64,000 nucleotides of DNA from Brevibacillus laterosporus LMG 15441 (GTDB taxonomy: Bacteria; Bacillota; Bacilli; Brevibacillales; Brevibacillaceae): positions 2,824,501-2,888,500 of the forward strand of contig NZ_CP007806.1 of the NCBI RefSeq assembly GCF_000219535.2. Direction: 5' to 3'. Each line of letters opens with the position of its first letter. The first letter of the stretch is position 1. A program made the translations under genes and the position numbers. A model generated the notes under the pieces. The model made no database searches and was not told the origin of the DNA. It worked only from the letters and a program-made list of their open reading frames with translations. Shown here piece by piece: positions 1 through 64,000 of this stretch.

Positions 1-43
1 TAATTTCATCCCATATTCTTTTTATATCGTGTAATTCTTTCAC
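1..43 (-). CDS. Collagen-like surface protein, N-terminal fragment cut by window edge
   Basis: A GTG start at 41-43 opens a reading frame whose 14 visible codons read [14 protein letters not shown], almost the same as the first residues of the collagen-like protein ending at 656. A GAGGTG ribosome binding site lies just upstream, and about 70 bases of upstream DNA are also similar in the two copies. This is therefore the start of a second, tandem paralogue whose body lies left of the window. Its function is inferred from the neighbour: a spore-surface (exosporium) filament protein. Only the start can be seen, so repeat length and C-terminal domain are unknown. Confidence 0.6.
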   Translation of the reverse strand, partial: MKELHDIKRIWDEI

Positions 44-655
44 GATCTACACCTCACTTTTTATCTCAAGATATTCTACACATAGGAAATACTCTTGTAC
101 AAAAAGAACCCTAGCTTAAAATGGTTGTTTTATACAGTAAGTAGTACAACTATCTGCAATTAAAAGATATCTTCTTTTACAAAATTATGCACTATCTCAT
201 ATATAACTAAGACTAAGTAGTTTGCTGTTTTTGTTCCACTGTTAATCACTGTTTGTGATATTATTAGCTAGATTGACCTTCAATCAATACAATTAACTTA
301 ACTGAATAGTCATAATTAGTTTCATATCCTTCCTTATGCTTAACATGGCATCTCAAACATCACAACTTCTATAAAATAATGGTCTTCATTAAAAATATAT
401 CATTTTAATTCTTTTATAATATATGCAGTTTGATTCCTCTTTTCAAATAATCGTTTATAGAAGAAAAATCGTTTCCACATGTCTTAGGAGACGATTTTTC
501 TTCATTTCACCCTTGTTTTAGCTCATGTTGCCAATCGTGTCATTTATCAAGCTCGTAATTGATAGATTTTTGAGATTTCCAATATCTCAAGCTCTTTAGC
601 ATGTTCACTCGAAGCATATAACGTGATCTGCTAAACTAGCATCTAAAATTTTTGA
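44..655. other. Intergenic region between tandem collagen-like genes
   Basis: I see no gene here. The left 70 bases are the upstream region of the truncated paralogue and repeat blocks found upstream of the next copy (TGTACAAGA and GAATATCTTG on the minus strand). The rest is AT-rich and holds an inverted repeat at 460-503, annotated separately. Confidence 0.5.
460..503 (-). terminator. Inverted repeat, probable terminator of the collagen-like gene
   Basis: The arms at 460-476 and 487-503 are 17 bases each with one mismatch, around a 10-base loop. The ends are A/T runs, so the minus-strand transcript ends the stem in TTTTTCTT. It lies about 150 bases beyond the stop of the collagen-like gene. 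The stem is AT-rich, so termination may be partial. Confidence 0.5.
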
Positions 656-2026
<1,371 letters not shown>

Positions 2027-2461
2027 TTAGTCCTTAGTCATTTTTTTAAAAATAATCATTGTGGCAAGAGATATATGATAGAAAAGTAGTGATCCACCTA
2101 TATAAACAATATAAGCTTTATAGCAACTTATTTTTTGTAGAATATCCCCTTTAGTTAATCCGAAGAAAATCAAGGCTATGGAAATACCTGCTAACGAATA
2201 TAATCCAAGATGTACAAAATAAAGCTTACTTTTGTTCGATATTCCCATTCTATTTGTAATAAAATCGATTAAGATCGTGCATGGAATTCCAATAAGCAAA
2301 AATATCGGAATGGAATACACTAGATAGATGATCACTAGAGTTATAAAAGGAAAATAATAGGTATTTGGCTTGCGTACTATCATTGGGGTATATTCTGCTA
2401 CTGCAACAACTAGACAAAAAAGCATTGCTGTAACGACCCCAGCAAAGATTCTATGTAGCAT
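2027..2461 (-). CDS. Hypothetical four-helix membrane protein
   Basis: This 144-residue protein starts at ATG 2459-2461 behind a GGGAGG ribosome binding site with good spacing. It has four hydrophobic segments (about residues 5-23, 37-62, 84-103 and 117-136) joined by short loops, with a basic C-terminal tail (KKMTKD). No enzymatic or transport motif can be seen and I do not recognise the family. It stands alone, with the collagen-like gene beyond a 450-base gap on one side and a divergent gene on the other, so context gives no function. The good start signal and clean membrane topology make it a likely real gene. Confidence 0.65.
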   Translation of the reverse strand: MLHRIFAGVVTAMLFCLVVAVAEYTPMIVRKPNTYYFPFITLVIIYLVYSIPIFLLIGIPCTILIDFITNRMGISNKSKLYFVHLGLYSLAGISIALIFFGLTKGDILQKISCYKAYIVYIGGSLLFYHISLATMIIFKKMTKD

Positions 2462-2546
2462 TGCACTTCCTCCCTTTTTACTAGCCTACTAATAGTTCCT
2501 ATTCATTAGTTTTACTATGGTGAAAAAACTGTGGTTGAAGGGCTCC

Positions 2547-2605
2547 CAGTCTTTCAGTCTTTCAGTCTTTCAGTCTTCAAGATTTCAAGATTTTAAGATT
2601 TCAAG
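2547..2605. repeat. Two adjacent 8-bp tandem repeat tracts
   Basis: CAGTCTTT is repeated about four times (2547-2577). A second 8-base unit, CAAGATTT, follows directly and is repeated about three times with small slips (2578-2605). Both lie in the gap between the membrane-protein and beta-lactamase-fold genes. They look like slipped-strand microsatellite growth; no function is evident. Confidence 0.7.
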
Positions 2606-2813
2606 CTCTGATGCTCCTCAAATTGTCGCGAAAGTCTCTGCTACCTTTTTTCGTTTTTATGTAACAAATAAACAAAATTTATAAGCCCAAATTATATATT
2701 AAAATAAAAATCCCGTAACGCAACAAAATAAACTTACTTTTATGATTTTTCAATAAATTTATGGAAGCTAGGTTTTATTAAAAAGCACTTCAGCTCAAAA
2801 AATAAGTCTCCTT

Positions 2814-2841
2814 TGTCTAGTTTCATGTATACTAAGTATAG
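2814..2841 (+). promoter_or_regulatory. Candidate promoter with palindrome upstream of the MBL-fold gene
   Basis: TTGTCT at 2814-2819 is followed by a TATAGA-like -10 box about 18 bases on. The spacer and -10 overlap a 13-base palindrome, TATACT-A-AGTATA (2828-2840), which could be an operator. The start codon is about 40 bases downstream. Confidence 0.3.
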
Positions 2842-2881
2842 AATATACCGAAAATACTAACATTTAATCAGGAGGGTACAT

Positions 2882-3706
2882 ATGCAACATTTCATCTGCA
2901 CTACCTGCGGAGTTCAATATTCTAAAAGCAAGGAAGCCCCGCTTTTTTGCCGTATTTGTAAGGAGGAAAGACAATTTGTGAATCCTCTTGGGCAGGCATG
3001 GACAACTCTCGGGGAGCTACAGCAAAATGCAGACTATACGAATGAAATTGCAAAAAAAGAAGACGGATTATTCAGTATTACGACAAAGCCAAAGTTTGCT
3101 ATAGGACAGAATGCGTATCTCTTACAAAGTCATGGGTTTCAGCTTTTATGGGACTGTATTACCTATTTGGATCAATCAACCATTGAGCAAATACAGGGTC
3201 TAGGTGGTATCCAAGCAATTGCTCTTTCCCATCCACATTATTACTCTACTCAGGTAGAATGGGCTGAAGCCTTTAACGTACCCGTCTATGTGCATGAAGA
3301 TGATAGAGAATGGATCACTCGTCCTAGTGAGCATATCGTGTATTGGTCAGGAGAATCTCATAGCATAACGGATCAATTGACTATTCATCGCTTAGGCGGA
3401 CATTTTAAAGGCGGGTCTGTCTTACACTGGAAGGATGGGAATAACGGAAAAGGTGTTCTTTTAACAGGAGACATCATTCAAGTAGTGGCAGACAATTCTT
3501 GGGTGAGCTTTATGTATAGCTATCCGAATTTAATTCCATTACCAGCTAAAAAAGTAAGAGAAATAGCCGATAAAGTACAGGGTTTACCATTTAATCGTTT
3601 ATATAACGCGTTTCATGGAATCGTTGCCGAAAATGCTAATGAATCCGTACAAAAATCTGCAAAACGCTATATCGAGGCTTTAGAAGGAAGCTTATTTGAA
3701 ACCTGA
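2882..3706 (+). CDS. Metallo-beta-lactamase-fold protein with N-terminal zinc-ribbon-like motif
   Basis: This 274-residue soluble protein starts at ATG 2882 behind a very good GGAGGG site. Residues 6-26 hold two CxxC pairs (C6/C9 and C23/C26), a small zinc-ribbon-like knuckle. The rest resembles an MBL-fold hydrolase: HPH at 117-119, a GGHFKGG turn with H174, the TGD motif with D197, and a late histidine at H245. The canonical HxHxDH signature is degenerate here: after HxH the next positions are Tyr and Ser, so one metal site is probably weakened or missing. MBL-fold proteins hydrolyse thioesters, lactones or phosphodiesters; the substrate cannot be read from this sequence. It is monocistronic, with its own promoter region and terminator. 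Confidence 0.75.
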   Translation: MQHFICTTCGVQYSKSKEAPLFCRICKEERQFVNPLGQAWTTLGELQQNADYTNEIAKKEDGLFSITTKPKFAIGQNAYLLQSHGFQLLWDCITYLDQSTIEQIQGLGGIQAIALSHPHYYSTQVEWAEAFNVPVYVHEDDREWITRPSEHIVYWSGESHSITDQLTIHRLGGHFKGGSVLHWKDGNNGKGVLLTGDIIQVVADNSWVSFMYSYPNLIPLPAKKVREIADKVQGLPFNRLYNAFHGIVAENANESVQKSAKRYIEALEGSLFET

Positions 3707-3730
3707 TACATTCATATAAAAATGGAATAC

Positions 3731-3774
3731 AAGCAAGACTGTTGGGATTGCCAGCCTTGCTTATTTGTTTTTTT
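3731..3774 (+). terminator. Rho-independent terminator after the MBL-fold gene
   Basis: AAGCAAGAC (3731-3739) pairs with GCCTTGCTT (3754-3762), with one G-U pair. The stem is followed by a T-rich run to 3774, 25 bases after the stop codon. Confidence 0.65.
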
Positions 3775-3848
3775 GACAAAATAGAGGAACCTAAAGCTTT
3801 CACATAACACCTAGCTTATTTTTTCCTAAAATATGCACTAAGGTTTTA

Positions 3849-4838
3849 CTACAATTTCACTATCGTCCGTCCACGTATCTGTCCCTCTAAGATCTGAGAA
3901 AGCGTCTTAGGCAATTCCTCCAAGGTAATTTCCTTAACCATTTGATCTGTCAAATGGTTTGGTTTCATATCGGATGCTAGACGTTCCCATACCATTTTGC
4001 GTTGATTCATCGGGCAATAGACGGAATCGATTCCAAGTAGATTCACGCCACGTAAAATGAAGGGATATACACTTGTAGACACATCTGTTCCACCCGTCAA
4101 GCCACTTAGAGCAACAGACCCCCCGTACTTCATGGTCGAAAGGAGATACTCTAATGTTTTCCCCCCAACAGGGTCTACTGCTCCAGCCCAAAGCTGCTGG
4201 CGCATTGGTTTGTCATCCACGGCAACAACCTCATTACGGTGTAAAATAGTAGTGGCGCCTAGTTCTTTTAGATAGGCATGCTCACTTTCTTTGCCTGTAC
4301 TAGCCGTCACTTCATATCCATTTTTCGCTAAAATATCAACTGCAACACTGCCTACACCACCTGTAGAACCAGTCACCAGAACAGGTCCCTGCTCTTTCGA
4401 CAAACCATTCTCCTCTAGTCGAATAATAGATAAGGCCGCTGTAAAGCCAGCAGTCCCCAAAATCATTGCTTCCTTCATTGTTAAACCATCGGGTAGGGGC
4501 ACAACCCATTTAGCCGGAACTCTAGCTATCTCACTAAATCCCCCTGGATGAGATACACCTATTTCGTAGCTTGTAGCGATTACCTGATCACCTACTTGAT
4601 ATCGTTCATCCGTCGAGGCGATTACTATGCCCGCCAAATCAATTCCTGGAACCATTGGATATTTGCGAATGATCCGATTCGGAAGTGTCGCCATGCCATC
4701 CTTGAAATTAACACTGGAATAGGCAACACGAATCGTCACTTCTCCCTCTGGTAAATCAGCTATGGACCGTTCTTGTATCTGCATGTTGGATTGACCATTT
4801 ACAACATCCAGCACAAGTGCGCGATAGATATCCTGCAT
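3849..4838 (-). CDS. yhfP: YhdH/YhfP-family zinc-independent quinone/acrylyl-CoA-type oxidoreductase
   Basis: This is a 329-residue medium-chain dehydrogenase/reductase. The frame is open from an ATG at 4856, but a perfect GGAAGGAG site overlaps that codon and sits eight bases before the ATG at 4836-4838, so I take the latter as the start. The N-terminal catalytic domain (about 1-120) lacks the cysteines that bind catalytic zinc in alcohol dehydrogenases. The Rossmann domain carries the NADPH motif VTGSTGGVGS at about 155-164, and the C-terminus returns to the catalytic fold. The whole matches the YhdH/YhfP group (E. coli AcuI-like), which reduces the C=C bond of acrylyl-CoA or quinone-like substrates with NADPH. 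Physiological substrate is not evident. It stands alone on the minus strand. Confidence 0.82.
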   Translation of the reverse strand: MQDIYRALVLDVVNGQSNMQIQERSIADLPEGEVTIRVAYSSVNFKDGMATLPNRIIRKYPMVPGIDLAGIVIASTDERYQVGDQVIATSYEIGVSHPGGFSEIARVPAKWVVPLPDGLTMKEAMILGTAGFTAALSIIRLEENGLSKEQGPVLVTGSTGGVGSVAVDILAKNGYEVTASTGKESEHAYLKELGATTILHRNEVVAVDDKPMRQQLWAGAVDPVGGKTLEYLLSTMKYGGSVALSGLTGGTDVSTSVYPFILRGVNLLGIDSVYCPMNQRKMVWERLASDMKPNHLTDQMVKEITLEELPKTLSQILEGQIRGRTIVKL

Positions 4839-4873
4839 GAAATCCACTCCTTCCATGATTGCTTTCCCTATGA

Positions 4874-4902
4874 AGTATAAATTGAATTACCTTTTATGAA
4901 AA
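4874..4902 (-). promoter_or_regulatory. Candidate sigma-A promoter for the yhfP-like gene
   Basis: On the minus strand TTTTCA (4897-4902) and TATACT (4874-4879) are separated by 17 bases, about 35 bases before the preferred start codon. Confidence 0.35.
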
Positions 4903-4980
4903 GAAAACATCTAGCAAACTTTCATGTATCCATTCATTTTTTCTAGTCTTCCCAATAAGAGTATGAGCAATTTTCAAAGC

Positions 4981-5016
4981 AAAAAGGACTCTACCTAAAT
5001 AAAGGATAGAGTCCTT
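4981..5016 (-). terminator. Terminator after the symporter gene
   Basis: AAGGACTCTA (4984-4993) and TAGAGTCCTT (5007-5016) are a perfect 10-bp stem with a 13-base loop. It lies seven bases beyond the symporter stop, and the minus-strand transcript then runs into TTTTT. Confidence 0.8.
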
Positions 5017-5022
5017 AGATTT

Positions 5023-6225
5023 TTATGCGATGGGTTCCATCTGTTCTACTGGCTGATGTGCCTTTCCATTACCTTTAATGCGATCCACGATAATTGCAAT
5101 GGCTCCATCTCCCGTTACGTTACAGGCTGTCCCAAAACTATCTTGTGCAATATAAAGGGCAATCATTAATGATGTCAGTGATGGACTAAATCCAAGCATT
5201 AATTGCAATAAACCAATTGCTGACATTACGGCTCCACCTGGTACTCCTGGGGCGGCCACCATGGTAATGCCCAGCATGAGGATAAATGGAAACATAATCC
5301 CAAAAGTAGTAGGCATCCCATTCAGCATCATTACAGCCATGGAACAGCTAACCAGCGTAATCGTACTTCCGGATAGATGAATTGTTGCACAAAGGGGAAC
5401 TACAAAATCTGCAATCTGATCGCTTACTCTATTTTTCTTCACTTGACGTAAGGTTACAGGTATTGTAGCTGCTGAAGATTGTGTTCCAATCGCTGTCATG
5501 TAGACAGGAAGCATATTCTTCATTAAAGAAATATAGCTTTTGCGTCCCAATTGTCCAGCGATAAAATACTGCACGAAAAGATACAAAATATGCAAAGCAA
5601 TAATAATGATAAAAACTTTAAAGAATACAGATATAATCAGTTGTACTTGTCCAGCATATGTGAGATTGGTAAACACACACATGATATGCACAGGCAATAA
5701 AGGTACGATTACAGATGAGATTACTTTTTCAACAATTGTTCTGAGATCAACCATTACGTTTTGGAGAGAATCTCCCTTGAGGGAAGCAGCCCCCAATCCC
5801 AAGGTAAAAGCAAGAACAAGCGCGCTCATAACGCCCATGATTGGCGGGATTTCAATCGTAAAATAAGCCTTAGTTAACGCTTCCTCTGGATTTTTGAAAG
5901 CACTGGTTAACGTCCCAACTTCTAAAATATGCGGGAAAAAGTTGGTGCTTACAAAATAGGCGGCCAAGCCTGCTACAATCGTAGAACCATATGCGATTGC
6001 TGTCGTTAATCCTAAAAGCTTTCCAGCACCCTTTCCAAGCTCCCCAATACCAGGAGCAATAAATCCGATAATAATTAATGGAATAATAAAGTTAAGAAAA
6101 TTACTAAAAATACCGCTAAATGTTGCAAATCCTTTGATGATCCATTCAGGCGAGGTAGAGCCAATAATTACCCCTAAAATGATACCTAGAATGATTTTGG
6201 GTAAAAGACCTAATTTCTTCATCAT
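5023..6225 (-). CDS. Dicarboxylate/amino acid:cation symporter (DAACS family)
   Basis: This is a polytopic membrane protein of 400 residues, close to the usual family length. Eight or so hydrophobic segments are visible. The transport core is recognisable: the Ser-rich hairpin SSAATIP, the hairpin-2 loop GVPGGAV, and the last helix with DSFGTACNVTGDG, which in GltPh-type carriers supplies the Asp/Asn substrate and cation ligands. The segment usually written NMDGT in glutamate carriers is HLSGS here, so substrate choice probably differs from the well-studied glutamate transporters. Two ATGs stand in tandem (6225 and 6222); AAGGAAG at 6230-6236 fits the second slightly better. The family takes up C4-dicarboxylates or acidic/neutral amino acids with Na+ or H+. 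It has its own terminator. Confidence 0.85.
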   Translation of the reverse strand: MMKKLGLLPKIILGIILGVIIGSTSPEWIIKGFATFSGIFSNFLNFIIPLIIIGFIAPGIGELGKGAGKLLGLTTAIAYGSTIVAGLAAYFVSTNFFPHILEVGTLTSAFKNPEEALTKAYFTIEIPPIMGVMSALVLAFTLGLGAASLKGDSLQNVMVDLRTIVEKVISSVIVPLLPVHIMCVFTNLTYAGQVQLIISVFFKVFIIIIALHILYLFVQYFIAGQLGRKSYISLMKNMLPVYMTAIGTQSSAATIPVTLRQVKKNRVSDQIADFVVPLCATIHLSGSTITLVSCSMAVMMLNGMPTTFGIMFPFILMLGITMVAAPGVPGGAVMSAIGLLQLMLGFSPSLTSLMIALYIAQDSFGTACNVTGDGAIAIIVDRIKGNGKAHQPVEQMEPIA

Positions 6226-6253
6226 TTCACTTCCTTATGTTTCTTGGTGTTGA

Positions 6254-6276
6254 AGTGTACACGTCAGGCGTACACT
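6254..6276. promoter_or_regulatory. Inverted repeat upstream of the symporter, possible operator
   Basis: AGTGTAC (6254-6260) and GTACACT (6270-6276) are a perfect 7-bp inverted repeat with a 9-base spacer, about 30 bases upstream of the symporter start. This is the size and place of a repressor or activator site. No regulator is identified. Confidence 0.3.
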
Positions 6277-6634
6277 ATTCCGCCAGGTATGGATTACTGC
6301 TAACGTACCACAGCAGCTTTGTTTTGTCATCCGCAATTTTTATAAAGTAATTCTTGTGAATTTTCCGCCGTTTATCAAAAAACCTTGTTAATAAGCCTTT
6401 TTTAACCGTAACACAAAAACACTTACACATTCTTCACACAAAAAAGATGCCTTTTTTAATAAAAATAAATTTTTGTAAGGGCTTTCATCAGCTTATGGAA
6501 CGTATGTTTGTTTTCCTCAGGTGGATATTTGTCAATTTTAGAAGAATCACTGAACCACCGTTTTTCTGTTCTACTCTTGATAATTGCAGACAATCCCCTT
6601 TTTCTTCCTTTTCCATTTCCCATTGGGCTGATAG

Positions 6635-6660
6635 TAAAAAAAGGCGGTTGGATTCCGCCT
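6635..6660 (-). terminator. Terminator of the formate dehydrogenase operon
   Basis: On the minus strand AGGCGG (6655-6660) pairs with CCGCCT (6642-6647), followed directly by seven T. It lies about 35 bases after the DUF1641 stop. Confidence 0.8.
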
Positions 6661-6693
6661 CTTTTACTTTTCCTTCCTATTACTTCCCTATCT

Positions 6694-7188
6694 TTATTTC
6701 TGTTTCTCTTGCTCTCTGAGATTTTCTCCTATTCCCTTTAGCATATGTATGCCAAAAGAAATCGCACGATTGATATCAGGGTCTTGTAGTGCTTTGAATA
6801 GATCAAACATACCCATTTTATTCTCTTTAGCACTGGCTTCTTCTGCTTTTTGCAGACCATGTGTAAGACTTGAGACCAACTTCTTGGTCATCTCTGGCTC
6901 TATTTGGCCTAACGCTTCTGTTAATGCCATGACGTTATTAATGGATTTCGTTACATTTGGCTTTACCAACTGCTTAACAGCAATTCCAGCCATCTTTTCC
7001 TTGCTTTGAACCATAGATTGCACAGTTTCTAGGACACCCGCTTGGTGTAGCTCATCCAACAGTTTCACGGATTGACGAATACTTTGTGCATGCATGGCGA
7101 TCTCTTCTTTTAATTGAGTAAGATGCAGCTGCTGGTGCCCCTCATTTGTGATAGTTGGTTTGGCTATTTTTGTAATGGGTCTGGCCAT
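6694..7188 (-). CDS. yrhD: DUF1641 protein, formate dehydrogenase partner (YrhD/YjgD type)
   Basis: This 164-residue soluble, helical and Lys/Gln/Glu-rich protein has no cysteines or metal motif. Its C-terminal part (about 95-160, with the LKALQDPDINRAISFGIHML region) is the conserved DUF1641 core. In Bacillus the same small protein is encoded next to a YrhE/YjgC-type formate dehydrogenase, as here, where its start abuts the stop of the large subunit gene at 7188. That coupling implies translation together and a role in assembling or docking the enzyme, perhaps to an electron acceptor, but no biochemical function is known to me. A terminator follows directly, so it is the last gene of a two-gene operon. 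Confidence 0.78.
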   Translation of the reverse strand: MARPITKIAKPTITNEGHQQLHLTQLKEEIAMHAQSIRQSVKLLDELHQAGVLETVQSMVQSKEKMAGIAVKQLVKPNVTKSINNVMALTEALGQIEPEMTKKLVSSLTHGLQKAEEASAKENKMGMFDLFKALQDPDINRAISFGIHMLKGIGENLREQEKQK

Positions 7189-10142
7189 TATTGCTTCCCT
7201 CCTGCTACATTCACATCGGCGATAGGCTCATAATCAGCCCGTGCCCACTTGCGGTCTACCTGAACACCTAGCTGTGGGTTTCGTTTGGCATTACGTGGAT
7301 TATTTTTTGGCAATGGATTTTGGCCGCTATGTTCAAGTACTTCCAAACGTACCTTGGTTTGTTTATAAGCTGGTGTTTGCGTACGAATATCGCCTACATT
7401 ACCTGTTAGGATATTAATAGCATTGTCGCTACTGATGGAATTCATTGGGACATACAACTCTTTTCCTTGTACACGATTCGTTACAACTGCTCGTAATTTG
7501 ATAGCTCCATATGGTGATACTAGACGCACTAAGGAACCGTCCTTGACCCCGCGTTCACAAGCAAGCTCAGGTGACACCTCCACAAATACTTCTGGTACTT
7601 TATATTGAATACCTTTTGACTTATTTGTCATGTTCCCTTCATGGAAATGCTCTAATAAACGCCCGTTATTAACCACTAGATCAAATTCCGCTGAATAAGA
7701 AATAGGTGGCACATATTCTACTAAGGACAGGCGTGCCTTACCATCTGGAAAATTAAATCGATTGATATAGAGTAACGGTTCATCTGTTCCATCAGGCAAT
7801 ACAGGCCAGATTAGACTGTTCCAATTTGCCAACCTTTCATAGCTAACCCCTGAGAAAAGCGGACTTAAGCTGGCAATTTCGTCCATAATATCACCGGGGT
7901 GAGTGTATCTCCAATTAGCGCCAAGGTGGTTTGCAAGCTGTGTAATGATCCACCAATCTGGTTTGGATTCCTCCCATGTAGGCAATGCTTGATAGAGCCG
8001 TTGAATCCTTCTTTCGGTATTGGTGAATGTACCGTCCTTTTCTAAAGAAGGTGCTGCTGGCAAAATGACATCTGCAAATTGTGCCGTCCGTGTAAAGAAA
8101 ATATCCTGTACGACAAAGAAATCAAGCTTACTTAAGGTCTCTTGTACATGATTCGAATTGGAATCAACCCAAGCCATATCCTCCCCAATCAGATACATTG
8201 CTTTTAATGTACCTGCTTCTACTGCCTCTAACATCTGAATGTTCGTATATCCCGGCTTATTAGAAATTTTGACATCATACGCCTTTTCAAATTTTTGACG
8301 CGCCTCATCATCAGAGATGGACTGATAACCCGGTAGCCAATTTGGCAATGAGCCCATATCACAAGCTCCTTGAACGTTATTATGTCCGCGCAGTGGATAC
8401 GCACCTGCACCATGCCGGCCAAAATTTCCTGTGACTAATAAAAGGTTGGCAATTGCTGCGGATGTATGAGAACCTGCTACGTTTTGGGTAACTCCCATAC
8501 CCCACAGTACGCATGTACCATCTGCCTCACAAATCATTTTTGCTGTTTCTTTTAGTTGCTCTTGAGAAATTCCCGTCACTTTTTCAGCATATTCGAGTGT
8601 ATAGTTTTGGATGGCTTCCTTATACTCTTCTAGGTAATTAACGCGTTTTGCTAAGAAGTCAACATCATGCCAGCCCTGATCAATGATATATTTGGCTACC
8701 GCTGTTAACCAGACAAAATCTGTCCCTTGATTCGGATGTAAATACAAATCCGAACGTTCTGCCATTTCATGCTTGCGCAAATCTGAAACAATTAGTTTTT
8801 GACCATGTAATTTCTTTGCACGCTTCACCCTCGTCGCCAAAACCGGATGACCTTCTGTTGGATTCGCTCCAACGATAATGACTAACCCGGCAGCAGCAAT
8901 ATCACTAATTACACCTGAATCACCGCCATAACCAACAGTTGACAATAACCCGTCTGTAGCTGGAGATTGGCAATAACGTGAACAGTTGTCTACATTATTT
9001 GTTTCAAAGACCTGTCGGGCCAATTTCTGTACCAAATAAGCTTCCTCATTGGTTGTTTTTGATGAACTAACGAAACCGAAAGCGTCTCCTCCATACTTTT
9101 GCTTCATCTCTTTCCACTTGGACGCAATCAATGTAAGCGCTTCCTCCCAGGAAGCCGGAACAAACTCATCTCCCCGTCGAATTAATGGTGTTGACAGCCG
9201 TTCATTGCTGTTGACGAAATCCCAACCGAACTTGCCTTTAATACAGGTCGAAATGCTATTGACTGGTGCTTCCTCAGATGGCTCAATTTTCAAAATTTGG
9301 CGTCCTTTCGTCCAAACCTCAAAGCTACAGCCTACCCCACAAAATGTACATACCGTTTTCGTTTTTTTAGTTCGAGTTTCACGCATGGCTGCTTCTGCTT
9401 CAGAGATGGCCAATATTCCACTGTAACCAGGCTCTACTTCCTTGACCAATTCAATCATGGGATCAAGCAATTCCTTCCCCATCTTTGTCATGAAACCAGC
9501 TTCACCTAGCATAGTTTTTTCCATTAAAGCATTACATGGGCATACAGTGACGCAATGCCCACAGGAGACGCAGGAGGATTCATTAATGGCTTTATCCTGA
9601 TCCCAGATAACGCGCGGCATTTCTCGTTCCCAATCAATGGTTAGTGTCTCGTTGACTTGTAAATCCTGACATGCTTCTACACAACGCCCGCACAAGATAC
9701 ATTGATTCGGATCATATCGGTAGAAAGGATGAGACATATCTACCTCATAGCCCTTCTCTCTAAACGGTCGCTCCTGATGCTCCACTTCCATCAGCTCTAC
9801 CGTATTATGTACACGACAATTGCCATTATTATTATCACACACCGTACAGTACAGCATATGGTTTTCGAGGACACGATCCATCGCTTGTTTTTGCGCTTCC
9901 TTTGCCGGTGAAGATGCAGTCTGGATACTCATTCCTTCCTCCACAACAGTAGAGCAAGCTCGCATCAGTTGACCGTTAATTTCGCAGGTACAAGTATCGC
10001 ATGTTTGAATTGGGCCTAAAATAGGTGAATAGCAAATATGAGGATGCTTGATGTCTTGCTCAAGCAGATAATCAAGAATTCTAGTTCCCTCTTTTGCTTG
10101 GTGTAACGTATCATTGATGGTAAATGAAATCATTTTGTTCAA
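7188..10142 (-). CDS. yrhE: Molybdenum formate dehydrogenase large subunit (YrhE/YjgC type)
   Basis: This 984-residue enzyme oxidises formate to CO2. Domains in order are: an N-terminal 2Fe-2S ferredoxin domain (C37, C48, C51, C63); a Cys/His-rich link (around C99-H112); two 4Fe-4S clusters (CxxCxxC from about 148 and 191); then the molybdopterin domain with its own 4Fe-4S ligands (C265, C268, C272, C300). The Mo ligand is C391 in SRYCQSP, so this is a cysteine rather than a selenocysteine enzyme, and the residue after it is Gln where E. coli FdhF has His. The C-terminal 150 residues form the second molybdopterin-binding lobe. TTG at 10140-10142 is the likely start, nine bases after GGAGG; an internal ATG (residue 4) is too far away. 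No membrane or Tat signal is present, so it is cytoplasmic. Confidence 0.88.
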   Translation of the reverse strand: MNKMISFTINDTLHQAKEGTRILDYLLEQDIKHPHICYSPILGPIQTCDTCTCEINGQLMRACSTVVEEGMSIQTASSPAKEAQKQAMDRVLENHMLYCTVCDNNNGNCRVHNTVELMEVEHQERPFREKGYEVDMSHPFYRYDPNQCILCGRCVEACQDLQVNETLTIDWEREMPRVIWDQDKAINESSCVSCGHCVTVCPCNALMEKTMLGEAGFMTKMGKELLDPMIELVKEVEPGYSGILAISEAEAAMRETRTKKTKTVCTFCGVGCSFEVWTKGRQILKIEPSEEAPVNSISTCIKGKFGWDFVNSNERLSTPLIRRGDEFVPASWEEALTLIASKWKEMKQKYGGDAFGFVSSSKTTNEEAYLVQKLARQVFETNNVDNCSRYCQSPATDGLLSTVGYGGDSGVISDIAAAGLVIIVGANPTEGHPVLATRVKRAKKLHGQKLIVSDLRKHEMAERSDLYLHPNQGTDFVWLTAVAKYIIDQGWHDVDFLAKRVNYLEEYKEAIQNYTLEYAEKVTGISQEQLKETAKMICEADGTCVLWGMGVTQNVAGSHTSAAIANLLLVTGNFGRHGAGAYPLRGHNNVQGACDMGSLPNWLPGYQSISDDEARQKFEKAYDVKISNKPGYTNIQMLEAVEAGTLKAMYLIGEDMAWVDSNSNHVQETLSKLDFFVVQDIFFTRTAQFADVILPAAPSLEKDGTFTNTERRIQRLYQALPTWEESKPDWWIITQLANHLGANWRYTHPGDIMDEIASLSPLFSGVSYERLANWNSLIWPVLPDGTDEPLLYINRFNFPDGKARLSLVEYVPPISYSAEFDLVVNNGRLLEHFHEGNMTNKSKGIQYKVPEVFVEVSPELACERGVKDGSLVRLVSPYGAIKLRAVVTNRVQGKELYVPMNSISSDNAINILTGNVGDIRTQTPAYKQTKVRLEVLEHSGQNPLPKNNPRNAKRNPQLGVQVDRKWARADYEPIADVNVAGGKQ

Positions 10143-10177
10143 GGGTTATTTCCTCCGTTTCCTTCTCCATCTGCTTC

Positions 10178-10252
10178 AAAAAATAAAAATAACCCACCAC
10201 AAAACAACCAGCGCAAACGTAAAACGTTGCCCAAGCTGTTTTATGGTGGGTT
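10178..10252 (-). terminator. Strong leader hairpin with U-run before the formate dehydrogenase gene
   Basis: In the minus-strand transcript, bases 10252-10235 pair without a break with 10208-10191 (18 bp, two G-U pairs), and ATTTTTATTTTTT follows. The 26-base loop contains a smaller hairpin (GCAAACGT/ACGTTGC). This is a textbook intrinsic terminator, yet it lies 36 bases upstream of the formate dehydrogenase start with no minus-strand gene before it. It is therefore probably an attenuator in the operon leader. Confidence 0.6.
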
Positions 10253-10461
10253 AATACTTAGCAGTGGTATATACCAGTTATCAATCCCTCCATACTCTGT
10301 ACGCGTATGCGTAAAAGCACAGGATGAATAGTATGACTGTAATCAGCCAGACTTAGACATCAATGAACTTCTTTTTTAATGATAACCAAACTTTCAGAAA
10401 TTGCAAGAGAAGAGCCCGTTTTTTTCAATTTTATGCTAATTCAACAACAAAAAAATAAACT
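10253..10461. promoter_or_regulatory. Divergent control region between formate dehydrogenase and the RHH regulator
   Basis: No gene is present. It contains a perfect 12-base palindrome TGGTATATACCA (10265-10276) and an ACGCGTATGCGT motif around 10301-10312. Either could be an operator or part of a sensory leader RNA for the minus-strand operon. I cannot match it to a named riboswitch. Confidence 0.35.
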
Positions 10462-10489
10462 TTAACATTTTTTGAAAAATAAATATATT
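10462..10489 (+). promoter_or_regulatory. Candidate promoter for the RHH regulator-MFS operon
   Basis: TTAACA (10462-10467) and TATATT (10484-10489) are separated by 16 bases, about 60 bases upstream of the preferred ATG. Confidence 0.35.
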
Positions 10490-10547
10490 GCCTAATTTTG
10501 GAAATCAGTTTATATTTTTTGTAGAACAAAAAAGGGTGGAATTATTT

Positions 10548-10940
10548 ATGGATAATCGATACAGCTCTTTTCAAGAATTCGCTCAAGCATTTGAGAAAAA
10601 ATGGGTAACCATAGCAATAGAACATGGATTAGTGAATGAGCCAATGGATATATATTTAGCTAAAGTCCGCAAAAAAGCACTTTTTGTCTGGAAGAAAAAT
10701 AAAGGGGATGAATGGATAGAAAGACAGGGATATACCATTGTTGACAGAAACCTCGACAAGGAAGGAATTTTCGATAAAAAACTAGGGCGCGGTCGTCCAC
10801 GAAAGCATGAGGATGATCGGCTACATCATGCCATCCATGTCAGACTCGACGAGGAAACATATCAAAAATTACTATCGCTGTGTCAAAAAAATAACCTTGA
10901 CCTCTCTGAGACTATTCGTATGCTCATAAAAAAAGGGTAA
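10548..10940 (+). CDS. Small ribbon-helix-helix DNA-binding protein with AT-hook-like motif
   Basis: The frame is open from a TTG at 10488, but AGGGTGG sits nine bases before the ATG at 10548, so I use that start (130 residues). Residues 1-75 are helical and unassigned. Residues 80-86 read GRGRPRK, an AT-hook-like minor-groove motif. Residues about 93-130 fit a CopG/Arc-type ribbon-helix-helix: a short strand (HAIHVRL), then two helices ending SETIRMLIKKG. It is 30 bases upstream of the MFS pump gene and divergent from formate dehydrogenase, so it may regulate either side. Ligand and target are unknown. The combination of AT-hook and RHH supports DNA binding; the regulatory role is inferred. 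Confidence 0.65.
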   Translation: MDNRYSSFQEFAQAFEKKWVTIAIEHGLVNEPMDIYLAKVRKKALFVWKKNKGDEWIERQGYTIVDRNLDKEGIFDKKLGRGRPRKHEDDRLHHAIHVRLDEETYQKLLSLCQKNNLDLSETIRMLIKKG

Positions 10941-10970
10941 CCCGTTTCGCTATGTAAAGGAGGAATTAAG

Positions 10971-12422
10971 ATGAGTCAGGAAGGTCAATTGCCTACTATC
11001 AGGACTACACTTCGCTGGTGGATACTTGCTAATGTGTCTTTGGGAATCTTTATGTCAACATTGGATGGCAGCATCACGAATGTAGCTCTCCCTAGTATTT
11101 CGGGTACATTAGACGTTCCCCTGCATATTGTACAATGGGTTGTAACAGCTTATTTATTAGCGATCGCTTCCCTTTTACCTATTATTGGAAAATTATCGGA
11201 TCTTTTTGGACGTGGGAACTTATATAATCTGGGATTTTTAATTTTTTTGATTGGATCTGCTTTATGCGGTTTATCAAAATCCATTTGGATGTTAATTGGC
11301 ATGCGTGTCCTACAAGCTGCTGGCGCCGCACTGCTGATGGCTAATAGTCAAGCGATCATAGCTGCCACTTTTCCCAAAGAAGAACGTGGTCGGGCCCTCG
11401 GAATAACCGGTATGGTGGTATCACTTGGTTCATTATCCGGCCCAGCCATCGGTGGCATTCTAGTTGATTCGTTTGGCTGGGAATCTATTTTTTGGATTAA
11501 CGTACCCATCGGTTTAATCGGATTTATCGCAGCATTACGTATCATGCCAAAACAGCACCAAAAACGTGTGGGAGAACCTTTCGACTATCTTGGTTCTATT
11601 ATGTATATGACAAGTATGATTACCTTCCTATATACCATTTCTAATGCTGAGGAACATGGATGGACAACGGGAATTACATTAGGTGGTCTTCTCTTTTCAT
11701 TCATCATCTTTGTCTTATTTTATCGACGTGAAACACGAATCTCACATCCTATGCTTGACTTCTCACTATTTAAGATAAGGACCTTCCGTTCAGGAAGCTT
11801 TGCGACTCTCCTGTCTTTTCTCTCTCTTTTTTGCATAACTATTCTCATGCCGTTTTATATGCAATTGGTGCTAGAATATCCCCCGAATATCGTGGGTTAT
11901 GTGATGATGGCAAATGCTGTGATGATGGCGATCGTTGCTCCGTTCTCCGGTTGGCTGTCTGATAAAATTGGCTGCTACTATTTAACGATCTCAGGCTTGG
12001 TGATTAATGCGATATCCTTTGTTCTGCTAACGAAGCTTACAACAAATGAACCGGCATGGCTTGTCGCAACACATATGGGCATATTTGGAATTGGCACTGG
12101 TCTTTTTTTATCTCCAAACAATGCTAGTATTCTCGGATCAGTTCCGCCCACACTATTAGGAGCAGCAGGCGGTCTAAATGCATTAGTCCGCAATATCGGG
12201 ATGGTATTAGGGACGACATTTGCTATCTCACTATTCTCTTTTCAATTGAATAGATTAACTGAAGATCAATCTGGATTTAGTAGCACTGATATCCTAAATG
12301 TGGAAGCTTACATGACTGCTCTTCATACTGTCTTTTGGGTAGCAGCCGTGATTTGCCTTTTTGCTGCCGTACTCTCTTCTATGCGTGATAAGCCTCAACG
12401 ACAGAAAAGGAAAGTGGCGTAG
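10971..12422 (+). CDS. MFS multidrug efflux transporter, DHA2 (14-TM, EmrB/QacA) family
   Basis: This 483-residue inner-membrane protein starts at ATG 10971 behind AAAGGAGG. Its length and hydrophobic segments fit the 14-helix DHA2 drug:proton antiporters. Visible signatures are STLDGSITNVALP in helix 1 (motif D1), the loop 2-3 motif GKLSDLFGR (motif A), R111 region GMRVLQAAGAAL (motif B), and GPAIGGILVDSFGW in helix 5 (motif C, typical of exporters). Members expel lipophilic cations, dyes or antibiotics using the proton gradient. It follows the ribbon-helix-helix gene by 30 bases, so the two form an operon, perhaps with autoregulation. It converges on the synthetase genes but is separated by a strong terminator, so a role in lipopeptide export is possible but not shown. 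Confidence 0.85.
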   Translation: MSQEGQLPTIRTTLRWWILANVSLGIFMSTLDGSITNVALPSISGTLDVPLHIVQWVVTAYLLAIASLLPIIGKLSDLFGRGNLYNLGFLIFLIGSALCGLSKSIWMLIGMRVLQAAGAALLMANSQAIIAATFPKEERGRALGITGMVVSLGSLSGPAIGGILVDSFGWESIFWINVPIGLIGFIAALRIMPKQHQKRVGEPFDYLGSIMYMTSMITFLYTISNAEEHGWTTGITLGGLLFSFIIFVLFYRRETRISHPMLDFSLFKIRTFRSGSFATLLSFLSLFCITILMPFYMQLVLEYPPNIVGYVMMANAVMMAIVAPFSGWLSDKIGCYYLTISGLVINAISFVLLTKLTTNEPAWLVATHMGIFGIGTGLFLSPNNASILGSVPPTLLGAAGGLNALVRNIGMVLGTTFAISLFSFQLNRLTEDQSGFSSTDILNVEAYMTALHTVFWVAAVICLFAAVLSSMRDKPQRQKRKVA

Positions 12423-12464
12423 CTGTTCACTCAGTAAAGCTAGATCACCATATGTTGCAAAAAA

Positions 12465-12513
12465 ATACGGGCATGACGCTCACGAATTCCGATTCGCGAC
12501 GTCATGCCCGTAT
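12465..12513. terminator. Bidirectional terminator between the MFS gene and the synthetases
   Basis: ATACGGGCATGACG (12465-12478) and CGTCATGCCCGTAT (12500-12513) are a perfect 14-bp inverted repeat with an inner CGAAT/ATTCG pairing. T-rich sequence follows on the plus strand (CTTTTATG) and a longer T run on the minus strand, so it serves both convergent transcripts. Confidence 0.85.
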
Positions 12514-12538
12514 CTTTTATGATTCTTTACCGCGGTCT

Positions 12539-13270
12539 TTAACGAAAATCATTTGTTGCATGGGTAGAGACAGCATACATTTCATCGATGATTTTCTGTA
12601 AGATCATGCGGACTATGCTTGCATTCCCCTCAATCATTTCAGGGTCAAGCAACTCTTCATGGGTTCCCACCGCTTGATATTGCATATGATTTCCATGAGT
12701 TGCCTGTTTCCATGACCAAGAAGATTCTACTGTCGAGCCCACTTTCTGAGAATCGGATGCTAGTAATTCATGGATATTGGCTTGAACCATCCCCTCATTA
12801 ACAAGCTGATTCCGATATCTAGCGTACGAATAGATTCTATTTGTATAGGAAGGCGTCACAAGATGCTTGTACTGTTCAGGTGTGTCTTCTAAGAGAGTAG
12901 CGATTTCCTGTAAGGCGTCCTCTTTTGAAGAGTCAGAATCCCCACTTCTGATAATGGAATCTAGCATGATAATATCTTTTACTTCGTAGCCTCTTGACTC
13001 CATTGCTTTTGCCACTTCAAATGCCAAATTACCACCTATTGAATAACCTAGGAACACGTACGGTTGATGTCCCTGTACATCAGTGAGGAGTTTGACATAT
13101 TGCTCCATTAATTCCTCGTCATTTGTATATTCCTCAATAAAATCCATACCATACAATACGCACTGGTGTTCAAGTAATTTTGCCATTTCGATGTATGCCA
13201 TGCCATACCCGATTGCTGGCGGGAAGCAGAACACATGTAAGCGTCCATGCTCGTTTAATTTTGTGATTGG
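12539..13270 (-). other. Thioesterase domain (release/cyclisation)
   Basis: The last 240 residues form an alpha/beta-hydrolase TE. The nucleophile elbow is GYSIGG (S4036), the acid is D4063 in MLDS, and H4163 in GTHEEL is the likely base. It should release the 13-mer, most plausibly as a lactone on the Thr9 side chain by analogy with the laterocidine family; hydrolysis to a linear acid cannot be excluded from sequence. Confidence 0.85.
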
Positions 13271-16200
13271 TTTACTCTTATTTTTTGTAAACATAGATCG
13301 TACTATTTCTTCGGCCATCGCGCCTACAGTTGGCATCTCGAACACTACACGTATAGGGATCTCGACCCGAATATCTGTGTAGATTTTCCTGATTAATTCA
13401 AGTACATGTAAAGAATGCCCACCCAATTCAAAGAAGTTGTCATTCTTACCAATTTTAGAAACACCCAATACCTCCTGCCAAATAGTAGCCAATTGTACCT
13501 CCGTTGGTGTCTGTGGAGCGATGTACTCCACTCCTAGATGAATATGACCTTCTGGAGTCGGGAGTGCATTTCGATTCATTTTGCCGTTTGGAGTCAATGG
13601 CATCTGTTCAAGCTGGATAAAAAACGATGGAATCATATAAGTAGGTAAATCTTGTGACAGCGAATTTCTGATTTCACCTACTGTAAGCTGTTGATTTGCC
13701 ACAAAATAAGCACACAACTGCTTCTGTCCCGCTTGCTCCTCTCTTGCAATAACTACCGCTTCCTGAACAGAAGGAATTTGTAGGAGTAGCGCTTCAATTT
13801 CTCCAAGCTCAATGCGATAACCTCGAATTTTTACCTGGTGATCCATTCGTCCCAGATACTCAATGGTTCCATCAGGGAGCCATTTTGCTAAATCTCCTGT
13901 GCGATACATTTTTTCCCCGGTTATAAATGGATTCTCTACGAATTTTTCGGTTGTTAGCTCAGGACGATTCCAGTAGCCTTTTGCCAATCCTTCTCCTGCA
14001 ATGCACAGTTCACCTGCTATCCCGATCGGTTGGAGGTGGTTTTCATCGCTTAAAATATAGAAGGAAGTGTTTACAAGCGGTTTACCAATTGTTATCGGTT
14101 CTCCGTCTATCAGTTCTCCCACCGATGACCACACCGTTGTTTCAGTTGGGCCGTACATATTATACAGGCGTGCCTGGGTGGTCTCGTGCAGGGCTTTGAT
14201 CAGGGAAGCGGGCAGTGCTTCTCCACCGAGCATAATTTCTTGTAATCCCTGTAGGCAGTGAATGTGCTCCGAGGATAACAGCATTTGCATCCGAGAAGGC
14301 GTCATTTGGATCATGTCCACCTGCTGTTTTTCAATCACATCACATAATGCTCTCGGGTCAGTTTGCTGAAGGCTACTTGCTAAAATTACCCTTACACCTT
14401 TACACAGCGGCAGTAGAGTCTCTAACACAAAAATATCAAATGAGATCGTCGTCACGGAAAGAAGTGTTTTTGCTTGGGTAAAGTCGATCTGATCGGTTAT
14501 GCCTTGTAATAGGTTTACGACTGCACGCTGTAAAATCATGACGCCTTTTGGCTTACCTGTTGAGCCTGATGTATAAATAACATAGGCTAAATCAGTAGGT
14601 CCACTAATAGGTTCAAGGTTAGATTGCTCATGCTGATCATCCGCAGACTCTTCATCCATAAGGATCAAGCTTCCTGCAAAAGCTATCCTCTCCTGTAAAT
14701 GACTCTGTGTCACTACCCAATTCGCTTTCGAATCTTCCAGCATGTAGCGAATCCGTTCGTCCGGATAATCTGGGTCAATTGGAACATAGGCGGCTCCAGC
14801 TTTCAAAATCCCCATTAACCCAATCATCATGTCTAAGGAACGGTCCACCATAATTCCAACTAACTGATTGGCTCCCACACCTTCGGATCGCAGGATTCGA
14901 GCCAGTTGATTTGCTTGCTCGTTTAATTCCCGGTAGGTGAGCTGTTCATTTTCGTAAACGACAGCTATCTGCTCAGGGGTACGTTCCACTTGACTCTCAA
15001 ACAATTGATAAATGGTTTTCTCTCTTGGATAATCTCCTGCTGTATCATTAAAGGTGTGCAGTAGCAACTCTTTCTCTTGCGCAGTAGCAATCTCAATGGT
15101 AGACAGCTTTACGGTTGGATCAGCCACTATGCTGTCAATGACCTGTAGGAACTGCTCTGACATTCGCTTGATAGTGTCACGCTTAAACAATGAGGTAGCA
15201 AACTCGAAAGTACACACAATGTTTTTATCATCTTCATTTGCATATAAGCTTAGATCAAATTTAGAGACATTATGCTCTCCTTCAAATGGTCTGAGCTGTA
15301 ACCCTTCGATGGTCTGATTACCTTGCTCCACGTTTTGTAAGGCAAACATTGTATCAAACAGCGGATTGCGACTAAAATCGCGAGCTACCTGTAATTTTTC
15401 TACTAGCTCTTCAAACGGATATTCCTGATTTTCATAGGCTTGTAGTGCATGCTCTTTAACTTCTCTGACATATTCGTAGAATGTTTTTGTTGCCATTGGC
15501 TGAGTACGAATCGCTAGTGTATTAATAAATATACCAATTAGGCTTTCAATATCTGCATGCGGTCTTCCCGCTATTGGAGTTCCTACAATAATATCCTCTT
15601 GTCCACTGCTTTTACCCAACAAGGTGGTATATGCAGCCAATAAGACCATAAACAAGGTGGAACCTGTTTGTGCAGCAATTTGTCGGAGTCCTTCACTTCT
15701 TCGTTGATCGATGACAAATTCAAGGATATCCCCCTGATAGCTTTGCAAAGCAGGTCTTGGATAGTCCGTTGGCAAATTCAGAACCGGAATTTCATTTCCA
15801 TGAATGTTCAGCCAGTATGCTTCTTGTTTTCGGATGCGTTCGCTTTGCACTTCTTCCTGTTGCCATACGGCGTAATCCTTATATTGAATTCGGAGCGGTT
15901 CTAGTTCCTCGCCGGTGTATAACTGAACCAAATCTTGAAGCAAAATACTTAATGAAGCCGCATCAGAAATGATGTGATGCGTGTCAAACATTAAAACATG
16001 TCGATCTGTTTCAAGTTCAATCAAGCCTACCCGTAAAAGTGGAGCTTTTGCAAGATCAAACTCACGCACAAATGCTTGAACGATGCTAGCTATCTCTTCC
16101 TCTTTTGCCAGCGTGTATTCAATCTCAAATGTCACATCACGATAAATCTGTTGGACTGGTTCCCCACTTATCATCGTAAAGCCTGTTCGTAAGGTCTCAT

Positions 16201-19200
16201 GACGATTGATTACCTTCTGGAATGCATCTTCAAGAGTTTTCCGATGAAGCTGTCCCTCTACCACTAGGACTGTTGGCATGTTATAACTGAGCCCTCCACC
16301 CTCAATCTGATTTAAAATATATAATCGTTTTTGAGCAGAGGATACCGGATAAAACTCTCTGTCGAAAATGACAGGAATTGAGAAATGCGCCACGTGATCA
16401 ATCTCAGATACTCGTTTGGCCATCTGTTCGATCGTAGGATATGCAAAGACATCTCGCAAAGGAAGATTCACTCCCATTTCTTTATGCATCTTGGCAACGA
16501 GAGTCGTAGCTCGCAAGGAATGTCCACCACTATCGAAGAAGTTATCTCTCACCCCGATATCAGTAATTCCTAGAACTTCCTGCCAAATACCAGCGATCTG
16601 CACTTCCCACTGTGTCTGTGGCGCTACGTATTCCACTCCTGTTTGCAGGTTTCCTTTTGGTACAGGTAATGCTTTACGATCAATCTTTCCATTTGGTGTT
16701 AAAGGCATTTGCTCCAACTGGACAAAGTAGGAAGGAATCATATAGCCAGGCAGCTTTTGCAGCAATGTGCTTCTTACATCGCTTACAAGTACTGGTTGAT
16801 CCGCTACAATATATGCGCATAAATGCTGTAGCCCAGCATGGTCTTCCTGTGCGATTACCACTGCTTCTTCAATCTCTTTTAAATTCCTTATCTGTTCTTC
16901 TATTTCTCCAAGTTCAATGCGATAGCCCCTCACCTTTACCTGATGATCGATTCGACCTAGATACTCAATGGTTCCATCAGGTAACCACTTCGCTAAATCA
17001 CCCGTTTTATACATTTTACTTCCTGGTAGGAATGGATTTTCGATAAACTTGTCCATCGTTAGTTCGGGACGATTCCAGTATCCTCTTGCAAGTCCCAAAC
17101 CAGCAATGCACAGCTCCCCAGCTACTCCTACTGGTTGAAGATGACCTTCCATACTCAAGATATAAAATTGTGTATTCGTTATTGGTTTGCCAATTGTAAT
17201 AGGCTGGCCCGCTGTCACTGATCCAATTGATGACCATACGGTTGTTTCAGTCGGACCATACATATTAAACAAGCGTGCCGGTGTATGCTCATGTAGCGCA
17301 TTGACTAAGGAAATAGGAAGCGCTTCGCCACCAAGCATAATTTCTTGGACATGCTGCAATTCTTTAAACGGCTCTGTACTATCTACTGAAGATAACAGCA
17401 TCTGCATGCGAGAAGGCGTCATTTGGATCATATCGATTTTTTGCTCAGAAATGACGTTTCGTAAGGCCTGTGAATCCGTCTGTTGAATTTCGCTAGCCAT
17501 TACTACTCGTATCCCTTTACTAAGCGAAAGGAGCGTTTCTAGCACGAAGATATCAAATGAAATGGTAGTAACAGAAAGAAGAGATTTGCCTTCTGCAAAG
17601 TCAATCCGATCCGTTATGCCATGTATCAGGTTGACAACCGCCTGATGAGTAATCATAACGCCCTTAGGCTTCCCCGTCGATCCTGATGTGTAGATGACAT
17701 AGGCTAAATCAAGCGGGCTGCTTCCTGGTACAAGATTAGATGCATCCTCCTGATAAGAAGCCTCTTCCTCTATTACGATACCTTTTCCCTGATATCCATC
17801 GAAGCTAATCTGATCCTGCAAATGACCGTGTACAACTACGAACGTAACCCCCGCATCCTCTAGCATATAGCGAATGCGATCTTCTGGATATCCTGGATCA
17901 ATTGATACGTAAGCTCCACCAGCCTTCAGGATGCCTAACAGTCCAACTAACATGTCAAGAGAACGCTCCACCAAAATACCGACTAGTTGATTCGAGCTTA
18001 TCCCTTCTGCTCGCAGTGTTCTAGCCAGTTGATTTGCTCGTTCATTTAACTCACGGTACGTCAGTTGTTCACCCTCATAAACGACTGCTGCTTGATCTGG
18101 TGTACGTTCGACCTGCATCTCAAATAATTGGTGAATGGTCTTGTCTGCTACATCCTGCATTGCTGTATTGTTAAATGTTTCGAGAATCAACTTCTTCTCA
18201 TCCGTTGTCAGCATCTCGATGGCTGACAGCTTCGCATGCGGTTCACTTACAAGTCCATCTACCAATTGGATAAAGTGCTTCGCCATACGCTCAATCGTTT
18301 CTCGTTTGAATAGTCTTGTCGCATATTCAAAGCTACACAGGACTGTATCTGTATCCTCCATCGCATGTAAGGTCAAATCAAACTTGGATATGGTTTGTTC
18401 ACTTGCATATGATGAAATGCGTAAGCCCTCTAGCTCCTGCTCTTTCTTTTCTAGATTTTGCAGGACGAGCATTGTATCAAACAATGGATTACGACTCATA
18501 TCCCGATTTACATCGAGCTTGTCTACCAGCTCTTCGAATAAATAGTCTTGATTCTCATATGCCTTCAAGGAAGCTTCTTTGACTTCCTGTAGATATTCGT
18601 AGAATGTTTTTTCACCAGCTGGATAGTTACGTATCGCAAGCGTGTTTATAAATATACCAATCATATTTTCTAAATCTGGATGAGGTCTTCCTGCTATCGG
18701 GGTTCCAACAATAATATCCTCTTGTCCACTATATTTACTCAGTAGAGTCGTATATACAGCCAATAACACCATATACAGCGTAGAACCGGTTTGGGCTGCG
18801 ATTTGCCTTAATCCATCACTGCTTTTTTGGTCAAGCACAAATTCAAACGTACTTCCCTCAAAGCTTTTCATAGCTGGACGGGCATAATCGACTGGCAAGT
18901 TGAGTACGGGAATCTCTCCCTGGAAAACTTCAAGCCAATAGGCTTCTTGTCGCTTGATTGCCTCGCGGTGAACGCCTTCTCGTTGCCAGACTGCATAATC
19001 CCTATATTGAATACGAAGCGAAGATAACTCTCCCCCCGTATACAGGCTGATAAATTCTTGCATCAAAATCCCTGTGGAAACACCATCTGAAATAATATGG
19101 TGCATGTCTAGCATTAGAACATGGCTATCTTTTTCTATCTTAATAAGCCCAACACGGAGTAATGGAGCTTGCTCAAGGTTGAACGGACGGACAAAGCCTT

Positions 19201-22200
19201 GGATAATGGCTTCGAGCTCTTCCCTACTGGCTTCAGTATATTCGATAGAAAAATCTACATTTGGGTGTACTCGTTGCATCGTTTCTCCGTTTACCAGCTC
19301 AAAACTAGTTCGTAAGATTTCATGACGCGAAATCAGCTTCTGGAAGACTATTTCTAAACGTTCTTGATCGAGCTCTCCATCTATCCTTACCACGTTCGGC
19401 ATATTATAACTAATTTCTCCACCAATTAATTGACTTAAAATATACAATCGCTTCTGGGCTGAAGAAACCGGATAGAATTCTCTCTCTTCAATAATGGGAA
19501 TGGAAGTATAGGCAATTTTTTCTCTTCCTATTAATACTTCTGCCATTTGTTCAATAGTCGGATTTTGGAAAACATCCCGTAGCGGTAGGTTTTGATTTAA
19601 TTCTTTATAAATTCTGGAAACCAAATGAGTAGCTCGCAGGGAATGACCACCAATATCAAAGAAATGATCCTTCACCCCGATCATGGAAAGACCAAGAACC
19701 TCTTGCCAAATCTGCACAAGCTTCGATTCCATCCATGTACGTGGCGGCACGTATTCTGCTCCTGTTTGGATAGTGCCATCCTCTGGGGCAGGTAAAGACT
19801 TTCGATCGAGCTTTCCATTTGGTGTATGCGTGATTTTGTCTACCTGTATGAAATAAGACGGTACCATGTAACTAGGAAGCTGATGGGCCAGTCTGCTTTT
19901 TAGCTCACTAATCATCAATTGCTTTTCCGATACAATATATGCGCATAAGTGCTGTAGTCCAGCATGGTCTTCCCGAGCGATTACCACTGCTTCTTGGACC
20001 TCTTCCATGCTTACGATCCGTGCTTCTATTTCTCCTAGCTCAATCCGATATCCTCGGATTTTAACCTGATCATCTGTTCTTCCCGCATATTCCATATTTC
20101 CATCTGGCAACCATCGTGCAAGGTCCCCGGTTCGATACATTCTTTCCCCAGGCCTAAAGGGATTTTCTATAAATTTTTCCGCGGTTAGCTCGGGGCGATT
20201 TAAATACCCTCTGGCAACCCCATCCCCTGCAATGTACATTTCTCCAATAGAGCCGATTGGCACTGGACGCAGAGCTTTATCTAATACATAAATCCTTACA
20301 TTGTCCGCTGGTACACCAATTGGTACAGAGTCCTGAGAAATATGATTCGGATCAAATGTATAGAGCATGCAGCCTACTACGGTTTCGGTAGGTCCATATT
20401 CATTCATAATTTGGACATTCCCACCAAAATTACGATGGATTTTGCTAGCCAGTTGCGTGTGTAGGGTTTCGCCGCCGACAATAAATCTTTTCATGTTACT
20501 GTTCGTGCCATCGTAGTCTTCTATTAATTTAAGATGGGTAGGTGTTAGCTTGATGATCCCAACCTTATTGTCTGCAAGGATGTCCAAAATGACCTGTACC
20601 TTGTCTTCTCCTCTATAAATATAGATCGTATTTCCAGAAATCAGAGGAGTATAAATGGACGTGACAGTCAAATCAAACGAAATAGACGAATAAAGCGGGA
20701 AATGAACGGTCTCATTTTGCACATACACCTTTTTAGCCCACCAAATATAATTGACAAGCCCCTGATGAGTGATCATAGCTCCCTTCGGCTTTCCAGTCGA
20801 GCCTGAAGTATAAATGATATATGCTAGATCATTCATGTTGTTTACGTGTTCAAGATTAGTGGTATTTCCCTGATAGATCTCTTGATTGTCTAGGTAAAGA
20901 ATCTTTTTGTTATAAGTAAGTTTTTCAGAGAATTTTTGCTGCGTGAGCAAAATAGTTGTTTGACTATCCTCTAGCAAGTACTGAATTCGATCTTCTGGGT
21001 AGTCTGGATCAATCGGTACATAAGCCCCCCCAGCCTTTAAGATACCGAGCAATCCAACCATCATATCCAATGAATGCTCCATCAAAATACCGACTAGCTG
21101 ATCTGAGCCTATTCCTTCTGCTCGCAGTGTTCGTGCTACTTGATTGGCTCGCTCATTTAACTCACGGTATGTCAGATGTTCACCTTCATAAACAACAGCT
21201 ACCTGATCTGGTGTGCGTTCTACCTGCATCTCGAATAATTGGTGAATGGTTTGTTCCTCTACACCCTCTACTGTCGTATTGTTAAACGTTTCGAGAATCA
21301 ACGTCTTCTCATCTGTTGTCATCATCTCGTTGGTCGACAGCTTCGCATGCGGATCACTTACAAGTCCATCTATCAATTGGATAAAGTGCTTTGCCATACG
21401 CTCGATGGTTTCTCGTTTGAATAGTGTTGTCGCATATTCAAAACTACATAGAAGCGTATCCGCATCCTCCATCGCATGTAGAGTTAAATCGAACTTGGAA
21501 ATCGTATGCTCACTTACATATGGTGTGATGCGTAACTGCTCTAAGTCCTGCTCCTGATTTTCTAAATTTTGCAGGACAAGCATCGTATCAAACAATGGGT
21601 TACGACTCATATCCCGGTTTACATCTAGCTTATCTACCAGCTCTTCGAATAAATAATCTTGATTCTCATATGCCTTCAAGGAAGCTTCTTTCACTTCCTG
21701 TAGGTATTCATAGAATGTTTTTTCACCCACAGGATAGTTGCGGATTGCGAGAGTGTTTACAAACATACCAATCATGCTTTCCAAATCAGCATGGGGTCTT
21801 CCCGCAATCGGTGTTCCAACAATAATATCCTCTTGTCCACTATATTTACTCAGCAGGGTTGTATAGACCGCCAATAGCACCATGTACAACGTAGAACCGG
21901 TTTGTGCTGCAAGCTGCTTTAGGTCCTCACTTGTGTGTTTGCCGATTCTAAATTCCAACAGACCTCCGTCAAAGCTTCTAATAGCAGGCCGAGTCAAATC
22001 AGTAGGCAATTGAAGGACAGGCAGTTCTTTTGAAAATACTTGTAGCCAATAATTTTCTTGTTGCTGATACCACTCACTTTTCATCTGCTGCTGTTGCCAA
22101 GAAGCGTAGTCCTTGTACTGGATTCGTTGTATAGGCAATACCTCTCCCTGATACAAGCTGGCAAACTCTTGAATAAGAACATTCATAGAGGTTCCATCAG

Positions 22201-25147
22201 AGATGATATGGTGCATGTCAAACAATAAGACATGGCGATCATAGGCTAACTGGATGAGTCCTACACGCAACAATGGAGCGCTTTGCAAATCAAACATTCT
22301 TGTAAAATCACGAATGATTCCTTCCGCCTCTTCTTCATTGGTAACCTGTACATATTCCAAGGCGAAAGGAACCTCTTTATGTACGCGTTGAATTGGTTCA
22401 CCGCCTACTAGCTCAAAGCTGGTTCGTAAAATTTCATGACGCGCAATGAGTTGCTGAAACGTTTTTTCTATACGTTCTCGATCGATCTCTCCATCCAACA
22501 ACATAGCATTCGGCATATTATAGCTGATTTCCCCACCTGCTAGCTGACTTAGGATATAGAGTCGTTTCTGAGCGGATGAGACGGGGTAATAAGGTTGTTC
22601 CTCAATATTGGGTATAACAGAATAAGCTGTTTGCTCGATATTCTCAATGAGCTGAGCCAGTTGTTCGATCGTCGGATGTGAAAACACATCTCTTAGCTGG
22701 ATATTCTTTTGTAGCTCCTTCTGAATCGTAGACACCAGAGCTGTTGCTCGTAAGGAATGTCCGCCTCTTTCAAAAAAGTTGTCTTTTATTCCAATCTTAG
22801 ATAGCCCTAAAATCCCCTTCCAAATTTCCGCTAATTTTTCTTCCAGCAAGGTGCCGGGGGCTACATATTCTTCAATTGGCATTGTCTCCTCAACAGATGG
22901 GAGCATTTTTTTATCAATCTTTCCGTTCGGAGTAAGCGGCATTTGGTCAAGGGGTATGCAATAATCAGGAACCATATATTCAGGTAATTTATCAGACAGA
23001 TTTTTGAGTAATTCTCCTGGTTGAATAGACTCTTTTCCCACGTAATAGGCGGCTAAATATTTATTTCCTTCCTTTATTCCATCCACCACAATGGCTTCGT
23101 TGACCTCTGGGAATGCTAAAAGAGCATTTTCAATTTCTCCTAGCTCAATACGGAATCCTCTGATTTTTACCTGCTTATCTATCCGATCTAAAAAATCAAT
23201 ATTTCCATCTGGCAGCATCTTGACTAAATCGCCTGTACGATACATGGGTGTACCTGGCACAAATGGATTATCAACAAATTTTTCTACATTTAACTCTTCT
23301 CTATTGAGATATCCAGTCGATAAGCCCTCTCCTGCGATGCACAATTCACCCGGAACCCCAATCGGTCTAAGATGATTGAATTGATCCACTACGTACACCA
23401 ATGTATTGGCTAGAGGTTTCCCAATCGGAACTGTTGCGACATCTTCATCAAAAGAAGTATTAATGGGATAGAAGGTGGTAAATACCGTACTCTCGGTAGG
23501 ACCATAGACATGAATGAGTCGTTCTGGCCCCAAATAATGGAATGCCTTGCGGATATGAGTAACAGATGCACGCTCTCCCCCAAATAAAACCTTGCGGACA
23601 TTTGTAAAGCATGTCAGCTGATTGTCAACAAGCGTATTGAAGAAGGCAGTAGGTATAAAGAAGATCGTTACATTCTGTTGCTCGATTACGCTACTAAGCT
23701 TAGTAAGGTCAAGCATATCTGTTTTTTTCATGAGGATCAGCCTTGCCCCATTTAACAAAGCGCCGTAGATGTCAAAAATAGAACCGTCAAATACATAATT
23801 AGAAAGCTGTAATAAGGTATCGTCTTCTTTTATTTCGATGTAATTGGTTTTGAGTACCACTCTTGTAGCACTGAAGTGTCTGATTTGCGTGCCTTTAGGT
23901 GTTCCAGTCGATCCAGAAGTATATATGACATAAGCCACATCAGTTGCTTCTGCTACTGGCTCTACGTTAGAACGGTCTTCACTGTAAGCCTCTGAATCAT
24001 CTAGGAGTACGCACGTTCCCGCGAAATCTGCTCGATGCCGTATGTGACTTTGTGTAACAAATACTTTTGCTCCTGAATCCTCCAGCATATAACGAATCCG
24101 ATCATTCGGATATTCTGGATCAATCGGTACATAGGCTCCCCCCGCTTTTAAAATCGCGAAAATTCCGATGATCATTTCTAAGGAGCGTTCAACCATGAGC
24201 CCGACTAATTGCCCTTTAGTGACTCCTTGGTTTCGTAGCGTTCTTGCTAGTTGATTAGCCTTTTCATTTAACTCTTGATAAGTTAGTTGCTCATCATGTA
24301 ATACAACCGCTACTTGATTTGGTGTACGCTCTACCTGTTCCTCAAACAACTGTTGAATGGTTTTCTCTCTGGGATAGGCGGTAGCCGTGTTATTAAACGT
24401 ACGCAGAAGCTGTTCCTGCTCTTTTTCTGATAACAGTTCAACCTGTTCTAGTGAAAGGTCTAGATCAAATAAGACAATGGATAAAATGTGAGATAAGTGC
24501 CTGCTGACTTGGTTAATCAGCTCTTGATCATAACGATTTTCGTTATAAATGGTGTTTAATTGAAGAGAGCCATTTTCCAGACCAAATTGAAAATGGATGT
24601 CATAAACAGCATGTTCCTCGAAATCTAGTGTATGGAGCTCCTTTAACGACACGATCGTATTAATGATCGGGACTCGATTCGAATCGTAATGTACATTCAG
24701 AGTATCAATAAAATTCCAAAAAGGAAGACTCTGATGTTTCATTGCTTCACTAATGGAGGATTTGATTTGGTTTAATAAGGATTTAAAAGTATTCTTGCTA
24801 TGTACTTCATTTTTTAAAATGATGAGCTGATTTGAAAGTGGTTGTTGCGCATCAGGTGAAGTACGAAATCCTGGGACACCCACAATGATGGTTTCTTGGC
24901 TCGTATATTTGGACAACAAGCTTTCTAAACCAGCTAATAAAATCATAAAGATAGCGATATGTGACCCGCCTGCAATGGAACTGATTCTTTCGAAAATCTG
25001 AGGCGGCAATGTACTGGAAATGCTTTGGTAGCTGTCGGTATTTCTATGAATAGAGGAAGTTCTGTTATACGGGAGAATTACGATTTGATCATCGGCATCA
25101 AACTTACTGCTCCAAAAAGCTTTTTCTTTTTCAAATAGAGCTTTCAA
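12539..25147 (-). CDS. Nonribosomal peptide synthetase, four modules (10-13) plus thioesterase
   Basis: This 4202-residue cytoplasmic synthetase adds the last four residues of a lipopeptide and releases it. The order is half-C, A, T, C, A, T, C, A, T, C, A, T, TE, with no epimerase. Pocket codes give Ile, Asn, Gly, Gly. Carrier serines are S798, S1836, S2877 and S3912, all in GGHSL. The TE has GYSIGG with S4036, D4063 and probably H4163. The start is TTG at 25145-25147 with GGAG eight bases upstream; an in-frame TAA directly precedes it, so the missing front half of the first condensation domain is not a start-choice error. It lies 175 bases downstream of the nine-module synthetase gene on the same strand, and the domain logic makes it the second protein of the line. 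Family call is certain; the Ile and Asn predictions are strong. Confidence 0.95.
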   Translation of the reverse strand: MKALFEKEKAFWSSKFDADDQIVILPYNRTSSIHRNTDSYQSISSTLPPQIFERISSIAGGSHIAIFMILLAGLESLLSKYTSQETIIVGVPGFRTSPDAQQPLSNQLIILKNEVHSKNTFKSLLNQIKSSISEAMKHQSLPFWNFIDTLNVHYDSNRVPIINTIVSLKELHTLDFEEHAVYDIHFQFGLENGSLQLNTIYNENRYDQELINQVSRHLSHILSIVLFDLDLSLEQVELLSEKEQEQLLRTFNNTATAYPREKTIQQLFEEQVERTPNQVAVVLHDEQLTYQELNEKANQLARTLRNQGVTKGQLVGLMVERSLEMIIGIFAILKAGGAYVPIDPEYPNDRIRYMLEDSGAKVFVTQSHIRHRADFAGTCVLLDDSEAYSEDRSNVEPVAEATDVAYVIYTSGSTGTPKGTQIRHFSATRVVLKTNYIEIKEDDTLLQLSNYVFDGSIFDIYGALLNGARLILMKKTDMLDLTKLSSVIEQQNVTIFFIPTAFFNTLVDNQLTCFTNVRKVLFGGERASVTHIRKAFHYLGPERLIHVYGPTESTVFTTFYPINTSFDEDVATVPIGKPLANTLVYVVDQFNHLRPIGVPGELCIAGEGLSTGYLNREELNVEKFVDNPFVPGTPMYRTGDLVKMLPDGNIDFLDRIDKQVKIRGFRIELGEIENALLAFPEVNEAIVVDGIKEGNKYLAAYYVGKESIQPGELLKNLSDKLPEYMVPDYCIPLDQMPLTPNGKIDKKMLPSVEETMPIEEYVAPGTLLEEKLAEIWKGILGLSKIGIKDNFFERGGHSLRATALVSTIQKELQKNIQLRDVFSHPTIEQLAQLIENIEQTAYSVIPNIEEQPYYPVSSAQKRLYILSQLAGGEISYNMPNAMLLDGEIDRERIEKTFQQLIARHEILRTSFELVGGEPIQRVHKEVPFALEYVQVTNEEEAEGIIRDFTRMFDLQSAPLLRVGLIQLAYDRHVLLFDMHHIISDGTSMNVLIQEFASLYQGEVLPIQRIQYKDYASWQQQQMKSEWYQQQENYWLQVFSKELPVLQLPTDLTRPAIRSFDGGLLEFRIGKHTSEDLKQLAAQTGSTLYMVLLAVYTTLLSKYSGQEDIIVGTPIAGRPHADLESMIGMFVNTLAIRNYPVGEKTFYEYLQEVKEASLKAYENQDYLFEELVDKLDVNRDMSRNPLFDTMLVLQNLENQEQDLEQLRITPYVSEHTISKFDLTLHAMEDADTLLCSFEYATTLFKRETIERMAKHFIQLIDGLVSDPHAKLSTNEMMTTDEKTLILETFNNTTVEGVEEQTIHQLFEMQVERTPDQVAVVYEGEHLTYRELNERANQVARTLRAEGIGSDQLVGILMEHSLDMMVGLLGILKAGGAYVPIDPDYPEDRIQYLLEDSQTTILLTQQKFSEKLTYNKKILYLDNQEIYQGNTTNLEHVNNMNDLAYIIYTSGSTGKPKGAMITHQGLVNYIWWAKKVYVQNETVHFPLYSSISFDLTVTSIYTPLISGNTIYIYRGEDKVQVILDILADNKVGIIKLTPTHLKLIEDYDGTNSNMKRFIVGGETLHTQLASKIHRNFGGNVQIMNEYGPTETVVGCMLYTFDPNHISQDSVPIGVPADNVRIYVLDKALRPVPIGSIGEMYIAGDGVARGYLNRPELTAEKFIENPFRPGERMYRTGDLARWLPDGNMEYAGRTDDQVKIRGYRIELGEIEARIVSMEEVQEAVVIAREDHAGLQHLCAYIVSEKQLMISELKSRLAHQLPSYMVPSYFIQVDKITHTPNGKLDRKSLPAPEDGTIQTGAEYVPPRTWMESKLVQIWQEVLGLSMIGVKDHFFDIGGHSLRATHLVSRIYKELNQNLPLRDVFQNPTIEQMAEVLIGREKIAYTSIPIIEEREFYPVSSAQKRLYILSQLIGGEISYNMPNVVRIDGELDQERLEIVFQKLISRHEILRTSFELVNGETMQRVHPNVDFSIEYTEASREELEAIIQGFVRPFNLEQAPLLRVGLIKIEKDSHVLMLDMHHIISDGVSTGILMQEFISLYTGGELSSLRIQYRDYAVWQREGVHREAIKRQEAYWLEVFQGEIPVLNLPVDYARPAMKSFEGSTFEFVLDQKSSDGLRQIAAQTGSTLYMVLLAVYTTLLSKYSGQEDIIVGTPIAGRPHPDLENMIGIFINTLAIRNYPAGEKTFYEYLQEVKEASLKAYENQDYLFEELVDKLDVNRDMSRNPLFDTMLVLQNLEKKEQELEGLRISSYASEQTISKFDLTLHAMEDTDTVLCSFEYATRLFKRETIERMAKHFIQLVDGLVSEPHAKLSAIEMLTTDEKKLILETFNNTAMQDVADKTIHQLFEMQVERTPDQAAVVYEGEQLTYRELNERANQLARTLRAEGISSNQLVGILVERSLDMLVGLLGILKAGGAYVSIDPGYPEDRIRYMLEDAGVTFVVVHGHLQDQISFDGYQGKGIVIEEEASYQEDASNLVPGSSPLDLAYVIYTSGSTGKPKGVMITHQAVVNLIHGITDRIDFAEGKSLLSVTTISFDIFVLETLLSLSKGIRVVMASEIQQTDSQALRNVISEQKIDMIQMTPSRMQMLLSSVDSTEPFKELQHVQEIMLGGEALPISLVNALHEHTPARLFNMYGPTETTVWSSIGSVTAGQPITIGKPITNTQFYILSMEGHLQPVGVAGELCIAGLGLARGYWNRPELTMDKFIENPFLPGSKMYKTGDLAKWLPDGTIEYLGRIDHQVKVRGYRIELGEIEEQIRNLKEIEEAVVIAQEDHAGLQHLCAYIVADQPVLVSDVRSTLLQKLPGYMIPSYFVQLEQMPLTPNGKIDRKALPVPKGNLQTGVEYVAPQTQWEVQIAGIWQEVLGITDIGVRDNFFDSGGHSLRATTLVAKMHKEMGVNLPLRDVFAYPTIEQMAKRVSEIDHVAHFSIPVIFDREFYPVSSAQKRLYILNQIEGGGLSYNMPTVLVVEGQLHRKTLEDAFQKVINRHETLRTGFTMISGEPVQQIYRDVTFEIEYTLAKEEEIASIVQAFVREFDLAKAPLLRVGLIELETDRHVLMFDTHHIISDAASLSILLQDLVQLYTGEELEPLRIQYKDYAVWQQEEVQSERIRKQEAYWLNIHGNEIPVLNLPTDYPRPALQSYQGDILEFVIDQRRSEGLRQIAAQTGSTLFMVLLAAYTTLLGKSSGQEDIIVGTPIAGRPHADIESLIGIFINTLAIRTQPMATKTFYEYVREVKEHALQAYENQEYPFEELVEKLQVARDFSRNPLFDTMFALQNVEQGNQTIEGLQLRPFEGEHNVSKFDLSLYANEDDKNIVCTFEFATSLFKRDTIKRMSEQFLQVIDSIVADPTVKLSTIEIATAQEKELLLHTFNDTAGDYPREKTIYQLFESQVERTPEQIAVVYENEQLTYRELNEQANQLARILRSEGVGANQLVGIMVDRSLDMMIGLMGILKAGAAYVPIDPDYPDERIRYMLEDSKANWVVTQSHLQERIAFAGSLILMDEESADDQHEQSNLEPISGPTDLAYVIYTSGSTGKPKGVMILQRAVVNLLQGITDQIDFTQAKTLLSVTTISFDIFVLETLLPLCKGVRVILASSLQQTDPRALCDVIEKQQVDMIQMTPSRMQMLLSSEHIHCLQGLQEIMLGGEALPASLIKALHETTQARLYNMYGPTETTVWSSVGELIDGEPITIGKPLVNTSFYILSDENHLQPIGIAGELCIAGEGLAKGYWNRPELTTEKFVENPFITGEKMYRTGDLAKWLPDGTIEYLGRMDHQVKIRGYRIELGEIEALLLQIPSVQEAVVIAREEQAGQKQLCAYFVANQQLTVGEIRNSLSQDLPTYMIPSFFIQLEQMPLTPNGKMNRNALPTPEGHIHLGVEYIAPQTPTEVQLATIWQEVLGVSKIGKNDNFFELGGHSLHVLELIRKIYTDIRVEIPIRVVFEMPTVGAMAEEIVRSMFTKNKSKPITKLNEHGRLHVFCFPPAIGYGMAYIEMAKLLEHQCVLYGMDFIEEYTNDEELMEQYVKLLTDVQGHQPYVFLGYSIGGNLAFEVAKAMESRGYEVKDIIMLDSIIRSGDSDSSKEDALQEIATLLEDTPEQYKHLVTPSYTNRIYSYARYRNQLVNEGMVQANIHELLASDSQKVGSTVESSWSWKQATHGNHMQYQAVGTHEELLDPEMIEGNASIVRMILQKIIDEMYAVSTHATNDFR
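13271..16375 (-). other. NRPS module 13: C-A(Gly)-T
   Basis: The A-domain pocket reads D-I-L-Q-M-G-M-V-W, a glycine-type code. The carrier serine is S3912 (GGHSL). The condensation domain has THHIISDA: the glycine of HHxxxDG is Ala (A3063), while both histidines and the aspartate remain. The A10 motif reads NGKMNRN instead of NGKxDR but keeps the lysine. Confidence 0.85.
16376..19495 (-). other. NRPS module 12: C-A(Gly)-T
   Basis: LCL-type condensation domain (HHIISDG), then an A domain with pocket D-I-L-Q-M-G-M-V-W (Gly), identical to modules 6 and 13, and a carrier with S2877 in GGHSL. The condensation half is nearly the same as that of module 11, which points to recent duplication or gene conversion. 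Confidence 0.88.
19496..22610 (-). other. NRPS module 11: C-A(Asn)-T
   Basis: LCL condensation domain (HHIISDG). The pocket reads D-L-T-K-I-G-E-V-G, the classical asparagine code known from tyrocidine synthetase. The carrier serine is S1836 in GGHSL. Confidence 0.9.
22611..25147 (-). other. NRPS module 10: half-C, A(Ile)-T
   Basis: Residues 1 to about 225 match only the C-terminal lobe of a condensation domain, with no HHxxxDG motif. The A domain pocket reads D-G-F-F-L-G-V-V-F, one position from the isoleucine code of bacitracin synthetase. The carrier serine is S798 (GGHSL). The bond to Ile must be made by the condensation domain at the end of the preceding protein. Confidence 0.85.
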
Positions 25148-25322
25148 TTACATCACTCCAAGTTTTTAGTCACATTTGAACGCTAAACAATAGCGAGGTG
25201 TCTTCTATTGCATCCACACCTCTAATCGAATTGACATCTAGAAAAATGAATGAGTGCAAAAATGAAGGGTGAGCGTGTGCAATGGAACCCGCCCAAAACA
25301 CACGCTCGTAAAGCTTTTTTTC
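25148..25322 (-). other. Spacer between the two synthetase genes with a hairpin
   Basis: GAGCGTGTG (25271-25279) and CACACGCTC (25299-25307) form a perfect 9-bp stem with a 19-base loop. On the minus strand it is not followed by a clean T run, so it is more likely a processing or partial-attenuation element than a full stop; on the plus strand it is followed by seven T. The spacer also carries the GGAG site of the second gene. Confidence 0.5.
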
Positions 25323-26660
25323 TTAGAAATCAAATGTAATAGATTCTACTAGGTCTTGATTGCTAGCTGTATTCTCTACTAGCTCGAATTCCCCTAGCTT
25401 TCTGTCTGGAGTGCTAACAACCTCAGATAGGATCCGTACGAAATCATTTGCTACCTGTTCAATCATGTTTTTATTGAAAAGTTTTGTGCAATATTCGAAT
25501 GCTCCCCTGATCTCTCCCTCTTCTGTACTCATTGACAAGGTTAGGTCAAATTTAGCTACAGTATGGTCTTGTACATAAGGAGTAACGGATAACGATCCAA
25601 TGGTTGCTTCCTGATCCTCCGTATTTTGCATAACAAACACTGTGTCGAAGAGTGGATTTCGGCTTGGGTCCCGCTTCACATTCAGCCTTTCCACTAATTC
25701 TTCCAATGGATACTCTTGGTTTTCAAACGCTTGTAGCGTGCGCTCTTTCACCTCTTCAAGGTATCCTTGGAACGTCTTATCCTTCTGCGGATAGTTACGA
25801 ATTGCTAAGGTGTTAACAAACATACCGATAAGTGGTTCTAATTCGGCAGAAAGTCTTCCACCAACAGGAGTACCAACAATGATATCCTCTTGTCCACTGT
25901 ACTTAGAAAGCAAGATCGTATAGGTAGCCATGAGAAGCATATATAAAGTGCTTCCGCTATTTTCAGCCAATTGGGTGACTTGGTCTGCCAAAGCACGGTC
26001 AATGACAAATTCATGCTCAGCGCCCTCAAAGCTGCGTACCGCAGGTCTCGGATAAGCAATCATTAAATCCAAGACAGGCAATGGACCAAAGAACTCACCA
26101 AACCAATAGTTTTCTTGCTGTTCATAGAGCTCGCTCTTCGCTCGTTGTTGCTGCCAAACTGCATAATCCTTGTACTGTAGCCGCAATGGGGACAATTCTT
26201 TGCCCTCATACAACTCGGCCACTTCTTGTATAAGGATACCCATCGAAATTCCATCAGAAATGATATGGTGCATGTCATAGAGTAGGATATGGCGATCTGG
26301 CTCTATTTCTATTAGGCCAGCTCTGATCAACGGTGCTTGTTGAAGATCAAATTTCCGCACAAAGCTGTTAAGATGTGCATCCACTTCCTCTTCTCTTGCT
26401 TGTATCTTCTCTAAAGTGAACTCCACGTCTTTATAGATCCGTTGAACTACCTCTCCATCGACCATTTCAAAACCTGTGCGTAATGACTCATGACGATCAA
26501 TCAATTGGCGGAATGCTGTCTCTAGCTTCATCCAATCAAGCTGACCATCAATTCTCATCACACCCGGCATATTGTAGCTAAGCTCTCCACCATCGACGTG
26601 ACTCAAAATATAGAGACGTTTTTGAGCTGAAGACACTGGATAGTACTCTTTTTCCTCTGC
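25323..26660 (-). other. C-terminal condensation domain (bond Thr9-Ile10)
   Basis: A complete LCL condensation domain (about residues 11746-12190) with HHIISDG and all later motifs (RNPLFDT, KFDLTL) ends the protein. Usually a condensation domain opens the next protein. Here it ends this one, and the next protein begins with a second, partial condensation lobe. Confidence 0.85.
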
Positions 26661-29600
26661 AAGAGGAATGGATATATAAGCTTGCTTCTCTGTAGTGGCA
26701 ATGTGCTCAGCCATCTGCTCAATCGTTGGCATTTGGAATACATCTCGCAGTGTAATGCTTGTGTCCAATGCTTGATGTATTTTGGCTACAAGGGTCGTAG
26801 CACGTAAGGAATGTCCGCCAATCTCAAAGAAGTTCTCTGTAATCCCTACTTGCGTTAGCCCTAGGACTTCCTGCCAAATCTGAGCTAGCTTCGCCTCCAC
26901 CCGGGTTCTAGGGGCAACATATTCTCTACCTGTTTGCATGCTTTCTTCTGGTGTTGGCAACGCTTTTCGGTCTAATTTACCGTTTCCAGTCAGAGGCATC
27001 CGTTCCATTTGGACAAAATAAGCTGGAATCATATAGTCCGGTAACTGTTGTGACAATGCTTTTCTTAGCTCTGCTACAGTCAGCTCATGATCTGCTACAA
27101 AATACGCGCATAAGTATTTGTCACCGCTTGCGTCTTCATGTGCTATCACAATCGCTTCTTGCATGGATTCGATGTTTAGAAGCTGCGTTTCAACTTCTCC
27201 CAGCTCAATGCGATAGCCGCGAATTTTGACTTGATGATCAATTCGGCCTAAATACTCAATATTGCCATCTGCCAGCCATCTCGCCAGATCGCCAGTCTTA
27301 TACATACGTTCACCAGGTACAAACGGATTAGGAACAAATCGCTCATTGGTCAACTCTGGACGATTTAAGTAGCCACGGGCTAATCCTTCACCAGCAATAT
27401 ACAATTCTCCCTTAACTCCTACAGGTTGAAGGCGCAAATGTTCATCGAGAATGTAAGCAGATAAGGTTGGGATTGTTTTACCGATATTGCTTTTCGCTTG
27501 AGAAATTTCTACTTCGGTAATTTCCTTGTACGTAACATGGACAGTGGTTTCTGTTATTCCATACATGTTGATTAGCTTGACTTGTGGGTATTTCGCCTTC
27601 CAATCCTTCAATAAAGCTGGACTTAACGCTTCCCCACCGAAAATCACATTTCGTAGAGACAACTCTTTTCTATTATCCTTCGCTTCTTCCTGAAGCAATT
27701 GATAGAAATAGGTTGGTGTTTGATTTAATATCGTCACTTGTTGATCCTGAAGTAACTGAAGGAATTGCTTCGGACTCTTCGCTGTTAACGGAGGCACGAT
27801 AACCAATTTTCCACCGTATAAGAGTGCCCCGTACATTTCCCACACAGAGAAATCAAAGCAGAACGAATGGAATAGTGTCCATGTATCAGAATCAGTAAAA
27901 TCAAACAAATTTTTGCTGTTAAATAACAGACGAACCACGTTCTTATGCTCGATCAAGGTACCTTTTGGCTTACCTGTAGTCCCTGAGGTATAGATCACAT
28001 ACGCCAGATTCCTTGGTCCAGAGCGCAGCTCCAGATTAGAGTGATCAGTCTGGTAGGATTGTTCGTCATCTAGTAACAAGACCTGTTTATCAAAAGCTAC
28101 ACGTCCTAGTAAATGGGACTGCAACAATAGCAGATTCACATTCGAATCCTCCAGCATATAGGCAATACGATCTTCTGGATACTCTGGATCAATCGGTACA
28201 TAGGCTCCTCCTGCTTTGAGGATCGCAAGCATTCCTACAACCATATCCAAGGATCGTTCAGCCATGATGCCTACTAACTCATCAGCCTGAACACCTTGAG
28301 CTACTAATGATCTTGCAAGTCGATTTGCCTTCTCGTTTAGATCACGATAAGAAAGCTGTTCCCCCTCAAAGAAGACTGCGACATGATCTGGTACAAGTGC
28401 TGCCTGCTCTTCAAACAACTGATGAATTGCCTTCTCGCGTGGATAATCCGCCTCTGAATCGTTAAATGTGTCAAGAATGGTAGTCTTTTCATGTGACGTA
28501 ATCATCTCAATAGAGGAAAGGAGTGCATCTGGATTTGCAAGAACAGAATCAATCACCTGCATGAAATGTTCAATCAGTCGTTCTATGGTTTCGCGCTTGT
28601 ACAGGGAGCTTGCAAAATCAAAGCTGCAAACGATGCTATCCTCAAGCTCTTCCGCATTTAAGGTCAAATCAAACTTAGCTACTATTGGTTGTTCCCCATA
28701 AGGTTTTAGTTGCAAGCCTTCAATGGACAGATCTCCTTGTTCCGTGTTTTGCAGCACAAACATTGTGTCAAACAGCGGGTTACGGCTTAGATCTCGTTTC
28801 ACATCCAGCTTTTCTACTAATTCTTCAAATGGATAGTCCTGATTTTCAAAAGCTTGTAACGAATTGTCTTTGACCTCTTGTAAGTAAGTCAAGAAGGATT
28901 TATCCGCTTCTGGGTAATTCCGAATGGCTAAGGTGTTAACAAACATACCGATAATGGACTCAAGATCAGCGTGTGGTCTTGCTGCAATCGGCGTACCTAC
29001 AATAATGTCTTCCTGACCGCTCTGTTTAGCAAGCAATGTTGTATAGACTGCAAGTAACACCATATACAAGGTGGACTCATGATCGGCAGCGAGTTTTTTC
29101 AAGCCTTCGCTTCTCTGTTTATTGATTATGAATTCGACGGCTTCTCCCTCAAATTTTCTGTTTGCAGGTCGCTGATAATCAATTGGCATGTCCAGAACAG
29201 GTATTTCACCAGCAAAGACTTTCATCCAGTATGCTTCCTGCTTGCTCATCCACTCGCTTTGCATGCCTGCTTGCTGCCAAGCGGCATAATCCTTGTATTG
29301 GATTCGTAGTGGAGAAAGCTCTTCTCCCCGATATAACTGGACAAATTCTTGCATGAGAACGCCCATAGATACACCGTCAGAGATAATATGATGCATATCA
29401 AATAGCAGAATGTACTGATTCACATCGACTGAAAGTAAGCCTACCCGCAATAGCGGAGCCTGTTTGAGATCAAACGCACGTACGAATCCTTCTATAATTG
29501 GTTCTGCTTCCTCTAAGTTGGTTTCCCAATACTCCAGCTTAAACGACACCTCATCGTGTACTCGTTGCATTGGTTCCCCATTTACAAGCTCAAAACCTGT

Positions 29601-32600
29601 GCGTAATGTTTCGTGACGTTGCGCTAATTGTTGGAAAGCTGCTTCTACACGATCCTTATCTAGCGAACCCTCTAGCATCATAATGCCTGGCATGTTGTAG
29701 CTTAGCTCTCCACCTTCAAGATGACTTAGAATGTATAGTCTCTTTTGAGCAGAGGAAACCAAGTAGTACTCACTGTTCTCTATGACAGGAATAGAAGCGT
29801 ACGTGTTATGCTCCATACTGGCTATCAGCTGAGCCAACTGTTCAATCGTCGGATATTTGAAAATGTCCCTTAGTGGTATCGCAACATTCATCACTTTATG
29901 AATCTTGGCAACTAAAGTAGTGGCACGTAGCGAATGCCCTCCCACATCAAAGAAATTCTCTGTCACTCCAACAGTTGAAAGACCAAGCACCTCTTGCCAA
30001 ATCAATGCCAAAGCTGTTTCCATTGGTGTCTTGGGAGCAACATACTCGTTTCCAGTTTGAATGCTTTCTTCTGGCACTGGCAAAGCTTTTCGATCAATTT
30101 TTCCATTTGGAGTAAGAGGCATTTTCTCCAATTGTACAAAGTAAGATGGAACCATGAATTCAGGCAGAACCTGATTTAATGCTTTTCGCAGTTCACGTAC
30201 CTTCAACAGATCTTCAGAAACAAAGTAGGCGCATAACTGATTTTGTCCAGCATCTCCTTCTTTTACAATGACGATCGCTTCCTGAATAGGAGCCACCTTC
30301 ATTAGCTGTACTTCCACTTCGCTAAGCTCAATACGATAGCCGCGAATTTTCACTTGATGATCAATTCGGCCTAAATACTCAATGCTACCGTTCGGTAACC
30401 ATCTGGCCAAGTCACCCGTTTTATACATCCGTTCGCCGGCTGCAAACGGATTATCCACGAATTTCTCCGCTGTTAGCTCCGGTAGGTGCAGGTATCCCCT
30501 AGCTAAACCACTTCCTGCCATGCATAGCTCCCCAGCTACTCCAATTGGCTGAAGCTGATTGTGAACGCCAATGATATAGACCTGTTTATTTGCTATCGGG
30601 CTTCCGATAGAAATTTCCTGTTCTGGATTCGTAATCATTAGAGATGTAGAGACTACACTGCTCTCTGTTGGACCGTATTCGTTGCAGATTTCAATGCTTG
30701 GCTTCATTTCCATCACTTTGTTAACTAGCGACGAAACGATCTTTTCTCCCCCAACTACAATATTCCTTACAGACTTCAGATCCTCTGGTTTCATCGTATC
30801 CACAATACTCCATAAGAAACTAGGTGAGCTTTGCAGATGTGTAATGCTCTCTTGCGTAATAGCATTTTTAATAGCAACAGGGTCTTTGCTTTCTCCATCC
30901 GGCAACAAATACACCGTTGAACCAGATACCAATGGACCAAACAAGTGTGTCAGGAATGGATCGAAGACAAATGGAGTAACCATCAGCACGCGGTCGTTTT
31001 TCGTAAACCCGAATGCATTTGATTTCCAATGGATCGTATTTGCAATACTTGCGTGTTCGACCATAACCCCTTTTGGTTTGCCCGTTGTGCCTGAGGTATA
31101 GATCACATAGGCTAAATCACTTTGTCCATGGATTGACTCCAAATTGGAACGCCCAGCCTGATAATTCGCAGAATCATCAAGAAGAACAAGTCTTTCTGTA
31201 GCAAAGAAGGAAAGCTGATCTAGCAAATGATGCTGCGTAACAACCAACTTCGCATCTGCATCCTCTAGCATGTAACGAATGCGATCCTCTGGGTATTCAG
31301 GGTCAATTGGTACGTAGGCACCGCCAGCCTTCAGGATTGCCAGTATGCCGACGATCATTTCTGTGGAACGTTCAGCCATAATGGCTACCAATTGATCAGC
31401 TTGCACACCTTTCAATCGTAATGTTCTTGCTAGTTGGTTTGCTTGATCATTTAACTCACGATAGGTCATTTGCTTATCCTGGCATACAATGGCTAGCTGA
31501 TCTGCCGAGAGTTCTGCTTGCTGTTCAAACAATTGATGAATCATGTACTCCTGTGGATAAGGGACTGCTGTATGGTTGAATTCCTTGATAATCTGCTCTT
31601 TTTCCTGCTCTGTTACTACTTCTACCATATTCACAGCGATGGCAGGGTTATTGATCACTTGCTGCATAACATGAACGAAATGCCCCAGGATTCTCTCAAC
31701 ACCCGCTTGATCGTACATAGCCGCATTGTACTCGACATGAATTCTAATTTCTTCACCAGGAATTACGATGAGATTAAAGTCATAATTGGTTTGTTCGACC
31801 ATCTTGACGTTTGTAACCTCAAATGCCGTTTCGTCATCTTTTCCTACCTGCTCCATCTGCTCTTCAACAGGATAGTTTTCAAACACCATAATATGGTTGA
31901 TCAAATCCTGTTTTTGTTCTGTCAGAGCCTGAATTTCGTAAAGTGGATGCGTGTCATATGCATGAGATGCCAAAGCTTTTTCTTGATTCTGCTTTAATAA
32001 ATCAGCGAAAGAAATGCCTTCCTCGCAATGGATACGAACAGGAATTGTATTGATAAACAAGCCAATCATATTCTCAACGTCTCGAATATCCGCTGGTCTA
32101 CCAGAAACTACACTTCCAAAGACGACATCATCCGTTCCATTGTATTTTTGAAGCATGATGCCCCATACCGATTGCATTAATGTATTGATTGTCACCTGAT
32201 TCTGTCTTGCTAGATTGTTCAACTGTGCCGTCAGATCTTTATCTACATCGCAGAAGCTCGTTCTAAAGATTTGCTCCGCTTCTTTATCTGGCGATTTTGC
32301 TTTTGGAACGATTGTTTGTTGCTCATAGCCTGCCAAATAATTGCTCCAATAGCTAGAAGATTCCCTACTGTCTTGGTGCTCCAGCCATTCAATATAGGCA
32401 CTATAAGGTGAGACTTCAGCCAATTGTGGAACTCTTTGCTGTAACATGGCAAAGTAGCATTCAAACACCTCTGATGCAACTAAAGATAAGCACCAGCCAT
32501 CCATTAAAATATGATGGGAGCTCCAAATCATTTTGTATTCTTCTTCCTCTGTCCGAAGAATAGAAACGCGCATCAATAAATCCTGGCTTAAGTCAAAGCC

Positions 32601-35600
32601 TGTTTCCCTGTCCTTCTTGATAAAGGAGGTAACGTAAGCATCCCGCTCTTCTACATCCATCACCATCAGGTTCTCATAATATAGCGAGCTATCTTTCTCT
32701 CGATATACGACCTGTAGCGGCTGCTCCTTCCATCCGTTGTAGAAATTCGTTCTAAATATCTCATGTCTTTGGAACAGCATACGTAAGCTTGTTTCAAAGA
32801 TGTCTACATGGAAGTTTCCACGGATGTCAAAAGTCGTTTGTTCAAAATAAGCTCCAGACTGCGGGTCCATCAAGCTATGGAACCACATTCCCTTTTGCAT
32901 CGGTGTCATCGCATAAATGTTTTCCACTTCACCTACATGACTGGTCTGTTCAACGATCTGTTCCAATTCATCAACAGTCAGTCCACGTAACAAGACATCG
33001 CTTGGCGTTAATTCTGGCCGCTCCTTGGCTACGCAGTGATTTAGAACTTCTCGGAGGCTGGCTTGTAGTAATGCTGCTAGCTGCTCCATCGTTTCTCTCT
33101 GGTACTCTTTTTCACTGTACGTAATTTCAAAGGATAGAGCGCCTTCTGAGATCAAACCATTCATGTCTAATGTAAATGGCATTGCTGCATTCGGGCTTGT
33201 CTCTGCACCACTTGCGTACAAAGAGAGCTTAATGTCATTGTTTTGCAAATCCTGGTCAAATTGTCCCAGATAGTTAAAGCTAATCTCAGGATCCGTAAAA
33301 GCACGATCCTCGTTTCGCTTAGACAAATATCTGTGAATGCCGTAACCAATTCCCTTTTGTGGGATATGACGAAGCCCTTCTTTAACACTCTTGATTTGCT
33401 GGGAAACATGTTTTCCTTCATGTAGTGTCAGTACTACTGGATATTGACTTGTAAACCAGCCGACAGTTCGGGTAATATCCATGTCTTCAATAATAGATTC
33501 GCGACCATGACCCTCTAGGCTCACATGGATTTGTTCTATTCCAGTCCAAGAATGTATAGCCATGCCAAGTGCTGTGAGCAGCAAATCATTCACTTCTGTA
33601 TTGTAGGCACGATTCGCTTGTTTCAGCAGTTGCTCTGTTTCCTCTGCTGTCCAATGCACCATAATAGACTGGCTGTCTTTCATAAGCGAAGTAGCTTGGT
33701 CATTATCTTTTGGCAACGGAGTCATCGGAATTTGTTCAAGGTGTTGCCAATACTCTCGCTCTTGCTCCATCGCATCTGACTTCGCATAAAGAGCCAAGTG
33801 TTCTGCCCACATCTGGAAGGAATCTGTTTTGTGCGGAAGACTAATGTCCTCTTTGTTCTGCGCTTGTTCATACCCATTCGCAATATCTTCGAATAGAATG
33901 CGCCATGAAACCCCATCTACTACTAGGTGATGAAGTATGATCAACAAATGATCACCTTGCTTGCAACGGAACAAGCCCAGTTTCATAAGCGGTCCTTCGC
34001 TTATGTTCATGCTGCTTTGCAGCTCACTTGCCTTTGCTTCGACCGCTGTCGCTTCGTCAGATACATCTCGGAAATCAACAACCTCCAAGCTGTAGAGTTC
34101 GCCTTCCTCAATGCCACGGTTCCGTGCTTTATACCCGTTATCCGTTGGGATATATACAGTCCGTACAGCATCATGGTGTTCAGCAATCTTTTGCATCACC
34201 TTGCGAAGCGCTTCTTCCTCAAAGCCTTGCTCTTTAAACAACATAACGGACTGGTTATAGTGATGTTGTTGTGTGTATGCTTGCTCAAAGAACCAATGCT
34301 GAATCGGAGTTAATTCCACCTCGCCTATCACTTCACCTTGGTCCGCCAATCTGGTGATCGATTGAATCCGTTTGCTCAATTCGGCAATGGTTGGATATTG
34401 GAACAAGTCCTTCATTTCCAGCTTATAGCCTGCTTGGAACAAGCGTGATGATACCTGGATGGACTTGATAGAGTCCCCACCAAGATCAAAGAATTTATCC
34501 ATGATCCCTATTGCATCCGTTCCAAGTACTTCTTGCCAGATAGAGACAAGCGTCTTCTCAACCAGTGTACGTGGAGCTACGTAATCTGCACCTGTTTGTA
34601 CACTTCCTTCTGGGGCCGGCAAAGCCTTGCGGTCAATTTTACCGTTTGGCGTTAGTGGCATCTCATCCAATTGAATAAAGTAGGTTGGAATCATGTACCC
34701 TGGCAATTCTTGAGATAGTGTGTTGCGGAGTTCGCTTAGGGTCAGGGTTTTCGTCGCTACAAAATAAGCGCACAACTGCTTAACCCCAGCCTCATTTTCT
34801 TGAGCAACTACGATAGCCTCCTGCATGAATGGCGTCTTCAAGAGCTTGGACTCAACTTCCCCTAGTTCAATCCGATTACCGCGTATTTTTACTTGGTGGT
34901 CGATTCGGCCAACGTACTCCATGTTTCCATCCGACAACCATCTTGCCAAATCTCCAGTTCTGTACATTTTCTCTCCCGGAACAAACGGATTATCCACAAA
35001 CTTTTCTGCCGTTAGCTCTGGTCGATTCAAATAGCCTCGCCCTACTCCTTTTCCGCCAATATACAGTTCACCTAGAACACCTATCGGCAACATAGCATGG
35101 TTCTCATTTAACACGTACAGATTGACGTTAGGCAACGGCTTCCCAATAGGTAAGCTCACTGAAGGTACAATCGTTACTTGTTCGAAATAACTAGAATCGA
35201 TGCACGCTTCTGTAACACCGTAACTATTTAAAATACGCATTTGTGAACCAAATCTACTCACCAATTGAGCAAAGGCATCTGAAGGGCATTGATCTGATCC
35301 TACAATTAATGTTTTCAAAGAACGAATGTCCAAGCTGTTTTCATACACGTACTCCATAAGTGGAATAACGATGGCTGGTGTAGATTCAAAAATGGTGATT
35401 TTGTACTCTTTCATCAATCCGTAGATACGAACAGGATCTAATCTGGACTGACTCGGGCAAATCACTAATTTTCCGCCATGTAACAATGCTCGAACATAAT
35501 CACCTGTAAATACGTCAAATGAGAAGCTTGCCCATTGCAGCAATCGAACGGCATTCTCTTCTAATCGGTACGCTTTGTTCCAAGCAGCAGCGATTGAAGT

Positions 35601-38600
35601 AACCTGCTTGTGCTCAATCATGACACCTTTAGGCTTGCCTGTTGTTCCTGACGTATAGATGACATAAGCAAGATGTGCTGGGCTCGATGCTGCTACTAGA
35701 TTCGTTCCATCTTGATCGTAGCTGTCGGGATCATCTAACAGTACGAGTTTTCCAGTAAAGGATACACGCTCTACTAAATGACTCTGCAAGACCAATAATT
35801 TTGCTTGAGCATCCTCTAGCATATAGCTGATACGTTCTTCTGGATATTCAGGATCAATTGGTACATACGCACCGCCAGCTTTGAGAATTCCCAAGATCCC
35901 AACCATCATTTCAACCGATCGATCAACCATTATTCCTACTAACTGATCGGCTTCAACACCTTCAGCTCGCAATGTTCGGGCTAGCTGATTCGCTCGCTCG
36001 TTGAGTTCGCGGTAGGTTAATTGATCGCCCTCATGCACAACCGCTACTTGATCTGGAGCACGCTCCACTTGCTCTTCAAATAAGCGATGTATCGTTTTTT
36101 CGCTTGCATAATCTATAGCCGTAGCATTAAACACATCTAAAATTGCTTCTTTTTCTGCCAAAGTAATCATGTCGAAAGACCCTAGTGTATTTTGAGGATT
36201 TTGGACAATGGCAGAAATGATTTGTTTGAAATGCCCCACTATGCGCTCAACAGTCTCTCTCTTGAATAGAGCTGTAGCATATTCTAATGTGCATACAATT
36301 CCTTCTTCTCTCTCCATAGCTTCTAGCGTTAGATCAAATTTAGCCACGATATTTTCACTTGGATAAGGCTTAACATGTAAACCTTCCATCTGTAGCTCGC
36401 CTTGCTCCAATGTGATAAATTCAAACATCGTGTCAAACAGAGGATTTCGACTTAAATCTCGGTTTACTTTCAGCTTTTCTACCAATTCTTCAAATGGATA
36501 ATCCTGATTTTCATAAGCTTTGAGAGCATTTACCTTCACTTCTTGCAAATATTCATCGAAGGATTTGTCTTTAGACGGATAGTTGCGAAGTGCTAAGGTA
36601 TTCAGGAAAACACCAATCATGTCTTCAAGGTCAGCATGTGGTCTTCCAGCAATCGGAGTTCCCACAATGATATCCTCTTGTCCTGTATATTTATGCAGGA
36701 GCGTAGTATAGGCTGCTAGCATGACCATGTGTAAGGTAGAACCCGTTTGAGCCGCGAGTTTCTTTAAGCCCTCTCTATCATGATCCTCTATCACAAATTC
36801 AATCGTTTCACCAGCAAAGCTTTGTAGAGCTGGTCGAACATAGTCGGTAGGCAGATCTAGTACAGGAATCTCTTTGCGGAAGGCATCCAGCCAATATGCT
36901 TCCTGCTGTTGCATTTGCTCACTGTGAACATTTGTATGTTGCCATGCCGCATAATCCTTGTATTGGATGCGAAGCGGTGATAGCTCTTCTCCTGCATATA
37001 GTCGAGCGAATTCTTGAATAAGATTGCCCATTGAAACCCCATCAGAAATGATATGGTGCATATCAAATAGCAAGAGGTAACGATCAGGGTTGGTTTCAAT
37101 CAAACCAACACGTAGCAATGGTGCCATTTTTAAGTCAAATTCGCGGATAAATCCACGGACATGCTCTTTTGCTTCTTCAAGACTTGCCCGTACATGCGAA
37201 ATAGAGAAGTCAACCTCCTGATGAACTCGTTGTACTGGTTCTCCATTTACCATTTCAAAGCTGGTTCGTAAGGTTTCGTGACGCTCGATCAGCTTCTGGA
37301 AGGCTTCCTCCACCCGCTGTTTATCCAACGAGCCTTCAATCATCACGATATCTGGCATATTGTAGCTAATTTCGCCACCTGTGAACTGACTTAAAATGTA
37401 TAAACGTTTTTGTGCTGAAGATACAGGGTAATACTCTCGCTCCTCAGTAACTGGAATTGAGGTATACGTACTTTGCTCCTTACCAACTATTACGTTGGCC
37501 ATTTGCCCGATAGTCGGGTATTGGAATACATCCCGAAGAGGAAGATTTTTGTTCATTTCTTTATAGATCTTCGCTACCAAGTTGGTGGCTCGTAAGGAAT
37601 GCCCACCGATTTCAAAGAAGTTATCTCTTATTCCGATGGTTTCTAGTCCTAGTACCTCTTGCCAAATTTGTACCAGCTTAACTTCCATCCAAGTACGAGG
37701 TGCCACGTACTCTGCTCCAGTGTGAATGCCTCCTTCTGGGGCAGGCAGTGCGTTACGATCAATCTTTCCATTTGGTGTAAGTGGCATTTGTTCCAATTGA
37801 ATAAAGTAGGACGGAACCATATAGCTTGGCAATTCCTGAGACAATTGGGCTTTTAGATCATAGACAGTTAGTTGTTGATCTGCTACAAAATAAGCGCATA
37901 GTTGCTGCTGACCCTCTTGATCTCCACGTGCAATGACCACTGCCTCCGCTACCGAGCCTACATGTAATAGCTGTGTCTCTATTTCACCTAGCTCAATTCG
38001 ATGACCTCTAATTTTTACCTGATGGTCAATCCGACCAAGATACTCGATCGTTCCATCTGGTAGCCATTTGGCCAAATCTCCTGTTTGATAAATTCTTTCT
38101 CCTGGTACAAACGGATTCTCAACAAACTTCTCTGCCGTAAGCTCAGGACGATTCCAATAGCCTCTTGCCAATCCTTCACCTGCGATGCACAGCTCCCCTG
38201 CAACCCCGATCGGTTGTGGTTGACCCTCAGCATTTAACAGATAGAAGCGTGTATTGAGAAGCGGCTTACCGATTGTTATTTGCTCCTCATCTGTCACATC
38301 TCCGACTGACGACCATACAGTGGTTTCCGTTGGTCCATACATATTGTATAGACTTGCAGATGTATTCTTGCGTAACGCCTCCAGTAAGGAGGTAGGCAGT
38401 GCTTCTCCCCCGAGCATAATTACTTGTAGCTGTTGCAAGCAATCCAGATCGTTAGACGATAGCAACATCTGCATCCGAGATGGCGTCATTTGAATCATGT
38501 CTATTTGTTGTTCGACAATCACATCACTCAATGCTTTTGGATCTGTTTGCTGATCTGTATTAGCTAGAACGACTTTTACTCCTTTACTTAATGCTAGGAA

Positions 38601-41600
38601 TGTCTCTAACACGAAGATATCAAACGAGATCGTGGTAACAGATAAGAGCGACTTGCCTTGAACAAATTCAATTCGATCGGTGATACCTTGTATCAGGTTT
38701 ACGACCGACTGATGCTGAAGCATAACCCCTTTTGGTTTACCTGTTGATCCAGACGTATAGATGACATAAGCCAAATCATCGGAACTACCCAACGCATCTA
38801 GATTTGAGCCATCATGATGATAAGAGGCTTCTTCATCTAATGAGATACGTCTGTTTACAAAAGTAAGGCGATCGTACAATTGATTTTGCATGACGACCAG
38901 TTTGGCTCCAGCGTCCTCTAGCATGTAACGGATACGTTCTTCTGGATATTCCGGATCAATCGGTACATAAGCCCCGCCGGCCTTCAAGATACCTAATAAT
39001 CCGATCATCATTTCTAAAGAACGATCCACCATAATACCGACTAGCTGATCTGGCTGAACACCTTCAGCACGTAGTGTGCGTGCCAATTGGTTAGCTCGTT
39101 CATTTAGTTCACGGAATGTCAACTGCTGTCCTTCGTAAACCACGGCCACTTGATCTGGTGTACGCATCACCTGATCCTCAAATAACTGGTGAATCGTTTT
39201 TTCACGAGGATATTCTGCTGTTGTATCATTAAACGTCTCAAGAATGAACGCTTTCTCTCTAGCTGTTATCATCTCAAGAGTAGCCAGCTTTTCATGTGGA
39301 TCATTAATAATACCATCGATCACCTGTAGGAAATGTTCCGCCATCCGTTCTATGGTCTCACGTTTGTATAGTGAGGTAGCATATTCCATTCCACATCTGA
39401 TGCCCTCTGCTTCTTCCACTGCATTCAATGTTAAATCAAACTTGGCAACACCATGCTCATCTGCATAAGGAGTAAATGTCAAGTCTTCAATAGCAAACTC
39501 CTCATTCTCCGTATTTTGCATGATAAACATTGTGTCAAATAATGGATTTCGGCTGAAGTCACGAGCCAGGTGCAATTGTTCAACCAGTTCCTCGAACGGA
39601 TACTCCTGATGCTCAAATGCTTCTAACGCATGTTCCTTGACTTCTTGCACGAACGCATAGAAGGATTTTTCTTTTGCAGGCTGAGTCCGGATCGCTAATG
39701 TATTAATAAACATACCAATTAAGTTTTCTAAATCAGCATGAGGTCTACCAGCAATTGGCGTTCCGATGATGATATCTTCTTGTCCGCTATATTTGTGAAG
39801 CATCGTGGAATAGCTAGCCAGCAAAACCATAAATAAAGTAGAACCAGTCTGAGCTGCGATCTCTTTTAATCCCTTACTACGTTCTTTGTCAATGAAGAAA
39901 TCAAAAGTATCTCCCTGATAAGTTTGTATCGCAGGTCTGACAAAGTCCGTTGGCATATCCAAGACTGGAATTTCTCCGTGGAAAACATCTAGCCAATATT
40001 CTTCCTGCTTGTTCATTTGTTGGCTTTGTACTTCCTCTTGTTGCCACACTGCATAATCCTTGTATTGAATTCGAAGCGCTGGCAGCTCCTCACCTTTATA
40101 TAATTGAACGAACTCATGTATCAGAATGCTTGAAGATGCACCATCAGAAACAATGTGGTGTATATCAAACAGGAGAAGGTGTCGATTTATGCCAAGCTCG
40201 ATGAGTCCGACTCTGAGAAGCGGCGCTTTTTCCAAATCAAATGCGCGAACAAAAGCTCTAATCAGATGCTTCGCTTCTTCTTCAGTTGCCTGGGCATACT
40301 CTACTTCAAACTCTACTTCCTGATACACCCGCTGAATCGGCTCTCTATTTATCATTTCAAAGCCAGTTCGCAGTGCTTCATGTCGTTCAATCAATTTTCT
40401 AAAGGCTTCTTCTAAGGATGTTCGCTTAAGTGGACCCTCTATTAGAAGGACGCTCGGCATATTGTAGCTGAGCTCTCCACCTTCCATCTGACCTAAGACA
40501 TACAATCGTTTTTGAGCGGATGAGACAGGATAGTAATCTCTTTGCTCAACAATAGGTACAGAAGCATACGTAGCTTGAGAGTTTGTATCTGTAATTTTTG
40601 CTGCCATTTGCTCAATCGTTGGTGAGCTAAATACGTCCCGTAACGCTACGTTTAGCCCCAACTCTTTGTGTATTTTAGCCACTAAAGTTGTCGCACGTAA
40701 CGAGTGGCCTCCAATATCAAAGAAGTTGTCCTTCACTCCAATGTCTGATACGCCCAGTACCTCTGCCCAAATCTGCGCTAAGGAAAGTTCCAGTGAAGTG
40801 CGTGGTGCTACATGCTCTACTCCCGTTTGCAGACTACCCTCTGGGGCAGGTAATGCTTTTCGATCAATTTTTCCGTTTGGTGTTAGTGGTAGCTCCTCAA
40901 GCTGCACAAAGTACGAAGGGATCATATATGCAGGTAGCTCTTGCATAAGCGTTGCTCTCAAATCGCTCACGATAAGCTGATCGTCAGCTACAAAGTAGGC
41001 GCATAGATGCTTTTGTCCAACTGAATCCTCCTGAGCTATCACCACAACTTCTTCAATCGCATGTATCTTCAATAGCTGTGCTTCTATTTCACCTAGCTCA
41101 ATTCGGTTTCCACGAATCTTAACTTGATGGTCGATTCGGCCTACATATTCGATATTGCCATCTGGTAGCCATCTGACTAGATCACCTGTTCTGTACATTC
41201 TTTCGTTGTCTACAAATGGACTGTCTACAAATTTTTCTGCTGTCAGATCAGGGCGATTCAGGTAACCACGTCCCACACCTATTCCAGAAATATACAGCTC
41301 ACCTGGAATTCCTACAGGCTGTATTGCACGATTCTCATCCAAAACGTACATTTTCACGTTAGGCAACGGCTTTCCTATCGGTAGATTCAACGATAAGAGA
41401 TTTGTCGTCTGCTCATAGAAGCTTGAATCAATGCACGCTTCTGTCACACCATAGCTGTTAAGAATGCGCATCTGGTCACCAAATCTACTTAGCAACTGAG
41501 CAAAAGCTTCTACAGGGCATTGGTCTGAACCTACAATCAGCGTTTTTAATGTATGGATATCTAGCTGGTTCTCGTAGACGTAATCCATAAGAGGAATCAC

Positions 41601-44600
41601 GATAGCTGGTGTTGATTCAAAAATGCTAACCTGATGCTTACGAATTAGCTCATAGATACTAGCAGGGTCCAATCTGACATGACTTGGGCAAATAACTAAT
41701 TCCCCGCCATGTAAGAGAGCACGTACATAATCACCTGTGAATACGTCAAAGGCAAAACTAGCCCATTGCAAGACTTTTGGATGTTGTTCATGTAACCCAT
41801 AGGCTACTTTCCAAGCATCGGACATAGCAGTCAATTGCTTGTGCTCAATCATGACACCTTTTGGCTTACCAGTTGTTCCTGACGTATAGATGACATAAGC
41901 CAGATGATTTGGTGATTGTATCGGTTCCAGATTTGAGCCATTTTCACTATAAGACTCTGGCTTATCCAGAAGCACCATGCTTCCAATAAAGGCAACACGA
42001 TCTTGTAAGTGGCTTTGTGTAACAATCAGGCTTGCTCTCGCATCCTCTAGCATGTAGCTGATACGTTCTTCAGGATACTCAGGATCAATCGGAACATAAG
42101 CAGCACCCGCTTTTAGAATTCCTAAAATCCCAATCATCATCTCAACAGAACGCTCCACCATGATCCCTATCAGTTGATCAGCTTGTACGCCCTTACTTCT
42201 CAAGGTTCTGGCTAACTGATTTGCTCGTTCATTCAGTTCTCGATAAGTCAACTGCTCGTCTTCGCACACAATTGCCACTTGATCTGGTGTACGCTCTACC
42301 TGATTCTCAAACAATTGCTGGACAGTCTTCTCTTCCTGATATTCAGCTATTACGTTGTTTGATTGAAGTAAGATTTGCGCTTTTTCTTCAGCGGTTACCA
42401 GTTCCAGTTGATCTACAGATACCTGAGGATCATTGACCACTTGCTGTAGCATGTGAACAAAATGGCCCAAAATCCTGTCAATTCCTGTTTGATCAAAGAC
42501 AGACGCATTGTATTCGATATGGACTCTAATTTCTTCCCCAGGGAGAATATTTAGATTAAAGTCATAGTTTGTCTGTTCTACAATCGAAACGTTAGCAACC
42601 TCAAAGGCTTCCGGATTATTACCACCGACTTGCTCCATCTGTTGTTCCATCGGATAGTTTTCAAACACCATAATATGGTTAATCAAATCTTGTTTTTGTT
42701 CAGACAAGGCTTGGATTTCATAAAGTGGATACGTGTCATACGCATGAGATGCTATTGCATGCTCTTGACTTCGTTTCATCACCTCAGCAAATGTATCACC
42801 AGCCTCAGAACGAACACGAATTGGAATGGTATTAATGAACAGACCAATCATGCTCTCTACATCTGGAATATCAGCCGGTCTTCCTGAAACAACGCTTCCG
42901 AAAACAACATCTTTACTACCATTATATTTCTGAAGCATCAGACCCCACACAGTTTGCATTAACGTATAGATTGTCACCTGCTGTTTTCTTGCAAGCCCAT
43001 TCATCTGCACAGTCAGTTCTCGACTCAAATCGCAGAAACGATGGTCGAAAACCGGAAGTTCTTTTCTTGGAAGTTTCTCTTTTGGCACTGTCGTTTGTTG
43101 GTCATACCCAGCCAAATAATTGCTCCAATAGCTAGATGCTTCCTGCATGTCCTGACGCTCTAACCATTCGATATAGGCACTATATGGCGGAACCTCAGTC
43201 AATCTCGGTTCTCTATTTTGCATGATGGCAAAGTAGCATTCAAACACCTCTTGAGCAACCAGAGATAAGCACCAGCCATCCATGAGAATATGATGGGAAC
43301 TCCAGATGACCCTGTATTCCTCCGTACCTGTTCGTAATACGGATATCCGCAACAGCGTATCCTGGCTAAGATCAAATCCTGTTTCTTTATCCCTTTGGAT
43401 AAAGTCTTTCAAATACAATTCCTGTTCAGCTTTATCCATTCCCAGCAGCTCTTCATAATGAAGAACATGGGCTCTATTTTGGAAGACAACTTGAACTGGT
43501 TGATCCTTCCAGTCATTGTAGAAGCTTGTTCTAAAAATCTCGTGGCGTTGGAACAGCATTTGTAAGCTTTGTCCGAAAACGGTAGCATCAAAGCGTCCAA
43601 GCACATCAAATGCCGTTTGTTCAAAATAAGCTCCTGATTGCGGATCCATGAGACTATGGAACCACATTCCCTTCTGCATTGGCGTCATTTCATAAATGTT
43701 TTCAATTTCACCAATGTGTTTGGTTTTTGCTTCGATCTGTTCAAGCTCTTCTACCGTCAATCCTTTTAGTAAAACATCACTTGGCGTCAGTTCTGTATGT
43801 TCTTTCGATACGCAGTGTTCAATTACTTGACCTAGACTCTCTTGTAAAAGCTTAGTGAGCTGCTCCATCGTTTCGCGATGATACTCTTTGCCACTGTAAT
43901 GGATTGTCATTGACAAGGCACCATTCGAAATCATGCCATTCATATCCATGGCATATTGCATCGTCGCATTTTCACTCATGTCTGAGCCTTTTGAATGTGG
44001 AGATAGCTCAATAGCATTGTTTTGCAAGTCCTGATCAAACTGACCGAGATAATTAAAGCTAATCTCAGGTTCAGATGTGAATGCATGCTCCTCACGGCTG
44101 TCAGATAAATATCTTAGGATACCGTAGCCAATTCCCTTTTGAGGTATTTGGCGAAGACCTTCTTTAGTTGTTTTTATTAATGTTGACATCTGTTTGCCTG
44201 CATTCATCTGTAGCAGGACAGGATATTGACTCGTAAACCATCCTACGGTACGTGTGATGTCGACATCTGAAAGAATAGCCTCTCTGCCGTGTCCCTCCAT
44301 ATTTATCAGCACTTGTTCCATTCCTGCCCAAGAATGAAGCGCTAAGCTTAAGGCTGCCAGCAATAGGTCATTTACCTCTGTGTTATAAGCTCGGTTTGCT
44401 TGTTTTAACAATTGCTCGGTTTCCTGCTCTGTCCAATGAACAGTGACAGACTCAACATCCTTCATCAACGAAGCAACATGTCTGTTATCTTTTGGAAATG
44501 GGGAGGTTTTTGTTTGGTCGATTTGCTGCCAGTATTTACGCTCTAGCTCGATTTGTTCGCTATTCGCGTATTGGGATAACTGCTCTGCCCATGTACGGAA

Positions 44601-47600
44601 CGAGTCTGTTTTATATGGGAAGCGAATAGCTTCTCCCTTCACAGCTTGTTCATAACCACTTGCAATATCCTCAAACAAGACTCTCCACGAAACCCCATCT
44701 ACAACTAAATGATGGATCACAATCAGCAGATGATCTCCATCCTCGCATTGGAATAACCCAAGCCTTAGAAGCGGTCCTTCACTCATGCTGATGCTCGCCT
44801 GCAACTGAATTGCTTTCTCTTCAATCGCTTGAGCGCAGTTGCTCACGTTTTTGAAATCAAAAACATCGAGACTATAGGCTTCCCCTTCACCTACTCCACG
44901 GTACCATGCCTGATATTCGCCTTCAGATTCGCGAATGACCATCCGTAGTGCATCATGGTGTTCCGTGATTTTATCCATTGCTTTATGAAGGGCGGTTTCA
45001 TCAAAGCCTTCTGCCCGGTATAGCATCATCGCTTGGTTATAGTGATCTGAGTCTGCATAGGATTGCTCAAAGAACCAGCGTTGAATCGGAGTTAACAACG
45101 CTTCCCCTATTACTTCTCCTTGATCAGCTATTCTTGTAACCGAATGAATATGCTTGCTTAGCTCCGCTATAGTTGGATAGCTAAATAAATCTTTCATCTC
45201 CAGCTTATAACCTGCCTGCAATAAGCGTGAAGAAACCTGTATAGATTTGATCGAGTCACCGCCAAGATCAAAGAAATTATCCATGATTCCGATTGCTTTT
45301 GTACCCAAAACAGCTTGCCAAATGGAAACCAGCATTCTCTCTGCCGCTGTGCGAGGTTCCACGTATTCGGTTTCATTCTCGATATTTCCATCTGGAATTG
45401 GCAACGCACTACGATCGATTTTTCCATTCGGTGTAAGCGGTAGTTGCTCTACTTGCATGAAATACGAAGGAACCATGAACTTCGGAAGTACTTGTGACAA
45501 AGCTTCTCTTAGCTCACTTGAAGATAGTTTTTGATCTGCTACGAAATAAGCGCACAAATACTTTCTTCCTGCTTGGTCCTCTTGTGCAACGACAACATTT
45601 TCTTTTATCTTCGCGATTTTTAGGAGCTGTGTTTCTACTTCTCCTAATTCAATTCGGTTCCCGCGGATTTTTACCTGATGATCGATCCGACCCAGATATT
45701 CAATATTGCCATTCGGTAACCATCTTACCAAGTCGCCTGTTCGATACATCCGCTCTCCTGCAATAAACGGATTCTCTACAAACTTCTCTGCTGTCAGCTC
45801 TGGACGGTTCAAGTAGCCACGTCCCACACCTTTTCCAGCTATATACAGCTCGCCTGGTATCCCGATAGGCTGCATCACGTTGTTTTCATGTAAAACGTAC
45901 ATGTTAACATTAGGCAACGGTTTACCAATCGGTATATTCATAGCGAAAAGAGAGTCAGTCTGTTCAAAGAAGCTAGAATCAATGCACGCCTCAGTTACCC
46001 CATAGCTGTTAAGAATACGCATGTGCGAGCCAAATCGAGTTAGCAAGGTCGCAAAGGCATCTGGCGGACATTGATCGGAACCAACAATTAGCGTTTTTAA
46101 GGAAAGCACGTCCAATTTGTTGTCATAAATGTAATCCATGAGCGGTACGACAATGGCTGGTGTTGATTCAAAAATAGTAACCTTATGCCCTCTGATTAGC
46201 TCATAGATACTCGCAGGCTCTAATCTGGAATGACTTGGGCATATAATCAATGTTCCGCCATGCAGTAATGCCCGGACATAATCACCTGTAAATACGTCAA
46301 AGGAGAAGCTTGCCCACTGCAATACTGTTGGTCGCTCTTCACCTAATCCATAGGCTACTTTCCAAGCATGGGCCATCGCTGTTAATTGTTGATGCTCAAT
46401 CATGACACCTTTTGGCTTACCTGTAGTTCCAGATGTATAAATCACATAGGCTAAATGATCTGGTCCTTGAATTGGTTTTAGATTGGAATGATCGTGACTA
46501 TATGCTTCTGCATCATCTAGCATAACGATGCTGCCTGTAAAAGCTACACGCTCCCGCAAATGGGTTTGCGTCAGCAGCAGTTTGGCTCCCGCATCCTCGA
46601 GCATATAGCTAATGCGTTCCTCAGGATACTCAGGGTCAATCGGTACATAGGCTGCACCGGCTTTTAAAATCGCAAGAATACCGACTATCATGTCTACTGA
46701 ACGTTCAGCCATGATCCCTACCAATTGATCAGCTCGTACTTCAGCAGCTCTCAATGTATGGGCCAGTTGATTTGCCTTTTCATTTAACTCACGGTATGTT
46801 AGCTGACTTCCCTCATAAACAACCGCTACCTGATCTGGTGCACCTTCTACCTGTGCCTCAAATAGCTGTTGAATGGTCATTGCATGAGGATAATCCATGT
46901 CAGTGTCATTAAATCCTTCTAGGATTTGTGCCTTTTCTGGTACTGTTATTAATTCCAGCTCGTTGACACGAATGTGTGGATTCTGCGCAATTTGCTCCAA
47001 AATGTGTACAAAATGGCCTAGAATCTGTTGAATGCTATCCTGATCATAGACAACTGCATTGTACTCGGAGCAAATATCCATATTTTCTCCTGGAATAATA
47101 GATAGGTTGAAGTCATAGTTGGTTTGTTCCATTATTTGGATATTCGAAATCTCAAAGCCCTCATCATCGCCATTGCCCAACTGCTCAATTTGTTCGCCCA
47201 TTGGATAATTTTCAAACACAATAATATGGTTGATCAAATCTTGTTTTTGTGCAGATAGTCGTTGGATGTCGTATAGCGGATACGTATCAAATGCTTGAGA
47301 TGCTAAAGCCTGCTCCTGACCACGAATCATTACATCCGCAAAAGATTCTTCCTTTGTGCAACGAATACGAACAGGAACTGTGTTGATAAATAGCCCAATA
47401 ATGTTTTCAATTCCAGGAATTTCGGTTGGTCTTCCAGAGACAACACTTCCGAAAACAACATCTTGGCTATCATTATATTTTTGCAAGGTAACTCCCCATG
47501 CTGCTTGTACCAGCGTATTAATTGTTACTTGTGTTTGTTTTGCTATCTGATGCAAACGGCCGGTTAGCTCCTTGCCGAGCTGATGAGTGAACTGCGAAGC

Positions 47601-50600
47601 GGAATAACCCTCAGGTTTGTTTGACATCTTTCCTTTTGGCAGTAAGGTTTGCTGGTTATAACCAGACAGATACTCACTCCAGTAATCTGATGCCTTATCC
47701 TCATCCTGATTTTCCAGCCACTCGATATAGTTGCTATAAGGTGTTATATCTCCAAGCTCGGGTTGCTTATTTCCTCGAATGGCAAAATAGCTGCCAAACA
47801 CTTCTTTTGTCATAAGAGATAAGCACCAGCCATCCATCACGATATGATGGAAGCTCCAGATCAAGTGATACGCTTTTTCATCTGTGCGTAAGATTGACAC
47901 CCGAATGAGTGAATCTTGGGCCAAATCAAAACCTTTCGCCTTATCTTCTACAGCGAAATTAGCGAGATAGGCATCACGCGTTGCCTTATCCATTTGACGC
48001 AAATCTTCATAATAAAGCTCACTCCGTTTGTTTCGATAAGCCACTTGTACGGGTAAGTCCTTTAAGCCATTGTAGAAATTTGTTCGTAATGCAACATGTC
48101 TTTGCGTCAAGATTTCTAAACTTTTTCCAAACGCAATGACATCAAAACTTCCTTTTAAGTCAAATGTCGTTTGTTCAAAGTAAGCTCCAGACGATGGATT
48201 CATCAAACTGTGGAAATACATACCCTTTTGCATCGGTGTCAACGGATAGACGTTTTCAATCTCACCAAGGTGTTGTGTACCCTCCACTAATCGTTCCAGT
48301 TCTTCAATCGTCAGGCCTTTTAATAAAATATCACTTGGAGTCAATTCTGCACGTTCCAAAGCTACGCAGTGTCTAATGACCTCTTGCAAGCTAGAACGTA
48401 ACAGATCAGCGATATGCATAATCGTTTCGTACTGATATTCCTTGCCGTTAAAGCCAATCGTAAGCTCTAATGCACCTTTGGTAATCAAACCATTCATATC
48501 CAGAGTGTATCTGCGTTCCTTATCCTGACTGACAGCTTCGCCACTTGAATAAGGCGAAAATTGCATTTCATTACGCTGTAAATCCTGATCAAATTGTCCC
48601 AAATAGTTAAATGTGATCTCAGGCTCCGCCATGAATGTCATACCGTCTTTAGGTTCAGATAGATATCTAAGAATGCCGTAGCCAATACCTTTTTGCGGAA
48701 TTTGACGCAGTCCCTCTTTAATAGTCTTAATCCGCTGACCGATATGTTGGTTCGCACTGGTTTGTAAAACAACTGGGAACTGACTAGTAAACCAACCAAC
48801 TGTACGTGAAATATCAATATCTGGAACGATAGATTCCCGACCATGGCCTTCTAAATTCACCAATACTTGTTCCGTACCAGTCCACGCATGAATAGCCATT
48901 CCAAGCGCTGTTAATAACAGATCATTAACTTCTGTATTGTAGGCACGATTTGCCTGTTTTAGAAGCTGTTCTGTTTCTTGCTCTGTCCAGCGTATTGTAA
49001 CGATTTGTCCATCTCGTACATATGACTTATCCAGAACCTGATCTTTCGGTATCGGTACCATCTTACTTTGTTCAATTTGATTCCAATAAGCTCGCTCAGC
49101 TTCCATCATCGAACTGTTGGCATAATGAGACAACTGTTCAGCCCAAGTTTGGAAGGAATCAGTTTTTTGAGGGAGACGAATCTCTTGTCCATTCAATGCT
49201 TGTTCGTAACCTGATGCAATGTCCTCAAATAGAATTCGCCAAGAGACACCATCAACGACCAAGTGGTGAATTACGATCAGCAAATGATCACCATCTGAAC
49301 ATTTGAAAAGTCCAAGCTTCAGTAGTGGACCTTCCGTTATGTTGATGCTGCTTTGAATCTCATTTGCTTTCGCCTCTATTATCTGGGCCACTTCACGTTC
49401 GTTTCTCACATCTATTATTTCAAGATTGAATAGCTCTCCTTCATCTATCCCGCGATTCCAAGCCTCAAAACCAACTTCGGTCTCTTTGAAAACCATTCGC
49501 AAAGCATCGTGATGCTCTACAATCTTTTGTATTACTTGACGCAGTACCACTTCATCGAATCCTTGCTCTTGATACAGGGTGACTGCTTGGTTAAAATGGT
49601 GCGGCTCAGCCGATTTTTGTTCAAAAAGCCAGTGATGAATTGGCGTTAGCTTTATTGAACCAACTACTTCCCTTTGGTCTGCGATTTTGCTAACCACTTG
49701 AAGATGCGGACTTAACTGAGCTACAGTTGGATATTTGAACAAATCTTTAATCTCAAGCTTATAGCCTGCTTGAAGCAATCTGGAAGATACCTGAATAGCT
49801 TTGATAGAGTCTCCCCCAAGATCTAGAAAGTTCTCTAAAATACCAATCTGTTGACTTCCCAAGACAGCCTGCCAAATCGAAACCAATGTTTGTTCAACCG
49901 GTGTACGCGGCTCTACATACTCAACTCCTGTTTGCACGCCACCCTCTGGTGCAGGGAGTCCCTTGCGATCAATCTTTCCGTTTGTAGTAAGAGGCATTTG
50001 TTCTAGTTGTATAAAGAACGCGGGAATCATAAAGCTAGGCAATTCCTGAGCCAGTACGTTTCGAATCTCACCCACAGTTACCTGCTTATCTGCTACGAAA
50101 TACGCGCATAGGTGCTTCTGCCCCTCTTGCTCTTCACGGGCAACCACAATAGCCTCTTGCACAGAATCGATTCGTAACAGGTGGGCTTCCACCTCGCCAA
50201 GCTCGATCCGATACCCACGAATTTTCACCTGGTGGTCGATACGCCCTACATATTCAATATTTCCATCCGGTAACCATCTCGCCAAGTCCCCAGTCTTATA
50301 CATCTTCTCTTCTGGAGTAAACGGATTGTCCACGAACTTCTCTGTTGAAAGCTGTGGAAGATGCAAATATCCTCTAGCCAATCCTGTACCTGCAATGCAC
50401 AGTTCTCCAGCTACGCCTACTGGCTGAAGCTGATTGTGCTGATCTAGGATATACACCTGTTTGTTTGCAATTGGTCGGCCAATTGATAGCTCCTGGTCTG
50501 GCTGCGTTATAGATAGTGATGTAGTAACTACACTGCTTTCAGTAGGGCCATATTCATTGCAAATTTCAATCCTCGGGTTCAGTTCCGCCACTTTTTTTAC

Positions 50601-53600
50601 AAGGGAGGCAACAATCTTCTCTCCACCAACTACAATGTTTTTTACTGACAGTAAATCTTGAGGATTTATTGTTTCGACAATTGCCCATAAAAAGCTAGGT
50701 GAGCTCTGGAAATGTGTCATTTGGTGTTGAGTAATTGCTTTTTTGATCGCTTCCGGGTCCTTACTTTCTTCGTCACGCAATACATATACGGTTGAACCAG
50801 ATGCCAGCGGTCCAAATAAATGGGTAAGGAATGGATCGAATACAAATGGAGTTACCATAAGCACGCGATCTTCTAGTGAAAACTGATAAGCGTTTGCCTT
50901 CCAAAGTATTGTGTTGACAATGCTGGCATGTTCTACCATAACACCCTTAGGCTTGCCTGTTGTTCCAGACGTATAGATAACATAAGCCAAATCTTGTGGT
51001 CCATGTATCGCTCTAAGATTAGAAGCTAGTGTCTGGTAGGATGTTTCCTCATCTAACAATAGGATTTTACCTGTAAATGATACTCTCTCCTGTAGATGCC
51101 CCTGTGTCAGGAGTAAAGCAGTTTTCGCATCCTCAAGCATGTAGCTGATGCGTTCCTCAGGATACTCAGGATCAATTGGAACATAGGCCCCGCCAGCTTT
51201 TAAGATGCCTAACACACCGACAATCATTTCTAGCGAGCGTTCAGCCATAATACCAACCAATTGATCGGCTTTTATCCCCTGCTTACGCAATGTTCTTGCT
51301 AATTGATTAGCTCGTGCATTTAGTTCACGATAGGTAAGCTTCTCATGCTCGCAAACAATCGCTATCTGGTCTGGTGTACGTTTTGCCTGACGTTCAAACA
51401 ATTGATGAAGCATGATGTCCTGCGGATAAATCTCTTTTGTATCATTGAACACTGTTAAAATTTGTTCTTTTTCTGCCGCAGTAACCAGTTCTAATTCGTT
51501 CACACGCAATTGTGGGTTAGACGTAATTTGCTCTACGATATGGACAAAATGGCCCTGGATTTGTTCAATGCTAGTTTGATCATATACCAAGGTATTATAG
51601 CCGTAGCAAATCCCCAGCTCTTCCCCAGGCATAATGATCAGGTTAAGGTCATAGTTCGTCTGTTCCACTGTCTCGATATTTCCAATAGCAAATTTGGATT
51701 GTCCAGTGCTTCCCAATTGCTCAATCTGCTGTTCCATTGGATAATTCTCAAACACCATAATGTGATTGATTAAATCCTGTTTTTGTTCTGTGAGCGCCTG
51801 TATATCATAGAGTGGATAGGTATCATACACATTCGATGCCAATGCTTGCTCCTGAATTCTTCTCATTACCTGTGCAGCCGTTTCCTCTGCTTCACAACAA
51901 ATACGGACCGGGATTGTATTAATAAACAATCCAAGAATGTTTTCAACGCCAGGAATGTCAGCCGGTCTTCCAGAAACCACACTGCCAAAGACGGCATCGT
52001 GGTGATTATTGTATTTCTGGAGCATAATTCCCCATGCAGTCTGCATAAACGTATTGATTGTTACTTGATTCTGCTTAGCTGCTTGATCCAATCTCTTCGT
52101 AAGTTCTTTACTAAATGTGAAGTGTAATTTGGTTGCCGCATAAGCTTTGTCTTCCTTACCCTGCTTTCTATCATGTATCAGTAGGGTTTGTTGTTCATAG
52201 CCAGCTAAATACTCGCTCCAGTAACTAGCTGCACTCTCCTGATCTTGGCGTCCCAGCCATTCAATATAATGGCTATACGGTGTTAGGGCAGTATACTCAG
52301 GTTGTCTATTTTCCCGAATTGCATTGTATCCACCAAATACTTCCTTGACCATGATAGACACGCACCAGCCGTCCATCACGATATGGTGGAAACTCCAAAT
52401 AAGGCGGTACTTTTCTTCCTCCATACGAAGAACGGATACACGAATCAAGGAATCCTTGGCTAAATCAAATCCTTTTGCCTTGTCTTCTCTTTTATAATTG
52501 GCTATATAGAAATTACGGGTTGCCGCATCCATTTCGCGTAGGTCCTCATAATAAAGTTCACCATTTTTATGACGATACACCACTTGTATAGGCTGATCTT
52601 TAAAGCCATTGTAAAAATTTGTCCGCAGTGCCTCATGCCGTTGTACCCATGCATCTAAGCTTTTAGCAAACGCGGTGAGATCAAATCTTCCTGTCAAATC
52701 AAAGGATGTTTGCTCAAAGTATGCACCTGAATGAGGATTCATCAAGCTGTGGAAATACATACCCTTCTGCATCGGTGTTAATTCATATACGTTCTCGATT
52801 TCACCTGTTTCTTTCATTCGTTCTACTAACTGATCAAGCTCTTCAATGCTTAGACCAGCTAATAAAACATCACTTGGAGTAAGCTCTGTGCTGTTTCTCG
52901 CCACGCAGTGTGTAATCACATTCTGTAGCGAAGACTGCAATAAGTTAGCTACTTCTTCCATTGTTTCTTTCTTGTATTCTTTCTTACTGTATCTGATGGT
53001 CATCTCCAAGCGACCATTAGAAATCATGCCGTTTATATTTAAAGCGGTTTTCATTTCTAGCTGTTCACTTACAACATCTCCAACAGAATACGGTGATAAT
53101 TGCATCTCATTATTTTGATAGTCCTGATCAAACTGCCCCAGGTAATTAAAGCTGATCTCAGGCTCTAGCTTGAATATTGGATTACCTTGCAGTGCTGATA
53201 AATACCTTAAGATGCCATAGCCAATTCCTTTGTTAGGAATCTGACGCAACCCTTCCTTTACTCCCTTAATTTGTTGAGACAAATTCTTATCGGCTTGTAC
53301 CTCTACAACTACTGGATACTGACTTGTAAACCATCCTACTGTACGAGTGATATCAATATCCCGAACGATGTCCTCTCTACCATGCCCTTCAAGATTTACG
53401 AAGATTTGCTCCATACCTGTCCATGCCTGGATTGTCATACCAAGTGCAGTGAGCAGCAGATCATTTACTTCTGTTCCATATGCGTGATTTGCTTGCTTTA
53501 GCAATTGTTCCGTTTCCTGTTCGGTCCATTGAACGGTAATCATTTCACTATCGCGAACCAGCTTCTTGGCTTGTACATGATCCTTAGGAAGTAATTGCAT

Positions 53601-56600
53601 CTCCATTTGCTCTAGTCGCTGCCAGTACTTTTGTTCGTTCTCCATAGCCGCACTATTCGCATAAAGTGATAACTGTTCAGCCCATGTTTGGAACGAATCT
53701 GTTTTTTGTGGTAATTGAATGGCTATCCCATTCATTGCTTGTTCATAGCCTGTAGCAAGGTCTTCGAATAAAATACGCCATGAAATTCCGTCTACTACCA
53801 AGTGATGAATAACCATTAATAAATGGTCTCCATCTGAGCAATGGAACAAACCAAGTTTCAGAAGCGGACCTTCATTTAGGTTGATACTACTTTGAATTTC
53901 GGTTGCTTTCTTTTCAATCGCTTTGGAGCAATCCGTGTTTCCTTTGAGATCAATCACTTCTAGGGTATATAAATCCCCTTCATCCACTCCACGGTTTCGT
54001 GCTTCGAATCCACTCTCGGTCTCTTTAAATACCATTCGTAAGGCATCGTGATGAGAGACCAGCTTTTGCATAACCTCGCGAAGCGCAGACTCTGTAAATC
54101 CTTGCTTACGATATAACATGTAGGCTTGATTGAAATGATGCGGTTCAACTGGCATCTGCTCAAAGAACCACCGCTGTATCGGGGTAAGTTCTACTTGACC
54201 TACTACTTCCCCTTGATCCGCCATTTTGCTAATCAGTTGGAGACGTGGGCTTAACATCTCTACAGTTGGATATTTAAACAAATCCTTCATTTCCAGCTTA
54301 TATCCGGATTGAAGTAGGCGGGAAGAAACCTGGATTGCTTTGATAGAGTCTCCACCCAGATCAAAGAAATTATCCAAGATACCGACTTGCTGACTGCCTA
54401 AGATTGTTTTCCAAATAGATGCCAACAGTTGTTCGACTTCATTGCGTGGGGCTATATACTCAACCCCAGTGTCTACGTTTCCTTCTGGTGCAGGTAGCGC
54501 TTTACGATCAATTTTTCCATTTGAGGTAAGTGGCATTTGCTCTAATTGCACAAAGTAGCTTGGTATCATGTAATTAGGTAATTCATGAGATAATTCGCCT
54601 CTAAGCTTGGCCATACTCAGCAGGCTTCCAGCAACAAAATAGGCACATAAATGCTTTTGTCCTGCCTCGTCATCTCTTGCGATGACAATAGCTTCTTGAA
54701 CCGTATCTACCTTCAGTAACTGCGCTTCAACCTCACCCAGCTCAATACGGTACCCACGGATTTTTACCTGATGATCAATTCGACCCAAATATTCAATGGT
54801 ACCATCTGACATCCATCTAGCCAGATCGCCCGTTTTGTACATTCGTTCCCCTGCTCTAAAACGGCTGTTCACAAATTTTTCTTCAGTAAGCTCTGGGCGA
54901 TTCAGATAACCACGTGCTAATCCAACGCCAGCGATGCATAGCTCGCCTGCAACACCGATAGGTAGCAAATGACCTTCTTCATCAACAATGTAGATGCGAT
55001 GGTTCTTAAGAGGTCGACCGATAGGCACAACGTTTTCTGACATTGACTCGCGATCATAAGACCATACGGAGGAGCAAATCGTATCCTCAGTCGGACCGTA
55101 GGCATTGAAATACGACACGTGGTCTTTCCATTTCTGTACTAATTCAACAGAGGAAGCGGACCCAGCAGTGATCAGTGTTTTTAAACTAGGCAGATTGCTT
55201 GGCTCCAGATATATTGCATAAGTAGGAGGCAATGCCGCGACAGTTATTTGATTGGAAGTAATATAGTCCTCGAACAAACGATAATTCATAATGACGGAGG
55301 TAGAAGGTATATATAGGGTTCCGCCACAAATAAAGGCTTTGAAAAATTCTGCGCACGCCGCATCAAATGACACGCTGGCAAACTGCACGATTCGATCATC
55401 CGCGCTAAGTCCCAAATTGTATTCAAAATACGTTTTTAAATTGCACAGACCATGATGCTCCACCATAACACCCTTTGGTTTACCCGTAGTTCCAGATGTG
55501 TATATGACATAAGCCAAATCATTTGGTCCAGTAATCGATTCAACATTGGTATCGTCTGCGTTATACACTTTCTCATCATCTAGCATTAGGAGTGTTCCAT
55601 TAAAGGTGATTTGCTCCTGTAAATGGCTTTGGGTGAGCAACAGCTTAGCCCCGGAATCCTCCAGCATATAACGAATCCGCTCTTCTGGATATTCTGGATC
55701 AATAGGAACGTAGGCGCCTCCAGCTTTTAATACCCCAAAGATACCTATTATCATTTCCAATGAACGTTCTACCATGATACCGACTAGTTCGTTTTTCTGA
55801 ATTCCCTCTGCTCGCAGAGTTCGAGCCAGTTGATTAGCTTTCGCATTCAATTCACGATAAGTTAATGGTTTTTCTTCATAAACAACTGCCACTTTATCAG
55901 GGTTTTTCGCTACGTGCTCTTCAAATAACTGGTAAACGGTCTGCGCACTAGGATAGTCAGCCTGCGTATCATTGAACACATTGAGAATCTGCTCCTTCTC
56001 AACAGGTGTTACAGCTTCCAATTCATTTATACGGGCATCTGGATTTTCAATAATTTGCTCCAGCATTTGAACAAAGTGCATCACAATTCGCTTAATGCCA
56101 GCTTCATCAAATACATGTGCATTATAATCCAGCATAAGCTTCATCTCTTCGCCCGGCACGACAGCTATGTTTAAATCATAGTTTGTTTGTTCTGTTACTT
56201 TTACATCTGCAATTGTGAAGTTGGCTTGTTTTCCAATCCCCAACTGCTCCATCTCATGATCGATCGGATAGTTTTCGAATATCATAATATGGTTAATTAA
56301 ATCTTGTTTTTGTTCCGTCAGCCCTTGAATTTTATAGAGCGGATGCGTATCGTAAGCATGCGATTGCAGAGCTTGTCCTTGCACCTTTCGCAATACTTCA
56401 CTTAGCGTATCTGTTCCCTCGCAACGAACCCGAACCGGAATGGTGTTAATAAATAAGCCAATGACACCTTCAATTCCTGCTATATCAGCTGTTCTTCCTG
56501 AAACGACACTGCCAAAAACAACATCGTGATTACCATTGTATTTCTGTAATAAAAGCCCCCATGCAGTCTGCATGAACGTATTAATTGTTACCTGATGCTG

Positions 56601-59600
56601 TTTAGCTACCTGATCCATTCGTTCTACAAGCGTCTTATCAAGAACGTTGATCACTTTCTTAGCAGAATAACCTTCTTTATTTGGATGTTTTTCTTTGGGC
56701 AAAATCGTTTGACCCTCGTATTCTGCCAAATACTCACTCCAGTATCTCGTTTTCTCTTCTTCATTTTGATGCTCTAACCAATCGATGTACTGGCTATATG
56801 GCGTTACAGCTTCCCATTTAGGTTGTCTATTTTGTAGGATAGCAAAATAGCCTTCAAACACCTCTTTGGTCATAATTGGCAGGCACCAGCCGTCCATCAC
56901 GATATGATGGAAACTCCAAACAAAATGGTACGTATCCTCTGTCAATCGCAAAATGGATACCCGCATCAAAGAATCTTCTGCTAAATCAAACCCTCTGCTT
57001 TTATCCTTTTCGGCAAAGCTACTCAGATGTTCCTCACGTTCAGCTTCGCTCATTTCTCGCAAATCTTCATAATATAGTTCACTATTTTTCTGACGGAATA
57101 CAACCTGAATAGGGTCATCTTTTAAACCATTATAAAAATTGGTTCTTAACGTCGCATGCCTTTGGGTAAAGACATCTAGACTCTTCCCAAAAGTGATGAC
57201 ATCAAAGCTGCCCTTTATAGTAAACGTTAATTGCTCAAAATACGCCCCTGAGTATGAATCCATCAGGTTGTGGAAGAACATCCCCTTCTGCATTGGTGTT
57301 AAATAATAAACATTCTCAATTTCACCAATATCTGCGGTCTGTTCTACTAATCGTTCAAGCTCTTCAACTGTCAGGTCTTTTAATAACAGGTCACTTGGTG
57401 TTAGCTCTACCTGTTCTTTTGTCACGCAATGGGCAATTATCTGTTGTAGGCTGGCTTGTAAGTGTTTTGCTAGCTGCTGCATCGTTTCGGTACGATATTC
57501 TTTACTGCTGTAACTAATCGTAAGCTTCAACGATCCATTGGTGACCATCGTATTCAAGTCAAGAGTATAGTTTCTCTTGGCCCGCGGACTCACAAATGCT
57601 CCACTTGAATAATGAGAAAGCTGAAGATCATTATGCTGTAAGTCCTGATCAAATTGCCCCAAGTAGTTAAAACTGATTTCAGGCTCCAAATTGCTTATGT
57701 TCTGCTTCTCGGATTTATCCAAATATCGTAAAATGCCGTATCCTAAACCCTTCTGCGGAATTTGACGCAACATTTCTTTGACCTGCTTAATACGACGAGA
57801 GATTTCCTGATCCCCATCCATTTGGAGCATGACAGGGTACAAGCTGGTAAACCAGCCTACCGTCCGAGTAACATCGATATCTTGATGAATCAACTCGCGA
57901 CCATGGCCCTCTACATTCACCAAAAATTGATGATTGCCCGTCCAATCGTGTAATGCCATTCCTAACGCAGTAAGCAATAAGTCGTTAACTTCCGTGTTGT
58001 AGGCACGATTTGATTGTTTCAATAATTGTTCTGTATCTTGCTCAGTCCATTGAATTTCTACAATTTCACTATCCGCAATGACCGATTGTTCTTGGATAAA
58101 GTCCTTTGGCAAATCTATAGTTGTAACTTGTTCGATTTGCTTCCAGTAAGCTTTTTCACGCTGCAATTCATCACTTTTAGCATAATCAGAGAGTTGCTCT
58201 GCCCACTTTTGGAAGGAATCTGTCTTTTGCGGGAAGCTGATGGTTTCCCCTCGAAGTGCTTGTTCATAACCGCTCGCGATATCTTCGAATAAAATTCGCC
58301 AAGAAACTCCATCAACTGCCAAATGGTGAATAACAATCAGCAGGTGATCTCCTTCTTGACACTGGAATAGTCCCATTTTTAGTAATGGGCCTTCAGTCAG
58401 AGAAATACTGCCTTGAATTTCATTTACTTTCGTTTCGATGAGTCGGGCGCAGTCTATTTCACTTCTCAAATCTATTACTTCAAGACTATACAGCTCGCCC
58501 TCCTCTACCCCTCGATGCCACGTTTCATAACCATTTTCTGTTTCGCGAACAATCATTCGTAACGCGTCATGATGAATGGCGATCTTCTCCATGACCATCC
58601 GAAGCAATGTTTCATTAAAACCTTTTTCCATGAAAAGCATGAAAGCTTGGTTATAATGGTGTTGTTCAACTAGTTTTTGCTCAAAGAACCAGTGCTGAAT
58701 TGGAGTTAATAAGGTAGCCCCTACTACCTCACTCTGATCAGCAATCTTCGTAACTAACTGAATATGTTGGCTTAATTGGGCAATGATTGGATAGGTGAAC
58801 AAATCCTTCATTTCCAGTTTATAGCCTGCCTGAAGCATCCTAGAAGAGATCTGAATAGACTTGATAGAGTCTCCTCCCAGATCAAAGAAATTATCCAATA
58901 CACTAATTTTCTTAGCTCCTAGAACAGCCTGCCAAATGGATACCAATGTCTGCTCTATAGCAGTGCGAGGTGCTACATACTCTACACCCGTTTGGATACT
59001 CTCCTCTGGTGCTGGTAGCATTTTACGATCAATCTTGCCATTTGGAGACAGTGGCATTTTATCCATTTGAACAAAATAGGATGGAACCATATATGTAGGT
59101 AATTCTCGGGAAAGGTCAGCTCTTAGCTCACCTACAGTCAGTTGCTTGTTCGCTACATAATAGGCGCACATTTGCTTTTGACCGCTTGCATCTTCTCTAA
59201 CAATTACCACCGCTTCTTGTATCGCTTCTATTTTCAATAGCTGCAACTCGACTTCGCCAAGCTCAATACGGTAGCCACGGATTTTTACTTGGTGATCAAT
59301 CCGACCCAAATATTCAATATTTCCATCTGGTAACCATCTTGCTAAGTCTCCCGTTCTATACATTCGTTCTCCTGGGGCAAACGGATTTTTCACAAATTTC
59401 TCTTCCGTAAGCTCCGGTCGATTCAGGTACCCTCTAGCTAAACCGACCCCAGCAATGCATAGCTCACCTGCTATCCCAATCGGTTGAAGGTTAACAGAAT
59501 CAGCTTGGACGATGTAAAGTTGGGTATTATATATAGGTTTACCGATTGGAATTGCAGCTAGTTCCTCATCAGTATCACAATCAAAATACGTAACATCTAC

Positions 59601-61895: not shown

Positions 61896-62148
61896 ATTGC
61901 TGCACCTCTTGTTAGACATTATAGTTTCTTATAAAAAATACTATGATTGCTTACTATGTGGATGCGACATGCTGCAGGGTTTGACTGTATGTTAGGAAAA
62001 ATGAACGTAATCTCTATTACGGGAGTTATGTCTTGGGATGTAGGAAATGTTTGAGGAAAAATCGTAAGTTATGAAGAGGAACCATCATGATGTGAAAGAT
62101 TTTTTGTTTATGGATAAAGTTAATACATATGCACCATCACCTCTTTGT

Positions 62149-62181
62149 TCAAGGATAATTGAAACGGTAGTATGCTACCAT
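62149..62181 (-). CDS. Putative 10-residue leader peptide
   Basis: AGGAGG at 62188-62193 lies six bases before an ATG (62179-62181) that opens a frame of ten codons, MVAYYRFNYP, then TGA. The site is the best ribosome binding site in the leader and better than that of the giant gene itself. Three of ten residues are Tyr. It may be a translated leader that senses ribosome speed, or a chance start. The ATG region is also part of a small hairpin (GGTAG/CTACC, 62166-62179). Confidence 0.35.
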   Translation of the reverse strand: MVAYYRFNYP

Positions 62182-62302
62182 AATTAGCCTCCTCTCTTTA
62201 TACATAACATATTTTTCAGCAAAAAACGTGAAACTACTGTATATAGCACAATCGCATATTTCACAAAAATATATTTTAATAACAAATAAACATTCGAAAC
62301 TT

Positions 62303-62331
62303 ATTATAACATATCAGTATTATTCTTCCAT
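62303..62331 (-). promoter_or_regulatory. Candidate extended -10 promoter of the synthetase operon
   Basis: On the minus strand TGTTATAAT gives a perfect extended -10 (TATAAT at 62303-62308). The -35 place 17 bases upstream (ATGGAA, 62326-62331) is weak, as is allowed with an extended -10. It lies about 95 bases after the exporter stop. Confidence 0.4.
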
Positions 62332-62423
62332 CTGTTTTTTTGTAAATTTTATGAACTTCACTTAATATCTCAATGAATCCTAAGATGAAAAGATGTAGAA
62401 ATCCTAAACATGATCGCACTGTA

Positions 62424-64000
62424 TTAGTAGATCGTGATAGCTTCGTTAGAATTGTTTTCCTCTGCAAATAAACGTTGGTACGGGCCTTCTTTCGCTTTTA
62501 TCTCATTAGGTGATCCATGATCCACAATAGCCCCCTGTTCCATCACAAAAATGACATCTGCAATTTCTGCTGTTTGCCTTTGATGTGTTACGATCATCAC
62601 CGTACGTTGCCCCTTTAATGCACGAATCGCTTCCCGCACACATGTTTCTGAATGTGAATCTAGAGCAGACGTAGGCTCATCAAATAAAACAATGGGAGCT
62701 TTCGATAGTAAAGCCCGGGCAATGGCAATTCGCTGGCGTTGTCCTCCTGATAAACGTGCCTTGTCCTCTCCAATTCTTGTTTTGTATCCATCAGGTAGCT
62801 CCAGTATAAACTCGTGCGCAAATGCCGCCTTAGCTGCTTCAACAAGCTCCTCCATTTCTGCATCTGGTCTCCCGAATCTAATATTTTCTTCAATCGTGCC
62901 TTCAAATAAATGCGGCTCCTGAGGAACGTAGGCTATCAATTCCCTCACCTGTGTAAGCGTGTGAGCTTTTACGTTTTTAGCAAAGTAATAAATATCTCCT
63001 TCCGCAGGGGGATAAAATCCTAAAAGCGCTTTTAATAACGTACTTTTACCAGAACCACTTGTTCCGACAACCGCAGTTAGTTCACCGGCCCCAACCGAAA
63101 GAGAAACATGATTTAATACCTGATTCATGCCGCGTTGTAGGACAACATCGTGTAACGAGAATGCCTCGGTAGATGAGCAACTTTTGACATGATTGGACTG
63201 TTTTTCAGATTCTTCACGAGAGATGACCAGATCAATTTGTTCAACAGGGTGATTCAATAGACCATACACTCTAGCTGAGCCCGATAAGGAATGTTGCAGG
63301 GAAGCAATAATTCTGCCAAACTCTAGGAAAATAAACACCATAGTCGTCTGTAACTGCACTAGTTGTCCCAAGACACCTAATTCATTTTTGGTATAGATAA
63401 ACAACCCAACAACTAACATACCGCCGAACATCACAAAACTAAACAAAAAATTGATAGCATCTAATAGCCCTGTCTTAAAACCCTGACTATTTGCGGTTTG
63501 TGTTAGCTCCTTATTTGTATCAGCTAGGTCCTCTCTAACCTTATTCCCGGCAGAAAAGGTTTTAATAATAGGCAATCCTTCTATAAACCCGGCTATCTTT
63601 GCTGTTATTTCTCCCAATGTAGCTTGAAGTCGATCATTTGTCTCCCTCAACGGCTGAACAAACCGAATATTTACAAACGTAATGCCAAGTCCTAGCACGA
63701 TAAAAATGAGAGAGAATCTCCAATCCATGATCAGCATTGTGGTAGTTACCATCACCAAAGTCATCACATTTTGCAAAATATTGCGCATACTTTCTCCATA
63801 TGCCTCTTCCATGTTGTGTGCATCGTTAATGATACGTGATACCATTTCACCAGGATGATTAGCTTCAAAATAAGAAACGGGCAGTTTGGTAAGATGTTCG
63901 TACAGCGTTACTCTAATATCGGCCATCGTCTTTTTTATGATTCGTTGCAGACTATAGTGAATAAAAGGAACTGCTGCACTAAAAAAAAGAAAGGTTAGAC
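62424..64000 (-). CDS. ABC exporter, fused permease and ATPase, 5' end beyond the window
   Basis: At least 525 residues are visible; the frame is open through the window edge, and hydrophobic sequence upstream of the first internal ATG (63926) shows that the true start lies outside. The N-terminal part is a type IV ABC-exporter transmembrane domain (several helices to about codon 235 from 63926). The ATPase domain has Walker A GTSGSGKST, a Q-loop (YVPQEPH), the signature LSGGQRQR, Walker B IVLFDEPT and the H-loop (IVTHQ), so it is intact. Such half-transporters dimerise and expel peptides, lipids or drugs. It is on the same strand and directly upstream of the synthetases, so export of, or immunity to, the lipopeptide is a reasonable inference, though it has a separate transcript start downstream. 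Confidence 0.85.
   Translation of the reverse strand, partial: LTFLFFSAAVPFIHYSLQRIIKKTMADIRVTLYEHLTKLPVSYFEANHPGEMVSRIINDAHNMEEAYGESMRNILQNVMTLVMVTTTMLIMDWRFSLIFIVLGLGITFVNIRFVQPLRETNDRLQATLGEITAKIAGFIEGLPIIKTFSAGNKVREDLADTNKELTQTANSQGFKTGLLDAINFLFSFVMFGGMLVVGLFIYTKNELGVLGQLVQLQTTMVFIFLEFGRIIASLQHSLSGSARVYGLLNHPVEQIDLVISREESEKQSNHVKSCSSTEAFSLHDVVLQRGMNQVLNHVSLSVGAGELTAVVGTSGSGKSTLLKALLGFYPPAEGDIYYFAKNVKAHTLTQVRELIAYVPQEPHLFEGTIEENIRFGRPDAEMEELVEAAKAAFAHEFILELPDGYKTRIGEDKARLSGGQRQRIAIARALLSKAPIVLFDEPTSALDSHSETCVREAIRALKGQRTVMIVTHQRQTAEIADVIFVMEQGAIVDHGSPNEIKAKEGPYQRLFAEENNSNEAITIY

Follow-up and report, generated by a model that had tools for sequence, protein, structure and literature searches.

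Genes and domain order at the locus

The window, a stretch of 64,000 nucleotides from Brevibacillus laterosporus LMG 15441, carries two adjacent nonribosomal peptide synthetase (NRPS) open reading frames on the minus strand, designated latC (25323–61919; 12,198 aa) and latD (12539–25147; 4,202 aa). An ATG lies inside the latC frame at 61895, and because the related frame in another genome of the genus (G003) starts at the corresponding position, this is perhaps the true start of latC. A motif scan locates 13 A10 motifs, nine in LatC and four in LatD, in agreement with the two-protein, 13-module line proposed in an earlier, sequence-only reading of this DNA. LatC comprises modules 1–9 and the full condensation (C) domain of module 10, and LatD comprises a half C domain, modules 10–13 and a thioesterase, with module 10 split between the two proteins.

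Across LatC and LatD there are 18 HHxxxD[GA] motifs, five of which belong to epimerases. The latter are marked by FNYLGQFD at LatC residues 1417, 2924, 4437, 5955 and 9548, with TPSD[VIL]L further along at residues 1507, 3014, 4527, 6045 and 9638, which places them after modules 1, 2, 3, 4 and 7 only, exactly where the sequence-only reading had put them. Their approximate regions, all on the minus strand, are 57366–58718 for epimerase 1 (HHLAVDG with FNYLGQFD), 52845–54197 for epimerase 2, 48306–49658 for epimerase 3, 43752–45104 for epimerase 4 and 32970–34322 for epimerase 7. Epimerase 7 also scores above the TIGR01720 cut-off in a search over 9,333 of the 12,198 LatC residues; TIGR01720 was absent among the best 25 matches for the other two pieces searched. 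The C domain that follows each epimerase carries HHI[VL]MDGWC in five of five cases, and this motif is absent from the other eight C domains; a C domain of this type fits the acceptance of a D residue. The N-terminal C domain of LatC, before A1 (approximately 60600–61919, minus strand; HHIVCDG at LatC residue 146), would by its position be an acylating starter. In the C domain of module 13, HHIISDA replaces HHxxxDG (LatD residue 3057; window 15959–15979), as it does in the copy found in a further genome of the genus (G004), so that activity of this domain is an assumption. The terminal thioesterase region of LatD (12539–13348, minus strand; GYSIGG at LatD residue 4034), likewise named in the earlier reading, matches PF00975 with an E value of 4.5e-24.

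The latD frame opens at a TTG immediately after ATG-TAA (window ~25147–25156). The G004 match at the LatD start likewise contains an in-frame TAA, and the G003 line reads V-M-Q-L there without a stop; this arrangement may be relevant to the coupling of latC and latD. A megablast search of latD against plasmids gave no match (11,462 bases searched). Recent duplication of modules was considered and rejected: same-substrate A segments within the window (seven pairs) are 68.7–76.3% identical in protein and are therefore not recent copies.

Two ABC genes and one MFS gene flank the synthetases. A latE-like MFS transporter gene lies at 10971–12422 on the plus strand (PF07690, E 2.5e-62), and a latB-like ABC transporter gene occupies 62424–64000 on the minus strand and runs on to 64214 past the window, where a latA-like ABC gene comes next (64229–66022). 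The resulting set, ABC-ABC-NRPS-NRPS-MFS, matches rlcA–E as described in PMC7818431. Elsewhere in the window are a gene for a collagen-repeat protein with a BclA C-terminal domain (656–1570; PF01391, PF18573), whose start appears by eye to have a second copy in bases 1–55, and a formate-dehydrogenase-like molybdopterin oxidoreductase gene with 2Fe-2S and 4Fe-4S domains (7188–10142), which adjoins a DUF1641 gene (6694–7188). The genome sequence as a whole (contig C1 of G000) contains 112 condensation-domain matches, with groups at about 0.94–0.99, 2.49–2.58, 2.62–2.65, 2.70–2.74 and 2.96–3.02 Mb.

Pocket codes and the predicted product

Pocket positions were numbered from the GrsA stretch, checked against PDB 1AMU, and all 13 A domains could be aligned. 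In LatC, on the minus strand, the codes are DVWHFSLVDK for A1 (59028–60242), DAAAIAAICK for A2 (54507–55721), DPTQVGEVVK for A3 (49968–51182) and A8 (30093–31307), DVGEIGSIDK for A4 (45414–46628), A5 (40863–42077) and A7 (34632–35846), DILQMGMVWK for A6 (37758–38972) and DFWNIGMVHK for A9 (26970–28184). LatD, on the same strand, adds DGFFLGVVFK, of Ile/Val type, for A10 (22913–24127), DLTKIGEVGK for A11 (19805–21019) and again DILQMGMVWK for A12 (16679–17893) and A13 (13574–14788). Positions 1, 4–7 and 9–13 carry codes consistent with Ser1, Orn4, Orn5, Gly6, Orn7, Thr9, Ile10, Asn11, Gly12 and Gly13; the Orn-Orn-Gly-Orn core, Thr9 and Ile10 were read again from the aligned codes as they had been read before. 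The A2 code is of an aromatic type and does not distinguish a Tyr from a Phe reading. The mutual identity of the A3 and A8 codes suggests the same residue at both positions, for which the reading as Trp rests on position in the line. The A13 pocket has a Trp at 331 in GrsA numbering, which was taken to equal position 290/291 of PMC10111413.

The order of residues agrees with that published for laterocidine (PMC9581180 and PMC10111413), and the cluster is very probably the laterocidine cluster latA–E of a B. laterosporus-group genome. The genes latA–E were named, and laterocidine was lost in a latC mutant, in PMC6095874. Against that cluster (MIBiG BGC0002432, as cited in PMC10111413), compared by its published description, we found no difference in architecture, codes or gene set; the 13 modules, the epimerases 1–4 and 7, the codes, the A13 Trp, the thioesterase and the transporters are shared. 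The sequence-only reading had proposed a laterocidine- or relacidine-like 13-mer and was uncertain of residues 1 and 11. Both Ser1 and Asn11 are present in laterocidine, and because they agree with it while relacidine and brevicidine do not fit, the product would be an already known compound active against Gram-negative bacteria, as far as codes can tell.

The three clusters share their epimerase positions, and residues 11–13 distinguish laterocidine from relacidine (PMC10111413). The relacidine cluster, a five-gene set rlcA–E (PMC7818431), has the module count, the module architecture, residues 1–10 and the exocyclic part in common with the window. Relacidine has Gly11-Ser12-Gly/Ala13, however, and its A13 pocket has a Tyr where that of laterocidine has a Trp, at a position linked to Ala acceptance (PMC10111413), whereas the window has the Asn code at A11, the Gly code at A12 and the Trp at A13; the chance that this is a relacidine line is practically negligible. 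A brevicidine line was rejected by the codes. The brevicidine cluster (MIBiG BGC0001536, as cited in PMC10111413) shares the Orn-Orn-Gly-Orn core, the D pattern and Trp8-Thr9-Ile10, but has 12 modules, Asn1 and Gly11-Ser12 in place of the 13 modules, Ser1 and Asn11-Gly12-Gly13 found here. There is a slim chance of a laterocidine congener with Phe2, other relaxed residues or a different acyl chain: brevicidineB is brevicidine with Phe2 (PMC8219939), the A2 code is of the aromatic type and the choice of acyl chain lies outside the codes, but every other position equals laterocidine. The A2 code DAAAIAAICK was also read by eye in G004 and in the brevicidine-type line of G003, a recurrence that favours neither Tyr nor Phe. 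For a laterocidine-type ion with Tyr2 and a C9H17O acyl group, the calculated [M+2H]2+ is 802.93.

On this assignment, LatC would load the acyl chain onto Ser1 and add residues 2–9, the epimerases would turn residues 1, 2, 3, 4 and 7 to the D form, with the distinct C-domain type after each, and residue 10 would be joined by the C domain at the end of LatC. LatD would activate residues 10–13, and its thioesterase would close the lactone from Gly13 to Thr9. Contact between the LatC tail and the half C domain of LatD may keep the two proteins together. The residues at positions 2, 3 and 8, the acyl chain, the closure of the lactone and the activity of the product are here predicted by analogy with published work.

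Relatives of the line are found within the genus. A scan of genome contigs with the thioesterase region, possibly not covering the window's own-genome records, returned one relative, B. laterosporus MSSRFCCT15 (L001, 91%). Among five genomes of the genus, a close thioesterase is present in three (100% in G000, the window's own genome; 91% in G004; 67% in G003), the best match in G002 being only 37% and G001 having none. In G004, translations read by eye show a homologous line of 13 modules whose codes equal those of the window, and the LatD homologue there is 94% identical (4111 alignment columns, with the first 91 residues outside the comparison). G003 holds a 12-module line with codes, again by eye, for Asn, aromatic, DPTQ-type, Orn, Orn, Gly, Orn, DPTQ-type, Thr, Ile, Gly and Ser, which would be read as a brevicidine line; position 299 of the A3 pocket is Ala in G003 as against Val in the window.

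Comparison of the Asn-type A1 of G003 (L020:11239–12790) with the window separates core from flank. Over the whole A region, G003 A1 is 79% identical to A11 of the window (Asn; 19805–21019) and 53% identical to A1 (Ser). The core is 89% identical to that of A11 (275/309) and 38% identical to that of A1 (124/323), whereas the C-terminal flank is 88% identical to that of A1 (88/100) and 62% identical to that of A11 (59/95). This split looks like the signature of a natural A-core replacement between modules, in either direction, and would be a natural case, with sharp borders, of the A-core swap attempted by engineers. With the window, the laterocidine group also gains a further genome, and the codes together with the epimerase positions suffice to separate laterocidine, relacidine and brevicidine.

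The LatC/LatD junction and half C domains in other synthetases

The C domain at the LatC C-terminus (25326–26672, minus strand, start approximate; HHIISDG at LatC residue 11884) is complete, matching positions 3–453 of PF00668. The protein then ends in the tail ELVENTASNQDLVESITFDF, the last residues of which are ITFDF-COOH; the FDF (25326–25334, minus strand), identified from the translation and a comparison set of tails, is a candidate docking motif. In the first 239 residues of LatD (24431–25147, minus strand), the sole Pfam match is to the C-terminal half of PF00668 (188–447 of 456, E 1.8e-25). This half C domain, a putative docking and platform domain, is without the half that carries HHxxxDG and, within the matched part, shares 25% identity with the C domain that ends LatC. 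Four half domains of the genome share two gaps relative to the LatC terminal C domain, one of 4 residues at IGMF and one of 13–16 before the FDL motif. A frameshift at the junction was rejected, since in a three-frame translation the C domain that closes LatC is complete and LatD is not preceded by an HHxxxDG half; it is also disfavoured by the similarity of the LatC end and the LatD start in G003 and, in G004, by the LatC end as read and the LatD start as a search match. A structural model of the half domain has a pLDDT of 72 and a pTM of 0.73, with residues 16–36 and three other segments below a pLDDT of 50. By title, the 50 best PDB matches of the model are nearly all NRPS proteins or condensation-type domains; the fold and these matches are partly expected, because the model alignment consisted of C domains, namely 12 of the window's own 13.

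A profile built from an alignment of 12 half domains scored half domains of this kind in the family Brevibacillaceae at 251–318 bits, two remoter domains at 218 and 195 bits and the other listed matches at no more than 180 bits; the half domain of L029, at 156.8 bits, lies in the range of ordinary C domains. The gap in scores arises partly by construction, because most of the highest scores belong to domains included in the alignment or to their orthologues. Fifteen groups of half domains were opened in Brevibacillaceae, outside of which stand L063, L067 and further matches taken as orthologues by frame length. In 11 of the 15, Pfam places a C domain at the end of the NRPS or PKS-NRPS subunit that comes before the half domain, and all 11 of these partners have an FxF tail: FDF in LatC and L065, FHF in L023 (FNF in its orthologue L066) and L112, FNF in L025 and L061, FTF in L064, FAF in L033, FSF in L058, FEF in L059 and FVF in L060. 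Two further genes stand between the C-ending subunit and the half-domain subunit in L025. By eye, HHxxxDG is altered in three of the 11 partners (HSLIADQ in L025, HHIVADN in L060 and NHTIMDW in L061). The FDF-tailed partner in L065 (2151–5945) is a PKS-type subunit with KR, carrier and C domains by Pfam, and the pairing is therefore not confined to pure NRPS subunits.

The remaining four groups have no C-ending neighbour. Upstream of the half domain are an acetyltransferase and then a carrier-ended protein in L062 (1942–3000), a protein that is serine-hydrolase-like by eye and then an epimerase-type end in L023 (2321–6271), a transporter-like gene in L029 (13395–19928) and non-NRPS genes in L111 (3–887). 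The partners of these four half-C proteins, if any, must lie elsewhere. An acyltransferase-like gene in place of a C-ending subunit is also found upstream in L109, outside the family.

A search of 398 genomes of the class at E ≤ 1e-52 matched 30, of which 16 lie outside Brevibacillaceae. One locus was read in each of these 16, covering 16 of the 27 matches; the other 11 comprise five in G120 and one each in G077, G208, G277, G397, G163 and G230. In 15 of the 16 loci the upstream gene ends, by eye, in a C domain with HHxxxDG intact, and the half-domain match starts 18–175 bases past it. The tail is an exact FxF in 8 of these 15 and has a final F in 14; the seven that depart from FxF are LIF (L100), FEL (L103), DFF (L104), VDF (L105) and LNF (L107, L108 and L110). 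L107, L108 and L110 look like one orthologous group, and L104 and L105 like another. Half C domains of this shape are seen in unrelated lines and in five further families of the class. At the Phe frequency of LatC and LatD (3.7%), FxF would be expected by chance in about 0.14% of tails; because the loci are partly orthologous, we quote no joint probability. FxF was absent from control NRPS C-termini of other kinds, although these numbered only four.

A candidate docking pair and its alternatives

Because the pairing is conserved, the half domains diverge in a shared way, the model has a C-domain-like fold and an effect has been reported for McyB (PMC11546977), we propose that the LatC/LatD junction represents a separate type of NRPS docking pair, for modules that are split between C and A. 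A subunit ending in a C domain would carry an acidic-aromatic FxF-COOH tail, or a hydrophobic variant of it, and this tail would be bound by the diverged C-terminal half C domain, devoid of the catalytic motif, with which the downstream subunit starts and which would also serve as a platform for the first A domain. Such pairs would occur across Brevibacillaceae and five other families, and perhaps in iturin-type synthetases. We lean, with some reserve, towards this reading. The half-domain protein of L107 (5,365 aa) would match in size the B subunits of iturin-family synthetases; bacillomycin D is one of this family.

The proposed pair has counterparts among known systems. In the SLiM-betaHD pairs of the docking review PMC9113145, a short C-terminal linear motif upstream likewise meets a folded N-terminal acceptor downstream, but there a small beta-hairpin domain accepts a motif located behind carrier, oxidase, Cy or E domains, whereas in LatC/LatD the candidate motif is located behind a C domain and its proposed acceptor is a half C domain. 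No N-terminal beta-hairpin docking domain was found on LatD, the first 239 residues of which correspond in Pfam to the PF00668 half only. COM docking (PMC9113145; PMC11546977, section 4.4) also acts at subunit termini in NRPSs; in its canonical form, however, a donor located after an epimerase is accepted by a full C domain, whereas LatC ends in a full C domain, LatD begins with a half C domain and the break falls between C and A of one module. A truncated C domain described in PMC7253712 and called probably inactive resembles the LatD half C domain in shape, but opens a loading module at the beginning of its line, and the one in PMC8739492 closes its line, which sets it apart from the LatD half C domain. 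Searches of mostly open full-text literature, together with passages of the review PMC9113145, gave no description of the FxF-tail/half-C pair.

The junction may already be described as COM docking, because PMC11546977 reports that COM domains also occur between domains within modules and that terminal deletions in the bacillomycin D synthetase change its products. We consider this identification unlikely, as the N-terminal C lobe is missing from the half C domain, the tail is FxF without a helix-like COM donor or TPSD ahead of it, and the section on COM in PMC11546977 does not name a half C domain. Decay is a highly improbable explanation: the half domain does lack the HHxxxDG half and two further segments, as a functionless remnant of a split gene might, but it is 87% identical between the window and the G003 line, and the same shape is maintained in unrelated lines and five other families of the class.

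The half C domain might instead be a structural platform for A10 only, with the FxF tail of LatC unrelated to it. The N-terminal part of the NCBIfam model TIGR03443 (aminoadipate reductase) also matches all four half domains tested, the McyB A domain is reported to become more specific when co-expressed with a C-terminal C subdomain (PMC11546977), and five half domains (L062, L023 2321–6271, L029, L111 and L109) are without a C-ending neighbour. A platform role alone is rather unlikely, however, since it leaves unexplained the FxF in 11 of 11 C-ending partners in Brevibacillaceae and the final F in 14 of 15 outside the family.

If the docking-pair proposal is true, the LatC/LatD junction would provide a transplantable break of natural origin within one module, between C and A, and the match of tail and half C domain would offer a way of predicting which NRPS subunits follow one another.
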